64,000 nucleotides of DNA, taken from NCBI RefSeq assembly GCF_003316765.1, contig NZ_NIJF01000060.1, positions 186,001 to 250,000 of the forward strand, in the 5' to 3' direction. This stretch comes from Bacillus sp. P14.5 (GTDB lineage Bacteria; Bacillota; Bacilli; Bacillales; Bacillaceae_B). The notes beneath the pieces were generated by a model. It worked only from the letters and a program-made list of their open reading frames with translations, was not told the origin of the DNA and made no database searches. Shown one piece after another: positions 1-64,000 of this stretch. Both the position numbers and the translations under genes were made by a program. Every line of letters starts with the position of its first letter. Position 1 is the first letter of the stretch.

Positions 1-73
1 TCAATTTATAAGTGCCAAATAAAAAGAAAACTAACAAAATAGCTATACTGATGAATAGCATCCTCTTTTTCAT
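1..73 (-). CDS. N-terminal fragment of a membrane-anchored or secreted protein (runs off the left edge)
   Basis: The first 24 codons of a minus-strand gene are inside the window. They begin MKKRMLFISIAILL and continue as an unbroken hydrophobic stretch, typical of a signal peptide or N-terminal membrane anchor. The ATG at 73 follows a purine-rich GAGGGGG site about 13 bases upstream, and an in-frame stop lies just before it, so the start is fairly constrained. The function cannot be read from this fragment. Confidence 0.5.
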   Translation of the reverse strand, partial: MKKRMLFISIAILLVFFLFGTYKL

Positions 74-229
74 ACCCTTTTCATTTCCCCCTCAAGTTGC
101 TCATAGACTGTATTCTTTTATAGTAATTTATCAGAATCCATTTGGAAACGTTTTTGTTAAGTGTTGTTATTCATTTGAGTGCTATAATTTGTGTTGAATT
201 CATTATTAAGAGGATAAAACCAACAAGAA

Positions 230-263
230 GGGAACAACGATTCATTGTGAATTGTGTGTTCCC
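230..263. terminator. Possible stem-loop between two minus-strand genes
   Basis: GGGAACA and TGTTCCC close a hairpin whose inner arms (ACGATTCA / TGAATTGT) also pair. It lies downstream of the lipoprotein gene ending at 386. There is no clear U-tract, so terminator function is uncertain. Confidence 0.3.
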
Positions 264-385
264 GATTATTTTCATAATTTATATTTTCCCCTCCATCAAC
301 TGAACCTCTTTGTATTAGGAAGGGTTTTTCTATTCCTTGTCACTCCTTTAAACTCGGAGACATTGGCTGAAAACTTTTTACTTGC

Positions 386-862
386 CTAAAAGTCTATCTC
401 AAGATGGTGCTTGATTTCATCAAAAATTTCCTTTTCTGCCTTAACAGAAATTAAAGGTTTCTCTCTTAACGAATCTACTCCGTCATATGTAAACAGAATT
501 GTACCGTCTTCTAATATGTAAAAGGAGTAGGGGATTTCCCCCGAAGTAAAGTATTCTGTTTCAAAAAAAGAGAACATATAACTATTTTGCGATTTCAACT
601 CTGTGAAAAACTCATTGGTGCTGAGCTCTTTAATCGTTAATCCGCTGACCAGTTCTAAGGTCTCCTCTATCTTAGATTGATCAGTAATACTTTTGGTTAA
701 TGTTTCATCGGTTAGATCATTCTCCACCTTTTGTACGAAGAGCATTTCAGCAAAACTTTTATCTTCAATATCCACAACTTCTTCACCCGCAGAACAAGCC
801 CCCATACAAAATGCAGTAAGAAGAAGAATTATTATGGAGAGAAAATTGTAGGTCTTTTTCAT
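386..862 (-). CDS. Putative lipoprotein of unknown function
   Basis: A 158-residue protein starting MKKTYNF, with a hydrophobic stretch and a lipobox-like CMGAC at about residues 19-23, so it is probably a lipid-anchored extracytoplasmic protein. The ATG at 862 is chosen because AGGGAGG lies 5 bases upstream; an earlier in-frame ATG (895) lacks such a site. The mature part is acidic and polar with no motif I recognise. It stands alone between hypothetical genes. Confidence 0.65.
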   Translation of the reverse strand: MKKTYNFLSIIILLLTAFCMGACSAGEEVVDIEDKSFAEMLFVQKVENDLTDETLTKSITDQSKIEETLELVSGLTIKELSTNEFFTELKSQNSYMFSFFETEYFTSGEIPYSFYILEDGTILFTYDGVDSLREKPLISVKAEKEIFDEIKHHLEIDF

Positions 863-1172
863 TTTATCCTCCCTGTTACCATCCTGTTTTTCCACAAATA
901 TTCCCTTTCTAATGAGCTGAAAAATGCCCTGACTCCAAAAAAATCTGTCCTAATAGTGAAATATTAAACTCCCATACAAATTGATTCACTGCTTTTCTTA
1001 AAAAGCGATCATTATTTACACGGTGACTGTTTTTTTATAAGTGCTTGACTCAAGTGCTGGATGGTAATTATTCTCTTGATTGAGAGCATATTTAACTGAG
1101 ATTAAAAATTCTTTTTTAGAAAAGAATTTGATATACTAAACCCATACATAATTTCGAAATGAGTGATATAGA
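863..1172. other. Intergenic stretch, nothing recognised
   Basis: About 310 AT-rich bases between divergent genes. It presumably holds promoters for both, but I see no clear operator, hairpin or small gene. Confidence 0.4.
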
Positions 1173-1421
1173 ATGATAACTTCTTACGAAAAGATTAATA
1201 TTTCCGGAAATAAGACAGCTGAAGTCTACCTTCACCTGACGCCTGATAAACGATTCATTGTATCCATTCCCGCAATCCATTGGTCTGCAGAATTCAATAA
1301 ACATGATGATCTGAATTTTCAAGATGACCAGTTGAAAGCATCTTTAAATTTCCACTTGTTCGAAGGAAATACTGATGAATTAGTCGTGGCCATTAAAGAA
1401 CTAGCTCAAAAGCATGTTTAG
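1173..1421 (+). CDS. Small hypothetical protein
   Basis: An 82-residue soluble protein with no signal peptide or membrane segment. It ends in an amphipathic helix (VVAIKELAQKHV). The ribosome binding site is weak (GAGTGAT about 6 bases before the ATG). I do not recognise the family. The codon use and even residue composition look like a real gene, and no better frame exists here. Confidence 0.5.
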   Translation: MITSYEKINISGNKTAEVYLHLTPDKRFIVSIPAIHWSAEFNKHDDLNFQDDQLKASLNFHLFEGNTDELVVAIKELAQKHV

Positions 1422-1443
1422 GATTATAAATTTTAACTGCCTG

Positions 1444-1848
1444 TCAGCTGCTCTCTGGAGTATGAAACGGGCATTTTTTTTTGTGAAATAGGCTTCTCCA
1501 GATTTTAAATCTGTATAAATTGATAATTTTCTTCCCTATTGTCAAACTCTTACCTGATCTCTTAAAAAACATCGTCAAAATAATCGCAGCAGCGAAGTGA
1601 GGTGCCCCCGCCAACGCAAAAGCACTCATCAACCTGGTTCTCTTCTTCCTCTCCTCTTTCGTTTCGGTGGAAGTATTCGCCCTGAATTGACTACCGCTGA
1701 TGAAGGCTCCGGAAAATAGTCCTGAAATGAAAAGAGCTGCGAAACCAACACCCCCACAAATGAATGTAAGTACTTCTTCCCCAGTTAACCAACCTGCCAA
1801 GAAGAACAGGAAGGCGGATAAGAAACCTGCAAAAAAGATCCTTTTCAT
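1444..1848 (-). CDS. DUF5316-like small membrane protein
   Basis: 134 residues with two hydrophobic segments near the N-terminus (about 5-20 and 27-50) and a third at about 75-95. The centre, with GLFSGAFISGSQFRAN followed by a charged TETKEERKKR stretch, matches what I know of DUF5316 proteins of Bacillus. AAGGAGAG lies 8 bases before the ATG. The basic C-terminal 40 residues are longer than the family usually is, so the true stop could be earlier if a base has been lost. Function unknown. Confidence 0.55.
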   Translation of the reverse strand: MKRIFFAGFLSAFLFFLAGWLTGEEVLTFICGGVGFAALFISGLFSGAFISGSQFRANTSTETKEERKKRTRLMSAFALAGAPHFAAAIILTMFFKRSGKSLTIGKKIINLYRFKIWRSLFHKKKCPFHTPESS

Positions 1849-2007
1849 GTTTTTTTCTCTCCTTCAACTAAATACATACGTATCAATACTGAATAAGGAT
1901 TCATAATTTTCCGCACCTTTTTGGTTCTGCAAAATATTCTTCTACTGTTTAAAGGAATCTTCAATAATTTCTAAGTTTCCGGAGAAAATAATGGGAGAGG
2001 TGATGAT

Positions 2008-3005
2008 ATGGACAAACAGGATTTAAGGCTAACTTCAGCGGAAATAGGGACCTTATGGGGAGAGTATATCAACGGAACAGCTGTAGATATTGTAAATAAG
2101 TATATGTTATCTATAATTGAAGATGACAGAATAAAATCCTTATTTGAAGAGGCTCTGCAATTGTTCAATAATCAAAAAAAGCAGATTAAATTTTTTTTGA
2201 AAAAGACGGTTTTCCTATCCCTATTGGTTTTTCTGAGTCAGATTTAAATCAGGGATCAAAACGATTATTCTCGGACATATTCTGTCTGCACTACCTGCAT
2301 ATTATGACGCTTCATGGGTTGATGGGACATACAACGGCTCTGAGTTCAGCTGTGCGCAGGGATTTACGTCTATTTTATGATCAATGCAATAATGATGCTA
2401 AAAAAATGTATCATCAAACAACGGAATTATTGCTCGAGTTGGGCCACTTTCAAAGGGATCCTTATTTTTACCCGGAAGACAGACCAACGTTTGTTACCGG
2501 AACAGATTTCCTTGATGGCTTCGGCGATAAACGCCCCCTGGCAGCTACAGAAATCATTGCTATATCTCTAAATCTTAAAAAGAAAATTCTAGGAAAAGCT
2601 ATTTCCATTGGATTCAGCCAAGTGACTCAGTCTGCAGAGGTCAGGAATTTTATGAAATCATCACAAAAAACGTCTGATGACCAAATACAATCTCTGGGCC
2701 AAATACTACATCAAGATAATTTGCCTATTCCTATGTCATGGGAATCAGAGATCACTGAGTCTCAAGAATCTCCATTCTCAGATAAATTAATGCTTTATCA
2801 CATTGGTTTCCTATTGCAAACTGCACAAGCTTATCACGGAACGGGACTTGCCTCCGCTATGAGAACAGATCTTGTCATGACCTATGAGAAAATAATCCTG
2901 AAAAATCTAACTGTAACTAAAAAATGGTTCAATTTGATGACCAAGAATAAATGGCTGGAGCAGCCACCACTTGCCCCTGATCGTAATGAGATCGCGAGGG
3001 ATTAA
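2008..3005 (+). pseudogene. DUF3231 family protein, split by a frameshift
   Basis: The first 64 codons (MDKQDLRLTSAEIGTLWGEY) and the rest from about 2200 are in different frames. Adding one T to the T8 run at 2191-2198 joins them into one protein of about 332 residues that reads through FFEKDGFPIPIGFSESDL, the conserved DUF3231 core. The second half keeps the MTLHGLMGHTTALSSA and GTGLASAMRTDL features. DUF3231 proteins are duplicated four-helix-bundle proteins of Bacillaceae with no settled role. A good AGAGGTGAT site precedes the ATG. The break is most likely a homopolymer sequencing error rather than real decay. Confidence 0.75.
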
Positions 3006-3235
3006 TCAGAATACTCATTGGATGATCATTAATGGTAAACGCATACTACAATAATAATATACATTGGAATTAGCTATTGAATTGTCCTTTTAAATCTAAG
3101 AATCGCTTAATCACGTAGGTTCCGCTTTTAGTAAGCCGATCATGATCACTTACATGCTTGGCGGCTAACCTGCTCCGTTACCAACTGAGAAAATAAATCG
3201 GCAGGCCCTTTGATAAAAGCGTGGAATTAACCTGG
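3006..3235. other. Intergenic lead-in to the tandem array
   Basis: AT-rich at first, then more GC-rich from about 3110. It contains the small palindrome CGATCATGATC near 3140. No gene or known RNA recognised. Confidence 0.3.
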
Positions 3236-3605
3236 TAGGTTCGTTAATTTGGCGACTTGCACCGGATAACAGGCTGTATTCAATTTTCGGGCCGTTGAAA
3301 AGAGATCTACACAAGATAATGGTCCGTATTTTGACTTTGCGGGCCGTTGAAAAAGAGGTCTACACGAGATAATGGTCCGTATCTTGACTTTGCGGGCCGT
3401 TGAAAAAGAGATCTACACAAGATATTGGCCCGTATCTTCACTTTGCGGGCCATCGAAAAAGCAATTTGCCCGAGATAATGGCCTGCAGCTGTACTTTACA
3501 GGCCGGTGAAAAAGCAATTTGCCTTGGATAACGGCCCGTATTCACATTTTGCAGGCCGGTGTGATCACCATTCTCCTAGATAACGACAGTTGAGTCAGAA
3601 TCACA
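3236..3605. repeat. 53-bp tandem hairpin array (about 6-7 units)
   Basis: Units start at about 3289, 3341, 3394, 3447, 3500 and 3553, with a decayed unit before them. Each unit carries GGGCCGTT early and AATGGTCC or ATTGGCCC about 30 bases later, which pair as a stem. The stem varies between units but stays paired: GGCCAT/ATGGCC at 3448, GGCCG/CGGCC at 3501, and G-T wobble in the first two. No unique spacers are present, so it is not a CRISPR array. It lies downstream of the gene ending at 3005 and of the minus-strand gene ending at 3610. Confidence 0.85.
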
Positions 3606-3609
3606 CAGC

Positions 3610-4094
3610 TCATCCCTTAGGCAGAATCTCTTTCACCCACATATCAATATCTTCTTTGGTCATTTCTCCTTGATAGATTCTTTTCACTTTTCCTTCAGGC
3701 GTAACAAAAAAAGAAGCGGGAAGATTTTTGGTGCCGTAAGCATCATATACCTCTCCTTCCTTGCCCATTACAACCGGAAGGGAAAGATGGTTGCTCTCCA
3801 AGAATTTATTTACAACATATTCCGACTCTCGAATATGATTGGTAACGAACTCAAAACCTTGATCCTTATATTGAGTAAATGCCTCCTGGATTGCAGGCAT
3901 TTCCTTTTTGCAGGGGCTGCACCAGCTTCCCCAGAAGTTTATAAGCAGAGCCTTTCCTTCACTAGGAAGGTGAAATCAGGAACTTGGTCATCAACCTGAA
4001 CTTTTCGGAATTCTTCTTTGTTGTATAGATTCACATACAAAGTGTAAGGTACAGCACTTAATAAAACCGAGAGTATAATAGTTCTCATCAGCAT
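3610..4094 (-). pseudogene. TlpA/ResA-type thiol-disulfide oxidoreductase, frameshifted
   Basis: An N-terminal anchor (MRTIILSVLLSAVPYTLYV, from ATG 4094 or 4088) is followed by DDQVPDFTF. After a one-base loss near 3968 the frame resumes with PSEGKALLINFWGSW-CSPC, the thioredoxin active site (WCSPC), then KNLPASFFVTPEGK with the cis-proline loop. TlpA/ResA proteins reduce disulfides in extracytoplasmic proteins and are usually recharged by CcdA. The gene begins 8 bases after the stop of the membrane-protein gene at 4102, so the two are probably one operon. Restored length would be about 161 residues, normal for the family. Confidence 0.75.
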
Positions 4095-4101
4095 CCGCAA
4101 A

Positions 4102-4410
4102 TTACTTTCCGGGCAGAACGCCGTTGGTTATCTTTTTCAGGGCCCTATTTAAAATAGAGATACATACAAACATCGTTGTTATGATAACAGCGAAGAAAAT
4201 GATGAATCTTATAAAGCTATTTTGAACAAAACTGGCAATCCAATTACCGAAAAAATAGATACAGACAAAGGCTGCTATGGTTGCTGCTATATAAGATACA
4301 GCTACACAGAATATCTGAGTCTTAGTAAACGTCTTTAGGAGATCTCTATTTTTATTTATTTTATATATAATGGCAACAGCAAAAGCAGCTGCAACAATCC
4401 AATCAATCAT
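4102..4410 (-). CDS. Hypothetical four-helix membrane protein
   Basis: 102 residues with hydrophobic segments at about 4-17, 32-54, 55-66 and 68-88, separated by short charged loops. GGGAGG lies 10 bases upstream of the ATG. It is the first gene of a likely two-gene operon with the TlpA-like gene downstream, so a supporting role in redox or membrane quality control is possible, but this is only context. No family recognised. Confidence 0.65.
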   Translation of the reverse strand: MIDWIVAAAFAVAIIYKINKNRDLLKTFTKTQIFCVAVSYIAATIAAFVCIYFFGNWIASFVQNSFIRFIIFFAVIITTMFVCISILNRALKKITNGVLPGK

Positions 4411-4574
4411 GGTGAACCAACCTCCCTCGCTTTACTTTAGCATAATTTACCTTTTTTACTGTAAAAAATTAGTGTCATGGAATAATACTTACCTTACCCG
4501 TTTCTTAATAAAAAGAAGGACTCAGCCTCCAATTGGCGAATTTATTCTACTATAATACTAAAAAGGGTGATTGC

Positions 4575-5164
4575 ATGAACATACTATGGGACTTCGATGG
4601 AACATTATTTGATACCTACCCTGCTTATACAAAAGTGCTTCATACAGTACTTGGGGATGAATATGATAAGAATGAAATTTATAAAAAGCTGAAGGTTTCC
4701 TATTCGCATGCTATGGAACACTATCAGGTATCTAATGAAAAACAGGATGAAATGACAGCATTAAGGATAGACCTCCATCCAAGCGAAATGAAGCCCTTTG
4801 ATCATGTGGAGGAAATACTAAAATATGCTGACAAAAACGTCATCATGACTCACAAAGACAGAGCTGGTGTTTCAGCTATCTTGAAGCATTATGGCTGGGA
4901 GAACTATTTCGAGGATATTGTAACAATTGATGATGGATTTGCCCGAAACCGCATCCTGAATCCTATATTTACTTGCATGAGAAGCATAGAATCGACTTGG
5001 CCATTGGAGACCGCGAATTAGATTTACTGCCGGCGAAGGAACTGGGAATCCCGACCTGCCTTTTCCAAGCACACAGCGATATAGCAGACTTTCATCTAGA
5101 GGATTATTCGGAGTTTTTTACCTTGGATTTAGACTCTGTTAAAAGAATGAACCAGAAGGATTGA
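4575..5164 (+). pseudogene. HAD-superfamily hydrolase (phosphoglycolate phosphatase-like), frameshifted
   Basis: Begins MNILWDFDGTLFDTYPAYTK with HAD motif I (DFDGT). Motif II is in NVIMTHK, and motif III/IV reads DLAIGDRELDLLPAKELG in another frame. One A added to the AAA at 4946-4948 joins them through DGFARKPHPESYIYLHEK, as in intact family members. The product would be a cytoplasmic phosphatase with a helical cap, about 197 residues. The ATG at 4575 is chosen because AAAAGGGTGA lies just upstream; an earlier ATG at 4533 lacks a site. A terminator follows at 5178. Confidence 0.75.
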
Positions 5165-5177
5165 AGATAAGCCCATT

Positions 5178-5204
5178 AGAGTGCTTAATTACTTTAAGCA
5201 CTCT
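5178..5204 (+). terminator. Rho-independent terminator after the HAD gene
   Basis: Perfect 11-bp inverted repeat AGAGTGCTTAA / TTAAGCACTCT with a 5-base loop, 13 bases after the stop codon. The T-tract is interrupted. Confidence 0.7.
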
Positions 5205-5229
5205 TCCTTCTGTGCAAAATCTAAATGTA

Positions 5230-5406
5230 TTACCGCCTTGCTTTTCTATCAGTGACCATTTCAAAGCCCCTGAACAAAAATAGCAGCACACCAAGAATCA
5301 TGAAAATTAATGAAGAAAAAAATTCTGAATCAATAAATAAGTGATAAAGGGCCGCACCAAGAAACAGCAGTCCAACCAAATCCATTATCAGCCGCAGGAT
5401 TTTCAT
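5230..5406 (-). CDS. Small two-helix membrane protein, 58 residues
   Basis: An ATG at 5406 preceded by AAGGAGGGG opens a 58-residue frame, MKILRLIMDLVGLL onward, with two hydrophobic helices (about 5-24 and 31-46) and a basic tail ending TDRKARR. The strong ribosome binding site and clean composition make it a likely real gene. I do not recognise the family. Confidence 0.65.
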   Translation of the reverse strand: MKILRLIMDLVGLLFLGAALYHLFIDSEFFSSLIFMILGVLLFLFRGFEMVTDRKARR

Positions 5407-5595
5407 CCGCTTCCCCTCCTTGTATTTAACTCTAACAGAAACGAGCTGCTATTCTATTGCGATATGTACATTAAAAATGAATTTTATCAATACTTCTATT
5501 CATTAACCTATATAGCTTTTTAGTGATTAAGCATTAAGCATTAACCATTCACTCCCATTTTCTCATAACAATATTATTTATACAGGAGGAAGAAC

Positions 5596-6345
5596 ATGAC
5601 TTCAATGAACCTGGGTCCCCCAATAGCCAAGGGAAACACTGCAGATATATACCTTCACGAGAATAAGATAATTAAAATCTTTAAAGATCATCTTCCAGAT
5701 ACAGAATCGGCAAAGGAGGCCAGTAAGCAGAGTTTGGCCCATGCGGCTTGTCTTCCTGTCCCTGCAGTGCTTGAAGTTACTTCGGTGAACAACAAACAAG
5801 CAATCATCATGGAATTCGTTAAAGGAAGAACATTAGGCGATTTATTCTTTGAAGATAAAAGCCTGGCTGAAAAGTATCTCAGGATGTCGATTGATATCCA
5901 GCAGCAGATACATAGCATCATACCGAAATCTCTTGAATCCATGAATGATAAATTGCGCAGGCAAATAGAGTCTGCTTCTCAATTGGATGGAAGACAGAAG
6001 TCCGGTTTACTGCAAAAGTTAGAATCCATTAATTATGTAAGCAGGCTCTGCCACGGGGACTTTCACTTATTTAACTTGATTAAATCAGATGAAAAAATCC
6101 ATATTATTGACTGGGTCGATTCAAGTGCCGGCGATATCCGCGCAGATGTATGCAGAACTTATCTGCTATACTCTCAATTTTACCCGGATTTGGCAGAACA
6201 GTATGTAGACCTTTACTGTCAGAAGAGTGGTTTACTAAGGTCTGAGATCTTTGAGTGGCTGCCTATTATTGCTGCTGCGAGGTTAGCTGAGAGAGTTGAA
6301 ACCGAGAATCAGGAAAGGCTTTTGAAGATTGTTCTTGCGCAATAA
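5596..6345 (+). CDS. Aminoglycoside phosphotransferase (APH) family kinase
   Basis: 249 residues with a kinase-like fold of the APH/choline kinase group: N-terminal nucleotide loop (GNTADIYLHENKIIKIFK), hinge IIMEFVKGRTLG, catalytic loop LCHGDFHLFNLI at about 151-162 and the metal-binding IIDWVDSSAGD. It would transfer phosphate from ATP to a small alcohol or aminosugar; the substrate cannot be told, and most such orphan genes are not proven resistance genes. AGGAGGAAG lies 6 bases before the ATG. It is a single gene with its own terminator at 6347. Confidence 0.85.
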   Translation: MTSMNLGPPIAKGNTADIYLHENKIIKIFKDHLPDTESAKEASKQSLAHAACLPVPAVLEVTSVNNKQAIIMEFVKGRTLGDLFFEDKSLAEKYLRMSIDIQQQIHSIIPKSLESMNDKLRRQIESASQLDGRQKSGLLQKLESINYVSRLCHGDFHLFNLIKSDEKIHIIDWVDSSAGDIRADVCRTYLLYSQFYPDLAEQYVDLYCQKSGLLRSEIFEWLPIIAAARLAERVETENQERLLKIVLAQ

Positions 6346-7148
6346 TAAAACAGAGGGGTCAACCTCTGTTTTATACTGAAATAATTTTTATTTTTACCTG
6401 GAATTGCACAGCCTTCAGGACCGCAGATCAATTCACCCTTTAATTGGGCTTCTTCAGCTTTTTCTATTTCTAATTGTTTCTTCTGCCAATCCAAATCGAT
6501 AATTGGGTTGAACTTTTCGGGATGTCTTAAATACCACCGCTGCTTACGAATCAAGTAGTTGTCCTTATCAAGTGCTAAAGCGCTATCCAATTCTGTTAGC
6601 GCCTCTTCTTTCTTTCCATTGCGAGAGTATTCCATAGCAAGCTTGAACTTGGTTTGAGAAAGTTCCTTTTCAAGTTGAGTGGGACCTTCTGAAGGATTGA
6701 AATACTGGTCATCAAGCTCAACCTTCTCCACTTCTTCAAAGATCAGCTTCCTTATTCCCTCTGTATGTTCTTCATTGGACACCTGAAATCCTTGTTTGAT
6801 CAAGCGGATTGTCCCTTCTTTATCTATAAAGATTCCATTGGGAACAATTTTAAATCCAAATTGGTTGGAGAAGCTATTATCCTCATCAACAACGGTCGTG
6901 AATGGCATTTCATCTGCAAATGGTCTAACTACTTCAGCACCTTTAATATCGACAGACACAGATAAAATATCAAAGCCAGCATATTTATATTTATGATAAA
7001 ATTTCTGCCATCCAGGCAGTTGCTCCCTGCAGCGTCACCAGGAAGCCCACATGAAAATGAGTGTATTTTTTCCGTGGTAGTCCTTTAACGAGACCATGTT
7101 CCCATCAAGTCCGCGAAGTTGGATGTCTTTTATTTTTTGCAATAGCAA
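6309..7148 (-). pseudogene. TlpA-type thioredoxin-like protein with TPR tail, interrupted by in-frame UGA at the active site
   Basis: Translation probably starts at TTG 7148 (AAAGGAGGA, 7 bases upstream). The frame reads LRGLDGNMVSLKDYHGKN, then LIFMWASW, a TGA codon at 7037-7035, then RCREQLPGWQKFY in the same frame. In TlpA relatives this spot is WCxxCREQLP, so UGA sits where the first active-site cysteine is expected, and the motif is one residue short. Downstream come FGFKIVPNGIFIDKEG (thioredoxin fold), a TPR-like helical pair (about 125-165) and a CGPEGCAIP tail. The listed end runs through the terminator; one extra A at 6391-6395 would give a stop near 6389. Options are a nonsense or deletion error, a real pseudogene, or selenocysteine. 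Confidence 0.65.
6347..6372. terminator. Bidirectional terminator between convergent genes
   Basis: AAAACAGAGG / CCTCTGTTTT, 10-bp perfect stem with a 6-base loop, A-rich on one side and T-rich on the other. It separates the APH gene from the convergent thioredoxin-like gene. Confidence 0.85.
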
Positions 7149-7368
7149 TGCAAATCCTCCTTTTAAGCAAACTGTTAGTTTAAATCCATTCTTCTTCTAT
7201 ATTAACAAGTAGAATCCTATAATGAAATTTTTTAAATCATTAGGCTTCTCTTCATACTATTTTTCGTTTAATTTCAAAGGTAGATTTGATGAAAAGATTT
7301 CTCTTCCCGTCTTGATAATCAGGCTGTAAATCAGCTGCTTCTCAAACATAATAGTCAACTATTACAAG

Positions 7369-7404
7369 AGATATATACTGTAATAAGAGTTACAGTATAT
7401 ATCT
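7369..7404. promoter_or_regulatory. 15-bp perfect inverted repeat in a divergent promoter region
   Basis: AGATATATACTGTAA, 6-base spacer, TTACAGTATATATCT. It lies 48 bases before the flavoprotein start at 7453 and about 220 bases before the divergent TlpA-like start. A TATAAT at 7418-7423 just downstream is the likely -10 for the flavoprotein, so the palindrome is well placed to be an operator. Confidence 0.55.
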
Positions 7405-7452
7405 TCTCATTACCTGTATAATATCCCTATAAGATACGGAAGGAGATACAAT

Positions 7453-8529
7453 ATGCACAAAGTAATTTTAGTTGGAGGGGGACATGCTCATCTCCATTGC
7501 TTAAAGCAAATCAGAAAAGAACCTCTCTCAAATACCCGGTTTATACTAGTATCTCCAAGTAAATATCAATACTACTCAGGGATGTTTTCTGGTTTTGCCG
7601 AAGGGATTTATCCTGAATCTGAAATTCGGGTTAATCTGGAAGAACTATGCAGGAAATCAGGAGTTGAATTCATCCAGGACTCAGCAGAGAAAATCTTAAT
7701 ATCCGAAAAGAAATTGATACTCGGAAACGGCTGCTCCTTGTCCTTCTCTCATGCCTCCTTTGATATCGGTTCAAGTACAAAGGTCAACCAGGTAAGTGGA
7801 GTAAATATTAATACAGTCAAGCCCAATTATCGCGTCCCCTCTATTATTAAGGAATTACAAAACGCTTCGTCTCCAATAATAGTAGGCGGAGGAGCTGCGG
7901 GTGTTGAACTTTGTCTTGCCTTATTACAAAGAAAGAAAAAGCTGAAAATGGATGGAACGGTAACTCTAATCAGCTCAAACCGACTGATTTCTAATGAATC
8001 TGCCAGCGCATCTAAGAGGCTTGAAAAGGAATGCAGAAAAAAAGGTGCACGATTATTTACTGGTGAACACGTAGAAGAAGTTTCCATAAAAGTCCTTAAA
8101 ACCAATAAACAAACTCTTTCGCATTCAGGAGTTTTATTTGTTACTGGACCATCTTCTTTTCCAATTTTTAAAGAAAGCGGCATTACGGCAACGAAGGAAG
8201 GATATATGACAGTATCGGATACTCTCCAGAGTACTAGCCACCCGTTTATTTTGGGTGCAGGTGATTGTGTAACATTGCTATCTCATCCACGCTTGGCTAA
8301 AAATGGTGTTTATGCTGTCCGGCAAGGTCCTGTTTTATGGGAGAATATTAAGCGGATATTATCGAATAGGCCGCGAATTGAATTTTCTCCTCAGAAGAGA
8401 TACTTGTCTATTTTATCAACAGGGGGAAAGCAAGCCATGCTATTATACGGTGATTTTTATTGGCATGGCCGGCTGCCTTGGAAAATAAAAAGCCTAATTG
8501 ATAAAAAGTTTTTAAAGCAATATTTATAG
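7453..8529 (+). CDS. FAD-dependent pyridine nucleotide-disulfide oxidoreductase, SelD-associated type
   Basis: 358 residues. The N-terminal VILVGGGHAHLHCL dinucleotide fold, VSPSKYQYYSGMFSGF, SFDIGSS and the second Rossmann motif SPIIVGGGAAGVELCL match the family known as the N-terminal partner of selenide-water dikinase (TIGR03169), which also exists stand-alone, as here. ILGAGDCV is the C-terminal FAD-binding motif. Related to NDH-2 type dehydrogenases, it probably oxidises NAD(P)H, with unknown acceptor. AAGGAGATACA precedes the ATG. Divergent from the thioredoxin-like gene with the UGA codon. No SelD domain is attached and none is in the window. Confidence 0.8.
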   Translation: MHKVILVGGGHAHLHCLKQIRKEPLSNTRFILVSPSKYQYYSGMFSGFAEGIYPESEIRVNLEELCRKSGVEFIQDSAEKILISEKKLILGNGCSLSFSHASFDIGSSTKVNQVSGVNINTVKPNYRVPSIIKELQNASSPIIVGGGAAGVELCLALLQRKKKLKMDGTVTLISSNRLISNESASASKRLEKECRKKGARLFTGEHVEEVSIKVLKTNKQTLSHSGVLFVTGPSSFPIFKESGITATKEGYMTVSDTLQSTSHPFILGAGDCVTLLSHPRLAKNGVYAVRQGPVLWENIKRILSNRPRIEFSPQKRYLSILSTGGKQAMLLYGDFYWHGRLPWKIKSLIDKKFLKQYL

Positions 8530-8546
8530 AAGGGTTAAGACTTGAT

Positions 8547-8642
8547 TGCTTCTCCAGGAAAATTCCTAGAGCCGGATTTTTCCTGGAAACGAGATTTTTC
8601 TTTTTAAACAGAGAGAGAGCTGCTCTTTTCTTTCTTGCTTAC
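8547..8642. repeat. Decayed internal copy of the 190-bp MITE
   Basis: AGAGCCGGATTTTTCC and AGCTGCTCTTTTCTTTCTTG align with the middle of the elements at 26762, 34351 and 38369. The terminal inverted repeats are not clear. Its TCCAGGAAAA / TTTTCCTGGA hairpin followed by T-rich sequence may serve as terminator for the flavoprotein gene. Confidence 0.5.
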
Positions 8643-8832
8643 GAGGGTATCTCTTGCGAACTATGACGTGCCTTAGTGCCTTTTTTCCTATAACTTGTTT
8701 GAAAGAATGAGCTTATTATGGGTTTTCTGTATATATAGCTTATCAACCTCTTATTGATAAACTTTGTCTTCTATTAAATTTTTATATAAATATAAAATGT
8801 TACTAAACCCTTATAAACCAAGCAACCTGAAG

Positions 8833-9927
8833 TCATATGATAATTGCGTGCGAAATAGGATAGGTCAGCGTCACATGATCTCCTTCCTGAACATGCCATT
8901 CATACATAAGTTGAATTTTCGCTTGAATTTCCATGGTGCCTTCATCTAGTTTTAAGTGGTGAATTCCTTGGTAAAATGATGATTTGGTAACGACTCCTGA
9001 TACACGAATAACTCCTTCCCCATCGATTGCTTGATGAGCTTGACCTTCCCTGTCATCCGGATAAAAGAGTTCTGGACGCAATATGAGATGACAGTGACCG
9101 TCGTTTTCACAGTTTTTAGTTGTTGTTTGAAAGGAGATCGTGCTGCTTACAGACGTAAATGCCCCATCTTTCTTGAAACCTTTCAGTATATTTTTAGCTC
9201 CTAAGAATGCAGCTGATTCAATTGTACTTGGTGCGGTATACAACTGATGAGGTGTTCCTACTTGTACCACCCGTCCGTTCACTATTATTGCGATGCGGTC
9301 TGATAATTGAAACGCCTCCTCACGATCGTGAGTGACAAAAATGAGTGTTGTATTGCTATCTTCTGCAATGGTTTTAACCAGGTCTCTCATCTCTTCCCTT
9401 AATTCGAAATCCAGTGCACTGAAAGGTTCATCCATTAACAATACATGAGGATCCATAACAAGTGCTCTCGCTAAAGAAACCCTTTGCTGCTGCCCTCCGC
9501 TCAACTCTGCAGGATTCTTGTTCTCGTATCCATTTAATCCTACTTTCTCTAATATCCTCTTCACTCGCATCATTCGTTCCTTCTTATTGATTCTTTTTAT
9601 TTTCAACCCAAAAGCGACATTTTCAGCGACGTTCATATGTGGAAACAACAGTGCTTCTTGAAACACCATGCTGAAATTTCTTGTTTCTGCCTGGTTTCCT
9701 GTGACATCAACTCCATTGACGAAAAGGTTTCCTTCACTTGGTTCGATCAACCCGGCGACCAACCTGAGAAGGGTTGACTTTCCGCTTCCAGATGGACCAA
9801 TAATAGTAAAAAACTCGCCATTTTCAATGAACAGGTTTACAGGACCAATTGAAAATGGAGCGCGGTCACTTTGTCCGTTTTTCACTTCAAAACTTTTCTT
9901 AATGTTATCTAGGTGAATTTCTGACAT
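8833..9927 (-). CDS. ABC transporter ATP-binding protein, YnjD-like
   Basis: 364 residues. Walker A GPSGSGKS (about 42-49), signature LSGGQQQR, Walker B VLLMDEP, D-loop ALD and H-loop VTHD are all present, followed by a C-terminal TOBE-like domain (about 270-364), as in the spermidine/sulfate/thiamine importer group. AAAGGAGA lies 6 bases before ATG 9927. Last gene of the operon 14337-8833. With the two permeases and the YnjB-like binding protein it forms a complete importer whose substrate is unknown. Confidence 0.85.
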   Translation of the reverse strand: MSEIHLDNIKKSFEVKNGQSDRAPFSIGPVNLFIENGEFFTIIGPSGSGKSTLLRLVAGLIEPSEGNLFVNGVDVTGNQAETRNFSMVFQEALLFPHMNVAENVAFGLKIKRINKKERMMRVKRILEKVGLNGYENKNPAELSGGQQQRVSLARALVMDPHVLLMDEPFSALDFELREEMRDLVKTIAEDSNTTLIFVTHDREEAFQLSDRIAIIVNGRVVQVGTPHQLYTAPSTIESAAFLGAKNILKGFKKDGAFTSVSSTISFQTTTKNCENDGHCHLILRPELFYPDDREGQAHQAIDGEGVIRVSGVVTKSSFYQGIHHLKLDEGTMEIQAKIQLMYEWHVQEGDHVTLTYPISHAIII

Positions 9928-9949
9928 TTTCTATCTCCTTTTCAGAATC

Positions 9950-10783
9950 TTATAGCCTGCCTTTTATACCCATTGTTTTGTTTGTATGTTTGAAATAGGT
10001 TCTTAGCAAGAAATCCATCAATAACAGGGTCCCTATAGCGGCTAGAGTAAATACCACCGTATAAGCGGAGGCAATTGAAGGGTCTCCTCCCGTAATAAAG
10101 GGAAACATGATAATCGGTAGAGTGATCACCTGTCCGCTGCCGATCAGAAATGTAATCAAATACTGGCTTAAAGAGATAAGTATGCTTAAGCTCGCTCCTG
10201 CGATGATTCCCGGAATCAACCGCGGAAGTACGACGAACCAAAACCGCTGGAAGCGCCCAGCTCCAAGCATTCTTGCTAGTTCTTCCCACTGATGCCCGAT
10301 CGTTTGATAGCTGATAGTCATGGCTCTCAACATATAAGGCAGAGTTGGTGGAATATGGGCAAGAACCACTCCTGTCATCGTGCCTGTAAGTCCCACACGA
10401 AGAAGAATAGAATGAATTCCCATCACTGCAACAAAGGAAGGGATAACAATAGGGGCATACATAACAGCCTCTATGAACCACTTTCCTCTTGTATTCATCC
10501 TGCCAAGGGCATCTCCTGCTGGAATGGCCAGCAGAAGATTGATGAAAGTGACGATAAGCGCAATAATTATACTTGTCCATAAAGCGTCAAACGTTCCCGA
10601 ATGCTCCGAAAATAAATACAGCCAAGCCCTTCCTTGTATTACTTCAGGGACTATTTGCGGCCATCTCCACTGACTTGACATACTTGTTAGCACCAAGGGG
10701 ATAAAGGGTATTAAAATGATGATAATCATCATAATTATTATAAAAATATGCAGAGAATGAACTATTTTTTTCATCAATTCCAA
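9950..10783 (-). CDS. ABC transporter permease, second half of a YnjC-like unit
   Basis: 277 residues with about six membrane helices. The cytoplasmic coupling loop around GHQWEELARMLGAGRFQRFWFVVLP fits the EAA motif of binding-protein-dependent permeases. It overlaps the upstream permease gene by 10 bases, which implies translational coupling. In E. coli the corresponding YnjC is one fused protein; here it is two genes. Confidence 0.85.
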   Translation of the reverse strand: MELMKKIVHSLHIFIIIMMIIIILIPFIPLVLTSMSSQWRWPQIVPEVIQGRAWLYLFSEHSGTFDALWTSIIIALIVTFINLLLAIPAGDALGRMNTRGKWFIEAVMYAPIVIPSFVAVMGIHSILLRVGLTGTMTGVVLAHIPPTLPYMLRAMTISYQTIGHQWEELARMLGAGRFQRFWFVVLPRLIPGIIAGASLSILISLSQYLITFLIGSGQVITLPIIMFPFITGGDPSIASAYTVVFTLAAIGTLLLMDFLLRTYFKHTNKTMGIKGRL

Positions 10784-11652
10784 CCACTTTCCTTCTTACT
10801 CCATTTTCGACTCAGCCGATAAGATATAAGTCCAAGCAAGGCAGTAATAAAGGCAAGGATAAGGTTTATTGCCATTGCTTCCGGCCGATTTTCCAACCCT
10901 CCGTTAGAAAAATGTTCATAAGAGAGTACTGATAGCATTTTAGGATAAGTTACGCCAAGTAAAAATGGAACCTCAAAAGCCGAAAAAGTAAAGGCGAAAA
11001 CTATAAATGCAGCTGAAATCCATGCAGGCAGAACAAGCGGTAACATGATGTACCGAAAAGACTGGAACGGATTAGCTCCATAAACAGAAGCAACTTCTTT
11101 CCATGATTCATTAATTCGCTTCAGGACCGGGTAGACCATCAAGGAAATAAAAGGAGCTTCTTTCCACACATAAGCCAAAATCATTCCCCAACCGAATGGT
11201 TCGTTCACAAGGATGGGGAATTGAGATGGATCATCAATGAAGTCTGCCTTGTAAAGTATTCCTGAAAGCCATCCGCTCTGCATAAACAAAAGAACCATTA
11301 AATACGCTCCAACCAGGTGTGGAATTGTTAATGGAAGCTGAAAAAAACGATTCAACAGCTGTGTATTGATAGTTCCTGAAAGCCAGACCAGACAAATGGC
11401 CGCCATCATCCCAAGGACTGCTGAAAACATTGAAGATAATAATGCAACACGTAAACTCAGCGTTAGTGATTTCCAGAACTCCTCAGAAGACAGCAAAGCT
11501 TTATACGCTTGTAAAGACCACTCGTACTGCCCTGCAGCAGGGTTATATCCTGCACTTTGCAGAATTCCATTAAAAATTCCCCCATAGAATAAGATTACCA
11601 TTGTTACAGTCGCTGGCAGGATAAAGTGCAGAAATTTATTCTTTCGCCACAT
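10774..11652 (-). CDS. ABC transporter permease, first half of a YnjC-like unit
   Basis: 292 residues with an N-terminal membrane segment and five to six further helices. The coupling loop INESWKEVASVYGANPFQS is the EAA motif. The start codon overlaps the end of the binding-protein gene by 17 bases and its own end overlaps the next permease gene, so all four transporter genes are co-translated. Confidence 0.85.
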   Translation of the reverse strand: MWRKNKFLHFILPATVTMVILFYGGIFNGILQSAGYNPAAGQYEWSLQAYKALLSSEEFWKSLTLSLRVALLSSMFSAVLGMMAAICLVWLSGTINTQLLNRFFQLPLTIPHLVGAYLMVLLFMQSGWLSGILYKADFIDDPSQFPILVNEPFGWGMILAYVWKEAPFISLMVYPVLKRINESWKEVASVYGANPFQSFRYIMLPLVLPAWISAAFIVFAFTFSAFEVPFLLGVTYPKMLSVLSYEHFSNGGLENRPEAMAINLILAFITALLGLISYRLSRKWSKKESGWN

Positions 11653-12874
11653 GTTCCATCCAGCCCTTCTCTACAGCTTCAACATACTGTGCTGACAGCT
11701 CTGGAAGGCGGTTGCCGGCTAGAGTTTCTACTGGCAGAATCGAGTCGCCATCAAAAAGGCTGTTCACTGATTCCCTTTGTTTGTCTGACAGCTTTTCAGG
11801 GTGCAGTGCCATGATATCTCCCCAGTAATCAGGGTCTTGCTTCGTTATTTGAGCTTCAGGAGAGAGAAGGAAGTTAATCACTCTCATTGCTCCTGCTTTA
11901 TTGGGAGCATTATATGGAATAGATAAGTAGTGAGTATTGGACAATGTCCCGCCGGTGAAAAGGGATGTTTTTGTGGTTTCTGGAAATGTTCCCTTCTGGA
12001 TTTCTGTAGCTGCCTTGGCAGGATCGTATCCCATTGTCATCCAAATCTCTCCGTTAGAGTAGAGCTGGTCGGCTTTCGCCAGGCTTTCTGGATACGTTTG
12101 CCCTTTTCTCCATAAATAGGGTTCTATATCATTCAAGTACTCCCAGACAGAGGCAGAGGATTTTATGAACTGGTTTTCATCCTCCAAAGGCTGGCTGTAC
12201 TGATCGTAGCCGCCGGTTAACTCGTAAAGAGCCATTCTTGTAAAGGCGCTTCCTGTAAAATCAGGAGGTGCGGGATAGGTAAATTTACCAGGATTCTCTT
12301 TTACCCATGTTTTTAGTTCTGACATGGATTGAGGTGGCTTTTTTACCTTATCTGAATCATAAACGAAAACAAATTGGGAAATTCCCCAAGGGGCTTCCAA
12401 TCCATTCACTCTCTCACCAAAGTCAGTATTTATCTCTGGCGATTGATAGTTTACATATTTTTCAACATTTGGAAGCTTCTCAGCAAATGCACCGAGAAGC
12501 AGCTCGTTCTCTTTTGATAGCTTGAAGTTTTCACCATTCAGCCAAATGACATCCATACTTCCAATTTTTTTATTTACTTGTTTTTCATTAAGAAGCTGAT
12601 TGATAATGTCTTTAGTATCATTCATAGGAATCCGATTCAAAGTAATATCAGCCTCTTCTTTCAAGCGAGGAGCAGCCCATTCATCTAAATACCTGTTGAT
12701 CGCACTGCTGCCTCCCCACATATAGAGATTGACGGTTTGTCCTTCAGCTTCATTTTCAATTTCCTCCCATTCAGAAATTAATACATCAAGTTGGTCTTCC
12801 GTACTGTTTTCAGCAGGAGAACAGGCAGTCACTACCAATGCGAATAAAAGTAATATGAACAAGATCTTTTTCAT
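11636..12874 (-). CDS. ABC transporter substrate-binding lipoprotein, YnjB-like
   Basis: 412 residues with a lipoprotein signal (LLLFALVVTACSP, cysteine at about 18). TVNLYMWGGSSAINRYLDEW and NRIPMNDTKDIINQLLNEKQ followed by MDVIWLNGENF are the hallmarks of the YnjB family. It would capture the substrate outside the membrane for the adjacent permeases. The substrate is not established for any YnjB protein that I know of. GGAAGAGGTGT lies upstream of the ATG; the flavoprotein gene ends 38 bases before it. Confidence 0.85.
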   Translation of the reverse strand: MKKILFILLLFALVVTACSPAENSTEDQLDVLISEWEEIENEAEGQTVNLYMWGGSSAINRYLDEWAAPRLKEEADITLNRIPMNDTKDIINQLLNEKQVNKKIGSMDVIWLNGENFKLSKENELLLGAFAEKLPNVEKYVNYQSPEINTDFGERVNGLEAPWGISQFVFVYDSDKVKKPPQSMSELKTWVKENPGKFTYPAPPDFTGSAFTRMALYELTGGYDQYSQPLEDENQFIKSSASVWEYLNDIEPYLWRKGQTYPESLAKADQLYSNGEIWMTMGYDPAKAATEIQKGTFPETTKTSLFTGGTLSNTHYLSIPYNAPNKAGAMRVINFLLSPEAQITKQDPDYWGDIMALHPEKLSDKQRESVNSLFDGDSILPVETLAGNRLPELSAQYVEAVEKGWMEHVAKE

Positions 12875-12912
12875 TCAATGACACCTCTTCCTTTAATAGG
12901 TCTGCTTGTTTT

Positions 12913-14337
12913 TTACCGGAACCACTGAATGTATTTTTCAGCAAATTTAGGGACGATTCCCGAAAACAATTTTTCTCTCCAATATTGGTCGGCTGCTTGT
13001 GAAACTATGCTCCCATGTGTTGGGTATGGATGAATGACATTGGATATATCACCGATTTTATGCTTATTTGTTTTGGCAAAAACAATCTCCTGCATCCAGT
13101 CTCCTGCATTTTTTCCCACTGCATGTGCTCCTAGAATATAACCTTTTTTATCTGTGATGATTTTGATAAATCCTGTAGAATCACGTTCGGTTACAAATCG
13201 ATCTACGTCCTCTGATAACACAGTGTACACTTTCACTTTTGAATGTGCTTCTCTTGCTTCGGTTTCTGTTAATCCTAAATGAAACACTTCTGGTTCCGTA
13301 AACGTTACCCACGGTACATGATCATAGTTAACTTTTTCTTTTACACCGAAAACCGCATTTCTGACTACTAGTTTTCCCTCAAGACCTGCTTTATGGGTAA
13401 ATGGAAAGTGCCCATTGGTATCTCCAATAGCATAAATGTGAGGAACTGTTGTTTGTAAGTACTCATTAACCTGTATATTTCCTCTATTAGATTTGACACT
13501 AATCTTATCGAGGTTCAACAGATCTGTATTAGGCTTTCTTCCAGCTGAAAGAAGAATTTCATCTGCTTCTAACTCGATATTTTTTCCTTTTGTTTCAACT
13601 GTAACCACCTTTTTGCCGGCTGCAACTGCTACATGAATTACCTTGCTGTTAAATAAGAAAGATAGTTCACTTTTCAGTTCTTCATAAATCCTCTTTTGAA
13701 TATCATGATCTTCCCTGCCGAAGACTTTGTCATTCGCTTCAATAACCGTTACTTCAGATCCGAATCTGGCAAAGGATTGAGCCATCTCAAGCCCAATTGG
13801 TCCTCCGCCGATTACCACTAGGCGTTTAGGGACTTCTTTCACATTGAAAATCGTTTCATTAGTAAGAAATCCACTTTCCTTCAGCCCTTCTGTTGGGGGG
13901 ATATTCGGTCTGGAGCCTGTAGCAATGACAATCCGTTTCCCGTAGATCTTTTCTCCTTCGTCTATTTGAATAACATGAGAGTCAACAAAGCTTCCTTTTC
14001 CTGAATAAATCTTGACTCCGAGCTTTGTGAAACGATCTTTACTGTCATGATGTTGAATATCAGAAATTGATTCTCTGACACGATTCATTGCTTGTACAAT
14101 AGAGGGACTGCCTTCAAATGTTAGTCCAAACTCTCTAGCTGCCTTCTGTGCCTGATGAACTTCCTTTGCAGCAGTAATTAGAGCCTTTGAAGGCACACAG
14201 CCATAATGAAGACAGTCGCCTCCTAATTCTGAGTTCTTTTCTATTAATGCAACAGAGGCTCCAAGGCTGGCTGCCCCCGCAGCTACAGTTAAACCTCCTG
14301 CACCTGCACCAATGACAATTAGATCATATTTATTCAT
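12913..14337 (-). CDS. MerA/RclA-like pyridine nucleotide-disulfide oxidoreductase
   Basis: About 474 residues. FAD fold LIVIGAGAGGLTVAAG, redox-active disulfide GGDCLHYGCVPSKAL (Cys-x4-Cys), NAD(P)H fold VVIGGGPIGLEMAQS, FAD motif IYAIGDTNG and the C-terminal dimerisation domain with HPYPTHG. It lacks the N-terminal metal-binding domain and C-terminal vicinal cysteines of true mercuric reductases, so it belongs to the broader MerA-like group (YkgC/RclA, or the flavoproteins found with TVP38). ATG 14337 follows AGAGGGA. First gene of the transporter operon, which suggests that redox and import are linked. Confidence 0.85.
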   Translation of the reverse strand: MNKYDLIVIGAGAGGLTVAAGAASLGASVALIEKNSELGGDCLHYGCVPSKALITAAKEVHQAQKAAREFGLTFEGSPSIVQAMNRVRESISDIQHHDSKDRFTKLGVKIYSGKGSFVDSHVIQIDEGEKIYGKRIVIATGSRPNIPPTEGLKESGFLTNETIFNVKEVPKRLVVIGGGPIGLEMAQSFARFGSEVTVIEANDKVFGREDHDIQKRIYEELKSELSFLFNSKVIHVAVAAGKKVVTVETKGKNIELEADEILLSAGRKPNTDLLNLDKISVKSNRGNIQVNEYLQTTVPHIYAIGDTNGHFPFTHKAGLEGKLVVRNAVFGVKEKVNYDHVPWVTFTEPEVFHLGLTETEAREAHSKVKVYTVLSEDVDRFVTERDSTGFIKIITDKKGYILGAHAVGKNAGDWMQEIVFAKTNKHKIGDISNVIHPYPTHGSIVSQAADQYWREKLFSGIVPKFAEKYIQWFR

Positions 14338-14567
14338 GAATAATCCCTCTTTCATCTTGATATTGGATTTTATAAAATGTAAAGTGTAAAATTCAACTGA
14401 TTGATTACATGAAAGTAGTATAAGTTACTTTTTACGCTATTTCAGTAAGACACCTTACACGCAAGCAGAGTCTCCAATAAATAATATTTATAGGAGTAAT
14501 CGATGTTACATCCATTACTATACTTTTGACCTATAATAATCCAAAAAGTAAAGAAAAAAGCAGGTGA

Positions 14568-15161
14568 ATGCAATTGCTTGATACTCATGCTCGTAAATAT
14601 GTACAGCCTTTTATCGGAAAAACAGCAGATGTTCTCTTAACATGGGGATTAAATGCAAACCAAGTAACAACCATTTCTTTTATGATCGGAGTCACTTCAG
14701 GTTTCTTTATTTACTTTGATTTCGCAGTCGTCGCGATAATTGTTCTTTGGTTCTCAGGCTTTCTGGATGCAGTTGATGGATCGATGGCCAGAAAAACTAA
14801 GAGCTCTGCATGGGGAACTCTCCTTGATGTAAGTTTTGACAGGCTCGTTGAAATCAGTGTAATTCTGGGTCTGGCGTTCCGATATCCAGATTCGATGTGG
14901 GCTCTTCTGCTTCTAAGTGTATCTATTATATATGCAATGACTATTTTCCTTACAGTAGGAGCTCTCTCTGAGAAAAAAGGAATTAAATCGTTTTACTATC
15001 AGGCTGGATTGGCTGAACGGACTGAAGGCTTCATTTTATTCTCACTAATGATTCTGCTTGCAGACTATTTAACTTTATTCACCCTGTTATTTCTGTTTGT
15101 TGAAGTATTCACTACCTTACAGCGGCTTGCAGAGGCTCGAAGAATTATGAGGGATATTTAA
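14568..15161 (+). CDS. CDP-alcohol phosphatidyltransferase family protein, YnjF-like
   Basis: 197 residues with about six membrane helices. The catalytic signature FLDAVDGSMARK...GTLLDVSFDR (DGxxAR, Gx3Dx3D) is intact at about 66-92, giving the metal-bound aspartates needed to move a phosphoalcohol from a CDP-carrier. The lipid product is unknown. Start may be ATG 14568 or TTG 14574; the second has better spacing from CAGGTG. Divergent from the flavoprotein/transporter operon. In E. coli ynjF also neighbours ynjBCD. Confidence 0.8.
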   Translation: MQLLDTHARKYVQPFIGKTADVLLTWGLNANQVTTISFMIGVTSGFFIYFDFAVVAIIVLWFSGFLDAVDGSMARKTKSSAWGTLLDVSFDRLVEISVILGLAFRYPDSMWALLLLSVSIIYAMTIFLTVGALSEKKGIKSFYYQAGLAERTEGFILFSLMILLADYLTLFTLLFLFVEVFTTLQRLAEARRIMRDI

Positions 15162-15283
15162 CAAATTGGAACATTTTACATAAGCAAGCTGAACTAAACT
15201 ACGCTTTGCGCGTTGTTATTCATTGGTTCAAGTGAGCTTAAGAAAAGTAAATTTGGCCCATCATTTCTGCTGAAAATCAATTT

Positions 15284-15316
15284 AAAGACGAGTAAGCTTA
15301 AAGCTTACTCGTCTTT
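15284..15316. terminator. Bidirectional terminator
   Basis: AAAGACGAGTAAGCTT / AAGCTTACTCGTCTTT, 16-bp perfect arms, between the convergent ynjF-like and osmC-like genes. Confidence 0.85.
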
Positions 15317-15324
15317 ATAATTGC

Positions 15325-15762
15325 TTATGCTTTTTTCCAGCTAGCGATCATTTCTACGTTTGCAGCAACAAGAGTTGTATAAATTGGACAACGAGTATCC
15401 ACAATGCGTTGAAGTTCTTGCACTCGTTCTTCTGACTCGCTTGTCTGAACCTTAGCGTTTACTGTAATTTTTTCAAAATATGGACGAACCCCTTCTTCTC
15501 CCATCATTCCTCGGGGGTCTATCTCCCCAGTAACTTCGAATTCAATGCCTTGAAGATCAAAATTTATTTCTTTGGCAACAAAATTTGCAATTGCATTTTC
15601 ACAACCGCTTAATGATATTAGAAGAGTTGCTAAAGGATTGGCACCCTTGTCTGTCCCTCCCATTTTATGCGGTTCATCAATCACAACTGTATGTTGGTGT
15701 GAAGAACCTCTAGTATTCATACCCTTTGAAGAAGCGGTAATTTTCTCGATCATTTTAGACAT
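15325..15762 (-). CDS. OsmC/YhfA-type redox protein
   Basis: 145 residues of the OsmC/Ohr superfamily. The two conserved cysteines lie in SLSGCENAIANF and DTRCPIYTTLV, the normal spacing for a peroxide-reducing dithiol. Such proteins detoxify organic peroxides or handle reactive sulfur species in the cytoplasm. AAAGGAGATAG lies upstream of the ATG. Its position among flavoproteins and thiol proteins supports a redox role. Confidence 0.85.
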   Translation of the reverse strand: MSKMIEKITASSKGMNTRGSSHQHTVVIDEPHKMGGTDKGANPLATLLISLSGCENAIANFVAKEINFDLQGIEFEVTGEIDPRGMMGEEGVRPYFEKITVNAKVQTSESEERVQELQRIVDTRCPIYTTLVAANVEMIASWKKA

Positions 15763-16240
15763 TTCATCTATCTCCTTTTCCTACTATTTTTAGTAATACC
15801 CAAGAAAATTCAACCAAATAAATCTCTTGGTGCTTGATATTCTTTTAAATAGCAAAACAAACTAAAGGTCAACAGCTAAATATTTGATGTTGCAACATTT
15901 ATGCATTTTGTCTTAATATTTCACTGGATGACCCACAGCGAGGAATAGTCTTTTTTAAAATTGAGCCTGCTGCAGGTGAATAATACTTATAGCAAACTAG
16001 GTTTTCTGGAATCTCTTAATACCTATTATCAATGGAAAATATTAATGCCAACCGGTTGGTACAATCAAACATTAACATGGATTTAAAAGTTCTTACAATC
16101 TATTACGGTTCCTCTGTAACGCAGCTTACATTTTCAAGTGGAATTCGCTATATACCCTAAATGTTGATTATTATATTCATCTTCATTCTTGAAAAAATGA
16201 AGCCATGCAAACTCTGTTCAAGGATTTAAGAATTTCCTTT
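15763..16240. other. Intergenic stretch of about 480 bases
   Basis: AT-rich with no long open frame or hairpin I can support. It contains the short palindrome CCAACCGGTTGG near 16048, a possible operator. Confidence 0.3.
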
Positions 16241-16885
16241 TTAATGATTCTCTAAGTATCTTTTGATTTTATTCTTAAATAAAACCGGTACAATAGTTAA
16301 GATTATAAAAAACGCAATGGCTGCTATAATAATCATATTGTTCTGCGATGCAGCACTGGAACCCAGGAAGTTATAAGCGAAGGTTCCAGGAATGATCCCT
16401 GCTACTGTTCCCGAAAAAAAATGTGAGAAGCGTACTTTAGAAGCACCAGCTGCATATGAGATTAAGTCAAAATTAAAAAGCGGAATTAAACGAAGCAAGA
16501 GCACTACAGTAAAACCATTTCCCTCTACTTTCTTTTGAATAAATGCAGTTTTACCTCCATTCTTCCACTGCCACTTTCCCTTCCCGATTTTTCGGGCAAC
16601 AAAAAATGCCAAAGCTGCCCCTAAAGATGCCCCTGTAACAGTTAAAGCGGTTCCTAAAGCCGGACCAAAAGCCAGCCCGCCTGCAAGCGATAGAACGGAG
16701 GCAGGAAATAATATTAAAGGTCTGAATGTATATACAATTACAAACAAAACAGGAGCCCAGATTCCTATAGAAAGGATCTGCGCCTTTATTGCTTCTGGTG
16801 ATAGATCAAGCACAGTCCTGTTGATTATAATAAGTACAATAATCAATAGACTGACCAACCCTATCTGAACCCATCTTTTTTTCAT
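16241..16885 (-). CDS. TVP38/TMEM64 (DedA/VTT superfamily) membrane protein
   Basis: About 214 residues with roughly six hydrophobic segments. The central PASVLSLAGGLAFGPALGTALTVTG and the later LLLRLIPLFNFDLISYAAG are characteristic of the VTT domain. E. coli YdjX and YdjZ are relatives. The family is linked to lipid scrambling and membrane homeostasis, but its substrates are not fixed. ATG 16885 is preferred because AAGGTG is 6 bases upstream. Confidence 0.8.
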   Translation of the reverse strand: MKKRWVQIGLVSLLIIVLIIINRTVLDLSPEAIKAQILSIGIWAPVLFVIVYTFRPLILFPASVLSLAGGLAFGPALGTALTVTGASLGAALAFFVARKIGKGKWQWKNGGKTAFIQKKVEGNGFTVVLLLRLIPLFNFDLISYAAGASKVRFSHFFSGTVAGIIPGTFAYNFLGSSAASQNNMIIIAAIAFFIILTIVPVLFKNKIKRYLENH

Positions 16886-17285
16886 AAGCATCACCTTTTT
16901 TATGAATTTAACTCACTTATATCTTACAGTGCTGCCAGCATTCAGTTTTGTATGAAGGCTTACAGTGATTGTAATAATTGCTTAGGCGGTATATCTATCA
17001 ATTGAAAAAAGAAAGAAGGATACAAAAGTATCGTCTTTTTGATTCTTCAAAAAGGTTAGTATTACTCTGACTTCTGAATCAAGTTTCGGTGATAGATCAT
17101 CCCCCTTGTTTCATAGGATCACATGAACATTCCCGACAATCGATCTTGGCCAGGCATCATGCAGTTACACTTTTAGATAGGTATTACCGCATCTTAGTCA
17201 TGCGGAATGTAAGAAAGGTTACTGTATTTTTGTATTTCCAAAGCTAAAATAACAGTACTTTGCTTTACGAAAGAAGGGCTATGCT
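16886..17285. other. Intergenic stretch of about 400 bases
   Basis: Holds a small hairpin (GATAC-AAAA-GTATC near 17018) followed by CGTCTTTTTG; otherwise nothing recognisable. Confidence 0.3.
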
Positions 17286-17543
17286 CTAACATCCATCAAC
17301 ATATAAGTGGAGCTCATGTACATTCTCATCTTTTAGAATCTTGTTTAATTGGCAGCCAGTAAATATTTTGTTGTCCGCTCGTAATGCTGGAATGACAACT
17401 TCGCCGTTAATGGCTTGCAGCTCTGCCGCAAGCGATTTATGCTTTAAGATATTGCGTTCAATAAAAGGCAGTGAAAGGGAATTTAGCCGGCCTCTTACTT
17501 TATGACATTGTGAACAACCTTCTATCGTGTACAATAAAAGCAT
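17286..17543 (-). CDS. Glutaredoxin/thioredoxin-like small protein
   Basis: 85 residues. LLLYTIEGCSQCHKVRGRL has a CxxC at residues 10-13 after the first strand, and VVIPALRADNKIFTG has the cis-proline and second strand of glutaredoxin-like proteins, followed by a C-terminal helix. A cytoplasmic dithiol reductant or a carrier of unknown target. Divergent from the Crp/Fnr gene, 88 bases apart, so the regulator may control it. Confidence 0.7.
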   Translation of the reverse strand: MLLLYTIEGCSQCHKVRGRLNSLSLPFIERNILKHKSLAAELQAINGEVVIPALRADNKIFTGCQLNKILKDENVHELHLYVDGC

Positions 17544-17631
17544 TGATCCTCCCTCCTTCCTAATTAGTTTACGATGACGTACTAATATGTGCAGTAAGGG
17601 AGATTACATTCAGAATGGAAGGAATAGAAAA

Positions 17632-18312
17632 ATGGACAAATTAACTTTATTATCACACATAAGCTTATTCGATGAACTGCCTATGGAAGAATTGAAAGTC
17701 ATTGATAAAATGAGTGAGATGCGTCCCGTAAAAAAAGGGACTATTATTACCTCACCCGACCAGCCGATACCAGCTCTTTTCCTCTTGAAGGAAGGACAAG
17801 TGCGACTATACAGGATGAATCATCAAGGAAAACAGTTCACTGTTGATATTCTTACTAGTGGAAATATTTTTGGTGAGACGTCTACTTTATCTTTAACAGA
17901 CGATGATATATTTACTGAAGCAATGACCGATACTTATCTTTGTGTTATTGGAATTGTCGAATTCGAAAACTTTATCGAAAACAATCCTAAAATTGCTTTG
18001 AAGTTAATCAACATTCTGTCTCATCGATTAAAAGAAGTTTACACACTCAGTGAAAAAATTGCCTTGAATGATGTAAAATACCGCATATTGTTTCTCTTTT
18101 TGAAACTCAGTGAAAAAACAGGTAAACGGAAAAATGAATGGCAAACCATTAATATGAAATTGACTCATGCAGACATTGCCGGAATGGTTGGATCCACCCG
18201 GGAAACCACCAGTGCCATGATATCCACTTTAAAAAAGGAGGGATATATCAAAAAGGGATTGAAATGGTCTGTAAATGCGGATAAGGTGCAAGAAGTGCTT
18301 AAATTAGGTTAG
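17632..18312 (+). CDS. Crp/Fnr family transcription regulator
   Basis: 226 residues from ATG 17632 (GGAAGG, 9 bases upstream). N-terminal cyclic-nucleotide-binding-like beta roll (about 5-115, with DILTSGNIFGETS), long dimerisation helix, and winged helix with HADIAGMVGSTRETTSAMIS as the DNA-recognition region. It lacks an Fnr-type N-terminal cysteine cluster, so the ligand is not evident. It lies at the end of the redox island and divergent from the glutaredoxin-like gene, a plausible target. Confidence 0.85.
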   Translation: MDKLTLLSHISLFDELPMEELKVIDKMSEMRPVKKGTIITSPDQPIPALFLLKEGQVRLYRMNHQGKQFTVDILTSGNIFGETSTLSLTDDDIFTEAMTDTYLCVIGIVEFENFIENNPKIALKLINILSHRLKEVYTLSEKIALNDVKYRILFLFLKLSEKTGKRKNEWQTINMKLTHADIAGMVGSTRETTSAMISTLKKEGYIKKGLKWSVNADKVQEVLKLG

Positions 18313-18480
18313 CTGCCACATTGGTACTTAAAGGCATTTTTATCTATGCTTTCTACCAGTTGATAAATACTTTTAACTTCACCCCTATTTCATTTCTTAA
18401 ATGTTTTAATAATAGGAAAGAAGGTTATCAAATGTTCTTAGAACTTTTGAAACCAATAAAGCGGAAGGGAAGGATGACTC

Positions 18481-19153
18481 TTGAAGCCTGAGATTAAGGC
18501 ATTTATATTCGATGTATACGGAACACTTTTCGATGTTCATTCTGTTAAAGAAAAATGCGATGACATTTTTCCTGGTAAAGGATTGAGTATCAGTCAATCC
18601 TGGAGAAATAAGCAGCTGAATTACTTTTTTTAAGACAGTTAATGGGGAGGTACGAAAACTTCGAAGTGGTTACGAGAGAAGCACTAAGGTATGCTATTGC
18701 CCAAAATCATGAAGATTGGACTGCAGAAATCGAGGATAAACTAATTACTGCCTATTCAGAGCTGGCTCTGTATCAGGAAGTTAAAAAGGTATTAGCTGAA
18801 CTAAAAATAAAAAAGCTATAATATTATCAAACGGTACAAACCACATGCTTCAGTCAGTGGTCAAAAATGCAGGCATAAATCATTTTTTTCATTCGATTTT
18901 GAGTATTGATGATGTAAAGCAGTATAAACCAACTGCAGCAGCCTATAATTACGCATTGATTCAATTAGGATTTCAGAGAGAGGAAGTTCTTTTCATGTCC
19001 TCTAATGGGTGGGACATTTCGGGTGCGAAGAATTTTGGATTTCATACCGCTTGGATAAATAGAAGCAATGCTCCTTCAGAAAAGCTGGGGTTAGCGCCAG
19101 ATTCTATTTATGAAGATATAACAGGCATTCTTGAATGGAAAAGTCAAGAATAA
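18481..19153 (+). pseudogene. Haloacid dehalogenase type II-like HAD hydrolase, two frameshifts
   Basis: Starts at TTG 18481 with [17 protein letters not shown] (nucleophile Asp). One T added to T7 at 18625-18631 continues the frame as [19 protein letters not shown], and one A added near 18803-18807 gives KKAIILSNGTNHML (motif II). The last part has KPTAAAYNYAL (motif III Lys) and FMSSNGWDISGAKNFG. This is the order of L-2-haloacid dehalogenases, about 224 residues. Both breaks are homopolymer contractions, so the gene is probably intact in the cell. Confidence 0.75.
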
Positions 19154-19634
19154 TGATGTTTACTATAGATAAATGAGCAGTAAAACACTGTCGCTTCTCT
19201 TCAGAGGACGATTCATAGATTGAGGACAATAAACTAAAGCTTGCTCTTTTCTTGGCTTTTAAATTTAAAAGTCAGCTGACCTATGTCAAATGAAAGACTC
19301 TATTAGTCTGTTTTAATAGATTTGCCTGAAATTTCGATGAGGCTTAATATATGGATCACTATTTTATTCTTACACTCCAACAAGTCGAGATTAGCCATCA
19401 GCAGCAGATTACTTTTTCCGCTGAACGGATCACTGTGACTAAGCACAGTGATCTCCCTTCGGCTGTTATACACCTTCCCGTTACACCTCTAGTTTCCTCG
19501 ATAAGTGAATAAACCTTTCCTAACATGTAGAAATTTCCAGTTGGATTTTTCTCCCTTTCTTCATTCGACAATTTCTGACTATTCACCTTTGCCCCTACAG
19601 AAAAATTAATTCTAATAGTGTATATAACCAATTA
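19154..19634. other. Intergenic stretch with one strong hairpin
   Basis: GATCACTGTG / CACAGTGATC (19428-19453) is a perfect 10-bp stem. A 77-codon minus-strand frame runs across it, but it has no ribosome binding site and looks accidental. Nothing else recognised. Confidence 0.4.
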
Positions 19635-20231
19635 TCAGAGCTTAAGTATTTCTCCATCAGGTATTCCTGCCATTCGATCAACCCCTACCAGCCGCTCCCC
19701 ATCAAACTCCATCCGGTAAACATCCGGTTTGGTTGTGCTTTTCAAGAATTCCAAACTATAGAATTTTTGATTGAAATAACCCATCATCAATGTCATGACT
19801 GCTCCATGAGTACCAACGACAATTCTTTGTCCGGCATATGTTACCAATATCCCCCTTAACTGCTTCACTGCCCTTCGTTGACAGTCAGCGTTGGATTCTC
19901 CCCCATCCAATGCATAGTCAGGTTCTGAAAATGATTGTTCTAAGAGTGGTAGTAACTCCTTGTCCGCCAACCTTTTGTCATCGGCGGTAAAAACCCTTTC
20001 TTTAAGATCCTCAAATTCTACCACTTCTTTTTCTATTAATTTTCCAATTGGCTCAACAGTTAAAACGGAGCGTTTATAAGGACTGGAAACAACTGTTTGT
20101 ATGCCTTCTCCTTTTAATACTTCCGTTATTTTATGGACATCTTCTTCCCCTTTTCCAGTCAATCCTCTTAACCTTTCATGACCCTCCTTTGGTGAATCTC
20201 CATGCCTGACCATATAGATAAAGGTCCTCAT
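19635..20231 (-). CDS. Histidine phosphatase (phosphoglycerate mutase-like) family protein
   Basis: 198 residues from ATG 20231 (GGAGGAGAGG upstream). FIYMVRHGDSPKEGHERL contains the catalytic RHG, SSPYKRSVLTVEP the second arginine, and VVGTHGAVMTLMM the second catalytic histidine. A cytoplasmic phosphatase or mutase of unknown substrate. A longer in-frame start at 20354 adds an unlikely lysine-rich leader, so I reject it. Confidence 0.85.
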   Translation of the reverse strand: MRTFIYMVRHGDSPKEGHERLRGLTGKGEEDVHKITEVLKGEGIQTVVSSPYKRSVLTVEPIGKLIEKEVVEFEDLKERVFTADDKRLADKELLPLLEQSFSEPDYALDGGESNADCQRRAVKQLRGILVTYAGQRIVVGTHGAVMTLMMGYFNQKFYSLEFLKSTTKPDVYRMEFDGERLVGVDRMAGIPDGEILKL

Positions 20232-20423
20232 TTCCTCTCCTCCATTTATGTTAATTAATTTATAAATATAAAATAACATACCATTCTTATGGAATTTCAT
20301 AGTAACATTAACACAGGAAAAAAGTTTTTTGAATTTTTTGAACCAATTAACCATTTTTTCTATCTAATGATAAACGACCAAGAAATTGCCGGAAGGTGTT
20401 TTTTTCTAGAAAAAAACTGATAA

Positions 20424-21089
20424 AGAAAGCGAAAAAAGGACATCATCCCATCCTTTATTCTATTAATGAAAGAGAATGAATCGACTGCAACAGAATTAAT
20501 GATTGCAGATGAAGCACACGGTATTATGAAAAAGGAATTTATCGAACGTGCTGTAACACTGGGAGCTCCTCCTTTCCGTATATTCAAAAAACACCTGCTT
20601 CCTCACCTGCTGCCCAGGCTGTTCGTCATCGCACACTTGGGAATTTTTCAAATCTATTTTGGAGGAACTTCCGTCTGCTATGATATCTACTGCGACCCTC
20701 CTATGCCGATTGCCAATGAATGGTCCGGCCTGCTGGGAATGTATATCAAACAGATCAATTACCAATGGTGGCTGGCAGCAGGACCTCTAGCCTGCTTTAC
20801 GATAACCATTCTGGCCATAAACAGCATGGCAGCCGGAATTGATAAGGGTTTGACACCGCCTAAACCATACAAAAAAAGGTTCTGGAGCAGAAGAAAAATA
20901 GAGTCCAATCAAGTGACTTCCCTATCTGTAGATGAGGGTTTATACGGACGGAGGCCATTGTCCAGAGAAGAGGTTAATAAAGGCAAAAGGACAGTGGAAT
21001 CTTTCCTCTTGTTGATATTTAACGAGTGTTATCAAGTCTTCATAGCTTTCATAATGAGGAAATTGGGTCTTTTCATAAGCTTTTCATAG
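20424..21089 (+). pseudogene. C-terminal remnant of an Opp/Dpp-type ABC permease
   Basis: ERAVTLGAPPFRIFKKHLLP followed by hydrophobic segments is the cytoplasmic coupling loop and last helices of a peptide-importer permease, but the N-terminal half of the protein is missing. The frame has in-frame stops just upstream (20418-20423) and no ribosome binding site. At the far end it runs on into sequence antisense to the methyltransferase, so the natural stop is probably lost too. No other opp genes are nearby. A degenerate remnant. Confidence 0.6.
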
Positions 21090-21739
21090 CTTTCAGGTGC
21101 TTGAATTTTAAAATTGTTCGTCGGCCTGGGTTCAATCATTTCTTTAAGTATAAAAAAAGAGGCTGTTTTCGTCACAATCTCTTGAAGCGGTCTACGGTAA
21201 AATGCGACTTCGAAATCTTTCCCCTCTTTATTCCAGATATCTATAATCAATTGTGTTGAAAAGTATTCTGTGTTCTCAAGAATGGTGCTGTCCATCATAG
21301 GGTGGTGAATGGAGAACAAGAAACCCCCCTTTGTTTTAAGTAATCTTTGTACCTCACCGAAGATATGATCCCAGTCTTTAAGATAGTGAAGAGTTAAAGA
21401 ACTAATTATGTAATCAAAGGATTCATCTGGGAAGGGCAATGGCTTTTCCAAATCCAAGCACAGTACCTCGGCTTTTTCTCCCACTCTCCTTTTAGCAGAA
21501 GCCGCCATTTCAGGACTTAAGTCAACAGCAACCACATCTGCTCCGCGGTTCACCAACTGCTGGGTATACCAGCCGGCAGCACACCCCGCATCCAGCACCC
21601 TTCTATTTCTAAGATCGACTGGAATTTGCGCCAACATTGAAGGTCTCTCATATTCACTGTTGTAAATACTCTGGGTATCTATTGAATTTTCATATACGCT
21701 TGCAAGCTCATTAAAAGACTTCTTTACTTTCTCTTTCAA
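21032..21739 (-). CDS. Class I SAM-dependent methyltransferase
   Basis: About 235 residues. Motif I VLDAGCAAGWYTQQL, acidic end of strand 2 VVAVDLSPEM, and FDYIISSLTLHYLKDW (post-motif region) give the usual Rossmann methyltransferase; it resembles ubiquinone/UbiE-like and tellurite-type enzymes. Substrate unknown. TTG 21739 is preferred (AGAGGTG upstream); a GTG two codons earlier is too close to the site. Confidence 0.8.
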   Translation of the reverse strand: MKEKVKKSFNELASVYENSIDTQSIYNSEYERPSMLAQIPVDLRNRRVLDAGCAAGWYTQQLVNRGADVVAVDLSPEMAASAKRRVGEKAEVLCLDLEKPLPFPDESFDYIISSLTLHYLKDWDHIFGEVQRLLKTKGGFLFSIHHPMMDSTILENTEYFSTQLIIDIWNKEGKDFEVAFYRRPLQEIVTKTASFFILKEMIEPRPTNNFKIQAPESYEKLMKRPNFLIMKAMKT

Positions 21740-21937
21740 ATTCACACCTCTTTCTCTATCTTACAATCTACATTAATAAGTTTACTCTTACTGCAGCAGA
21801 AAGGAATAAACAATTGTAAGTAGAAATTCCTCAGATTCCTCTTAACTTCCTTGCTAAAAGTGAATTCACTTATAATAATGCCGTGAATTTCGAAATTCAT
21901 ATTAAATAGCAACAAAGTTTAGTAATAGATCCAAGAT
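21740..21937. other. Intergenic, with a short scrap similar to the MITE right end
   Basis: TTAAATAGCAACAAAGTTTA near 21901-21920 matches the inner part of the right end of the 190-bp MITEs, but the terminal bases and the rest of the element are absent. Confidence 0.3.
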
Positions 21938-22099
21938 TTAAGACATAGACTTAGCTCCTTCTTTTTTTCCTATCCCGTACCCTATCGAGATTCCCAGTAC
22001 AAGTATAAAAACCATGACAGGATCAAAATCACCTGTAAACAAACCCCAAACAATCCATCCTGTTATAACTCCAAGAACAACCAAAAATATTGCCTTCAA
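21938..22099 (-). CDS. Small membrane protein, 53 residues
   Basis: Starts at TTG 22099 (GAGGAGG, 8 bases upstream). Two hydrophobic helices (about 4-20 and 26-42), then the basic tail GKKEGAKSMS. I do not recognise the family. Longer in-frame starts to 22156 are less likely because the ribosome binding site would be inside them. Confidence 0.6.
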   Translation of the reverse strand: MKAIFLVVLGVITGWIVWGLFTGDFDPVMVFILVLGISIGYGIGKKEGAKSMS

Positions 22100-22235
22100 T
22101 TTAATTACCTCCTCTTTAAGCAGGCATTTTATTGTATCACCCTGCTCTTTTTTCAAGACAGCTTACGTTCTTAGACTCATATAATATAATTAATTATGGT
22201 ATGATTATCCAAAAGTGATAAGGAGATGTATTGAT

Positions 22236-22421
22236 TTGATGCTATTTGGAGATTTTATTTTTTCAGGTTTCATTCTATTATTATTAATTCTCGGAGCTGT
22301 CTCATTCTTCCTTTTTGTTCGGAGATTGCTTGTGAACAGCAGCATGAATAATAACTATAATGAAGATATAAATAACAAATTAGATAGAGTCATTGAGCTG
22401 CTTGAAAAACAATCAAAGTAA
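22236..22421 (+). CDS. DUF4083-like small membrane protein
   Basis: About 61 residues, starting at TTG 22236 or ATG 22239 after AAGGAG. One long hydrophobic segment, then RRLLVNSSMN and a C-terminal coiled-coil helix NNKLDRVIELLEKQSK, the layout of DUF4083. Function unknown. Confidence 0.6.
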   Translation: MMLFGDFIFSGFILLLLILGAVSFFLFVRRLLVNSSMNNNYNEDINNKLDRVIELLEKQSK

Positions 22422-22455
22422 GTGCAGCAATGGGTACATTAGCGGGACAGCACTT

Positions 22456-22734
22456 TTATTTCTCCCCGCTTTTTAAAGCGTCAATATACTGTTTCGCTTC
22501 TACTAATGAAAGACCCAGGGTTTCTCTGACTTTTTTTACGGCTTGCACATCCTGGCCTTCGCTGATCAACTCTCTCAATTCCTTATTGATTGGTTTGTCA
22601 GGAACCCCTGTCTTATCTGCAAGCTGGTATATCACATATTTCATCCCTCTAACTCGGCCATCAAGCCTTATGACTGTGACAAGCAAATAGATTAGAATTG
22701 ATACTATCAGAAAATCCATAAAATTGTACTCCAC
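22456..22734 (-). CDS. Membrane-anchored protein with ribosomal L7/L12 C-terminal-like domain
   Basis: 92 residues. A single N-terminal membrane helix (about 7-22), a short linker, then DVQAVKKVRETLGLSLVEAKQYIDAL, which matches the C-terminal fold of ribosomal protein L7/L12 (AVKxVRExTGLGLKEAK). Such proteins are found in Bacillus; their role is not settled. GTG 22734 follows AAAGGAG; ATG 22719 also has a possible site. Confidence 0.7.
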   Translation of the reverse strand: MEYNFMDFLIVSILIYLLVTVIRLDGRVRGMKYVIYQLADKTGVPDKPINKELRELISEGQDVQAVKKVRETLGLSLVEAKQYIDALKSGEK

Positions 22735-22764
22735 TTGAAACGACTCCTTTCATTCAATTCCAAA

Positions 22765-23418
22765 TTATAGGATCCTTGTCTTTTTTCCGTCGCTGATTTT
22801 AAAGTGAACGTCCATCGAAGAACCTCCACCTACACGGTTCTCAATATGAGACACATCAAGCAATTCTTCCAATTGGATTATCTCTTTACTATTGGGTTGC
22901 AGCGTAATACTATATGGCCCATTTACATTCATCAAGGATACCAACCGGATATCCTTTTTCATGTAAAAGGAATCTAAGAATTCTATTTCAAAGGTCACTG
23001 GTCTGCCGCTGCGATTATGTAAGTTGAGCTTACATTCACCGTTCATTGTCTCCTCACTCTCTGATTCAAAATCACAGGTGCCATTTCCGTAGTATGAGAT
23101 GGCATCAATCCCCCTTGCGAACGTTTCCTGGTAAACAATAACAAGAAGCAGCGGCATCACTGTATAAACAAATGCGGTAATTACTACTGCTCGAAAACGA
23201 AATTTTTCCAGCCCCTTTACTAGTAAAACCATAGCAACGATGAATAAAACAGATCCAACTATGGCGAGGGGATTATACCCATCTGCCTCTGTGATCGGGA
23301 AGGACATAAAAGTGGTGCGTGCCTCGAGCATTTGGTTATTAGGAAAGGGGAAAAATAAGAACATACAAAAACAAAAAATGACCGCCGAGCTTATGAGTGC
23401 CAGCTTATTTTTTACCAC
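22765..23418 (-). CDS. Hypothetical membrane protein with extracytoplasmic domain
   Basis: 217 residues: three hydrophobic segments (about 6-25, 50-68, 75-95) and a soluble C-terminal half that looks like beta-sandwich (GRPVTFEIEFLDSFY...NGPYSITLQPNSKEIIQ) with two cysteines (GTCDF, GECKL). GTG start with GGGAGG 8 bases upstream. First of a run of small membrane proteins on this strand. Function unknown. Confidence 0.6.
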   Translation of the reverse strand: MVKNKLALISSAVIFCFCMFLFFPFPNNQMLEARTTFMSFPITEADGYNPLAIVGSVLFIVAMVLLVKGLEKFRFRAVVITAFVYTVMPLLLVIVYQETFARGIDAISYYGNGTCDFESESEETMNGECKLNLHNRSGRPVTFEIEFLDSFYMKKDIRLVSLMNVNGPYSITLQPNSKEIIQLEELLDVSHIENRVGGGSSMDVHFKISDGKKTRIL

Positions 23419-23433
23419 GATGTCCGCCTCCCT

Positions 23434-23640
23434 TTAAATAATTCTTTCAGTCTTATCCCAAAGCAGTATAAAATCCTTGAATGGATACATAACCAGTAAA
23501 CAAAAATACCGCAGCAAAAAGGAAACTTTTAGATCTCTTTTATATTCCTCTATTCCTAATGTTATCATTAATAGACTTACGAACAGTATCCTTATAGAGT
23601 TATAGGTGTAATCTCCAGTAAAGGAGTCCGTATGCTGCAA
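23434..23640 (-). pseudogene. DUF3953-like membrane protein fragment
   Basis: A 68-codon frame from TTG with no ribosome binding site. ILFVSLLMITLGIEEYKRD resembles the second helix and following motif of DUF3953, but the first helix is missing. Probably an N-terminally broken gene, or one with a lost base. Confidence 0.35.
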
Positions 23641-23710
23641 ATATCAGCACTATACTACGTATAGTTTAACGCAGTACCGTCAACAAATTTCACTCCTTTT
23701 CTGACCCCGA

Positions 23711-24028
23711 TCAGTTCTGCCGCATTTGCATCCGGTATACAAAGTATCCAGCGAGATTTAACACAATGGTTACTAGGAGCAGCACAACTGAAATACTTAC
23801 CAATGAACCGCTGGTATCCATTATGGCAGACCAATCCTGAATTTTTACGAGGTGATTTTGGTACATGATCTGGAAACACAGCGACATTGCACAGGCACTG
23901 ATACTCACAACAGCATTTGTTCCCCATTTTTTAAAATCATCACTTTTATAACCCATTAAATAGACTATAGGAAGAATCCATGCTAGGCATCCGAGGATGA
24001 GGCTTCCCGCATTTAGCAGACTGATCAT
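23711..24028 (-). CDS. Conserved-type four-helix membrane protein
   Basis: About 105 residues from ATG 24028 (GGGGG 8 bases upstream). Hydrophobic segments at about 5-25, 37-53 and 74-96; NHLVKIQDWSAIMDTSG in the loop. It resembles small Bacillus membrane proteins I have seen but cannot name. Followed and preceded by other small membrane proteins in the same direction. Confidence 0.6.
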   Translation of the reverse strand: MISLLNAGSLILGCLAWILPIVYLMGYKSDDFKKWGTNAVVSISACAMSLCFQIMYQNHLVKIQDWSAIMDTSGSLVSISVVLLLVTIVLNLAGYFVYRMQMRQN

Positions 24029-24092
24029 GTTATAAGCCCCCATTATCATTTTTTAAATTAAAAATTTCCTATTTTAATTACCGAGACCCAAT

Positions 24093-24359
24093 CTAAGGAG
24101 CACCTCTGGTGAATTCGTCCATGAAGTCCATCACCAAAGCATAGACAACAAGACTGACTGGTAAAAGGTTGCCTGCCAGCGCAACCAGCCTCTTAATCAT
24201 TTTTTCCCTGCTGAACAAGGAAAGGATGCTGAGTGGAATACCAAACATGGTCAGATAAAGCACGATGACAAATAATTTAAGCGGTGTTATTATGGAAAGC
24301 ATAAATACGGCAATTGAAACCAGGGCTATACAAAATGATATGTCTGTAATTATTTTCAA
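24093..24359 (-). CDS. Small membrane protein
   Basis: About 88 residues, probably from TTG 24359 (AAAAGG upstream; a GTG at 24383 is too close to its site). Three hydrophobic segments, the last followed by MDEFTRGAP. No family recognised. Confidence 0.55.
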   Translation of the reverse strand: MKIITDISFCIALVSIAVFMLSIITPLKLFVIVLYLTMFGIPLSILSLFSREKMIKRLVALAGNLLPVSLVVYALVMDFMDEFTRGAP

Positions 24360-24435
24360 GTTTTTCCTTTTCAGGTCTATCACCCTTTTCTGTTGTAAAT
24401 TGACGATGTATAAATGGTAACTTCCATAAATTCAA

Positions 24436-25044
24436 TTAAAGATCCGATTCTTTTTCCTCAACTTTAATTTTAAGCAAGAGGACGGTTTCTCCTTTTTTGA
24501 TGATGCTGTTAACTGACACCTCATCTTGATAATCAATGGATCTCATTGAGTGCCCTGAAGACTCTCGATAGGCAGCCAGAACCTTTGTCTCTCCCAACTG
24601 CAACTTTACTTCCTCTTCACCAATCGCATAGTCCCAGGATGACATCATACCTTGATTAAAATCTCTATCTACTTTTTCCGGAGCTGACTTTACACCTGGA
24701 CCATAAAGAAATACCATTGCATTTTCCCCATCCGGATTGATCATCCCAAACCCCAGATTCCCTTTTTCTACTTCTACAGGGCTGTTTCCGTATGATAATT
24801 GAGTTAATGGCTCAGGATTCTTCTCTCCATTACTATAGCTTTCCACCCAAAGTGTCACCCACCTTTGATCTGCTTCTGGTAAGTGAAACTCAAAATCAAA
24901 TACAAATCCTATTGCCAGTTCATCAAAAGTTTTTTCGTAATCAGAATCTGTATGTTTGGAGATTGTAGGAGAATCGAGATTGGCAGAACACCCCGCACAT
25001 ATAAGGACTGCCAGGAAGACGTTAAATAAATGACCCTTTTTCAA
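24436..25044 (-). CDS. Putative lipoprotein
   Basis: 202 residues; TTG start with GAGGGGAG 6 bases upstream. Signal peptide ends in LICAGCS (lipobox). The mature part is rich in beta-prone stretches (RWVTLWVESYS, VEKGNLGFGMI, TVLLLKIKVEEKE). Function unknown. It heads the series of membrane-protein genes read leftward from here. Confidence 0.65.
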   Translation of the reverse strand: MKKGHLFNVFLAVLICAGCSANLDSPTISKHTDSDYEKTFDELAIGFVFDFEFHLPEADQRWVTLWVESYSNGEKNPEPLTQLSYGNSPVEVEKGNLGFGMINPDGENAMVFLYGPGVKSAPEKVDRDFNQGMMSSWDYAIGEEEVKLQLGETKVLAAYRESSGHSMRSIDYQDEVSVNSIIKKGETVLLLKIKVEEKESDL

Positions 25045-25151
25045 AACAAACTCCCCTCTCTATATTCCCTTTTTCTGACGGGATTTCTGCACTCTGGTAA
25101 GGCATTTGGAAAGTTCCCTTAATCCGATAAGCGCCCCTTCTCTTATCGATA

Positions 25152-25346
25152 TTAATAAAGTTTATCCGTTAGTAACCCCATTATCAGTATGTAAAGGGCG
25201 TGCAGAAAGTAAATGAACGTGTATGATACCCCGATAAATCGTGTTGCAATTCCATGCTCATCAAATGGACTTATTGAAATGGCAGTTAACAAGAGACATA
25301 CTGGTGAGGTTATAAGTAAGATTACCCTGGCGATAATTCTTTTTTC
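25152..25346 (-). pseudogene. Membrane protein remnant without a start codon
   Basis: The frame reads RIIARVILLITSPVCLLL through YTFIYFLHALYILIMGLLTD to a TAA at 25152. The two hydrophobic helices are gene-like, but upstream is a stop and there is no ATG or ribosome binding site. Either a remnant or a gene with a lost base near 25345. Confidence 0.3.
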
Positions 25347-25427
25347 TTATTTCTTTGAGTAGGCTAAAAAAACAGGACTGATATCACAAAAGTTGTTTAT
25401 ATAAAGTTTGACACTGGTATAAAAGAA

Positions 25428-25550
25428 TGGATTTCCGCTCCAGGTGCACGACTCCGCGGAGCGGGAGTTGAGCCTCCTCAGCTGCGCTTCCGGGGTCTCA
25501 TCTGTCCCGCTAGTCCCGCAGGAGATCCCACACCTTCCGCTCCAATCCTC
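25428..25550. repeat. GC-rich dispersed repeat of Bacillaceae type
   Basis: GGATTTCCGCTCCAGGTG ... CTCCGCGGAGCGGGAG ... CCGGGGTCTCATCTGTCCCG ... CAGGAG ... CCTTCCGCTCCAATCC. I recognise this type of element from intergenic regions of many Bacillaceae. The base composition is far from the AT-rich surroundings. The start and end (GGATTTCCGCTCC / CCGCTCCAATCC) are similar in wording. Function unknown. Confidence 0.65.
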
Positions 25551-25999
25551 TAATGAAAAGGCGTGTATCGTTCAACATAAGTTCATAGAATTTTAAGCTC
25601 CATAAAGAAAAAAGTTAAATAGAAGCAAGCAACATGCACCTGTTGTTCCCTACTCTTTCTTATTAGGATATTTTAATACTTTTTTGACACCAAACAGGTT
25701 CTTTGAAATCACTTGATTGTTCTTATTTCTTTTTTAATGAAACAGACATGAACAGTCTTTATGGTGTTTTCTATACCCTTCCCATCTATTAATTGACGAA
25801 TAATCACACCAAAAAGTTTCATTTATCTGACAAAAGACTCCCTATCCGAAATAACCGAGTTAAAATCCCCTTCCCCTAAAGAAAGAATAATGTAGCTCTA
25901 AAGTATTTTTTGTAAAATAAACCAGACAATATGACAAGTTGACTTTACAAAATGACAAGCAGACTGTACAATGACACTGAAGAGATGGGAGTGATGATA
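25551..25999. other. Intergenic stretch upstream of the XRE gene
   Basis: AT-rich, about 450 bases. Just before the XRE start, repeated ATGACAAG/AATGACA words (25929-25975) may be regulator-binding sites. No gene recognised. Confidence 0.3.
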
Positions 26000-26206
26000 T
26001 TGCTGGTTAATCGTGTGAAAGAATTCAGAGCCCGGTTTGATCTTACTCAGGGTCAGCTTGCCGAAAAAGTTGGCGTGACGAGACAAACCATCGTGTCATT
26101 GGAGAAAGGGAGTTACATACCTTCTTTGCTTCTTGCCATGAATATTGCGGAGGTCTTCAATGAACCAATAGAAGTGATTTTTTCGAAAAGGGAGGAAGAA
26201 AATTGA
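26000..26206 (+). CDS. XRE-family transcription regulator
   Basis: 68 residues from TTG 26000 (GGGAG, 9 bases upstream). A single Cro/C1-type helix-turn-helix: [20 protein letters not shown] with recognition helix [13 protein letters not shown]. Its stop overlaps the start of the next gene by 3 bases, so it is coupled to a membrane protein. The same pair type occurs convergently at 27588-26964. Confidence 0.85.
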
Positions 26207-26685
26207 AATTATATCTAATTGTTTTACTGAGGTCTTTGCTTTTCGTGTCATTAGCCGTAATGGTGTACGATGTGGTATGGGTCGAACAGCAATTTGAGCT
26301 GTTGGGAAGAGGTTATATCGACGGTTTTTCAACGAACGTTAATAATCTGATGGGACAAATCTTTATGATTCTAACGGCCATTTTGGTTATCTTAAATGCA
26401 ATACAAATGTTCTCCATGAAGAAAAAGAAACAAGCCAAGGTCGAGGATTATATACTGCCGGAATATGATGCTTCTGATGAAAGAACTGTTGAAATCACCG
26501 GGAGAGCCGTACGGTTTGCTTTCGGATTTGTGTTACTATTTTCGTTTTTGATCCTGGGCTCCTACATGTTCATCCCGACTTACTTTCTTGATTTTGCCTG
26601 GTATCCCATGTTTACAACCGCATCTATCCCAATTGCAGGGCTGATTGTCTATCTGATTTCATTTAAAGTGCTTTATTCCCGCTAA
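26203..26685 (+). CDS. Membrane protein partner of the XRE regulator
   Basis: 160 residues, TTG start within the stop of the regulator gene (GGGAGGAAG upstream). Four hydrophobic segments (about 5-24, 47-69, 103-124, 133-157). Basic loop after the second helix ([12 protein letters not shown]). Tight coupling suggests that the membrane protein and repressor act together, as in many Bacillus XRE/DUF2178-type pairs. Function unknown. Confidence 0.65.
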
Positions 26686-26700
26686 AATGGAGACCTGGAT

Positions 26701-26752
26701 GACAGAACCTGATAAAGGGCCACTCACCCTGCCCCCTGCATCAGGTTCTGTC
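26701..26752 (+). terminator. Rho-independent terminator
   Basis: GACAGAACCTGAT / ATCAGGTTCTGTC, 13-bp perfect stem with a long loop, followed by ATTTTC. It ends the XRE/membrane-protein operon and lies next to the MITE. Confidence 0.75.
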
Positions 26753-26761
26753 ATTTTCAAA

Positions 26762-26951
26762 GGCTCTTTTCGTAAACTTTGAAGCTTTTTGATAAAAATT
26801 CCTTAGGGTGAGGCCATTATTTGCCGGCAGCATCCCATTAAGCAAGGAAGAAAAGAGCTACTCCCTCTGTTGAAAGAGAGAAAATTTAGTATCCTGGGAA
26901 AAATCCGGCTCTTGGGATTTTTCCGAAAGCAACAAAATATGCGAAAACAGC
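26762..26951 (-). mobile_element. 190-bp MITE, copy C
   Basis: Begins GGCTCTTTTCGTAAACTTTG and ends with the inverted match GCAACAAAATATGCGAAAACAGC. It is flanked on both sides by TTTTCAAA (26754-26761 and 26952-26959), a perfect 8-bp duplication. It aligns along its length with copies at 34351 and 38369. Too short to code for a transposase. The GGCTCTTT ends plus 8-bp duplications recall ISL3-family elements, which may mobilise it. Confidence 0.85.
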
Positions 26952-26963
26952 TTTTCAAAACAC

Positions 26964-27374
26964 TTACAAGCGTTTAGTGATGAACGCCCCCACACCAATC
27001 ACTATATAGACGCCCATTAAACAAACAATCAACATGCCCGTTTCAATCATTTGAACGCCCATCGAATAGAGTAATATAAGCACTGCACCGCTTCCGATAA
27101 GGAGAGCATAAAGTACAACCATTAAGTACCGCTGCATCAGAATTAAACTTCTTTCATCAAAACTAGGAACGTTTCGTCTGTGCTTTTTCATTAACTTGGT
27201 ATATAGCAAAAAGATTAGAAAGCCGCCCGCTGTTCCTCCAACGACTGAATAAGCCAGAGAGTAATCATACTCTCCTGTTTGTTTACCAATTATAAATATC
27301 CCTAAAAAGCCGCCAGCCATAATACACATCATTATAAAAATCCAGGCCAGTATTAATGCCTTTTTATTTTTCAT
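26964..27374 (-). CDS. Membrane protein partner of an XRE regulator
   Basis: 136 residues from ATG 27374. Four hydrophobic segments in two pairs (about 7-27, 38-58, 84-105, 108-130) with KKHRRNVPSFDERS between them, like DUF2178-type proteins. It overlaps the end of the XRE gene by 11 bases, so the two are translationally coupled. Confidence 0.7.
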   Translation of the reverse strand: MKNKKALILAWIFIMMCIMAGGFLGIFIIGKQTGEYDYSLAYSVVGGTAGGFLIFLLYTKLMKKHRRNVPSFDERSLILMQRYLMVVLYALLIGSGAVLILLYSMGVQMIETGMLIVCLMGVYIVIGVGAFITKRL

Positions 27375-27588
27375 CCTTCTTCCCCCTTGTTTCCTCAAGA
27401 TAAAACATTTCCTCAATGGGTACATTAAAGTACTGTATTAATTTCAGCGCCAATTCCAGACTTGGATTATATTTATTCTTTTCAATCGCATTTACCGTTT
27501 GCCGGGTGATTTGTAAATCCTCGGCCATTTTAACCTGCGTTACCCCCTTCTTCAACCGAATTTCTTTTATATGGTTGATCACTTTCAT
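27364..27588 (-). CDS. XRE-family transcription regulator
   Basis: 74 residues: single Cro/C1 helix-turn-helix with VTQVKMAEDLQITRQTVNAI and the NPSLELALKL segment common in small Bacillus repressors. Upstream are two copies of the palindrome GTAAAGATATCTTTAC placed around its promoter, so it probably represses itself. Coupled to the membrane protein downstream. Confidence 0.85.
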   Translation of the reverse strand: MKVINHIKEIRLKKGVTQVKMAEDLQITRQTVNAIEKNKYNPSLELALKLIQYFNVPIEEMFYLEETRGKKDEK

Positions 27589-27608
27589 GCTTAGCCCTCC
27601 AATAGGAA

Positions 27609-27678
27609 GTAAAGATATCTTTACATATAGTATAAAAGAAATAAGCAGGTGTGTAAAGATATCTTTACATACCTGCTT
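27609..27678 (-). promoter_or_regulatory. XRE promoter with two palindromic operators, one doubling as a terminator hairpin
   Basis: GTAAAGATATCTTTAC occurs at 27609-27624 and 27653-27668, centres 44 bp apart. On the minus strand, TTTACA (inside the distal copy), a 17-bp spacer and TATACT form a promoter, so one operator covers the -35 and the other lies just past the -10. The distal copy extends to a 36-bp near-perfect palindrome (27643-27678, AAGCAGGT ends) followed by T-rich sequence, fit to terminate the upstream rodA-like transcript. Confidence 0.75.
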
Positions 27679-27776
27679 ACTAAAATTTTTATTTTCCTAA
27701 CATAGGATTGTTTGTTTCATCGGCCGGAAGTACTCAAGCATCTTATTTTACCAGAGTATTGAATTCCGTCTTTTCC

Positions 27777-28937
27777 CTATCCCTCCCGGCTGCTGAACAT
27801 ATATTCTTTCGTTTTTGCTGAAATATTATTCACCAGGCTGAGGGCGAGCAAGGTTCCGAGAACGGAGCTTCCCCCATAGCTGAGCAGTGGCAGAGGTATT
27901 CCCGTAATTGGCACCAGCCCAATGACCATTCCAACATTCTCAAAGATATGGAAGGTCAGCATGGCAACCACTCCGGAAACAATCAGGCTTTCGAACTCTC
28001 CTTTATTCCTCAGAGCTACCGAGACAATCTTAAAGATGAGCAGGAAATACAGGCTCAGAACGACGGATCCCCCAATGAATCCAAATTCTTCTCCAATTAC
28101 GGTGAAGATGAAGTCAGAGTGGGCTTCCGGTACAATGACCTGCCCTTCATTAAACCCTTTTCCAAAGAAGGTGCCCGACCCTGTTGCAAGGATTGATTGT
28201 TTCAGCTGATAGCCAATTCCATGCCCGAACCCAAATGGGTCCAGCCAGGAATGGATTCTATTCATCTGATAGTCATCGAGGACCTGTAATAAGAAATCTG
28301 AATTATAGATGTAGATATAAACCAATCCGGAAAGCATCAGAACAGTGACCGCAATCAGCAGGGTAACCAGCTTCCAGTCTATCCCCGAAAGGAACAGCAT
28401 CCCAGCTGCAATACACATGACGACCATGCCTGTTCCGGCATCCGGCTGTATCAGGATTAAGGCCAGCGGGACCAGTGTGATGCCAAACGTCTTTAGAATC
28501 AGGAGAAAATCCGATTTTAACGTTCTCATGTCTCGATTTTCATTATGCCTGCTGATGACGGAGGCTAGAAATAAGATCAGGAACACTTTCATAAACTCGG
28601 ACGGCTGAAGTGAAAATCCGGGAATGGAGAACCAGGCTTTAGTCCCTTTGATTTCAGGAGCAATGGTTTCCGGCGAAATCATGAGGACAAACAAGGAAAG
28701 AACTCCTAAAAAGTACAAGTATGGAGAAAGCTTCCGAAGCTGTTCAAAATCAAACAGGTAGACTATGGAGGTAACTATTAGTCCAGCAAAAAACCAGATT
28801 GCTTGTTTGATTGCAAAATTGTCTCCGTAGGGAAGATATTTTTGCGAACTGTATATAGACGCACAACTGATAATCATAAAAAGCATGATTAAAAACAGCA
28901 AATCCAAATCAATATTCTTATAATTGCGGTTTTCCAT
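27777..28937 (-). CDS. RodA/FtsW/SpoVE family protein (SEDS glycosyltransferase)
   Basis: About 386 residues from ATG 28937 (AAGGAG upstream). Around ten membrane helices. Family motifs: LQPSEFMKVFLIL, ALILIQPDAGTGMV, ATGSGTFFGKGFNEGQ, PEAHSDFIFTVIGEEFGF and PLPLLSYGGSS. SEDS proteins polymerise lipid II into peptidoglycan for elongation, division or spore cortex; the FGF...GKGF features fit RodA-type paralogs. No partner penicillin-binding protein is in the window. Confidence 0.85.
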   Translation of the reverse strand: MENRNYKNIDLDLLFLIMLFMIISCASIYSSQKYLPYGDNFAIKQAIWFFAGLIVTSIVYLFDFEQLRKLSPYLYFLGVLSLFVLMISPETIAPEIKGTKAWFSIPGFSLQPSEFMKVFLILFLASVISRHNENRDMRTLKSDFLLILKTFGITLVPLALILIQPDAGTGMVVMCIAAGMLFLSGIDWKLVTLLIAVTVLMLSGLVYIYIYNSDFLLQVLDDYQMNRIHSWLDPFGFGHGIGYQLKQSILATGSGTFFGKGFNEGQVIVPEAHSDFIFTVIGEEFGFIGGSVVLSLYFLLIFKIVSVALRNKGEFESLIVSGVVAMLTFHIFENVGMVIGLVPITGIPLPLLSYGGSSVLGTLLALSLVNNISAKTKEYMFSSREG

Positions 28938-29084
28938 GATAGCATTAATCTCCTTAATAGATGAACACTTAGAAGTCATTTATTTACTTCTACTTTATTA
29001 GACGAAGAAGAACAGCAAGAAGTTTCGACGAATTTCACAATTGTAACAGAAAGGACAGAACGTCAAATTCAAGTGAAACCCCAA

Positions 29085-29116
29085 AAAACCGGAACACTTC
29101 CTCTTTCCCGGTTTTC
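29085..29116 (-). terminator. Terminator of the small membrane-protein gene
   Basis: AAAACCGG / CCGGTTTT stem; on the minus strand it is followed by a T-run. It lies about 60 bases after the stop at 29177. Confidence 0.6.
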
Positions 29117-29176
29117 GCTTGTTTCTAATTTTTTTTCTCTCTGTTATAAATACTCTTCATTCAAATAATTAGCAGT

Positions 29177-29341
29177 TTAATACCCCGCAACCCACAGCAT
29201 AAGAAAAATCAACATTATGGAAGACCAAACAAGAATTGAAAACTTCGACTTGCTTCGGTCATTCTTAATGAACCTGATCCCAGTTATTTCAACGATTGCA
29301 CCTGCAACTAACAAGGTTATAAAGATATACCATGCTGTCAT
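29177..29341 (-). CDS. Small two-helix membrane protein, 54 residues
   Basis: ATG 29341 follows AAGGAGAGTGGAG. The product MTAWYIFITLLVAGAIVEI has a first helix, a basic loop KNDRSKSK and a second helix ending LWVAGY. It has a strong ribosome binding site and its own terminator. No family recognised. Confidence 0.65.
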   Translation of the reverse strand: MTAWYIFITLLVAGAIVEITGIRFIKNDRSKSKFSILVWSSIMLIFLMLWVAGY

Positions 29342-29415
29342 TTACTCCACTCTCCTTATGTTCATTATTGTTCTGGTGCAGCGGCATTATGAGCACACAT
29401 CTTCATAAAATCAGC

Positions 29416-30314
29416 CTATTCTTTAGCCTTCTTCCAAACAAATCTTCTTCCCACTAAGCGAAAACCGGCGGATTCGTACAGTCTATTGGGAGCAGGGTGA
29501 TTTTCCGCCATGGCTGTGTAAACAGTTGCTTTATTAGCTCCTAAATCTTTTGCCGCCTTTAAGAAAGAAACTAATAGCGCTTTACTGATGCCTTTTTTCC
29601 TGAACTCATGAAAACAGGAGACGGCCTCTATGGTAGCTAATTTGTTTTTCTCATCGTACCGTCCGCTGCAGAGAGCTGCTACTTTTTCACGGGGCCCAAT
29701 GACAACTAAATCCAGCTGGGGCGATATGTGGATGTTTCATACATTCTATTAAATATCTCCTCATTGAACTCTAAGCCATAGCAAAGTTTATAAGCTTTAT
29801 AGACCTGTATAGGATTGTTCAACTCCGGAACAGATCTGATAAAAAAATCCGAAGGCAGAGGAATCTCCGGAGTAACTGTACCAGAAAATTCAAAATCTCT
29901 TCTTATCCAGTACTCCTCCGATTTCACATACTCCATGTTCACTAGAAATTCCTCAAAATCACTATCATTCTCATACACTTCCCATACTCTATAACCGCAG
30001 CCATCGATAGATTGCTGTTCCCCTGCTACAACCATATCTTTAAAAATATACCTGTACCCAGGCGCAAGACAAAAGGCATCTTCCTCGAGCAAGCCTACTA
30101 ACTGTTCCCCATTAAACCACAGCAGAACATCCTTCAATGCTTCGTCTATACTTTTCACCGGTTCTGCCAAGCCCCTTGAAAGGGCAGTTTGAAATTCAAA
30201 TAAGGTTATATTATTATCAAATCTTGTTCCATAAGTTTCATAAGTCCCCTCCAAAAAAGTTAAGATTCTTTGAAAGTCATTGATATCTTGGTATTTTCTA
30301 TATGTAATTGACAT
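29416..30314 (-). pseudogene. GNAT-family N-acetyltransferase, frameshifted
   Basis: The first 202 codons end at a stop near 29706. Adding one base to the C-run (GGGG on the plus strand, 29718-29721) continues the frame as QLDLVVIGPREKVAALC, then the acetyl-CoA-binding EAVSCFHEFRKKGISKALL and RLYESAGFRLVGRR. The repaired protein is about 299 residues with the GNAT core at the C-terminus. Substrate unknown. GAGGG precedes ATG 30314. Most likely a sequencing error in an intact gene. Confidence 0.75.
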
Positions 30315-30476
30315 GGTCAGCCCTCTACTTTCATTTATCGCGTTCTTACTACCAATTATTCAAAAAGGGTACTATGAGCAATGGCTTACTCAATACCGCA
30401 GTTTACAATCAAAATCACCCACTGGTGGTTGACTTGCTGCTCGAAACCTCTCTTACCGGCCTCGGTATAAAAGGCT

Positions 30477-30553
30477 CACTGATTGATTTCATCAGCAATT
30501 AATCCACTTTGAAAAATTTCAAGAAATCAGCGGAGAAATTCCGCTGATTTTAG
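30477..30553. repeat. Single hairpin unit related to the 57.1-kb array
   Basis: CACTGATTGATTTCATCAGC followed by AATCAGCGGAGAAATTCCGC / TGATT. The region at 57089-57213 has the same two parts in the same order (CACTGATTAATCTCATCAGC, then GCGGAGAAATTCCGC hairpins). Here it also sits where a terminator for the minus-strand gene at 30555 would be. Confidence 0.6.
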
Positions 30554-30554
30554 A

Positions 30555-30734
30555 TTATTCATGTCCTTCAAAGGTAAAACGCCTACTTAAAACAATGGTG
30601 ATCAGTCCCGCAATGTTAAGTAAAAACATCGATAAATAATAAATCGAACTGCTTCCACCTAACAGATATGAAGAGTATCTAGCCGCATTGAATAATAAAA
30701 TGATGATGACTACTGAAAAAGTGGTTCTATTCAT
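30555..30734 (-). CDS. Small membrane protein, 59 residues
   Basis: ATG 30734 with AAGGAG 9 bases upstream. MNRTTFSVVIIILLFNAARY then a second helix (YLSMFLLNIAGLITIVL) and a charged tail. Two membrane helices, function unknown. Confidence 0.6.
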   Translation of the reverse strand: MNRTTFSVVIIILLFNAARYSSYLLGGSSSIYYLSMFLLNIAGLITIVLSRRFTFEGHE

Positions 30735-30910
30735 TAGCAAAAACTCCTTAATACTGTGAATTTTTCTATCCTTTCTCAGTAATGCTTCTCAAAGTATGAA
30801 ACACTATACTTAGCATTAAGGTGCACTCTTATCCTATACCAGTTTTACGGATAGTTCTTTAAAAGGTTTCATTTCTCCTGAAAAATAATACATGTCCCAG
30901 TAAGCCAAAA

Positions 30911-30937
30911 GGCTGCTCCCTCATTCGCGGAACAGCC
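30911..30937 (-). terminator. Terminator of the uspA-like gene
   Basis: GGCTGCTCC / GGAACAGCC imperfect stem; on the minus strand it is followed by TTTTGG. It lies directly after the stop of the gene ending at 30944. Confidence 0.6.
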
Positions 30938-30943
30938 ACTTCC

Positions 30944-31363
30944 TTATTTCACAATCAATACCGGACATTCTGCTCGTTTGGCAACCTTATGGCTGACACT
31001 TCCCAATACAAATTCCTGCAGTCCGTTCAACCCGCGGCTCCCAATAATCGCAATGTCAATTCCATTATTATTGATATAATCCACAATTTCCGGACCAGGT
31101 TCTCCGTGCAGGATGGTCAGTGTATAGGAGACTCCCTTCTCTTTCGCAAGCTTTTCCACATCCCTCATGCGTTCAATCCGGGTATCACCAATATTGCTTG
31201 TATTCCAATTAGAAAGAACATCTGACTTTGCCCGGTCGTGGTCCACGACATATACCACTTCTACCGTTGACCCCTCACTGCATTTGGCAATGTGTACGGC
31301 GTTTTCCGCAGCGCGTTTTGAATGCTCTGAGCCATCCGATGCGAGTAAGATTTTTTTGTACAC
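30944..31363 (-). CDS. Universal stress protein (UspA family)
   Basis: 139 residues, one Usp domain. KKILLASDGSEHSKRAAENA at the start, ILHGEPGPEIVDYI in the middle, and the ATP-binding GSRGLNGLQEFVLGSVS (GxxGx9GS) at about 109-125, so it is the nucleotide-binding type. A cytoplasmic stress protein, single gene with its own terminator. Confidence 0.9.
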   Translation of the reverse strand: MYKKILLASDGSEHSKRAAENAVHIAKCSEGSTVEVVYVVDHDRAKSDVLSNWNTSNIGDTRIERMRDVEKLAKEKGVSYTLTILHGEPGPEIVDYINNNGIDIAIIGSRGLNGLQEFVLGSVSHKVAKRAECPVLIVK

Positions 31364-31585
31364 TCTTATTCCCCCTCAATGTGATCCAAGTTTGTTCGCC
31401 AGGTTCTTAACTAATTCTGTACTTTTTTCATTAATCCTTTTACATTCACAGGAATACCTATGAATAACCTCAAAAAATCCGCATAAACAGGCTATTCTAT
31501 AATTCAGATCAGCACTGCCCGGCTCTGCTGATCTATTGAATTGCTTCATAGAATTTTTCATGGAAACAATTTCACAAAACATAAA

Positions 31586-31613
31586 AGGTTTACCCTAGTT
31601 AAAGAGTAAACCT
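31586..31613. terminator. Possible stem-loop
   Basis: AGGTTTAC / GTAAACCT, 8-bp stem with a 12-base loop, between the DUF2500 gene (ending at 31666 on the minus strand) and the uspA region. Confidence 0.4.
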
Positions 31614-31665
31614 CATAGCAAGCATTCATATGTAGAGTAGTTCGCAAATACTCAATTAAATTTTA

Positions 31666-32094
31666 TTAAAAACCTCCACCATGACCTTTCATCCCTCTAT
31701 CCGTCTCAAACCCTAAATAACGGGTGCCTTGAAAGGTCAGCTTCCCATAATCTTCTTCAGACAGCTGGCCGTATTCTTTTCCCGATACGTTGAACTCGCT
31801 CCGGTCACCGCTTTCAAACTCAAAAGTTACAAAATATTTAGTATGAGAACTGGAGGAATGATGGTGATGAACATCCTGGTTAGAATGAACACTGGATCTT
31901 CTGGTAACATCGGTACGTTTCGATTTCACAACAGCCTGCACGTTTAGTCTGGGTGACTGTTCATTTTTATTCCACTGACCAATTCCTTTGATAGCCGTAA
32001 ATAAGATACCGCCAATAGTTACAACAAAAATGATCCCAATAAATACAGGGACAATTTGGAACATGATGTCTCCCCCAGCAACTGGATCAGACAT
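31666..32094 (-). CDS. DUF2500 domain protein
   Basis: 142 residues. One N-terminal membrane helix (about 12-34), a linker with HHHHSSSSH, then KYFVTFEFESGDRSEFNVSG and EEDYGKLTFQGTRYLGFE, the DUF2500 signature. AAAGGAGTG precedes the ATG. Function unknown; membrane-anchored with a small beta-domain. Confidence 0.85.
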   Translation of the reverse strand: MSDPVAGGDIMFQIVPVFIGIIFVVTIGGILFTAIKGIGQWNKNEQSPRLNVQAVVKSKRTDVTRRSSVHSNQDVHHHHSSSSHTKYFVTFEFESGDRSEFNVSGKEYGQLSEEDYGKLTFQGTRYLGFETDRGMKGHGGGF

Positions 32095-32213
32095 GATAAC
32101 ACTCCTTTCTATACCTATAATTTCTTTCTACGAGTGAAAGTTAAAATTGGTTTCAATTTAGGGCTTTTTTCTTTAGCTTAGTTGGATTCACCATGCCATA
32201 GATAAATAAAAAT

Positions 32214-32891
32214 CTACTCGTTGCTTTCATAGGAATCGTCACTTTCCTGATCAAAACCGTTTTCCTTCTTTTCAAGAGCATCAACCCATGCTGGCTGCTG
32301 ATCGTCCTGATTTTCATTGTAGATTTCCCTGGCATTCTTCTCTTTCATGTACGATTTTAAATCATGGATATCATTGTTGTTTCCGATGATATTCCCAAGG
32401 CCCTGGTTGTGTTTTTTATTGCTTCTGAAATTAGTGGGGAAATTGTAGCCGAAATTGACAGCAGAGGCATCTTCAATTGTGCCGATGTGAATGTCTCTAA
32501 AAGTAAAATCTGTTGGCGGAGGAACAGTGTTTGTTGATGGTTCTATGGATTTTTCTCCTTCAAGAAAATACGGGATCTCTTTGCCATTGATTTTGATGAG
32601 GATGTCCTCTTTTGGATGGACGCTGGCTGTATCCTTGGGGGATTTGATGCGGTTCGTCCCTATAGGTTCAGGTTTCTGTTCAAACGTATTACCAATATTT
32701 AATGATCCGCTCAACTCTTTGATATCGATTGTATCCAGCTGGTAGATCATTTTTTCCAAGTTCAGTGTTTCAATTCTTTCAATCTCCAAATGGACCGTTT
32801 TTTTATTACTCTCAATGGCTTTTTCTAAACGATCCAGCCTCTTGTGAAGGTCCTGCAATGATGATAAAATTGCATCCTCTTTAGAAGTCAT
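32214..32891 (-). CDS. GerPC-like spore protein with coiled coil and GerP-type repeats
   Basis: About 225 residues from ATG 32891 (AAAGG 9 bases upstream). N-terminal coiled coil (about 5-45: LHKRLDRLEKAIESNKKTVH), then two segments of GerP-type wording, LSGSLNIGNTF and ASAVNFGYNFPTNF...KHNQGLGNIIGNNND, and an acidic Asn/Asp-rich tail. GerPC is the coiled-coil member of the spore-coat gerPA-PF operon, needed for germinant access. The second GerP-like repeat links it to its four small neighbours. I infer a mother-cell, coat-located role. Confidence 0.6.
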   Translation of the reverse strand: MTSKEDAILSSLQDLHKRLDRLEKAIESNKKTVHLEIERIETLNLEKMIYQLDTIDIKELSGSLNIGNTFEQKPEPIGTNRIKSPKDTASVHPKEDILIKINGKEIPYFLEGEKSIEPSTNTVPPPTDFTFRDIHIGTIEDASAVNFGYNFPTNFRSNKKHNQGLGNIIGNNNDIHDLKSYMKEKNAREIYNENQDDQQPAWVDALEKKENGFDQESDDSYESNE

Positions 32892-32978
32892 ACGTTTCAT
32901 CCTTTATATGAATTTGCACTCGCCACCCCCTCCTGCATACTATAAGGGGAATTCACTTTATTGTTTAAGGAGGCAGAT

Positions 32979-33206
32979 ATGAACGTATTTTCAAACAGTC
33001 CAGCCATTCACTTTGACTCCCTCGATGTTCGTACGATTGAGAATAACTCAGGAATCTTCATCGGAAGAAACCGGCATCTGAATTGGCGTTCAGTTGAAAT
33101 AAGCCGTTCCGGTTTTGGCGGCATTTATGGTAGAAAGAATGATCATTCTTCGAGTGCATACCTTGTCCTAAAAGAAGATGGAAATAATAAAGTAAATCTT
33201 AAGTAG
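32979..33206 (+). CDS. Small GerP-like spore protein (paralog 1)
   Basis: 75 residues from ATG 32979 (AAGGAGG upstream). Core IENNSGIFIGRNRHLNW then SGFGGIYGRKNDHSS. The pattern S-G-[IV]-F-x-G-x-N-x4-W followed by G-x-G-x3-G is shared with the next three genes. Divergent from the GerPC-like gene; its end overlaps the convergent paralog 2 by 8 bases. Probably a sporulation protein; exact function unknown. Confidence 0.6.
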   Translation: MNVFSNSPAIHFDSLDVRTIENNSGIFIGRNRHLNWRSVEISRSGFGGIYGRKNDHSSSAYLVLKEDGNNKVNLK

Positions 33207-33405
33207 AGTGGCCGGTTTGATTTTCTTCCTTGAATACGAGTGAGCTATTACTGGACAATGTGTTGCCGTTTCCCTTAACATTCCCTAACCCTTCCGCTTT
33301 CCCTGAGCTTTTAATCCATTTGTATTGAAGGTTTTCTCCATAAAAAACGCCCGATCCATTGATGACTCTGTCAATCTTCAGCCTCTCAAAACGGATTTTA
33401 GCCAT
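33199..33405 (-). CDS. Small GerP-like spore protein (paralog 2)
   Basis: 68 residues. VINGSGVFYGENLQYKW then AEGLGNVKGNGNTLSSNSS carries the shared motif. GAGGGGG lies 7 bases before the ATG. Convergent with paralog 1, overlapping at the stops. Confidence 0.6.
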   Translation of the reverse strand: MAKIRFERLKIDRVINGSGVFYGENLQYKWIKSSGKAEGLGNVKGNGNTLSSNSSLVFKEENQTGHST

Positions 33406-33510
33406 TTTGCATCCCCCTCGATACTTCTGTCCTTTATGTTATAGATATTTCATTTTTAAAGAAGTATGCCCTTTCCACTCAAAGAGAAAGGAAATCTGGA
33501 AATAAAATAA

Positions 33511-33537
33511 TCCTACTCCAAAAAAACTGGAGCAGGA
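33511..33537. terminator. Terminator-like hairpin
   Basis: TCCTACTCCA / TGGAGCAGGA, stem with one mismatch and an A-rich loop, between paralog 2 and the dispersed repeat. Confidence 0.5.
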
Positions 33538-33540
33538 CAG

Positions 33541-33726
33541 CTGTGGTTGTCTTTGGAAAGCTTGCCTGTCGGGGCTGACCAAAGCGCTTCCGCTTTTGTT
33601 TCGTCCAGCTGCAGCGCCTAGCCCCTCGGGGTCAAATAACCCAAAGAGAATAAAAGGAAAGACCGCCTTTTTTCTCTTTGTAACATTTGCCTGTCGGGGT
33701 TGACCAAGGCGCTTCCGCTTTTGTTC
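33541..33726. repeat. Bacillaceae-type dispersed repeat with internal duplication
   Basis: GCCTGTCGGGGCTGACCAAA with GCGCTTCCGCTTTTGTT (33564-33602) recurs with two changes at 33689-33726. Between them are GTCCAGCTGCAGCGCCTAGC, CCCCTCGGGGTC and a long hairpin (CAAAGAGA / TCTCTTTG, 33641-33680). I recognise the wording from intergenic repeats in other Bacillaceae. No coding function. Confidence 0.65.
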
Positions 33727-33978
33727 TTAACTTTGACTGACGGGTTGGTTCGCAGCTTCCTGGTACTGTGTAAAATCAGAATCAATAAGATCATTATCGT
33801 TTATGACGGTGACAATATTGGAGGAAGTATTTTGATATCCGGCGATTTTGCCGAATCCAAAATTATTTTTCCTGTTCACCTGCCAATTGGTCTGAGTATT
33901 TTCACCGGTAAAAATACCGGAATTAGAAGAAACAGAAGAGATTGTAATATTACTGAATTGTATATTGATGGCTTTCAT
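33727..33978 (-). CDS. Small GerP-like spore protein (paralog 3)
   Basis: 83 residues. ISSVSSNSGIFTGENTQTNW then NNFGFGKIAGYQNTSSN, and a C-terminal acidic INDNDLIDSDFTQ segment shared in style with paralog 4. The ribosome binding site is weak; it lies 18 bases after paralog 4 and is probably read with it. Confidence 0.6.
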   Translation of the reverse strand: MKAINIQFSNITISSVSSNSGIFTGENTQTNWQVNRKNNFGFGKIAGYQNTSSNIVTVINDNDLIDSDFTQYQEAANQPVSQS

Positions 33979-33996
33979 GTGGTTACACTTCTTTTC

Positions 33997-34239
33997 TTAT
34001 ATTTGAGAGGTCGGCTGCAGGTTTATTCCTTCAGGCTGAGCAATAGGTGTATCCACAAAATCTGGATCATTAATCACACTGGAACAGCCGAAGACAACTG
34101 AATTCACATAATTTCCGATCCCGGCATTCATTTTTCCTTGCGAGTTCCAATCTGGCTGGCTGTTCTGTCCTGAAGCCACGATGGAATTTGAGGACATGCT
34201 CAGCACATTAATCTGATTAAACACGACACAAACAGGCAT
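33997..34239 (-). CDS. Small GerP-like spore protein (paralog 4)
   Basis: 80 residues from ATG 34239 (GGGGGAG upstream). VLSMSSNSIVASGQNSQPDW then AGIGNYVNSVVFGCSSVIND and DPDFVDTPI, the same layout as paralog 3. First gene of a likely two-gene unit. An earlier ATG at 34254 would place the ribosome binding site inside the gene. Confidence 0.6.
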   Translation of the reverse strand: MPVCVVFNQINVLSMSSNSIVASGQNSQPDWNSQGKMNAGIGNYVNSVVFGCSSVINDPDFVDTPIAQPEGINLQPTSQI

Positions 34240-34350
34240 GATTTTCTCCCCCAATCCTTGGATGGTTACTGTATGTATATGTTTGTTTCAATGTAATGTG
34301 ACAGGAATGGCTGGTGACCGGACAAGTTGAACTAACCTCCCTTAATGGAT

Positions 34351-34541
34351 GGCTAATTTCGCATACATTGTTGCATTCGGAAAAATCCCAAAAGCCGGAT
34401 TTTTCCCTGGATACTAGGCCTTTTCGCTCTAAACGAAGAGAGAAGCTCTTTTCTCTCTTATTTAAAAGGATTTTCCGGGTTAATTACGGTTCTATCTTTC
34501 GCAATTAATATCAAATAGCCACAAAGTTTACGAAAAGAGCC
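34351..34541 (+). mobile_element. 191-bp MITE, copy A
   Basis: Starts GGCTAATTTCGCATACATTG and ends CACAAAGTTTACGAAAAGAG followed by CC. It is flanked by TAATGGAT on both sides (34343-34350 and 34542-34549), a perfect 8-bp duplication. The internal hairpin GGAAAAATCC / GGATTTTTCC is shared with the other copies. It lies just upstream of the CBO0543 gene and may have replaced its original leader. Confidence 0.85.
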
Positions 34542-34603
34542 TAATGGATAAACCGAACGCCGCCGGACATATTAAGTATATTCCTTCTGTAAGGGTGAGA
34601 CTT

Positions 34604-35164
34604 ATGAAAGTACAACGTGATCATCTGTTGGATGTCAGGCTGATTGAAGACCATTTATTTGCCTTGGATGCTAAGGGCTGGTTCCGCTATGAATTTTTAA
34701 CACCCGAATGGTTCCTGCTGCTGGGTTTTTTTACAGTACCCTGGATTATCTGGTTTTTCTTGAAGAAAAGAAGACTTTTGGTGGAATCTATCCTGTTTGG
34801 GGTTATTGTGATGCTGATTACCCTTCTATTGGATACTGTGGGTTTGCAATTCAGGCTCTGGGAATACCCAATTGAATTTGTACCAGTGATTCCAAGAGCC
34901 TTCCCATTTGATATATCCATGGTACCCGTCCCTTATATGCTTATGTGTCAATATTTTAAAACGGGGAAATCGTTCGGCGCAGCACTTGTTATTATGGCGG
35001 CTTCCTACGCGTTTATTGGCGAGCCATTTTGTGAGTGGCTATCCCTCGTTCATTATGTGAATTGGCACTACTTCTATTCTTTCGTTTATTACATTCTTCT
35101 CGGAACAGGAATTCGATTTCTAATTATCAAAATTACGAAGTATGAGGCTAGGGCTCAAGGATGA
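34604..35164 (+). CDS. CBO0543 family membrane protein
   Basis: 186 residues from ATG 34604 (AAGGGTGAG upstream). PEWFLLLGFFTVPWIIWFFL, LLDTVGLQFRLWEYP, IPRAFPFDISMVPVPYML and YAFIGEPFCEWLSLVHYVNW are features of the CBO0543 family of Firmicutes: about five membrane helices, function unknown. Upstream in-frame codons extend into the MITE target site and are unlikely to be translated. Confidence 0.8.
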   Translation: MKVQRDHLLDVRLIEDHLFALDAKGWFRYEFLTPEWFLLLGFFTVPWIIWFFLKKRRLLVESILFGVIVMLITLLLDTVGLQFRLWEYPIEFVPVIPRAFPFDISMVPVPYMLMCQYFKTGKSFGAALVIMAASYAFIGEPFCEWLSLVHYVNWHYFYSFVYYILLGTGIRFLIIKITKYEARAQG

Positions 35165-35250
35165 CAAAATTCTTGCCCTTTTTTATTTCAACAGGCTGCT
35201 GCCCTGCCTATGGAAGTTTTTTAAAATAGTTCCACAACTTTTTAATCTAA

Positions 35251-35316
35251 TTGACAATGATTATCATTATTAGTATATTATAAAGGATGATCGTTGGTGA
35301 TAATGATTATCAATAT
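35251..35316 (+). promoter_or_regulatory. Promoter with two Fur boxes
   Basis: TTGACA (35251-35256), 17-bp spacer, TATATT (35274-35279). A Fur box TGACAATGATTATCATTAT covers the -35 and spacer; a second, TGATAATGATTATCAATAT, lies at 35298-35316. Both match the GATAATGATAATCATTATC consensus closely. The downstream gene should be iron-repressed. Confidence 0.9.
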
Positions 35317-35340
35317 TATTTAGAAAAGAGGAATTATAAG

Positions 35341-36288
35341 TTGAAGAAAATAGTCATCTCAATCATTCTGCTGTCGGTGTTCTTCTTGAATGCCTGCGGA
35401 AATGCCGAAACATCCAGTGTCAATAATTCAGCAGCATCGGAAAACGAATCAGCTGTTGAGGAAGATACAGCAGAAACAATTACATATGAATCTGAAACAG
35501 GACCTGTTGAAGTTCCGGCAAATCCTAAACGGATCATTGCCCTCTCAAGCGCTCCAAATGTGCTGGCACTTGATGGCCAAATTGTCGGTGTTGACGAATG
35601 GACAAATACCAACCCGCTGTTTCAAGAGAAATTGGATGGAATTGAAGTAGTTTCAGATGAGAGTATTGAAAAAATTGTGGAACTCGAGCCTGACCTTATC
35701 ATTGTTGGTTCTCATTCGAAAAACATAGATAAGATGAGCGAAATTGCCCCTACTGTTGCCTTCACATGGGGGAAACTGGATTACTTAACGCAGCAAGTCG
35801 AAATTGGCAAGCTCCTAAATAAGGAGCAGGAAGCAAAAGACTGGGTGGAAGATTTCACAGCCCGTGCTGAGGAAACCGGCACAGCTATCAAAAATAAAAT
35901 CGGTGAAAATGCAACAGTTTCTGTCTTTGAATATGATGCAAAGTCAGCTTACGTATTTGGAGATAACTGGGCAAGAGGAACTGAATTATTATACCAAACG
36001 ATGAAACTGGAAATGCCGGAAAAGGTTAAAGAAAATGCACTGGGGCCGGGATATTACACATTAAGCGCAGAACTTCTTCCCGAGTTTGCAGGAGATTACA
36101 TCGTCCTCAGCAAAAATCAGGATGGTGACGGATCATTCCTGGAAACTCAAACATGGAAAAACATCCCCGCCGTTAAAAATAATAGAATCATAGAACTGGA
36201 TACAAAAGCCATAACATATAGTGACCCCATCACTCTTGAATATCTGTTGGATATTTTCAAAACAGAATTTCTAGAAAACATGAATTGA
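35341..36288 (+). CDS. Iron-siderophore ABC transporter substrate-binding lipoprotein (FeuA/FhuD-like)
   Basis: 315 residues from TTG 35341 (AGAGGA 8 bases upstream). Lipoprotein signal LLSVFFLNACGN, then PKRIIALSSAPNVLALDGQI, IEKIVELEPDLIIVG and the long bridging helix of the cluster A-2/III binding-protein fold. It captures ferric siderophore at the cell surface. No permease or ATPase genes are adjacent, so it is an orphan receptor working with components elsewhere. Controlled by Fur (35251-35316) and ended by a terminator at 36307. Confidence 0.85.
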   Translation: MKKIVISIILLSVFFLNACGNAETSSVNNSAASENESAVEEDTAETITYESETGPVEVPANPKRIIALSSAPNVLALDGQIVGVDEWTNTNPLFQEKLDGIEVVSDESIEKIVELEPDLIIVGSHSKNIDKMSEIAPTVAFTWGKLDYLTQQVEIGKLLNKEQEAKDWVEDFTARAEETGTAIKNKIGENATVSVFEYDAKSAYVFGDNWARGTELLYQTMKLEMPEKVKENALGPGYYTLSAELLPEFAGDYIVLSKNQDGDGSFLETQTWKNIPAVKNNRIIELDTKAITYSDPITLEYLLDIFKTEFLENMN

Positions 36289-36306
36289 TGCTGATTTATA
36301 TGAGTC

Positions 36307-36344
36307 AAAAAGACACTGGATTCTTGTAATCTCAGTGTCTTTTT
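36307..36344 (+). terminator. Rho-independent terminator
   Basis: AAAAAGACACTG / CAGTGTCTTTTT, 12-bp stem, 14-base loop, T-run. It ends the siderophore-binding gene. Confidence 0.9.
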
Positions 36345-36628
36345 TTCGATAAGAGGTAATAGGCTCACCGGACGAAGATTCAACTGCCTGGTATGGGATC
36401 ATCCCCCTCCCCAGAAAGGATTTACAGAAGCTCCAGCCTGCATTGCGATGCAGCATTTTATCTCTTCAGTATCCACATTCACCACTAAATGCAAAAACCC
36501 TCAAACTGCCTGACACTTTGTCATCTCTATCACTATCAAGAAAGCCTATTTAATTCAGAAGCAGAGAAACACATAGTTTTCTGAGAACAAAACACTAGTA
36601 TTCTGAATAAACTGTAGGAGGAAAGGAG

Positions 36629-37266
36629 TTGACTGCTTTGCCCATCATAAAAATCGAGAATAGGAAAGATTTGCAGCCTGAAGTAATGAAACATATAAAG
36701 CAAACGGATTATGTGATAGACATCGGCTGCGGCATCAGACCTCAACAACTCATTAAACCTAAGGTACAAGTTTGCATTGAGCCTTATGCTGAATATATCA
36801 AACATCTTGAAAATATTTTGAAGAACCCCGACCGGACATACGTCATGATTAACTCTACATGGGACATATTGAATCAGCTGCCATCCAATTCAGCAGACAC
36901 AATACTATTCACAGATGTTATTGAGCACTTAGAAAAAAAGAGGGAAAAAGATTGATTCAACAGGCTAAAAGAGTCGCCAGAGTACAGGTGATCCTCTTCA
37001 CGCCACTCGGATTCCTGCCTCAGCAGCATCCTGATGGAAAAGATGCATGGGGATTAAACGGCGGTAAATGGCAGGAGCATAAATCGGGTTGGGAACCGAA
37101 GGATTTTGATAGTAATTGGGACATTTTCCTTTGTGAAAAATTTCATACTGTGGGAAATAGCGCAGAGTTATTTGATGAGCCCTACGGTGCTTTCTGGGCG
37201 ATATTAAATATTGCCCCTCATCCCGAAAACAACCAAGCCTTTACTATTCTATCTCCAGGTAATTAA
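36629..37266 (+). pseudogene. SAM-dependent methyltransferase, frameshifted
   Basis: YVIDIGCGIRPQQLIKP is motif I, SADTILFTDVIEHLEK the motif IV region. One A added to A7 at 36933-36939 continues through KEGKRLIQQAKRVARVQVIL, FTPLGFLPQQHPDGKDAWGL and the C-terminal part. The repaired protein is about 212 residues. Start is TTG 36629 or 36638, after AGGAGGAAAGGAG. Substrate unknown. Probably an intact gene with a sequencing error. Confidence 0.75.
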
Positions 37267-37291
37267 TCACTGGCATTTGTTGATTTGGACG

Positions 37292-37326
37292 AACCCTGAA
37301 TTTTCAATCAGGTTAGGGTTATTTTT
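37292..37326 (+). terminator. Probable terminator after the methyltransferase
   Basis: AACCCTGA ... TCAGGTTAGGGTT with a bulge, followed by ATTTTT. Confidence 0.6.
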
Positions 37327-37422
37327 CGTAATAATACTGTAACGGGTTGGCTAAGAGGTAAGGACCGTGATTTAGCAAGATGCCCAATTCTTAACGGATA
37401 AAACCACCCAGTTCATTCATAA

Positions 37423-37496
37423 ATAAGGGAACCTTTTTCCGTTAATTTGGAAATTACACTGTATTCTGTACAAATAACGGAAATAGGTTCCCTTAT
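37423..37496. repeat. Long imperfect hairpin with AAGGGAACC arms
   Basis: ATAAGGGAACCTTTTTCCGT (37423 on) pairs with ACGGAAATAGGTTCCCTTAT (ending 37496), about 25-bp arms around a 23-base centre. The AAGGGAAC/GTTCCCTT wording is the same as in the 50.7-kb array. Not followed by a T-run. Confidence 0.7.
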
Positions 37497-37626
37497 GTAA
37501 AGAAAAGTGAACTATTATATCTTTTTTAAACTAAATAACAAAACCTTTTTCCTCTATTTTAGCTGATTTCATTATTATCTCTAAAATAATTAAAAACTAG
37601 CAGGTTGCATTCAATATTTAATTAAT

Positions 37627-37657
37627 AAATACCCTCCGGGAGTCCAGAGGGTATTTT
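37627..37657. terminator. Terminator-like hairpin
   Basis: AAATACCCTC / GAGGGTATTTT with a 10-base loop. A further stem GCTGGTGA / TCACCAGC lies at 37731-37757. Both are downstream of the minus-strand gene ending at 37827 and of the methyltransferase; direction is unclear. Confidence 0.65.
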
Positions 37658-37826
37658 AAGTGTGATGCTATACCTGATGATTCTTTTCACTGTAGCACCC
37701 TTATAACAACTATTTATAATACCTTCCCTGCTGGTGAGCCAGCGAAGTTCACCAGCTTCTACAATTGAATGAAATTGCTAAACTGCTAATCTGATAAACA
37801 CAGAAGGTAAAAGCGAATAGAGTCTA

Positions 37827-38297
37827 TTATTCAAAGTAATTCTTTTCTTCATATCCTACTAAATCAATTCCGAAATGAACTAAAGTTGCGAATGTCAGAC
37901 TCCACAGCACTATACTGCCAATCATCCAATAGGCCGTGTTCTTTTTGGATCCGCCAAAAGTTAAGCACATTATAGCTGTCAGATGACTTCCAACCAGCAG
38001 CGGACCAATGATGGCCAGACCAGGCAGGCCATATTTTTTCCAGAGCTTTTGGGCACGCAGTCCCCGTTTACTCTCTGCCTTTTCTTTCCCTTCCTTCTTC
38101 TTCTGTCTCCACTCTTTAATTTTATTTATGAAGACAATCACCAATAAGACCGTTGCGATATTTCCTGTAAGTCCTAAAATGATTACAGGCAGCGGTGATA
38201 GACCGGCAATCATTGCTAAAGGAATCACACCATACGCTTCAAAAAATGGCGCTGCTGCTAACAAAAATACCAGGATATATCCCCAAACTAAATCCAT
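37827..38297 (-). CDS. Small multidrug-export family protein (PF06695 type)
   Basis: 156 residues with four to five membrane helices. Near the start FLLAAAPFFEAYGVIPLAMI and later KYGLPGLAIIGPLLVGSHLTAIM are the family signature; a charged loop (KIKEWRQKKKEGKEKAESKR) sits between. Named as a putative small multidrug export protein; transport has not been shown for most members. AAGGGGAA precedes the ATG. Confidence 0.8.
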   Translation of the reverse strand: MDLVWGYILVFLLAAAPFFEAYGVIPLAMIAGLSPLPVIILGLTGNIATVLLVIVFINKIKEWRQKKKEGKEKAESKRGLRAQKLWKKYGLPGLAIIGPLLVGSHLTAIMCLTFGGSKKNTAYWMIGSIVLWSLTFATLVHFGIDLVGYEEKNYFE

Positions 38298-38368
38298 AAC
38301 TATTTCCCCTTGCTGTTAAATTTTCACTTCTACTTGTAGTATAATGTATTTTTTGTTTTTTTGTGTAA

Positions 38369-38559
38369 GGATGTTTTCGCATATATGTTTACTTTCAGAA
38401 AAATCCCAAGATCCGGATTTTTCCCCGGATACTAAGAGTCTCATCTCCTATCGGGGGAGAGTAGCTCTTTTCTTTTCGGTTTCTCCATATTTTACCTTCA
38501 TAATAGGGTTACTTATTCGGAATAAGTATCAAATAGCAACAAAGTTTACGAAAAGAGCC
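38369..38559 (+). mobile_element. 191-bp MITE, copy B
   Basis: Starts GGATGTTTTCGCATATATG and ends CAACAAAGTTTACGAAAAGA then GCC. It is flanked by TTGTGTAA on both sides (38361-38368 and 38560-38567), a perfect 8-bp duplication. It shares the GATCCGGATTTTTCC hairpin arm and AGCTCTTTTCTTTTC core with copies A and C. Confidence 0.85.
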
Positions 38560-38578
38560 TTGTGTAAAAAGTCCTTCA

Positions 38579-39184
38579 TCAAAACGCTTTCCGCTGATAA
38601 ATGACGTGGCTGAATCCCCAAGAACCAGCATAGACAGCTATTACACCAATGGCGGCTCCTGTATATAAAACCGGCTGCGCCAAGCTGGCGATCATATCTG
38701 TGACAGCTGTCAGGTACTGAGCCAGATACATAACGACGGATGGCCCGATACCTGCTAATGCTAAAAAGCTTATTAAAATGACTGGAAAAATATATCCTGA
38801 TTTAAAAATATAAAACATTGGAAAAGTGAACGATGCAAACAATAGGAACAAACTGCTGCTGACCGCAATATCTCTGATGGAAAATGGTTTATTCAGCAGT
38901 ATGAAAGCCAGACTGGTGATCCCTGCTGAAATAAGCATATACATGATCGCACCAAGATACCGGGAGGCGATGATTTCTGTCCTTGTATATGGCAGAGAAT
39001 TCAGCAGGATATTCGTTTCGGCTTTTTCATCGTAAGCATAGGCGTTCAAAGGAATGAAAAGACTTGCTACCAGAAAAGTCACGACTGGATGAGAGTCCAT
39101 AATGATGAAGAATAGAATGATAGGGATAAAGAATAGGAGCCCCCATTTTTGCAGGATGACATCTCTTCTGATCAGATTAATCAT
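38579..39184 (-). CDS. ABC-2 type transporter permease
   Basis: 201 residues with six hydrophobic segments. YDEKAETNILLNSLPYTRTEIIASRYLG after the second helix is the hallmark of the ABC2_membrane_5 group of Bacillus. Overlaps the ATPase gene by 8 bases. With the YtrA-type regulator it forms a Ytr-like module, a group linked to cell-wall stress and antibiotics acting on lipid II. Confidence 0.8.
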   Translation of the reverse strand: MINLIRRDVILQKWGLLFFIPIILFFIIMDSHPVVTFLVASLFIPLNAYAYDEKAETNILLNSLPYTRTEIIASRYLGAIMYMLISAGITSLAFILLNKPFSIRDIAVSSSLFLLFASFTFPMFYIFKSGYIFPVILISFLALAGIGPSVVMYLAQYLTAVTDMIASLAQPVLYTGAAIGVIAVYAGSWGFSHVIYQRKAF

Positions 39185-40043
39185 GCTGTCTCTCCCCTTT
39201 CATATAGTACATGATGTCTTCCAAAGAGGCGGGTTCAATGATAACTGATTCTCCAAAGGTTTTTTCGGCGCCAGCAATATCATCGGTCAGTGCCTCAAAT
39301 CCCGTTGCAGCTCGATTTATTTGAAGCAGTGCCTTTTCTGTATCCCGGTCCAGGAGATCAAGTCCTCCTTTTACAAGGGCGTAATTGTCACCCACCTCGT
39401 GAATGGATTGATGAAAAACCAATTCACCATCCTTTATTAGAGCTATGTAATCAGCGATTCGATCTAAATCAGTGGTAATATGTGTCGAAAAGAATATGGT
39501 ACGGCTTCCATCCACCATCAATTCCTGTAATAGATCCAGGAGCTCACGCCTGAAAATCGGATCCAGCCCAGCAGTCGGCTCATCCATAATAATCAATTCT
39601 GCATGATGTGACAGGGCGATTGCCAGTGACGCCTTCATCTGCATCCCCTTGGAAAAGGTCTTGATCGCCTTATTAAGAGGAAGTCCGAATTGCTCTGCGT
39701 ATTGGTAAAATAAAGTATCATCCCACTTCTTGTATGAGGAGCCTACTATTCTCTTAATATCTTTTAAATTCAATCCTTCAAAAAAGACATTAGCATCATA
39801 CACAAATCCGATGCGCTCCTTGATTTCCTTTTCATGTGTTCTATAATCCAACCCGAAGACCTTCACTTCACCCCTATCTGGTTTAAGAAGATTCATCATC
39901 AGTTTGATTGTCGTCGACTTACCGGCTCCATTTCCCCCAATGAACCCTGTTACAAAGCCCTGCTTCACTTGCAAATCAATATTTTTCACGGAAAACTCTT
40001 TGAATTCCTTGGTGACATTTTTAAATTCAACCACATTTTCCAA
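39177..40043 (-). CDS. ABC transporter ATP-binding protein (YtrB-like)
   Basis: About 288 residues. Walker A GGNGAGKST, Walker B LIIMDEP with DEPTAGLDP and the H-loop FSTHITTDL. The signature is degenerate (FSKGMQMK), as in the YtrB/EcsA-like exporters. TTG 40043 (GAGGAG 8 bases upstream) is better placed than GTG 40052. Translationally coupled to the GntR gene before it and the permease after it. Confidence 0.85.
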   Translation of the reverse strand: MENVVEFKNVTKEFKEFSVKNIDLQVKQGFVTGFIGGNGAGKSTTIKLMMNLLKPDRGEVKVFGLDYRTHEKEIKERIGFVYDANVFFEGLNLKDIKRIVGSSYKKWDDTLFYQYAEQFGLPLNKAIKTFSKGMQMKASLAIALSHHAELIIMDEPTAGLDPIFRRELLDLLQELMVDGSRTIFFSTHITTDLDRIADYIALIKDGELVFHQSIHEVGDNYALVKGGLDLLDRDTEKALLQINRAATGFEALTDDIAGAEKTFGESVIIEPASLEDIMYYMKGERQHD

Positions 40044-40048
40044 TTCGC

Positions 40049-40420
40049 TCACTCCTCATATAAGATTTTCATCAATTCCTGAAGATCGTCCAGAGACAAG
40101 CCAATTTCTCTGCTGTTGGCGATAACGGCACTTAATTGTTCCTCGATGACCTTCTGTTTCTTCTCTTTTATCATTTCTAAATTTTGTTCAGCGACAAACG
40201 AGCCTTTTCCGACAATGGAATAAATAAAACCCTCTTTTTCCAGCTCTTCAAAAGCCCGTTTCGTTGTAATCACACTGATTTTTAAATCCTTGGCTAGTTT
40301 CCGCATAGAAGGAATCGGCGCTCCCTCCTCCAGCTCACCTGCTAATATGGACGATTTTATTTGGCTGGTGATTTGTTCATAAATCGGCTCCTTTGAACTA
40401 TTGGCTATGATAATTTTCAT
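40049..40420 (-). CDS. GntR-family regulator, YtrA subfamily
   Basis: 123 residues: winged helix IYEQITSQIKSSILAGELEE with PSMRKLAKDLKISVITTKRAFEELEKEGF and a short C-terminal helix instead of a ligand domain, which defines the YtrA group. First gene of the operon with the ATPase and permease; its promoter has a palindrome at 40583, so it is probably self-repressing. Confidence 0.85.
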   Translation of the reverse strand: MKIIIANSSKEPIYEQITSQIKSSILAGELEEGAPIPSMRKLAKDLKISVITTKRAFEELEKEGFIYSIVGKGSFVAEQNLEMIKEKKQKVIEEQLSAVIANSREIGLSLDDLQELMKILYEE

Positions 40421-40582
40421 GGAAACCCCTTTTCTATCATTTTATGGGTACTTGCTGCAGTATTAATTGCTGGCAGAACTGATTTAGGGATAGAGCGCTT
40501 TGACGTCTATTTTTAGCCTGAATGGCCCCTGAGAACTCTGAAGAAAAATCGTTCAGTGCGGCGTACTCTTTTGTATTTCGCA

Positions 40583-40607
40583 TAGTGTATATATACGATA
40601 TACACAT
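40583..40607 (-). promoter_or_regulatory. YtrA-type operator and promoter
   Basis: GTGTATATATACGATATACAC (as 10-base arms) centred at 40595; on the minus strand a TATAAT at about 40608-40613 and TTGTGT 18 bases further up form the promoter, so the palindrome lies at or just past the transcription start. TACAC half-sites match what is known for YtrA proteins. Confidence 0.65.
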
Positions 40608-40796
40608 TATATACACAGACTTTCTATTAACACAACCTTTTTGAGCAGGATGTTGAAAAATATTTCAAGGGTATGTTTTCCCGAAAAGACTTGTGACTAT
40701 AAGAAATCCAAATTGTTTCCGAAATTTATTTACTAGTTTCTTAATCAATCCTTAATAAACCCTCACCATAATTGAACTGAAAAGGAGTGAGTTATA

Positions 40797-41504
40797 ATGA
40801 ATGAAATTGGTATTTTATTTGCTTTGGCAGGGGGACTTCTGTCATTTTTTTCACCTTGCGTGTTCCCTCTTCTGCCTGCATACGTTACTCATTTAACAAG
40901 CGGAAAAATTGAAGGGAGTCAGCTGCAGGTAAGCCGCAGGAAACTATATAGCAGGTCAATTGGCTTTATTTTCGGGTTTAGTGTAGTTTTTATAGCATTA
41001 GGAGCATCTGCAAGTTATATTGGCCAGGTGCTTATGAATTACAGGCTGTTGATCATGCAGATAGCAGGGATTCTCATCATTATTTTCGGCCTGCAGATGG
41101 CCGGGTTGATAAACTTTAAATTTCTGATGAAAGAAAAACGATTTCATAAAGAAGAAAAGACCAAGAACATGGGAGGGTCCATCTTGCTGGGAATGGCCTT
41201 TGCCACTGGCTGGTCTCCGTGTGTCGGACTTGCTCTTTCCTCAATATTATTGCTTGCAAGTTCTTCTGATACACTTATGCAGGGAGTTTTTCTTCTCGGA
41301 GCTTATTCATTGGGTATGGCGATTCCCTTCTTCATTATCTCGGTCATCATTTCGTATTCTTTAAACACGATGAGAAAAATAAATAGATATCTATCAAAGC
41401 TGGCATTTATTAACGGAGTGGTCATGATCCTGCTTGGGTTCCTAGTTCTGAGCGGACAAATGCAAAAAATAAGCGCTTGGTTATCAGCCTACAGTTTATT
41501 TTAA
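40797..41504 (+). CDS. ccdA: CcdA-type thiol:disulfide transporter
   Basis: 235 residues with six membrane helices. The two conserved redox cysteines are in FFSPCVFPLLPAY (about residue 21) and TGWSPCVGLALS (about 141). CcdA carries electrons from cytoplasmic thioredoxin across the membrane to extracytoplasmic thioredoxin-like proteins. Here the likely client is the TlpA protein at the end of the same operon. AAAGGAGTGAG precedes the ATG. Confidence 0.9.
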   Translation: MNEIGILFALAGGLLSFFSPCVFPLLPAYVTHLTSGKIEGSQLQVSRRKLYSRSIGFIFGFSVVFIALGASASYIGQVLMNYRLLIMQIAGILIIIFGLQMAGLINFKFLMKEKRFHKEEKTKNMGGSILLGMAFATGWSPCVGLALSSILLLASSSDTLMQGVFLLGAYSLGMAIPFFIISVIISYSLNTMRKINRYLSKLAFINGVVMILLGFLVLSGQMQKISAWLSAYSLF

Positions 41505-41526
41505 TTTTAGAAAAAAGGTGATAAAT

Positions 41527-42225
41527 TTGGTAAATCCTGCACTAATCGGAAAATCGGTTATGGTCGTGGAAGACGATGAAAAAATTCGGCAGTTAGTGAA
41601 AATCTACTTAACCAAAGAAGGATATGAAGTTCTTGAGGCAAGTGATGGATGCGAGGCTAAACAAAAGATTGAAACCTATGATCCCTGCATTGTCATTCTG
41701 GATTTAATGCTTCCGGGAACGAGCGGCGAGGAAGTCTGCCGCTGGATCAGAGAGGATTTAAAAAGCTTGATGCCCATTATCATGCTGACAGCTAAAGTCG
41801 ATGAAAAAAGCCGCATCCAGGGCTTCAAACTTGGAGCGGATGACTATGTAGTAAAGCCGTTCAGTCCTGCCGAATTAATGGTAAGGATTGAGGCGGTTCT
41901 TAGGCGTACAGCCAGCAGATGCGGCAAATTGAGCTTTACCGGCTTCACAATCAAACCTGCTAAAGGAGAAGCATGGATTCATGGAGATCAGCTGGAGCTT
42001 ACTCATTTTGAATTTAAACTCCTGCATATGTTCATGAGCCATCCTGATCAGGTTTTAACCAGAGAACAGATCCTCAATTCCATTTATGAGAAAAACGAGA
42101 AGGCTGTTTCCGATAGAACCATCGATGTTCATATCAAGCATCTGCGTGAAAAGATCAAAGAACGGACACCTAAGGATTACATCCAGACAGTCAGAGGAAT
42201 GGGGTATAAGTTTGTTGCGCAATAA
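41527..42225 (+). CDS. OmpR-family response regulator
   Basis: 232 residues from TTG 41527 (AAGGTG upstream). Receiver domain with VVEDDEK, phospho-acceptor Asp in VILDLMLPG and LTAK; winged-helix DNA-binding domain with DRTIDVHIKHLREK and TVRGMGYKF. Pairs with the histidine kinase that starts inside its last codons. Its place inside a redox operon suggests that it senses thiol or envelope stress. Confidence 0.9.
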   Translation: MVNPALIGKSVMVVEDDEKIRQLVKIYLTKEGYEVLEASDGCEAKQKIETYDPCIVILDLMLPGTSGEEVCRWIREDLKSLMPIIMLTAKVDEKSRIQGFKLGADDYVVKPFSPAELMVRIEAVLRRTASRCGKLSFTGFTIKPAKGEAWIHGDQLELTHFEFKLLHMFMSHPDQVLTREQILNSIYEKNEKAVSDRTIDVHIKHLREKIKERTPKDYIQTVRGMGYKFVAQ

Positions 42226-43272
42226 GTTCAAAACAAACCTTCTAACCAGGCTGGTAGCGCTGAACAGCCTGGTCATCCTCCTGGTGATCTTGCTGGCTGG
42301 CCTGACCTTAAAGGACTACACCTGTTACATCGTCAATACAGAAAACGTGACAGGCTCCTCCCTTGTTGAAACACTAAACTGGTTTCTTCTCAAGGTCAGT
42401 ATTCTTGCGTTCGTCATTGTGGGAATCGTTCATTACATAACTGCAAAAAAATGATTGGCCCTTTGAAAGAATTGTCTGATGCAGCACGGGAAATTCAGCG
42501 GGGTAAGTCACCTGAGAAACTGAAGATATCGACTTCTGGTGAATTGAAGGAACTGGTTGAAAGCTTCAATTCAATGTCAGAGTCCCTTCGGATATCAGCA
42601 ATGAAAAGGGATGAAATGATGAAGGACATTGCCCATGAACTGCGCACGCCTCTAACCAATATGAATGGTTACCTGGAAGGTTTAAAGAATGAAGTCATAG
42701 ATGGAAGCCCCGCCCTCTTTGGATCTCTTCATGAAGAATCAAGCAGAATCACCAGGATTGTTGAGCATATCACAGATCTCAATAACTGGAATGAGATCGA
42801 ACAGTTTCACCAGGATCGTTTTCAAGCGATATCTATCAAAAAATTATTGGACGAAATTATTACCGCCTTCGACCTTAAGCTCACAAAACAGTTTACCAAT
42901 ATATCTATTGAGCTTGAGGAAGCAGAAATTTCCGGTGATAAAGATGGCCTAAAGCAAGTATTCACCAATATCCTCCAAAACATCTCTGACTACAATACTG
43001 GTGACTCTCTATCTGTATCGGCTGAGAAAGGTACTGAGCTAGTGATCATAGGCTTCACTCATAAAGGAAAGTTTATAGATCCTATAAAAAAAGATATGAT
43101 TTTCGAACGCTTCTACAGAGTGGATGAATCGAGGACGACTAAATCGGACGGAGCAGGGCTTGGATTAGCAATAGCCTCCAGCATCATCTCTGCCCATCAA
43201 GGGAGCCTAGACATAATTACAGACGGAACCACACATTCTTTTTTGATAAAAATCCCACTTATCCGGGATTAA
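42215..43272 (+). pseudogene. Sensor histidine kinase, frameshifted in an A-run
   Basis: Starts at TTG 42215, overlapping the regulator gene. Two membrane helices flank a very short outer loop (KDYTCYIVNTENVTG, with a cysteine). One A added to A7 at 42445-42451 joins HYITAKK to MIGPLKELSDAAREI, the HAMP domain. The H-box is DIAHELRTPLTN, N-box VFTNILQN, G-box GAGLGLAI. Repaired length is about 352 residues. The small sensor loop with a single Cys could itself be redox-active. Almost certainly functional in the cell. Confidence 0.85.
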
Positions 43273-43335
43273 TCCTTCTTTCTTAACCTGTTCTTAACAA
43301 TAAGAACTGATAATGAGAATGAAAGGAGAGAAATC

Positions 43336-43722
43336 ATGAAATTTATTGTTGAAGAGAACAGGATTACAAGCACTTTTCATTATGGAGAGCTCAGTATTTC
43401 TCCTGATGATTCCCAGGGTTACCGCCCATTCGAATTGTTCGTTTCATCTTTAGCAGGATGCAGCGGAATGTTACTCAGATCAATTTTAGTTAATAAAAGG
43501 CTTCCCTTCGAAAAGATAGAAACGGTTATTTCGGCTGAGAGGAATCCGTCACTTGCTAATAAAATTGAGCAGCTTAGCATTACCGCACATGTAATGACAG
43601 CAGCTCCGTATTCGACAAATGAAGAAGAAAAGATTGCACAGCTGGTGATAAAAAACTGCGGCATGATTCAGTCGGTGATACATAGCATCGATCTAACCTT
43701 CAAGGTGATTTCTTCTAAATAA
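43336..43722 (+). CDS. OsmC-family protein
   Basis: 128 residues. FELFVSSLAGCSGMLLRS and VIKNCGMIQSVIHS carry the two conserved cysteines. OsmC proteins reduce peroxides or react with sulfur species. GAAAGGAGAG lies upstream. Inside the ccdA...tlpA operon; a second OsmC-type gene is at 15325. Confidence 0.85.
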   Translation: MKFIVEENRITSTFHYGELSISPDDSQGYRPFELFVSSLAGCSGMLLRSILVNKRLPFEKIETVISAERNPSLANKIEQLSITAHVMTAAPYSTNEEEKIAQLVIKNCGMIQSVIHSIDLTFKVISSK

Positions 43723-43736
43723 GGAGTGCTGATCAG

Positions 43737-44351
43737 ATGGCCTATTTTCATATTGGCAGCCTGACCATCCCTTCCACTTGGCTTGCTGCTATACTTGCGC
43801 TTATCGCAGCAGCCTTGTTATACCGGCTGAAAAACGGGATGAAAACGGGAGATTGGTACTGGAACAGTTTTTTCCTGTACGTTGTAGCCTGGAAGCTGAG
43901 CTATATTTTTCTCCACCCTGCTCTCTTTCTCGACATGCCCTTGTCCGTCCTTTACTTCAATGGCGGAAAAGCAGGGCATATTGCAGGATTGGCTGCCATA
44001 TCCGTTTTTCTGTTCATGAAACGAAGGGTAGTTCAGGGTGGACCCGGCTTGCTTCTCCCCCTCTTCTTCCTTAGTTATGAGGTCATAGTGAATGGGTTGG
44101 AGAGGAACTATATTGAACTTATATTTCACTTCTTCCTGCTAGCTCTGTTTCTTTCTCTCTTTAGAAAAATAGGCGGGCAGCCGGGAGGAATGTCTATTCG
44201 AATTATATTATTCCTTGTGCTTTGCGAATTGCTGATTTTAAGTGTGTTTAAAACTCTGCTCACATTAGAAACGCTTACGTTGATCTGGTTGGCACTTCTC
44301 GCTCTAGTAGATTTAATAAAGAGTAAGGATTCTCAGTATGATATTCGATAG
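43737..44351 (+). CDS. Polytopic membrane protein of a redox operon
   Basis: 204 residues with seven or so hydrophobic segments. SVLYFNGGKAGHIAGLAA recalls the lipid-binding loop of prolipoprotein diacylglyceryl transferase, but the catalytic residues of Lgt are not evident, so this is only a resemblance. AAGGAGTGC precedes the ATG, 14 bases after the osmC stop. A role in handling disulfides or lipoproteins with TlpA is inferred from position. Confidence 0.65.
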   Translation: MAYFHIGSLTIPSTWLAAILALIAAALLYRLKNGMKTGDWYWNSFFLYVVAWKLSYIFLHPALFLDMPLSVLYFNGGKAGHIAGLAAISVFLFMKRRVVQGGPGLLLPLFFLSYEVIVNGLERNYIELIFHFFLLALFLSLFRKIGGQPGGMSIRIILFLVLCELLILSVFKTLLTLETLTLIWLALLALVDLIKSKDSQYDIR

Positions 44352-44406
44352 TAATTGCGTTGTGAATTCTTCAGTCCGGCACTAAAATTAAAGGAGGCCA
44401 TACCCA

Positions 44407-45003
44407 TTGATACAAAAGACCATTTCCTTTGGAATTATAATCGTGGCGGCAGCTATTGTAATTGTAAACGTATGGAATACTTATTTTGACAAACCAGTAA
44501 GTGAATCACCCGAAACTGTTACGACTGCAGAGAAGCTTGAAGAAGATAAAAGCATACCCGGTGCGGACCTCTCGGAAGTAAAGGAAGGAGAATTGGCCCC
44601 CGATTTTACTCTCGCAACAATTGATGGCAAATCGGTTTCGTTGTCTGACTACAAAGGCCAAAAAGTCATTTTGAACTTCTGGGCTACCTGGTGTCCCCCC
44701 TGCAAAGCTGAAATGCCACATATGCAGAAATTTTATGAAGAAAATAAGGATAACGGAATTGAAATTGTAGCTGTCAATTTAACGAATATGGATGAAGGAA
44801 AACCCGCTATTGAAGAGTTCGTGCAAGATTACGAGCTTACCTTCCCCGTCCCACTTGATGAAGAAGGTGACATCGGTATGCAGTATCAAGCTTTCACCAT
44901 CCCGACAAGCTATGTCATCGATACCGAAGGCAAGATCGCTAAGAAAATTATAGGACCTATGGATGAAAATATGATGAAGAGTTTGATTGACGCAGTAAAT
45001 TAG
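44407..45003 (+). CDS. TlpA/ResA-type membrane-anchored thioredoxin
   Basis: 198 residues; TTG start with AAAGGAGG 10 bases upstream. N-terminal anchor (about 5-25), acidic linker, then redoxin domain: APDFTLATIDGKSVSLSDYKG, active site NFWATWCPPCKAEMP (about 97-111), AFTIPTSYVIDTEGK with the cis-proline. It reduces extracytoplasmic disulfides and should receive electrons from the CcdA encoded in the same operon. Confidence 0.9.
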   Translation: MIQKTISFGIIIVAAAIVIVNVWNTYFDKPVSESPETVTTAEKLEEDKSIPGADLSEVKEGELAPDFTLATIDGKSVSLSDYKGQKVILNFWATWCPPCKAEMPHMQKFYEENKDNGIEIVAVNLTNMDEGKPAIEEFVQDYELTFPVPLDEEGDIGMQYQAFTIPTSYVIDTEGKIAKKIIGPMDENMMKSLIDAVN

Positions 45004-45071
45004 AGATCATCAGGGAAGCAGCTTGTTCTATTTGATGGAGAGGCATGAAGGAAATAATCTTTTTTTTAAGA

Positions 45072-45535
45072 GACACTTCGGCTGGATATTTGAGCTGAAG
45101 TGTTCTTTAGAAGCTTTCTATGCGACACTTCGGCCGATTTTACATGTTGAAGTGTTCTTTAGAAGCTTCTCTATTTGACACTTCGACCGATTTTACATGT
45201 TGAAGTGTTCTTTAGAAGCTTTCTATGCGACACTTCGGCCGATTTTTCATGTTGAAGTGTTCTTTAGAAGCTTTCTATGCGACACTTCGGCCGATTTTTC
45301 ATGTTGAAGTGTTCTTTAGAAGCTTTCTATTTGACACTTCGGCCGATTTTACATGTTGAAGTGTTCTTTAGAAGCTCTCTATTTGACACTTCGACCGATT
45401 TTTCATGTTGAAGTGTTCTTTAGAAGCTCTCTATTTGACACTTCGGCCGATTTTTCATGTTGAAGTGTTCTTTAAAAGCTCTCTATTTGGACACTTCGAC
45501 CGATTTTACATGTTGAAGTGTTCTTTACAGGAGCT
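45072..45535. repeat. 52-bp tandem hairpin array, nine units
   Basis: Unit starts: 45072, 45124, 45177, 45229, 45281, 45333, 45385, 45437, 45490. Each has GACACTTCGGCCGATTTT, ACATGTTGAAGTGTTC and a linker such as TTTAGAAGCTTTCTAT. ACACTTC pairs with GAAGTGT in every unit. Variation is mostly in the loop (CGGCC or CGACC; TTTTAC or TTTTTC). The array begins about 70 bases after the tlpA stop. Confidence 0.9.
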
Positions 45536-45659
45536 CAAAGCGACTTGGACATCATTTTTCACCAGATGTATCCCTTAAATCCCCCTCCCTCATCCTCTAT
45601 TAGATATTTATTGATTATTCTGTTACCACCTGCTAAAGTAAAGATATAATTAAATACTC

Positions 45660-45810
45660 CAAAGGGGAGTAGCTTTTACATTTAGGTCGTCATTACGGGA
45701 GTGCATCCTCGGCCTGATTGGCAGCATCTGCTGTTAGCGAGACCTTTGCCATGATTGGTAAAGCCCCTTTTCACACAAACACTTTACCATTTTTCGGCAG
45801 AGTGTTTTTT
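45660..45810 (+). promoter_or_regulatory. yybP-ykoY manganese riboswitch
   Basis: Aptamer 45660-45748: CAAAGGGGAGTAGC at the 5' side, GTCGTCA, then CTGTTAGCGAGACCTTTGCC at the 3' side; CAAAGG pairs with CCTTTG as P1. These are the conserved loops of the Mn2+-sensing yybP-ykoY class. Downstream, TTTGCCA/TGGTAAA (45745-45763) can form an alternative stem, and CACTTTACC / GGCAGAGTG followed by TTTTTT (45780-45810) is a terminator. Expected to switch on the following genes when Mn2+ is high. Confidence 0.85.
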
Positions 45811-45842
45811 ATATAAAAAATTGTTTGAAATGGGGAATTTAC

Positions 45843-46019
45843 GTGTTAAAGAAATTATTAAAAAGTCTTCTCAACAGTAAGTCTCACCGCAGATACTCAA
45901 GCAGCAGCCGTTATTCAAGAAAAAGATATTCCGGACACCATCCTTCAAAATACGGCCATTCGCATTACAAGCGCAAACATAAATCCAGCGGCTTTTTCAA
46001 ATCCTACAGCAGCAGCTGA
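45843..46019 (+). CDS. Small very basic Ser/Tyr/His-rich protein
   Basis: 58 residues from GTG 45843 (GGGG 7 bases upstream). After MLKKLLKSLLNSK it is a low-complexity run of Arg, Lys, His, Tyr and Ser (HRRYSSSSRYSRKRYSGHH...). No fold or family recognised. It lies between the Mn2+ riboswitch and the Ser/Thr kinase, 7 bases before the latter. I infer it might be a kinase substrate or partner; nothing in the sequence proves this. Confidence 0.6.
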   Translation: MLKKLLKSLLNSKSHRRYSSSSRYSRKRYSGHHPSKYGHSHYKRKHKSSGFFKSYSSS

Positions 46020-46025
46020 TAACAA

Positions 46026-46831
46026 ATGATTCTTTCTCTCAAAAACCTTTTGTCTCTTCCTTATAAGGAAGGGACAATCCTCAATGAAAAATACAAGGTG
46101 CTGCGCTTCATCGGGCAAGGAAGTTACGGACAGGTCTATTTGGCCTTGGATCAAAACAGGAGCCGGCTTGTGGTGATCAAGCGGAATAGAAAGCGTAAAG
46201 GAAAGGACTGCGAAGGCATGCTGCGTGTAGAAGCGGAGACTCTCTCCATGCTCGACCACCCCTCAATTCCGAAAAAATCGATTTGTTTCAGGAAGGAAAA
46301 TCATTGTGCCTTGTGATGGAACATATTGAGGGGCAAAATTTTGAGGATCTTATTTTAAATGACGGTCTCATTTATTCTGAAAAAGAAAGCCTGTTTATTT
46401 TGCAGGAAGTCCTCTCGACCGTTGCATATTTGCATGAACACGAGTGTATACACCGTGACCTTCGCCTTCCGAATATTATTAAGAATGAACAAGGCATACA
46501 TGTAATTGACTTTGGACTTGCCGTTTTTGGGGAAATGGAATCCCATTCTTTATCGCATGGTGATACATCAGAGAAGTCTTTATTCAGGGAACACTCTTTT
46601 AAAAGCGATTATTATGCACTTGGCCACTTTCTTCTCTTCTTACTCTATTCCAGCTTCCAGCCTGACTCCAAGCAAGAACGGACCTGGGAAGAGGAATTGA
46701 ACATCACGGAAGCTACAAGGAAACTGATCAGAAGAATGCTTCGAACTGAAAAGGCTTATGATCATATCAGTGAAATTACCAATGATGTGGCAGCCATCCT
46801 CAAACACCTGCAACTAAAAGAACAAGCGTGA
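46026..46831 (+). pseudogene. Hanks-type Ser/Thr protein kinase, frameshifted
   Basis: N-lobe: glycine loop FIGQGSYGQVY, VVIK lysine. One A added to A6 at 46272-46277 joins PSIPKK to IDLFQEGKSLCLVMEHIEG. C-lobe: ECIHRDLRLPNII catalytic loop and HVIDFGLAV (DFG). HRDLRLPN replaces the usual HRDLKPxN, as in some Bacillus kinases. About 269 residues, no membrane anchor or PASTA domain, so cytoplasmic. Read with the small basic protein from the Mn2+ riboswitch. Probably intact in the organism. Confidence 0.8.
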
Positions 46832-46857
46832 GGAGATTGTCCTCGCGCTTGTTCTTT
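46818..46857 (+). terminator. Rho-independent terminator
   Basis: AAGAACAAGCGTGAGGA / TCCTCGCGCTTGTTCTT then a T-run; long stem with one wobble. It overlaps the last codons of the kinase. Confidence 0.9.
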
Positions 46858-46887
46858 TTTAGATTAGGATACTGGGAAATACACTTG

Positions 46888-47241
46888 TCACCGCTTATTA
46901 TTAATCGCTTCTATGATCGAAAGAATACTATGCACCCTGCCGGAAAAAAGAAACAAATCATCATAATTGTTATGGATAAACTCATCCAGTACGATTACCT
47001 TTTCATGGACTTTCTCAATGTTCATCAAAGTTTGCTTTTCTTCCTCGTCATACTTCGTCAGTCGAAAAAGCTCATCGGTTAAAGCCTGCAGCCTGTATTC
47101 CTCCACTAGCAGCTTCAGTCGGTAAAGAATTTCCTGATCCAATACTATAAATGAATGCTGTTGATACGTTCGATTAACCAAATCTAATAATCCCTGCAAG
47201 TTCAAGGCCAGCAATTTCGCAGAAGACATATTGAAGTTCAC
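46888..47241 (-). CDS. Hypothetical all-helical protein
   Basis: 117 residues from GTG 47241 (AGAGGTGAGG upstream). Long charged helices (ILYRLKLLVEEYRLQAL, TLMNIEKVHEKVIVLDEF), no membrane segment. It resembles small cytoplasmic regulators in build only; no family recognised. Confidence 0.55.
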   Translation of the reverse strand: MNFNMSSAKLLALNLQGLLDLVNRTYQQHSFIVLDQEILYRLKLLVEEYRLQALTDELFRLTKYDEEEKQTLMNIEKVHEKVIVLDEFIHNNYDDLFLFSGRVHSILSIIEAINNKR

Positions 47242-47353
47242 ATTATCCTCACCTCTTATATTTCTTATACTCTATATATAAGAAATAAACGGTGATATCA
47301 TTCCGATTCTTCTATCCAAAAATGATGACCAAGCAATTCCCTTTAGTACGTTA

Positions 47354-47388
47354 AAAGCACGAAGAGGGAATGTCCCTTTTCGTGCTTT
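47354..47388. terminator. Terminator of the beta-lactamase-like gene
   Basis: AAAGCACGAAGAGGGA / TCCCTTTTCGTGCTTT, long near-perfect stem with a 3-base loop, 16 bases after the stop at 47404. Confidence 0.85.
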
Positions 47389-47403
47389 AAAGGGTTAATT
47401 ACC

Positions 47404-48534
47404 TCAGCCATCTATGAAGGTGTCTATGATCTTGTCACAGATATCATGGTGAAGGGTTCCGTCAAAGTTGAGTAAGACAACTACTCCGAGGTCTAGTTCA
47501 GGAACCATGCTTATTAAGGATCTTACTGCCATTTGACCCCCGCCATGTTCAACTACCCTGAAACCTTTATAAATATCAGTGAACCATGCAAGTCCATAGC
47601 TTCTGGCTTCGCTTCCGAATCTCCACTCTTCACTAACGAGGCTGACTGGTTCTTGCATTTCTTTGATTAAATCAGAATCCAGAATTGTTGATTCACCATT
47701 TAGATGGAAGAGTAAGTATCGTGCCAAATCGTTGGCACTGGAATATAAGTAACCAATAGGAGCAGAAAGTGGATGCTTCGGAAATGGAGTTTCTACTTTT
47801 TCCTTGCCTAAGTAATATCTAGCGCTGTTTTCATCATTTTCGACCATATCGGGTTCCCATGTGGTTCTCTCCATCTTTAAAGGCAAAAGAACATTATCCC
47901 TCAGATGTGTCTCCCATTTCCCACCGGTTACTTTTTCAAATAAGTCAGCGAGAATCACATAGGCATCTGTGCAATAGTTCCAGCCCTTCCCCACCTCATA
48001 CTCTAATTCCACTTTTTCAAACCATCTTGTGACATCTTCCCGGTTGTTAATGCTGTTCAGTTCTTCTTCTGAAAGGTTGTAATGGTCCAATGCTTCGTGG
48101 AATTCCGTCGGAGTGTCAGAAAAGATTTCTCTTACATTGGGAGCTGTCATATTGGCAATGCCTAAATCTGCGGGAAGACCAGCTGTATGTGATAAGATTT
48201 GTCGAATCGTGATCGTATCACTTTGCTGCTTATCTTTCGTTCTGAAATAAGGCAGGTAATGGACAACAGGATGATCCAAGGAAACCTTATTGTCTTCAAC
48301 GAGCTGCATAATGGAAAGTGCCATGAAATTCTTTGAAACACTTTGAATACTCATCAAGGTCTCTTCATTAAGGAATTTATTTACCGGTTGTCCCTGAGAG
48401 TGGCCGAAGCCATTAGAATAAATGATGTCTGAACCTTGTACTATAGAAACAGCCACACCAACCCCCTGCTGCTCATTTAAGGTTTCATTTATATACCTAC
48501 TTATCTGATCGAGTTTTTCATTTAGTGTTGTCAT
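47404..48534 (-). CDS. Beta-lactamase/serine hydrolase family protein (class C-like)
   Basis: 376 residues, no signal peptide, so probably cytoplasmic. Catalytic SVSK within LMSIQSVSKNFM; second motif position WNYCTDAYVILA (YxN is YCT here); third motif VEHGGGQM. This is the beta-lactamase-related group (PF00144) that includes esterases and D-amino-acid peptidases; true beta-lactam hydrolysis is unlikely to be its main job. TTGGAGG lies upstream of the ATG. Confidence 0.85.
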   Translation of the reverse strand: MTTLNEKLDQISRYINETLNEQQGVGVAVSIVQGSDIIYSNGFGHSQGQPVNKFLNEETLMSIQSVSKNFMALSIMQLVEDNKVSLDHPVVHYLPYFRTKDKQQSDTITIRQILSHTAGLPADLGIANMTAPNVREIFSDTPTEFHEALDHYNLSEEELNSINNREDVTRWFEKVELEYEVGKGWNYCTDAYVILADLFEKVTGGKWETHLRDNVLLPLKMERTTWEPDMVENDENSARYYLGKEKVETPFPKHPLSAPIGYLYSSANDLARYLLFHLNGESTILDSDLIKEMQEPVSLVSEEWRFGSEARSYGLAWFTDIYKGFRVVEHGGGQMAVRSLISMVPELDLGVVVLLNFDGTLHHDICDKIIDTFIDG

Positions 48535-48710
48535 ACGTCCTCCAATGTTGGTTTTTTACTATATGAAAAGTTTTCCAGATTGAGTGTATCATAGATATCA
48601 GCATTCATTTGATGCTTCAAAGTTCTTTTAGTAATTCAGAGTGAAATTTTTTAAAAAAGAAAACCCAAACAAGAAAAAAATGGTAAAATAACAGGAAAGG
48701 AGTGTATTGA

Positions 48711-48920
48711 ATGAAACAGTTTGCACTTTACCTGGTGCCAGGCAAAGACAAGAGTCCGAATATTAGTGTTTTGGTGAAGAAAATAGAAGATGGGTATATT
48801 GCTGAATATCGAGAGGTACTGGTTCTGGGTAAAGATCCAATCGAAGCTGCAGAGGTATGTTATAAATTGTTATATGAGGATTACCTCGATCGAAAAAAGA
48901 AACGCGGCAGGTCTGAGTAG
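48711..48920 (+). CDS. Small hypothetical protein
   Basis: 69 residues with AAAGGAG 8 bases before the ATG. Begins MKQFALYLVPGKDKSPNISV and ends with a basic helix (YLDRKKKRGRSE). No membrane segment. Family not recognised, but the ribosome binding site is strong. Confidence 0.6.
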   Translation: MKQFALYLVPGKDKSPNISVLVKKIEDGYIAEYREVLVLGKDPIEAAEVCYKLLYEDYLDRKKKRGRSE

Positions 48921-49483
48921 TTATTTCTCTTTCTGACTGCTCAGAATGTGGGAACATATCGTGCCTTTTCCCTAAAAAAGCTTCTGAAAGGAAATAATCT
49001 TTATGAATTTGTCTTTACTCAAAAAAACGGCCCTGCTCATCAGCCTGACTGCAATAGCTTTTCTTTTAGAGGTTATTAATTTTCAGTAATTATAATTCTC
49101 TTACAATATATGTTCGATGAAATCACTCAGTTCATGTAAATCTTTCCTATTCTATTCTTCATCCAGTATAGGGGTTTTTTATTAAGAGGACTCCTCGGTA
49201 TAACACATAAAAAATGCTGAGCTCTCCTTTCGAAAAGTCAGCTTAAATTTCTTTTTTAGGTTCTTCTTCCTTTTACCGATTATTTTGAAAGGACAGGTTT
49301 CAGGTGGTTTGGTTCAAGGTGTCTCAGTTCTCGAAGAATAATATTTTAGGATTTGTCTTATATTATTTATCAGATGAAAAACAACCGTTTAGCTGCCCTT
49401 TCCTCTCGAAATTCACTTTAAGTTCTCTATTACTAGTTATCCTTAATACATGAGACAGTTCAATTGTCCATTCCATTTGACAA
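48921..49483. other. Long intergenic stretch with one tiny frame
   Basis: 560 AT-rich bases. Apart from the 28-codon frame at 49003 I see no gene, hairpin array or known RNA. Confidence 0.3.
49003..49089 (+). CDS. Possible 28-residue hydrophobic peptide
   Basis: MNLSLLKKTALLISLTAIAF then LLEVINFQ and stop; AAAGG 11 bases upstream. It looks like a signal peptide cut short, so it may be a remnant of a longer gene or a small membrane peptide. Confidence 0.3.
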   Translation: MNLSLLKKTALLISLTAIAFLLEVINFQ

Positions 49484-50353
49484 TTAGTCAGACTGCTTCA
49501 CACTAAGCAAAGTAATTGTAGCCAGGATGATTACCATCCCCAAAAACTGAATCATGTTCAAGTGATCTCCCAGAATCAAAAGTCCAAATAATGAAGCAGT
49601 CACAGGCTCTACCATAGCAACCATCGATGCTGTTGTCGGAGCTGTCTTTTGAATACCAAAGTCATACAATATGAAGGAGATTCCTGCACCGAGAATTCCC
49701 AGCAGAAGAAACCAGCCTATATCACTTGAAGACAGCACACTGGCGGCTTCACCCTTGTTTGAAAACAGAAAAAGGATAAGACAAAAGGTAAAAAAGGCGG
49801 TAGTAAGCGTCGTCTGCGGCTTCCCAATCTCTGACGCATTCTTAAACCCGAATATAAACAGAACATAGGAGAGACCAGCTGCCAAACCAGCCGCAATCCC
49901 TAGAAAACTTATTGAAATGGTTTCGAGATTGTACGCGCCTGTAAGGAGGATGATTCCGGCAAGAACCCCTGCAATGCATCCCCACTTAAACCAGGTTGAA
50001 CGTTCTTTACCTAATAAAAACGAGATTAATAGAACAAAGACAGGCGCCGTATACATTAAAGTAGAAGCAATAGGAATGCTCGCTGCTTCAATGCTCAAGA
50101 AATAAAAAGTGAAATTTCCTGCTACACCAACTCCAGCCAAAACTGACCATAAAAAGAATTTCCTCGAGGAAATCAAATTCTGCTTAAAGCGAAAGAGAAA
50201 CCATACGAAAAAACAAATAAATCCAACAGCACCACGGTAAAAGGAAATCACAATAGGGTCCCAGCCTTTCCCCATTAAAATACTGGCAATGCCCCCACTA
50301 ATTCCCCAGCAAATAGCTGCTAATATCACTAAGCCTGCACCTGCAAATTTCAT
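49484..50353 (-). CDS. EamA/DMT-superfamily transporter
   Basis: 289 residues with ten hydrophobic segments in two homologous halves. First half GISGGIASILMGKGWDPIVI and FYRGAVGF; second half GILGAGISFILYDFGIQ with ASMVAMVEPVTASLFG. EamA proteins export or import amino acids and other metabolites; the substrate is not predictable. GGAGGAAGAC precedes the ATG. Confidence 0.85.
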   Translation of the reverse strand: MKFAGAGLVILAAICWGISGGIASILMGKGWDPIVISFYRGAVGFICFFVWFLFRFKQNLISSRKFFLWSVLAGVGVAGNFTFYFLSIEAASIPIASTLMYTAPVFVLLISFLLGKERSTWFKWGCIAGVLAGIILLTGAYNLETISISFLGIAAGLAAGLSYVLFIFGFKNASEIGKPQTTLTTAFFTFCLILFLFSNKGEAASVLSSSDIGWFLLLGILGAGISFILYDFGIQKTAPTTASMVAMVEPVTASLFGLLILGDHLNMIQFLGMVIILATITLLSVKQSD

Positions 50354-50605
50354 TGTCTTCCTCCTAAATATAAAATGGCTCGCACCTTTTATTTCATGTA
50401 TTGAAACCTTTAGTAACTTTCACCAGGTATTATCTAGTATTTTAAGAAAAGGTATTAACGGTATTTCCCTTGAATTCTTCCCTAAAACCTATTCAAATGG
50501 TATTAATAGTAAAAGGACAGATGAAAATATCATCTGTCCTGGATTTCATTTATTAATTTTTCATTTTGGAAAACTTGCTTGACTATCTTTTTAAAGGAAA
50601 ATAGT

Positions 50606-50703
50606 TTACATAATAATATTATAGACATCCTGCACTTTTTCCTTCCACTCTTCCAAATTGGCAAGAGAAACACGGATCGACCAATCCAGAGCGAGTTCAT
50701 TAA
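50606..50703 (-). pseudogene. C-terminal scrap of a PLP-dependent aminotransferase
   Basis: The last 31 codons before a TAA read FNELALDWSIRVSLANLEEW then KEKVQDVYNIIM. SIRVSLANL is the end of fold-type I aminotransferases. Upstream the frame meets the hairpin array, so the rest of the gene is gone. Confidence 0.5.
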
Positions 50704-50720
50704 AGCAATGCAAGACGCAA

Positions 50721-50908
50721 ATAAGGGAACTTTCTTCCCTTAAATGCAATTTCAATCTAGATTCTTAATAAATAAGGGAATATTTTTCCCTTAACCCAAT
50801 AAAAATCATCTTATTTACCGTTTTTTAAGTGAATAGGGGAAAAAAGTTCCCTTATTTCAGCTGTTTTTCATAATTTTGACGAAATAAGGGAACTTTCTTC
50901 CCTTATTT
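50721..50908. repeat. Hairpin array of AAGGGAAC type, four units
   Basis: Units at about 50721, 50772, 50833 and 50884 (51, 61, 51 bases apart). Each is a palindrome such as ATAAGGGAACTTTCTTCCCTTA; the third is inverted in wording (AGGGGAAAAAAGTTCCCTTATT). Linkers are AT-rich and little conserved. The array abuts the aminotransferase scrap. Confidence 0.8.
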
Positions 50909-51051
50909 TCAAACTTTCTTATTTCGCAGCTCTTCTTAATTCTTCCAGGAACATAACAATGTTTGGGCTGAGAGAGGCACTTTTCAATCCCCAAAAAAAG
51001 ACTTAGAGATTCTTGCCTCCCTAAACCTTTTTGAGTGTGATTGCTCCCCTG

Positions 51052-51897
51052 CTATACCCAGCTCCCCTTAAAATCTTCTATATACTGAGCGATATGTCGA
51101 GGCTTCTTGCCTGTAACTTTTTCAAAATCATGCTTGATTCCTTTTGCGAGTCCCAGCTTGGTTGGAAAGTGGACACCAACGACAACATTGGTCATGCTTT
51201 CATCTTCCCCTGACTTTTTCATGAACTCCTTAAATTCCTTAACAGATGGGTTTGTGTATTCTATCTTCACACCGAGTCCTTCTGTCATAATATCAGCTAC
51301 TTCATAGAAATCCAATGATTGGTCACCTGTAATAACATACTTCTTGTTCTGATGCTCTGCCGGATTCGTCAGTGATAACGCTGCGACTTCCGCAATATCC
51401 CTTGTATCGACAAAGCTGGTCTTTCCTTTTCCGGCAGGTACAAAGATCCGCTTTCTCTCCCTAATTTCCTTACAGAGAAAGTCATTCAGGTTCTGCATGA
51501 AATAACCTGCGCGGATAAAGGTATAAGAGATTTCGCTCTTCTTGATCAGTTTTTCCATTCTATAATGGTGAATGAAGGGCATGAACTGAACGTCCTTAAC
51601 AGACAGGTAAACAATATGCTTTACACCTGCTGCTTTTGCCTGAGAAATAAATTCCTCAAACTGCAGATTCTCTCCAGGCGGGTACATGAGGAAGATGCGG
51701 TCGATATTGTTTAAGGATTCAGGAAATGTCTCGGGGCTGCCAAAATCCAGCGTAACAAATTCATAGGTGTTCCCATTCCTTTCCTTCACTCTCTCAACAT
51801 TTCTAACACCACAAATGAAATCGGGTTCACTATCTTTCAATGCCTGTGCTACTTGAAAACCGACCTTTCCTGTAAAACCTGTCACAAGTATACTCAT
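51052..51897 (-). CDS. NmrA-like NAD(P)-binding protein
   Basis: 281 residues from ATG 51897 (AAAGGAGG upstream). Atypical SDR: MSILVTGFTGKVGFQVAQAL (GxxGxxG), FLMYPPG, HIVYLSVKDVQ and the YTFIRAGYFMQNL region. It lacks the standard YxxxK, as usual in NmrA/quinone-oxidoreductase-2 relatives. May act as a redox-sensing or quinone-reducing protein. Single gene. Confidence 0.8.
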   Translation of the reverse strand: MSILVTGFTGKVGFQVAQALKDSEPDFICGVRNVERVKERNGNTYEFVTLDFGSPETFPESLNNIDRIFLMYPPGENLQFEEFISQAKAAGVKHIVYLSVKDVQFMPFIHHYRMEKLIKKSEISYTFIRAGYFMQNLNDFLCKEIRERKRIFVPAGKGKTSFVDTRDIAEVAALSLTNPAEHQNKKYVITGDQSLDFYEVADIMTEGLGVKIEYTNPSVKEFKEFMKKSGEDESMTNVVVGVHFPTKLGLAKGIKHDFEKVTGKKPRHIAQYIEDFKGSWV

Positions 51898-52139
51898 TTG
51901 GCATCCTCCTTTAAAATAAGGGACGGGAAAACCCACCCCTTACATTAATGATTTAGCTAATTGTTGTTGATTTTCCTCTGTTGCTTCTTTATTGGAAGTC
52001 CACAGTGCAATTTCTTTTAGGATGTCCCTGCACAACGTGATATTCGTTCATCTATTAACAATCTGGCTTTTCCTTGGAATAGTGAAATCTTTTAGGCTAG
52101 ACAAAAAAACTATTCTGCCTGCTTGTTGAATGACTTAAA
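51898..52139. other. Intergenic with a possible coding scrap
   Basis: On the minus strand 51945-52035 reads ITLCRDILKEIALWTSNKEA and on to a stop, helix-like wording with no start codon. It may be the tail of a lost gene. Confidence 0.25.
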
Positions 52140-53147
52140 CTATTTAATCGTTTCTTGAACTCTAGAATATAATTCCCACTCCATCATCGTCTTGTTCAGG
52201 AGTTCTTTAATATCACTTAGACGAACCTCTCCACAAACACCTTTATTTTCCAGATCTAATAATGCTATGGTGTCTAATAATTTGGCTTTTTGCAGCCATT
52301 TTTGGGGTAAGACTCCTCCATTATTATGATAGCTTATTATGAAGGGTTTTATAAACGAAGATTCTTGTAAATTTTCATACCGAAGCATATTTCCTATATC
52401 AATCAACGGCGAATTACTGAACGAAAACTCCCAGTCCAGAATCCCGGTTATATTCACGCTGTTTCCTTCTGTTAGAATAAGTATATTCAGAGGATTAAAA
52501 TCGCTATGTACCAAAGAAGATTGATTTCCTATATCATCCAATAGATGAGCTTTGTCGGTGGTAAACTTCAATATGTTACGAGTTAACTCTGGCCCTAAAT
52601 TATCTGTCACCGGCCCTCCGTTGATCATTTCATCGATAAGATCCTTGAACGCCTCGGAGCCAGATAACTCAAACTTTTGGATGTTGAGCTGCTTATCGAA
52701 GAAACCTGGTGAGCTGAATTGGATGGAATGCATCCTGGCTAAATATTTACCTGCTTCATGTCCGGCATTTGATAGTGCTGCCTCCTCTCCAGTTAAAAAC
52801 AATTGTGATAGCTGAAAACCCTCCACCCAACTCAATAGTAAAAATGGATAGTCGATATGAGAAAGCGAAAAATCATGGTAAAGGACTTGGGGTACTGGCA
52901 AAATGTTTTCAACTAGTTCCAATACCTTCATTTCAATTTGCGCTTTTGATCCGGGATCATTGTATATACGCAGAACAACCGTCACTTTATTTTCGAGGAT
53001 GATCTTTAAATTAGAATTACTGAGCCCGCCGCTAAGTATCTCTATCTTTTCGATTTTTCTACCATTTAGAAAATCCTGCAGCATACTAGTTATTGTTTGA
53101 TCTTCCGGAATAATTAGCGGTTTGCTTCTCTCCCAGCCTGTCTTCAA
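52140..53147 (-). CDS. Aminoglycoside phosphotransferase (APH) family protein
   Basis: About 335 residues from TTG 53147 (GGGAG 8 bases upstream). LSGGLSNSNLKIIL nucleotide loop, FLLLSWVEGFQLSQL hinge, catalytic SSLVHSDFNPLNILIL and metal-binding ITGILDWEFSFSN. A small-molecule kinase of unknown substrate, distinct from the one at 5596. Confidence 0.85.
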   Translation of the reverse strand: MKTGWERSKPLIIPEDQTITSMLQDFLNGRKIEKIEILSGGLSNSNLKIILENKVTVVLRIYNDPGSKAQIEMKVLELVENILPVPQVLYHDFSLSHIDYPFLLLSWVEGFQLSQLFLTGEEAALSNAGHEAGKYLARMHSIQFSSPGFFDKQLNIQKFELSGSEAFKDLIDEMINGGPVTDNLGPELTRNILKFTTDKAHLLDDIGNQSSLVHSDFNPLNILILTEGNSVNITGILDWEFSFSNSPLIDIGNMLRYENLQESSFIKPFIISYHNNGGVLPQKWLQKAKLLDTIALLDLENKGVCGEVRLSDIKELLNKTMMEWELYSRVQETIK

Positions 53148-53254
53148 TAGGATCACTCCCTACTCAATAGTTATATCATATTCATGGCCTTTATAGCTTT
53201 AAAGCTTCAACAATGGAAGCGATCAACAGTAGTGGCATTTCTCCCTCGCTGCCG

Positions 53255-53400
53255 TCAATCAGAGAACCGCGCTTTCAAATCCACCTTGCCGCTGCCCCGC
53301 CTATAACTGACAACGGCAAAAATAAGGACGACAATCAGAACCCCTATCAGGAACCAGCCTGATATATATTCCCTCCGTATACCGCTTCATCACCTCAACA
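53255..53400 (-). pseudogene. Possible small single-helix membrane protein with a lost base
   Basis: From ATG 53400, MKRYTEG; adding one G to the GGG run gives EYISGWFLIGVLIVVLIFAV and a basic tail to a TGA at 53255, about 48 residues. Without the added base the frame is uninformative. Only tentative. Confidence 0.35.
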
Positions 53401-53422
53401 TCTTCGCTCCTATGAGAGAGTT

Positions 53423-53845
53423 TCATCCGAATACGATTTCATAAATAAGATAAAACCGGTACATTGCGCCCGCAAACATAAGGGTTAGCACCGTAATGAA
53501 TATGTATCTGAATTTGTAGACCCAGTAGTACTTATACTCCTCTGGATTACCCCACTTCTTCATATCACTTCTCAAGTGATAGAACAGAATGAATAATGCC
53601 GGAGAAACTACAAAGATAATGATGAACAGAAATAGGGTTTGATTAAAATAATTCATCTCCTCGCTCGAAAGAATCGACCTTAATACCTCTCCTATTGATA
53701 CCAGAAACAACACGAACAACATGATATTGGAAGTGAATATATCCGCCAGTTTCTTCCCGCTTTTCATATCTCTCAGGATAAAAAAAGGAATAAGAATTAA
53801 TAAGAGAAATGCACCTAAAAGAAAATAAATCGTATCACCTGTCAT
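53423..53845 (-). CDS. Hypothetical membrane protein
   Basis: 140 residues from ATG 53845 (GGGGGGAG 4 bases upstream). Four hydrophobic segments (about 6-24, 38-57, 68-92, 112-138) with cytoplasmic-type loops MKSGKKL and RSDMKKWGNPEEYK. No family recognised. Confidence 0.6.
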   Translation of the reverse strand: MTGDTIYFLLGAFLLLILIPFFILRDMKSGKKLADIFTSNIMLFVLFLVSIGEVLRSILSSEEMNYFNQTLFLFIIIFVVSPALFILFYHLRSDMKKWGNPEEYKYYWVYKFRYIFITVLTLMFAGAMYRFYLIYEIVFG

Positions 53846-53934
53846 GAAACTCCCCCCTTTCCTTTCATACGAAAACAAATACTAAAGGTTTCAGTTTCAT
53901 TTCTGTACAAATCAGACTGAAGGTAAATCCATCA

Positions 53935-55164
53935 TCAAAATCCCTTAGCAACGACAGGCTTTCGATCGGTTTGAAAAAGACAATTTATCACGCTGCTATA
54001 ACGTTCATCGGAGATTTCCATCAGTCCCCATCTTAAAAAGAAATGTGCATTTTTCACTCCCATAACCCATGAAGAGAACTCGGCAATGTCCATTTTAATT
54101 TCAACTTCATATGATCCTTTTTCTTCTATCTTTACAATTTTTCCATTTTCAAAAGCTACTATAAATGGCAAGGAATTCGATGGATAGAAACTATCAAAAA
54201 TGGAAAATTTAACTGCTAGTGTAACGCCGGGATTGAACTGATGACTCTTCTCTTGAAGGTCTTTAAAGAAGTTAATACAATTGACAATTCTGTACATGAC
54301 CCCGATTCCTGCATTTGCAGTGTGTTTGTTGTCAGTAGCGGAAGGGAAATCCACCATGGTCGTTTGCCCGCTTTCAGGAGAGTTAACAAAATGCAAAAGT
54401 TCATCCGAATTAGAGTTCATTACCACACGATTGATTTGGTCAGATTGTCTGTGCAGAAACGTTGAAATTTCCCTTAGCACCTGTGGCGACTCAAAGAAAA
54501 GTTCGTGAATATACAAATCTTTTTCTTCTATGCTGTACACAAAATACCCTTTCACTTCTCCTTCGTCGACAAAACCGATTACCTTCCCAAACGAAAATGG
54601 CCGATTCAATTCCCTTTCAAAAGGAAACCTTTTCGTCATTCCGTGAGTTCTCGAATAGACCCTGTTGTAACATTCAAGAACCCCTTCTCTATCTTTAAGA
54701 CCCAACTCTGCCAAGTGCCCCTTTTCATTATAATCAGGAAATTCTCTTGTGCTTATGTAAAATTGATAATTCTTAGTGCCGATCCCGAAACCCATTTTTT
54801 TATAAAAACTCACTTTAAAAGGATGCAACATGACAACATTGGAATTTGCCTCTTCATTCAACTGAAGGAAGTACTGAAGCAGTTGATAGGCATTTCTTTC
54901 TCTTTTATGCATCATATCAACAGCCACCATTCCTACTCCCCCAGCTTTGATCGGAGTAGAAGAATAGTTCACTTCAAAATCAAGCGTCCTCATTCCTGCA
55001 ACTAATTCATCACCTTTGAACACACCATATAAATGTTCTTTGCTTGTTTCTTCAATATGGTTCATCAGCCATTTATCAGCGTTCAATCCTTGAAATGCTG
55101 AATTGGCCAATTTACAAAACTTCTCATAATCGATCCCGGATATCTTCCTGATTTGTCTTTCCAT
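53935..55164 (-). CDS. Eis-like GNAT acetyltransferase with SCP2-type domain
   Basis: 409 residues from ATG 55164 (AGGAGG upstream). N-terminal GNAT domain with GGVGMVAVDMMHKRERNAYQ (acetyl-CoA loop) and MLHPFKVSFYKKMGFGIG; a second GNAT-like domain; C-terminal sterol-carrier-like fold with DIAEFSSWVMGV. This is the three-domain Eis architecture. Eis enzymes acetylate amines, including aminoglycosides in mycobacteria; Bacillus members are mostly unassigned. Confidence 0.85.
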   Translation of the reverse strand: MERQIRKISGIDYEKFCKLANSAFQGLNADKWLMNHIEETSKEHLYGVFKGDELVAGMRTLDFEVNYSSTPIKAGGVGMVAVDMMHKRERNAYQLLQYFLQLNEEANSNVVMLHPFKVSFYKKMGFGIGTKNYQFYISTREFPDYNEKGHLAELGLKDREGVLECYNRVYSRTHGMTKRFPFERELNRPFSFGKVIGFVDEGEVKGYFVYSIEEKDLYIHELFFESPQVLREISTFLHRQSDQINRVVMNSNSDELLHFVNSPESGQTTMVDFPSATDNKHTANAGIGVMYRIVNCINFFKDLQEKSHQFNPGVTLAVKFSIFDSFYPSNSLPFIVAFENGKIVKIEEKGSYEVEIKMDIAEFSSWVMGVKNAHFFLRWGLMEISDERYSSVINCLFQTDRKPVVAKGF

Positions 55165-55345
55165 CATATCCTCCTAACAAACTGCTTCTAAGAATCTACT
55201 TTTCAATCAAAAAATCAATATCTTCATCTAACCACATTACCATATCTTTTTGAAGATTTCTTAACAATCCAAAATAGAAGAACCAGTGTCTCTCTTTCCC
55301 ACAAAAAAGCGTCCCCAAAAAGGAGCCGCTCATAGTTTATTGAAT

Positions 55346-55747
55346 TCACCTTTTAACCGTATTATTCATCTCACTCGCAAGCTTTTTAAAATATGAATAA
55401 AAAGCAAACCAGAAAATCAAATAGACAACGATAAACCCGGCTACACCCAATACAATTGGAATGAAGTTAAACGGAAGCCAGCCAATATATAAGGCGAGCG
55501 GGAACCACAAGAAAATAGATAGGAGAAAGTGAATCGACGTTTGCTTCAACGGACTCCACTGATCCACTTCAAACAGTTTTGAGGATGCGCCGAAGTAAAT
55601 CCCCATCACCATGCTCCCCAGCATACTGAGCCAGATATCTGACACGGCGGCGTCCACATTCATCAGTTTTAGAATAGTGAGGGCTGTGAAGGTGAATATC
55701 GCGGTAAAGCCTAATCCAATCAAGCTTCTTCTCAAGAGATCAATCAT
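55346..55747 (-). CDS. DUF3021 membrane protein
   Basis: 133 residues, four membrane helices, with VDQWSPLKQTSIHFLLS as in DUF3021. Its start overlaps the LytTR regulator gene by 4 bases, the usual arrangement for this pair. Probably modulates the regulator at the membrane. Confidence 0.85.
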   Translation of the reverse strand: MIDLLRRSLIGLGFTAIFTFTALTILKLMNVDAAVSDIWLSMLGSMVMGIYFGASSKLFEVDQWSPLKQTSIHFLLSIFLWFPLALYIGWLPFNFIPIVLGVAGFIVVYLIFWFAFYSYFKKLASEMNNTVKR

Positions 55748-56199
55748 CTTGTATCAACTCCCAGTATTAATTTTTGTTTTATTTCTTGAACATATTTCCG
55801 TGAAACGTATTCTTTACTGCCCGAGTAAAAATGGACGCAGAGACTGCCATTAAACGCTAACTCGAACCGCTTGATTCTATTTAGGTTGCCAATCGCCGAT
55901 TTTGATAAGCGGCTGAAACCGCAGCTCTCCAGGAGTTCTTCTGCTTCGTATAGTTTCATATTGAGTTCAACGGATTGTTTGTGAATGGAAGCATATACTT
56001 TACGGTTTACAGCGAAGACATAATCGATTTCATCTGGTGAAAGCAGGATGGATTGTTCTCCTTCCGATCCCACAATTCGATTGGGTGTTTTTGTTTCTAA
56101 CTTTTTCACAAGCTCTTCCAGTTCTTTTGACCACTCCTTCGCATGAATCGTTATGAGGGTTTCGTCGTACTTATCATGGATTTCAATATTGACCTTCAT
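55744..56199 (-). CDS. LytTR-domain DNA-binding regulator
   Basis: 151 residues. C-terminal LytTR domain (about 55-145): EIDYVFAVNRKVYASIH, GFSRLSKSAIGNLNRIKRF and GSKEYVSRKYVQEIKQKL. No receiver domain, so not a two-component regulator. Coupled to the DUF3021 gene. Confidence 0.9.
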   Translation of the reverse strand: MKVNIEIHDKYDETLITIHAKEWSKELEELVKKLETKTPNRIVGSEGEQSILLSPDEIDYVFAVNRKVYASIHKQSVELNMKLYEAEELLESCGFSRLSKSAIGNLNRIKRFELAFNGSLCVHFYSGSKEYVSRKYVQEIKQKLILGVDTR

Positions 56200-56250
56200 T
56201 CCTTACCTCCTCTCCTTATCCTTACTATAGCAACAATCTTCAATTCAATT

Positions 56251-56398
56251 GGTTATTTCTGCATAACCTGCCTTTATTTATGTATGACCTGCATGATTCT
56301 TTGCGTAAGTTGAGCAGCTCTTATCTTTCCTGTATACCTGGAAATGTTGTTGTTTTCCTATCTCAATATTTAATAGTCGCAAGTTTATGAAAAGAGCC
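56251..56398 (+). repeat. Decayed MITE copy E
   Basis: The right part (AGCAGCTCTTATCTTTCC ... AATAGTCGCAAGTTTATGAA then AAGAGCC) aligns with the right half of copies A and B; GGTTATTTCTGCATA at 56251 may be the decayed left end. The flanks do not match, so the target duplication is lost or the ends are wrong. Confidence 0.5.
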
Positions 56399-56422
56399 CC
56401 GAATAATAATCCGAAGAAAAAA

Positions 56423-56447
56423 GTCCAGAGATTGATCTCCTCTGGAC
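56423..56447. terminator. Terminator of the dinB-like gene
   Basis: GTCCAGAG / CTCTGGAC, 8-bp stem just after the stop at 56461, A-rich on the plus side. Confidence 0.7.
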
Positions 56448-56460
56448 GAATAATCGTTTA

Positions 56461-56925
56461 TCAGCGTTGTGCCGGCCAAGACCCCTGCAATTTTCTCAGT
56501 TGAATGATCTGTCCTGTGTGATAAGCATCATGCATCATGATGTCCAACAATTTCTCTTCAAAAGCATCTTGATCAGGGTCGGAATCGGAAACTGACGAAA
56601 GTGCTCTTCGAAGGTTAAGATGGGCACTTTCAGCACGCTCCACTACTTCCACCCACTCACTGGTGTTGGAATCGGTAAGTGAAAAAGTCTCATCGCCGTC
56701 CAGGTTATTTGTCCACTCACGACCTTCCACTTCAGCAGTCAGCCTCTCTTTGTAATAAATAAGATGATTGACGTTTTCCCAGATGGTTTTGGTCGCCTCG
56801 CCAACAGGCTGCCATTCTGCCTGTTCCGCAGTCAGCCCTTCTATTGCAAACTTAAAAGGAGCATACCAGTTTTCTTTATCATAAGTTGTGTCAAGCAAGT
56901 GTAAAAGGGTATCTCTTCGCATCAT
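56461..56925 (-). CDS. DinB-family protein
   Basis: 154 residues from ATG 56925 (AGGAGGAG upstream). Four-helix bundle with metal-type histidines: WENVNHLIYYKERL and LLDIMMHDAYHTGQIIQLRK. DinB/YfiT proteins bind a divalent metal and some are thiol-dependent transferases; substrate unknown. Single gene. Confidence 0.85.
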   Translation of the reverse strand: MMRRDTLLHLLDTTYDKENWYAPFKFAIEGLTAEQAEWQPVGEATKTIWENVNHLIYYKERLTAEVEGREWTNNLDGDETFSLTDSNTSEWVEVVERAESAHLNLRRALSSVSDSDPDQDAFEEKLLDIMMHDAYHTGQIIQLRKLQGSWPAQR

Positions 56926-57088
56926 CTTGATCTCCTCCTGAATGATTAAATTCAAACAACTCTATCAATAACTAGATTCTCTATTTTGGCGAAACTTCCT
57001 GCGCCAATCTTAAAAATCAACCACAAGTGAGAACTGGTGATTTTCTTTGCGGCTTAAAGCCTCTCTTAGCGGCCACTGCCTAAAAGTC
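56926..57088. other. Intergenic lead-in to the 57.1-kb array
   Basis: No gene or hairpin recognised. Confidence 0.3.
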
Positions 57089-57335
57089 CCACTGATTAAT
57101 CTCATCAGCCAATTGCCCTCTATGATAAATATTTTAGAAATAGGAGAAGATATTCCGCTTATTACCAAAAAAGCACCAGAAGCAGCCCAAATAAGCGGAG
57201 AAATTCCGCTTATTTGCTAAAAAGATGTGAAAAGAAAATAGTTCATTTATCTCTGCTTAAGCGGAAAATTTCCGCTTATATACCCAATATCGAAGGCAAT
57301 CTCGCAGCATAGCCGGAAAAATTCCGCTTATTTTA
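57089..57335. repeat. Hairpin array of AAGCGGAA type, four units
   Basis: Units at about 57140, 57191, 57257 and 57309 (51, 66, 52 bases apart), e.g. ATAAGCGGAGAAATTCCGCT then TAT. The first 50 bases (CACTGATTAATCTCATCAGC) match the element at 30477. Confidence 0.8.
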
Positions 57336-57741
57336 AATTTCTCCTGTCCTTCACAGGTTAACATCCTGCTCGAATGGTAAGAAGAGTAAGGTAACCTGCT
57401 AATCCCCTCATCAATAGAGATTTTATATACCTCGCTATAAGCTTGCTGGACCTCCCTGCAATGCCAGGGGTAAGAACACAAAGTGTTCCGATTACAAAGG
57501 TATACCTCGCTGCTGCTATTCTCAAAACAATAAGGATGCCTTCTCAAAAAAACAAAGAGTCACCTCATTGATTAAACGGCAAAGAAAAATAAGATTAGCA
57601 GTGCCTCACTCTCTTATTTTGGCAATTTTAAAAAATGTATTAACATATTCAGTAATTCTAAGACCTATTACTAGTGAAAGAATCGTTACTATTATACCAT
57701 TGACTTGTAAGTAGTTTATTACCCTGAAGGAGGAGTTCTTT
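57336..57741. other. Intergenic stretch before the SDR gene
   Basis: About 400 bases. A 96-codon minus-strand frame here crosses the array and has no ribosome binding site, so I do not call it. No operator identified. Confidence 0.3.
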
Positions 57742-58497
57742 TTGTCTAAGTTAGATAACAAAGTGGCGATTATTACTGGCGGCTCAGGCGGCATTGGGAA
57801 AGTAACAGCCAAAAAGTTTCTAAAAGAAGGTGCGAAGGTTGTTCTGGTTGACTTGTTCGAAGAATCTTTGATTGAAGCCAAAGAAGAACTAAAAGACTTA
57901 GGAGAAGTTGTAACCATCCAAGGTGATGTAACGAAAGAAGAAGAAGTTAAGAATTACGTCAAAGAGACGGTAGATAAGTTCGGTAGAATTGATATTTTCT
58001 TCAACAATGCCGGTATTGAAGGGAAAGTCGCACCCATAACAGAACAGGAAGTTGATGACCTGGATAAAGTTCTCTCTGTAAATGTTCGCGGGGTATTCTT
58101 AGGTTTAAAACATGTGTTGAGGGTCATGCAGGAACAAGGCTATGGAAGTGTCATTAATACTTCATCAGTGGCCGGTCTTAGCGGAAGCCCCGGTGTCACA
58201 CCTTATATTGCATCAAAACACGCTGTCGTGGGGTTAACAAAAGCAACTGCATTAGAATCAGCAGGCTTTAATGTCCGGGTGAACTCGGTCCATCCGTCTC
58301 CGGTCAACACCAGAATGATGCGATCACTGGAAGCTGGCATGGGAGTGGATGAAGCAACACTAGCGAAATCCATTCCTTTAGCGCGTTACGGGGAGTCTGA
58401 AGATATTGCCAATCTTGTTTTATTCCTGGCTTCTGACGACAGTGCCTTCATCACAGGCAGCCAGTACCGGGTAGATGGCGGTATGGGTGCTTTATAG
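57742..58497 (+). CDS. Short-chain dehydrogenase/reductase (classical SDR)
   Basis: 251 residues from TTG 57742 (AAGGAGGAG 7 bases upstream). Cofactor loop IITGGSGGIGKVTAKK, NNAGIEG, catalytic Ser in INTSSVAGLSG and YIASKHAVVG (YxxxK). The Asp in VVLVDLFEES points to NAD(H). Resembles glucose 1-dehydrogenase/3-oxoacyl reductase types; substrate unknown. Confidence 0.9.
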   Translation: MSKLDNKVAIITGGSGGIGKVTAKKFLKEGAKVVLVDLFEESLIEAKEELKDLGEVVTIQGDVTKEEEVKNYVKETVDKFGRIDIFFNNAGIEGKVAPITEQEVDDLDKVLSVNVRGVFLGLKHVLRVMQEQGYGSVINTSSVAGLSGSPGVTPYIASKHAVVGLTKATALESAGFNVRVNSVHPSPVNTRMMRSLEAGMGVDEATLAKSIPLARYGESEDIANLVLFLASDDSAFITGSQYRVDGGMGAL

Positions 58498-58511
58498 AAA
58501 AAGTAGAGTTA

Positions 58512-58545
58512 GAGGGAGATCAGTTGATGATCTCCCTCCTTTTAA
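58512..58545 (+). terminator. Rho-independent terminator
   Basis: GAGGGAGATCA / TGATCTCCCTC, 11-bp perfect stem, 5-base loop, then CTTTT. Confidence 0.9.
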
Positions 58546-58684
58546 GTGGTATTCCCTAGTAAATTGGACTAAAAAAACCTAATCCTCCTGTTTATCTGGA
58601 GAATTAAGTTCTTAACAGTGTTCGGGCTATGAGCCTAATACTGACTTCCTGCTTCTATTTTCCTTTAACCTGGACATTCTGGAA

Positions 58685-59230
58685 CTACTTCCATATAGCC
58701 ATATACTTCTTTTTGTACTTTGGGTCGTCCACCGTATCTATCAAGTCTAACGCTGCTCGTTTAATAGTACCGTCATTATAATGATCATATAAATTCCTCA
58801 TATTTTGCTGTATATCATTCCGAATTAAGGTGAAATTTTTTTCATCTTTTCCATTTTTAAAACGTTCTGTCATATACTCCATGACCATTTCTTTTTGAGG
58901 CGTACCAGCAATTCCAACCTTCCAGATGGACTGGAGGCTGTGTCTGGCTGTTACAAACTTTTCATCATTGGTTACCTCCCACAATCTAGGAAAGTCTTTC
59001 ATGATTCTCAACTCTGGATCGCTTATAGCCTGATTCGCTAAATATTGGGCCGCCCGTGATCGTTGATGGTTATCTTTATGAGTTAAGTCCTCTAATAATT
59101 GATTCCACACTTCATACGCCCAATCAACTTTTTGGTCAGTTATATTTAAGATTTTGTGAAAAGCTTCGTAACGCTCCTCTTTATCGCCTGATTTAGATTT
59201 TTCAAATTCTAATTTTATTTCACTATCCAC
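58685..59230 (-). CDS. HEAT-repeat-like protein
   Basis: 181 residues from GTG 59230 (AGGAGGTG 5 bases upstream). All-helical with repeated helix pairs: RYEAFHKILNITDQK, QRSRAAQYLANQAI, ATDE-free VTARHSLQSIWKVG and IKRAALDLIDTVDD. Soluble scaffold-type protein; function unknown. Confidence 0.65.
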   Translation of the reverse strand: MDSEIKLEFEKSKSGDKEERYEAFHKILNITDQKVDWAYEVWNQLLEDLTHKDNHQRSRAAQYLANQAISDPELRIMKDFPRLWEVTNDEKFVTARHSLQSIWKVGIAGTPQKEMVMEYMTERFKNGKDEKNFTLIRNDIQQNMRNLYDHYNDGTIKRAALDLIDTVDDPKYKKKYMAIWK

Positions 59231-59278
59231 TACTACACCTCCTAGGGACGTCAGGGCCACTCAGCTGCTTCTTTAGCT

Positions 59279-59665
59279 TTACTGCTGTATTAACTGAATA
59301 AGATTTCCGCACGTATCATCGAAGACAGCTATAGTGATTCCGCCCATTTCCGTTGGCTCCATAGTAAACTGGACCCCTTTTTCCACTAATCGCTCATACT
59401 CCATTTGGATATCAGCAACCCCAAACATGGTAACAGGTATCCTATCAGCAAATAACTTCTGTTGGTACTCTTTAGCGGCTGGGTGCTCATTCGGTTCCAG
59501 CAGAAGCTCGGTTCCATCTTGTTTATCTGGAGAAACAAGCGTTATCCATCGATGTTCCCCTGTAGGAACGTCATGCTTTTTAACAAAACCCAGCGTATCG
59601 GAATAAAATTTTAATGCCTTGTCCTGGTCTTCTACAAATATACTAGTAACAATGATATTTAACAT
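59279..59665 (-). CDS. VOC-family (glyoxalase/bleomycin-resistance-like) protein
   Basis: 128 residues. SIFVEDQDKALKFYSDTLGF, HRWITLVSPD, ELLLEPNEH and GITIAVFDDTCGNLIQLIQ give the two beta-alpha-beta3 modules with the end Glu replaced by Gln. AAGGAGG upstream. It follows an ArsR-type regulator gene and is probably co-transcribed, the common ArsR-VOC pair. Confidence 0.85.
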   Translation of the reverse strand: MLNIIVTSIFVEDQDKALKFYSDTLGFVKKHDVPTGEHRWITLVSPDKQDGTELLLEPNEHPAAKEYQQKLFADRIPVTMFGVADIQMEYERLVEKGVQFTMEPTEMGGITIAVFDDTCGNLIQLIQQ

Positions 59666-59706
59666 TCATTGACCTCCTTGGATAATGGTAATTTTCACTG
59701 AAATCC

Positions 59707-59985
59707 TTAATCTATCCATCCTTTCAGCAGATTTAGAAGCGGCTCCTTGTTAAAATGCAGCACTCGAAATTTTCCTTTTCGTTTTGAATTGACAAGCCCT
59801 GCTGCCTCCAGAGCAGAAAGATGTTTCGCTATCGCTTGTCTTGAAATAGCCAGGTTGTGTTTCATAACGAGCTTTGTCGTAAGTTCATACAAAGTCAGCT
59901 CGTTTCGTTCAGATAGCTCGTCCAAAATAATCCTACGAGTCGAATCACTAAGTGCTTTGAATATAGCGTCTTTATCCCATTTCAT
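59707..59985 (-). CDS. ArsR-family regulator, probably translated from a leaderless mRNA
   Basis: 92 residues from ATG 59985. AIFKALSDSTRRIILDELSE and SRQAIAKHLSALEAAGLVNS form the winged helix; no ArsR metal-site cysteines, so it is the SdpR/YdfF-like type usually paired with SRPBCC or VOC genes. A TATAAT ends only 6 bases before the ATG and there is no ribosome binding site, which fits a leaderless message. Two operators lie in the promoter (59998, 60027). Confidence 0.8.
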   Translation of the reverse strand: MKWDKDAIFKALSDSTRRIILDELSERNELTLYELTTKLVMKHNLAISRQAIAKHLSALEAAGLVNSKRKGKFRVLHFNKEPLLNLLKGWID

Positions 59986-59991
59986 AGGTCG

Positions 59992-60044
59992 ATTATATGC
60001 AACTTCCAGGTTGCATTTCAACCATAAGCAACTAGAAGGTTGCA
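59992..60044 (-). promoter_or_regulatory. ArsR promoter with two palindromic operators
   Basis: On the minus strand: TTGAAA (60021-60016), 18-bp spacer, TATAAT (59997-59992), then 6 bases to the ATG. The spacer is exactly the palindrome TGCAACCTGGAAGTTGCA. A second copy, TGCAACCTTCTAGTTGCT, lies at 60027-60044, centres 29 bp apart. Confidence 0.8.
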
Positions 60045-60262
60045 TATCAAACAAGCGAGTAATAAATATTTCCATGGACTTTACAAAGAGATATATGCCA
60101 CGATTCAATTAACCAGAATTTAATGCAATAATGCGAAACAATTTTGTTATAGCTTCGTCTAACTATTGAGTGGTTATCTGAACAGTGCGTTATTAAGAAT
60201 CAATGAGGTATCTTTTTTTAACAAAGATCATGTGAAGAAATACTTATATCCAGGAGGGAAAA

Positions 60263-60589
60263 ATGAAGAAAGTAATTACACTCTTATTCCTGCTTTTACT
60301 ATCCATCATTTTGGGCTGCTCCATTTCAAATGAAGAAACAATTAAAGATTTACCAGATGAAGAGCTGCTTGTAAAGCATTGGAATAATTTGAGTGATAAA
60401 AGGAAAAGTTCTCTAATTCAAGTTATCCATAGAGAGGAAAGCTTCCATACAAATTATGACGAGTCGATGGATAAATGGATTATGCTTTTCGATGCAGGAA
60501 TGCGGAATACTTATTATCAGGATAATGATTTAAAAAAAGCCATGCTTGAATTTAACAGGGATAGGGAGATAACAGAAGATAGCAAATAG
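60263..60589 (+). CDS. Small putative lipoprotein
   Basis: 108 residues with AGGAGGG before the ATG. Signal LLLLSIILGCS with lipobox cysteine at about 19. The mature part is helical and charged (KKAMLEFNRDREITEDSK). Function unknown. Confidence 0.65.
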   Translation: MKKVITLLFLLLLSIILGCSISNEETIKDLPDEELLVKHWNNLSDKRKSSLIQVIHREESFHTNYDESMDKWIMLFDAGMRNTYYQDNDLKKAMLEFNRDREITEDSK

Positions 60590-60678
60590 AGCACGGCATG
60601 GCTGCCTCTTTTCAGCGGAATCTGCATAAAAAAGGCACCCAGCGCTCCCCCAGCTGCCCATAGATAAAGGACTCTTCA

Positions 60679-61518
60679 TTACTGGATGTCTTCAAAAGAA
60701 ACTCTATACCAAAAATAAGTAAATTTTATTCTAAAACCAAGGCTCTCTGCTACAGTAACGGAAGGTGTATTGATCTCCATGCAATCCCAGTACGGAATAA
60801 TATTATTTTCCAGACAGTCTCTTACAAAGAAATGAGCCGCTTTTTGTGCAAGTTTTTTTCCTTGATAAAATTCAACCGTCTCAATATCTACTCCGTGAAT
60901 GTTTCCTGCTGCCACGCCTGAAAAACATATGCTCGCTATTTCATTTTTATTAACAACAGCATATCCAATTCCCTCCGTTAAAAATTTCTCATATGTCGTC
61001 CAGAATTCCAGGATTTTCGTCTGCAGGAAACCTATATTCTTATATGTAGTATCGTCCCTATTTCCCAAGATATCTTTTGTGATCTTCTTTACTTCATACC
61101 CTTGCTCAATGACTGGTTCCTTGTCTTCTATGTAATCATCTTTGTGTAATTCATAAACCCTTTGCTTGTAACCGGTTATATTTTCACCGAATACTTTTTT
61201 TATCGTAGTGTCCCAAGCAGCATGGTTTCCTATCGCTTCAAAACCTGTTAATCCAGCCTTATGGGCTTCCGGCTTGATGGCTGAAGTGAAAAAATTCTTT
61301 AATTCATTGTTAAATGGCTCATTTTCCGCGTCTCCAATAAAAATAATGCCGTTATTGCTGCCAAGCCAGATGAAACCTGATGCAGGAGAAAGTCGATCGT
61401 CAACAAAAATACGATCGGAATGGTTCTCTTCAAATACAGCCTTTACTTCCAAGTGCCCTTCTGGATTTAATAATTTCTTACACCTGTGAAATTCAGACTC
61501 CTTCAGTTCTGTGATCAT
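60679..61518 (-). CDS. GNAT_acetyltran (ZmaR-like) acetyltransferase
   Basis: 279 residues from ATG 61518 (GAAAGGAAG upstream). ASGFIWLGSNNGIIFIGD near the start and, at the C-terminus, VEFYQGKKLAQKAAHFFV, NIIPYWDCMEINTPS and VAESLGF match the PF12746 group, which includes the zwittermicin self-resistance enzyme. Other members are unassigned. An earlier start at 61647 would read through the terminator of the gene upstream. Confidence 0.8.
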   Translation of the reverse strand: MITELKESEFHRCKKLLNPEGHLEVKAVFEENHSDRIFVDDRLSPASGFIWLGSNNGIIFIGDAENEPFNNELKNFFTSAIKPEAHKAGLTGFEAIGNHAAWDTTIKKVFGENITGYKQRVYELHKDDYIEDKEPVIEQGYEVKKITKDILGNRDDTTYKNIGFLQTKILEFWTTYEKFLTEGIGYAVVNKNEIASICFSGVAAGNIHGVDIETVEFYQGKKLAQKAAHFFVRDCLENNIIPYWDCMEINTPSVTVAESLGFRIKFTYFWYRVSFEDIQ

Positions 61519-61592
61519 CTCTATCTTCCTTTCTCCAAAACTAGGTCCTTTGTGTTTGTTCTGTTCCAAACAAGCTCTCCTCAAAGCAAAAC

Positions 61593-61628
61593 AGGCAGCA
61601 GCCCTGATGAAATCATCAGACCGTGCCT
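61593..61628 (-). terminator. Terminator of the VOC gene
   Basis: CTGATGA / TCATCAG core stem extended by AGGCA / TGCCT; on the minus strand followed by GTTTTG. It lies between the VOC gene and the ZmaR-like gene. Confidence 0.65.
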
Positions 61629-61646
61629 GCACATTCTGAATTACCA

Positions 61647-62018
61647 TTATCGATGCTGATCAATTAAGATCGGGTTTCCATCTGGGTCCTCCAATGTAAT
61701 AAAGGCTGGCCCTTCTTTTGTATCATCAGCCTCTTTAATGAGATCCACTCCATTTTCCTTTAACTTCTTTTGCAATTCCCGGACGTCTGTAAAGCCGTCA
61801 ATATTTTCAGCATTGCTATTCCATCCAGGATTAAAGGTCAGCATGTTTTTTTCAAACATTCCTTGAAACAGTCCGATCACAGTTCCTTCATTTTTCATGA
61901 TCAGCCACTTACTCTCTATGTCCCCTCCTAAGGTTTCAAATCCCAGTTTTTCATAGAATGCTTTTGATAGATGGATGTCTTTTACATTTAAACTGACAGA
62001 GAATGCTCCCAACTTCAT
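61647..62018 (-). CDS. VOC-family protein
   Basis: 123 residues. AFSVSLNVKDIHLSKAFYEK, WLIMKNEGTVIGLFQ, and AFITLEDPDGNPILIDQH. Both VOC modules present; a dioxygenase/glyoxalase or drug-binding role cannot be told apart. GAGGAGGAG precedes the ATG. Confidence 0.85.
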   Translation of the reverse strand: MKLGAFSVSLNVKDIHLSKAFYEKLGFETLGGDIESKWLIMKNEGTVIGLFQGMFEKNMLTFNPGWNSNAENIDGFTDVRELQKKLKENGVDLIKEADDTKEGPAFITLEDPDGNPILIDQHR

Positions 62019-62155
62019 ACTATCTCCTCCTCATAATCTCGTTACACTATATCTTCTATTAATTTTATCAGATACCTGCTGAAGTCCCTTAAAATGACTC
62101 AAACCGTTTTCTGGAGATTCTGTTTCATAATTATTGAATAAAAAAGATTATGTAA

Positions 62156-62181
62156 AAAAGGGACCCAAAGCAGTCCCTTTT
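62156..62181 (-). terminator. Terminator of the collagen-like gene
   Basis: AAAAGGGAC / GTCCCTTTT, 9-bp stem, 8-base loop, with A/T runs on both sides, 17 bases after the stop at 62198. Confidence 0.8.
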
Positions 62182-62197
62182 ATGTGCTAAGAAACCC

Positions 62198-64000
62198 TTA
62201 GATAAATTCACTCAACAATAACCAATAACAAGGATTATTTAACGGTAAATTAGGGTCTACAGGAATAATGGCTGAGTGATAACCGACGATAAAACTCTCC
62301 GGCTCTGTTGCAGAAGCCCATCCATCAGTGAAGGATTCATTTACAATTGTATTATCAACATCGAAAATATCTGTGCTGCCCAAGTACGAAGCATCGATAC
62401 CGGCAAGTCCCTTTCCGGCAGTATTCTGTACGGTATTTCCATAGAAAGCGATGAATTTGAAGATGTTGAGGTTGGCGTTGTTCAATAGGACAGGGACATT
62501 TCCTTCAAGAATGGTGGTATTGTCGATAATATATAAACCAAAATTCTCACCAATAAACTCCTCCATGAGTAGAAGATGCCGCAAAGTAAATGGCGAGGTC
62601 AACTGAGTATTATTTCTGATGACCAGATCTCCCCTTAGGGTTCTTCCAGGACTAGAAGCTATATTTGTGATAATAATGAAGCTGTTTCTTGTAGGACCTT
62701 CATCAGAAACAAAAGTATTAGATTCAATGATACTTTGACCTGAAGTAGAAGCAATACTGATATATCTATACCTGTTGGTATCCAAAACTGGAAGCGCATA
62801 GGTAAAGTCGCAGTTTGTGATTTGAAATTCTGTTGCAATCAGAGATATACCGAACTCAGAAACGGAAATCTCACAATTATCGACATATATTCCGGTGGCA
62901 AAATTACTTACTCCTATTGCACTAGCAATAGAACTTGCTCCTGGAATTGCTTGAATGATTGACATGTTTTTGATAACCACATTCGAAACAGTCACGTTAA
63001 ACATTGTCACTGCATCAGGAGTTAAGGTAAATACTGTTGTTACTCCTTTTCCTTGCCCTTCTATCGTAACTGATTTGTTAACATCCAAGTTGGCAGTAAT
63101 CGTAAAAGTTCCAGGGTCAAGTAATATTCGATCACCGTTTACTGCGGCAGTTAAAGCAGCAGCAATCGTTGTAAATGGTTGAGCTGGTCCGACAAGCAGG
63201 GTATTACCTGTTGGAGCAGGTACCGTTCTTGCTGGAGGAGGAACTGGTTGTTGTTCTTTATAAAAAGTATCCCCTGTGGAGATATCTATATAAAGATCTC
63301 CTTCCTCACCGATATCACATGTAGGTGATCCCACTCCTGTTAGTACGGGTGTACCCGATGGCCCGGTTGCTCCTTGTGGGCCCGTCGCCCCTTGTAATCC
63401 CGTGGCTCCTTGAGGTCCCGTCACTCCTTGAGGTCCCGTCACTCCTTGTGGGCCCGTCGCCCCTTGTAATCCCGTGGCTCCTTGAGGTCCCGTCACTCCT
63501 TGAGGTCCCGTCACTCCTTGTGGTCCTGTCACTCCTTGTGGTCCTGTCGCTCCTTGTGGTCCGGTCGCTCCTTGAGGTCCTGTTGCACCTTGAGGTCCGG
63601 TGGCTCCTTGTGGCCCCGTCGCCCCTTGAAGACCCGTGGCTCCCTGAGGTCCGGTCGCTCCTTGAGGTCCTGTTGCCCCTTGTGGTCCAGGCGGGCCAAC
63701 ATCTGCACCAAGCAGCTCGTCCGACACCAGACGATGCGCGGCAACTATTTGGCCATTAGCACCTTTGCCCCACACCGAAACTTGTATTTCTTCCTCAGCC
63801 TCTCCTTCGATAGTAAAAACGTACTCAAGTCCATCAAAGTTCGCATAATAATTTCTAGTAAATACTGCATTTGGCAAAACACTCAGCGTTTCAAGAACAT
63901 ACAAATTTCTAGAACCATTAAGATAATAGCCTTGTATAAGAACAGTAGCGGAACTGCTGGAACTTTTATTGTCAATCTTCACTGTTACTTGTCGTGTAAG
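62198..64000 (-). CDS. Collagen-like protein with C-terminal parallel beta-helix domain (N-terminus off the edge)
   Basis: At least 594 residues. N-terminal domain of about 90 residues ([20 protein letters not shown]), then 41 Gly-X-Y triplets mostly [12 protein letters not shown], a proline-rich linker, and a C-terminal domain with successive short strands ([52 protein letters not shown]) typical of a right-handed beta-helix. Collagen-like proteins of this kind are exosporium or spore-surface filaments in Bacillus. A GTG at 63982 is possible, but the frame stays open to the edge, so the true start is probably outside. Confidence 0.8.
63329..63697 (-). repeat. Collagen-coding 18-bp tandem repeat
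   Basis: 41 Gly-X-Y codon triplets encoded by near-identical 18-bp units (GGACCNCAAGGNGCNACN pattern). Near-identity of the units allows slippage, so triplet number probably varies between strains and short-read assemblies may miscount it. Confidence 0.9.

Follow-up and report, generated by a model that had tools for sequence, protein, structure and literature searches.

Four repeat sites lie in the window, that is, in the whole stretch of 64,000 nucleotides of Bacillus sp. P14.5 that was analysed. An earlier note had described them as hairpin arrays with periods of 53 and 52 bp and with spacings of 51/61/51 and 51/66/52, and both this description and the approximate coordinates were confirmed. 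The sites had been regarded as one phenomenon; they belong to two different kinds of repeat, one tandem (class A, arrays 1 and 2) and one dispersed (class B, arrays 3 and 4). The host genome is 4.87 Mb in size (G000), and one protein of the window has its best named relative in Mesobacillus (60% identity).

Array 1 extends over approximately 3245..3562, with no strand assigned, and is built of 53 bp units with the half-site word GGGCC; the copies are spaced by exactly 53 bp, and Tandem Repeats Finder reported period 53 and 4.4 copies at 3284-3514. Array 2 (45072..45535, likewise with no strand) consists of 52 bp units with the half-sites ACACTTC and GAAGTGT and was reported at 45072-45527 with period 52, 8.7 copies and 93% matches; a run of six plus-strand genes (40797..45003) is situated upstream of it. 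The proposal of a palindrome in each unit held for array 2, whose palindrome was better than those of 60/60 column shuffles and of which two units, folded as DNA, gave z -5.5. Array 1 is a weak case, since its dyad was matched by 7/60 column shuffles and its fold had z -0.5.

Array 3 (50719..50911, plus strand) contains palindromes at about 50722-50742, 50773-50793, 50834-50854 and 50885-50905, spaced by 51, 61 and 51 bp. Array 4 (57134..57333, minus strand) contains four palindromes at spacings of 51-52, 66 and 52 bp, with about five extra bases in the middle linker, and a third, partial class B copy at 37421..37589 (plus strand) covers model positions 1-170 of 197. Tandem Repeats Finder gave no row at the sites of arrays 3 and 4. 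Among the six tandem rows of the window, only array 1, array 2 and a repeat of 18/72 bp at 63369-63688 scored above 250, and the remaining two rows scored 64 and 59. The 18/72-bp repeat is located inside a long ORF. Rfam yielded no match in the window at the gathering score.

Tandem arrays of class A

The constancy of the period was examined in 847 kb of the same genome, taken from contigs in which relatives of array 2 had been found before, and the density found there is not extrapolated. This sample contained 55 tandem arrays scoring at least 100, which were reduced to 43 by dropping those covered by ORFs, the 52/53 bp ones being always kept. The period was 52/53 in 35 of the 43 arrays and different in 8; three of the 35 fall in a long open frame, which is thought to be spurious. 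The unit steps of 50-54 bp (n = 437) were 52 bp in 267 cases and 53 bp in 156 (together 423/437), with a mean of 52.35 bp, after exclusion of 32 further steps outside this range (short secondary anchor hits, odd or doubled steps). This mean corresponds to five turns of B-DNA, as the earlier note had proposed for the period. Its view that a changing sequence leaves the period intact holds beyond the window, and a wide scatter of periods, which the note had named as a refutation, was not found in this sample. About ten families of half-site words were distinguished by eye in these arrays, for example GACACTT, GGGCC, GCATCAA, CACCAT, TACCATTA, GGATACATG and GAGGTACAT.

Arrays of the same length occur in some relatives. 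In 400 kb of G044 and G049, which belong to the same genus, 14 arrays of 52/53 bp and one of double period were present, some with other words and at least six without a significant dyad. Mesobacillus furnished 18 array entries, 17 of which had been retrieved by an array query; the stem AAATGTC/GACATTT, present in 16 of them, is a paired change relative to AAGTGTC/GACACTT of the Bacillus genome. A single 52 bp array was found in Lederbergia wuyishanensis (L046), and a short 52/53 bp array in G008 at another locus (L167). G011 and G016 contain arrays of 20-21 or 40-41 bp, and 800 kb sampled from fifteen other genomes of the genus showed no 52/53 bp array among 13 tandem rows. DNA similarity to array 2 was detected in one of 41 genomes, namely its own.

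The palindrome was assessed by column shuffling in a set of 68 class A arrays, which is really one of 67, as L224 and L236 are one locus counted twice. The best dyad beat 60/60 shuffles in 45/68 arrays and was reached by at most 3/60 in 55/68; in the other 13, array 1 included, more than 3/60 shuffles reached it. The arms, as taken from the consensus, were less variable than the linkers in 46 of the 56 arrays with at least five units. Changes within arrays comprised 19 paired and 286 unpaired mismatch types, which suggests that it is the consensus that retains the palindrome, with no policing of single units. Many class A arms are short and enclose wide inner loops.

The position of the arrays relative to genes was determined on pieces of the Bacillus sp. 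P14.5, G044 and G049 genomes, with genes called by a longest-ORF rule; 9 of the 50 arrays could not be placed. Arrays lay between convergent genes in 16/41 cases, compared with 83/480 of the remaining gaps that measured 150 bp or more (p = 0.0016), and between divergent genes in 4/41, compared with 96/480 (p = 0.15). Array 1 was scored as codirectional in this count, although its right neighbour resembles a broken thioredoxin-like gene on the minus strand. The order of the six-gene run upstream of array 2 is kept in contigs of M. boroniphilus and M. selenatarsenatis, and in both a 52 bp array of different sequence starts directly after the last gene of the run. G034 (L153) has part of the run and no array there. 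G044 has an array at a locus where the Bacillus sp. P14.5 genome has none, one array locus is common to G044 and G049, and the counterpart of array 1 is decayed in G044; beside the corresponding gene of G049 and of Mesobacillus none was seen. The other refutation named in the earlier note, absence of arrays from the same loci in relatives, applies in part: presence differs among relatives at the compared loci, and one locus is common to two genera. The idea that every array has a fixed locus was therefore given up, the operon part without an array in G034 being one reason.

The dispersed element of class B

Class B is a dispersed element of about 194 bp, of which arrays 3 and 4 are copies on opposite strands (nhmmer E 4.3e-34 and 4.9e-39). 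Their stems had been taken for unrelated; they differ by paired changes, AAGGGAA/TTCCCTT in one and AAGCGGA/TCCGCTT in the other. Besides these two and the partial copy, the sample of the same genome contained 13 further copies. Each element comprises four palindromes of the type TAAGNGGA-n5-TCCN..TA, hence eight half-sites, and the linkers within an element differ from each other. The palindrome centres are spaced by 51-52, 61-62 and 51-52 bp in 36 of 40 aligned copies, which at 10.5 bp per turn amounts to about 5, 5.8-5.9 and 5 turns. The one longer gap noticed in arrays 3 and 4 was indeed present, and proved to be a fixed feature of the class, of 61 or 62 bp in 37/40 aligned copies; the 66 bp of array 4 is due, according to the alignment, to about five extra bases in that copy.

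In most cases the half-site base N is G or C, and in 21/40 copies all eight half-sites have the same one. The concordance of this base was 0.884, compared with a maximum of 0.678 over 1000 permutations, and the covariation of the element exceeded that of 500 shuffles (0.188 vs 0.103). Two mismatches are kept, G·G in palindrome 1 (30/40) and A·C in palindrome 4 (32/40), and these fit a read-out of half-sites better than a plain hairpin.

Most copies match the model from positions 1-3 to about 190-195. The flanks of 40 copies showed no excess of target-site duplication over shuffled flanks for k = 2-9. Some flanks carry further common motifs. With one query the element was matched in 24 of 101 relatives, and with another in 40 of 299 genomes of the order, from 16 of 116 genera; in two of these 40 the match covers only 27 bases. 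It is tandem in L239. It was also found in G003 and G016, whose samples show no class A, and the two classes therefore need not share a mechanism. Plasmid and phage collections gave no class B match at E 1e-3. Where neighbouring genes are codirectional, six copies have the same strand and six the opposite one, without preference, and the convergent placement of 5/21 copies is not a significant preference. An Rfam comparison of L288, L195 and L001 returned a single weak match, which lies outside the element and is irrelevant. A stem-similar hairpin pair from the generic search (L015:5972/6074) was judged to be due to chance. No earlier description of class B was found in the openly accessible literature searched, and one may exist.

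RNA hairpins or protein sites

A stem of RNA tolerates a G·U pair, and the A·C formed on the other strand is not tolerated. The control was provided by terminator-like hairpins from the sampled genomes: their single non-Watson-Crick pairs, taken in the transcribed orientation, comprised 184 G·T vs 75 A·C. Class A stems contained 80 G·T and 83 A·C when orientation was disregarded, and 27:27 when read along codirectional neighbours, with no G·U excess over A·C; such a split has P = 0.0009 under the terminator ratio, the mismatch events of related units being not independent and the power of the test limited. Stricter class A stems gave 21:16 (P = 0.046 under the orientation test), and when either strand of each array was allowed as the transcribed one, 5.8% of the simulations that mimic RNA were as even as the data. 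The strand test leans against class A stems as selected RNA hairpins, which are disfavoured.

That the arrays are transcribed into arrays of hairpins, acting as small RNAs, as sponges or in the protection of 3' ends, is accordingly considered rather unlikely. A small-RNA role is one of two proposals in PMC8161180, and it agrees with the RNA-seq hits reported for B. coagulans 52-nt repeats in PMC8625621, with the good folding of array 2 (z -5.5) and with the convergent enrichment, by which arrays tend to follow 3' ends. Apart from the even class A counts (27:27; 21:16), which differ from the 184:75 of terminators, it is opposed by the fixed unit length, which has no obvious use in RNA, by the G·G and A·C mismatches retained in class B and by the lack of class B strand preference relative to genes (6:6). 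The same mismatches tell against palindromes that extrude as cruciforms under supercoiling and need no protein. Such sinks would suit strand-symmetric palindromes enriched at convergent ends, but short arms with wide inner loops, found in many arrays, are poor for extrusion and the fixed period is left unexplained; this reading appears quite improbable.

Selfish or neutral satellites, in which slippage and transposition make the repeats, copying accounts for palindromes and unit size and the host derives no function, are somewhat unlikely. The turnover is fast: G044 has an array that the Bacillus sp. P14.5 genome lacks, and array 1 has decayed in G044, with no counterpart seen in either G049 or Mesobacillus. 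Copies of class B are scattered over both strands, and in L239 they are tandem; the smaller number of arrays between divergent genes (4/41 vs 96/480, p = 0.15) could reflect avoidance of promoters. Neutral slippage, however, should yield many unit sizes, whereas 52/53 bp was found in 35/43 arrays, the arms are less variable than the linkers, and no target-site duplication was found for class B. Among the mechanisms offered in the earlier note, phasing by a nucleoid protein is favoured; the strand-symmetry test makes RNA processing less likely, and slippage may copy units but leaves their fixed length unexplained.

The two classes bear more resemblance to landing sites of DNA-binding proteins than to RNA hairpins. 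That both are helically phased DNA platforms for putative dimeric DNA-binding proteins is put forward tentatively, with doubt weighing a little more than belief. Class A would provide tandem units of about 52.4 bp, or five turns, and in most of these units two half-sites form an inverted pair; class B would provide four palindromes of two half-sites each, separated by about 5, 6 and 5 turns. Putative sequence-specific dimers would then occupy one face of the helix, where neighbours may touch, wrap or bridge the DNA, most likely in nucleoid organisation or the handling of supercoils near gene ends. Tandem copies could be gained and lost by slippage or unequal exchange, and the half-site words would drift together with the putative binder. 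The existence, identity and role of such a binder, as well as a mechanism common to both classes, are what we infer.

Counted for phased protein sites are the fixed period (35/43 arrays; 423/437 steps of 50-54 bp), the dyads (reached by at most 3/60 shuffles in 55/68 arrays) together with the conservation of the arms (46/56), the missing class A G·U excess (27:27 vs 184:75), the convergent enrichment (16/41 vs 83/480) and, in class B, the spacing (36/40), the concordance of 0.884 and the kept mismatches. Counted against them are the stricter result of 21:16 (P = 0.046) with the 5.8% of either-strand simulations, the 13/68 undistinguished dyads with the 19 paired vs 286 unpaired changes, the 61 bp spacing, which at 10.5 bp is 5.8 and not exactly 6 turns, the class B placement without significant convergent preference (5/21) and the transcription of such repeats reported in PMC8625621.

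Bacillus genomes contain repeats whose length is fixed and whose sequence is free, a puzzle still open, for which a small RNA and a nucleoid protein are the two published ideas. The test of mismatch symmetry offers a choice between them from sequence alone and leans towards DNA here. Class B is a small substrate that can be counted, its spacing is set and its specificity positions change in concert, which would make a candidate binder easy to fish for. It is tempting to speculate that some Bacillales carry a chromosome-organising code read by its geometry, in which dimers would sit on palindromes five or about five-six-five turns apart, the word would be free provided that within an array the sites and the binder change in step, and register rather than sequence would be conserved; so broad a generalisation is unlikely as it stands. 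If true, such a register code would resemble satellite DNA with a fixed ruler.

Comparison with known repeats

Arrays 1 and 2 had been thought to fit no named family; both belong to the published 52-nt Bacillus repeats. Subirana and Messeguer (PMC8161180) described 1886 repeats of 51-53 nt in 176 genomes, constant in size, variable and species-specific in sequence, with several families per genome and with short words accompanied by their reverse within one unit. Their table includes B. selenatarsenatis and B. boroniphilus. The function was left unexplained there, with a nucleoid protein or a small RNA as possible roles, and RNA-seq hits for the repeats of B. coagulans are reported in PMC8625621. 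Arrays 1 and 2 share the tandem units of 51-53 nt (53 and 52) and, with 4.4 and 8.7 copies, lie above the lower limit of four repeats that was set for the search in PMC8161180. Their genome likewise has several families of one length and different sequences (35 arrays, about ten word families), and the two are otherwise ordinary members of the published class.

Tandem class A is therefore already in print, and the pattern is real and extends far beyond the window. Added here are the strand test, the conservation of the arms, the bias towards gene ends and the description of class B, whose geometry is close to 5-6-5; the part of PMC8161180 available contains no strand test, statistic of gene orientation or class B element, unlike the present analysis. 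The paper also has a class of 20-21 nt tandem repeats, whose unit it ties to two turns of the helix; the words 'five turns' are absent from it. Those repeats, to which the 20-21 and 40-41 bp arrays of G011 and G016 are comparable, resemble class A in a constant unit of whole turns and a variable sequence, and are unlike it in having two turns instead of five and, by eye, direct repeats instead of inverted pairs.

Arrays 3 and 4 are unlike the 52-nt Bacillus repeats, since they are dispersed, have different linkers and contain no tandem copies of one unit. MITEs, and bcr1 of B. cereus, are short dispersed non-coding elements of defined length. Class B is similar to MITEs in its defined length and sharp ends, and unlike them in that no target-site duplication was found. 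REP/BIME and BOX elements are dispersed intergenic palindromes, some of them joined in composite elements. Class B is distinguished from these by its four palindromes, their near-fixed 52-61-52 spacing and the concerted changes of its half-sites.

Class A arrays, an adjoining gene and contig ends

The thioredoxin-like gene adjoining array 1, a tandem class A array of 53 bp units, lies at 3610-4100 of the window on the minus strand and is apparently broken into two frames; it is among the array 1 neighbours retained in the same-genus genome G044. Class A arrays run off the ends of two contigs of the assembly (L012:1-673 and L197:18893-19236), and since both contigs terminate within them, these arrays probably caused the breaks in assembly.

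Extent and tandem arrangement of the class B element

A motif like GCTTAACCTGATCTCCCAACCGATAAG was common to the right flanks of several copies of the dispersed class B element (e.g. L245, L251, L254, L250 and L253), beyond the 194 bp core, so that in certain lineages its full length may exceed that of the core. At L239:1025-1925 (same-genus genome G049, C3) four class B elements form a head-to-tail row with a spacing of about 238 bp, along which the half-site subtypes GGGGA and GGGAA alternate.

A further dispersed repeat

Same-genus genomes contain a further repeat, dispersed and partly tandem, with a unit of about 125-127 bp and words like AAGCGG..CCCCGACAAGCATAAG (L126:3377-3632, L212:12635-12910, L209:12859-13151, L264:9645-10291 and L265:18135-18506).
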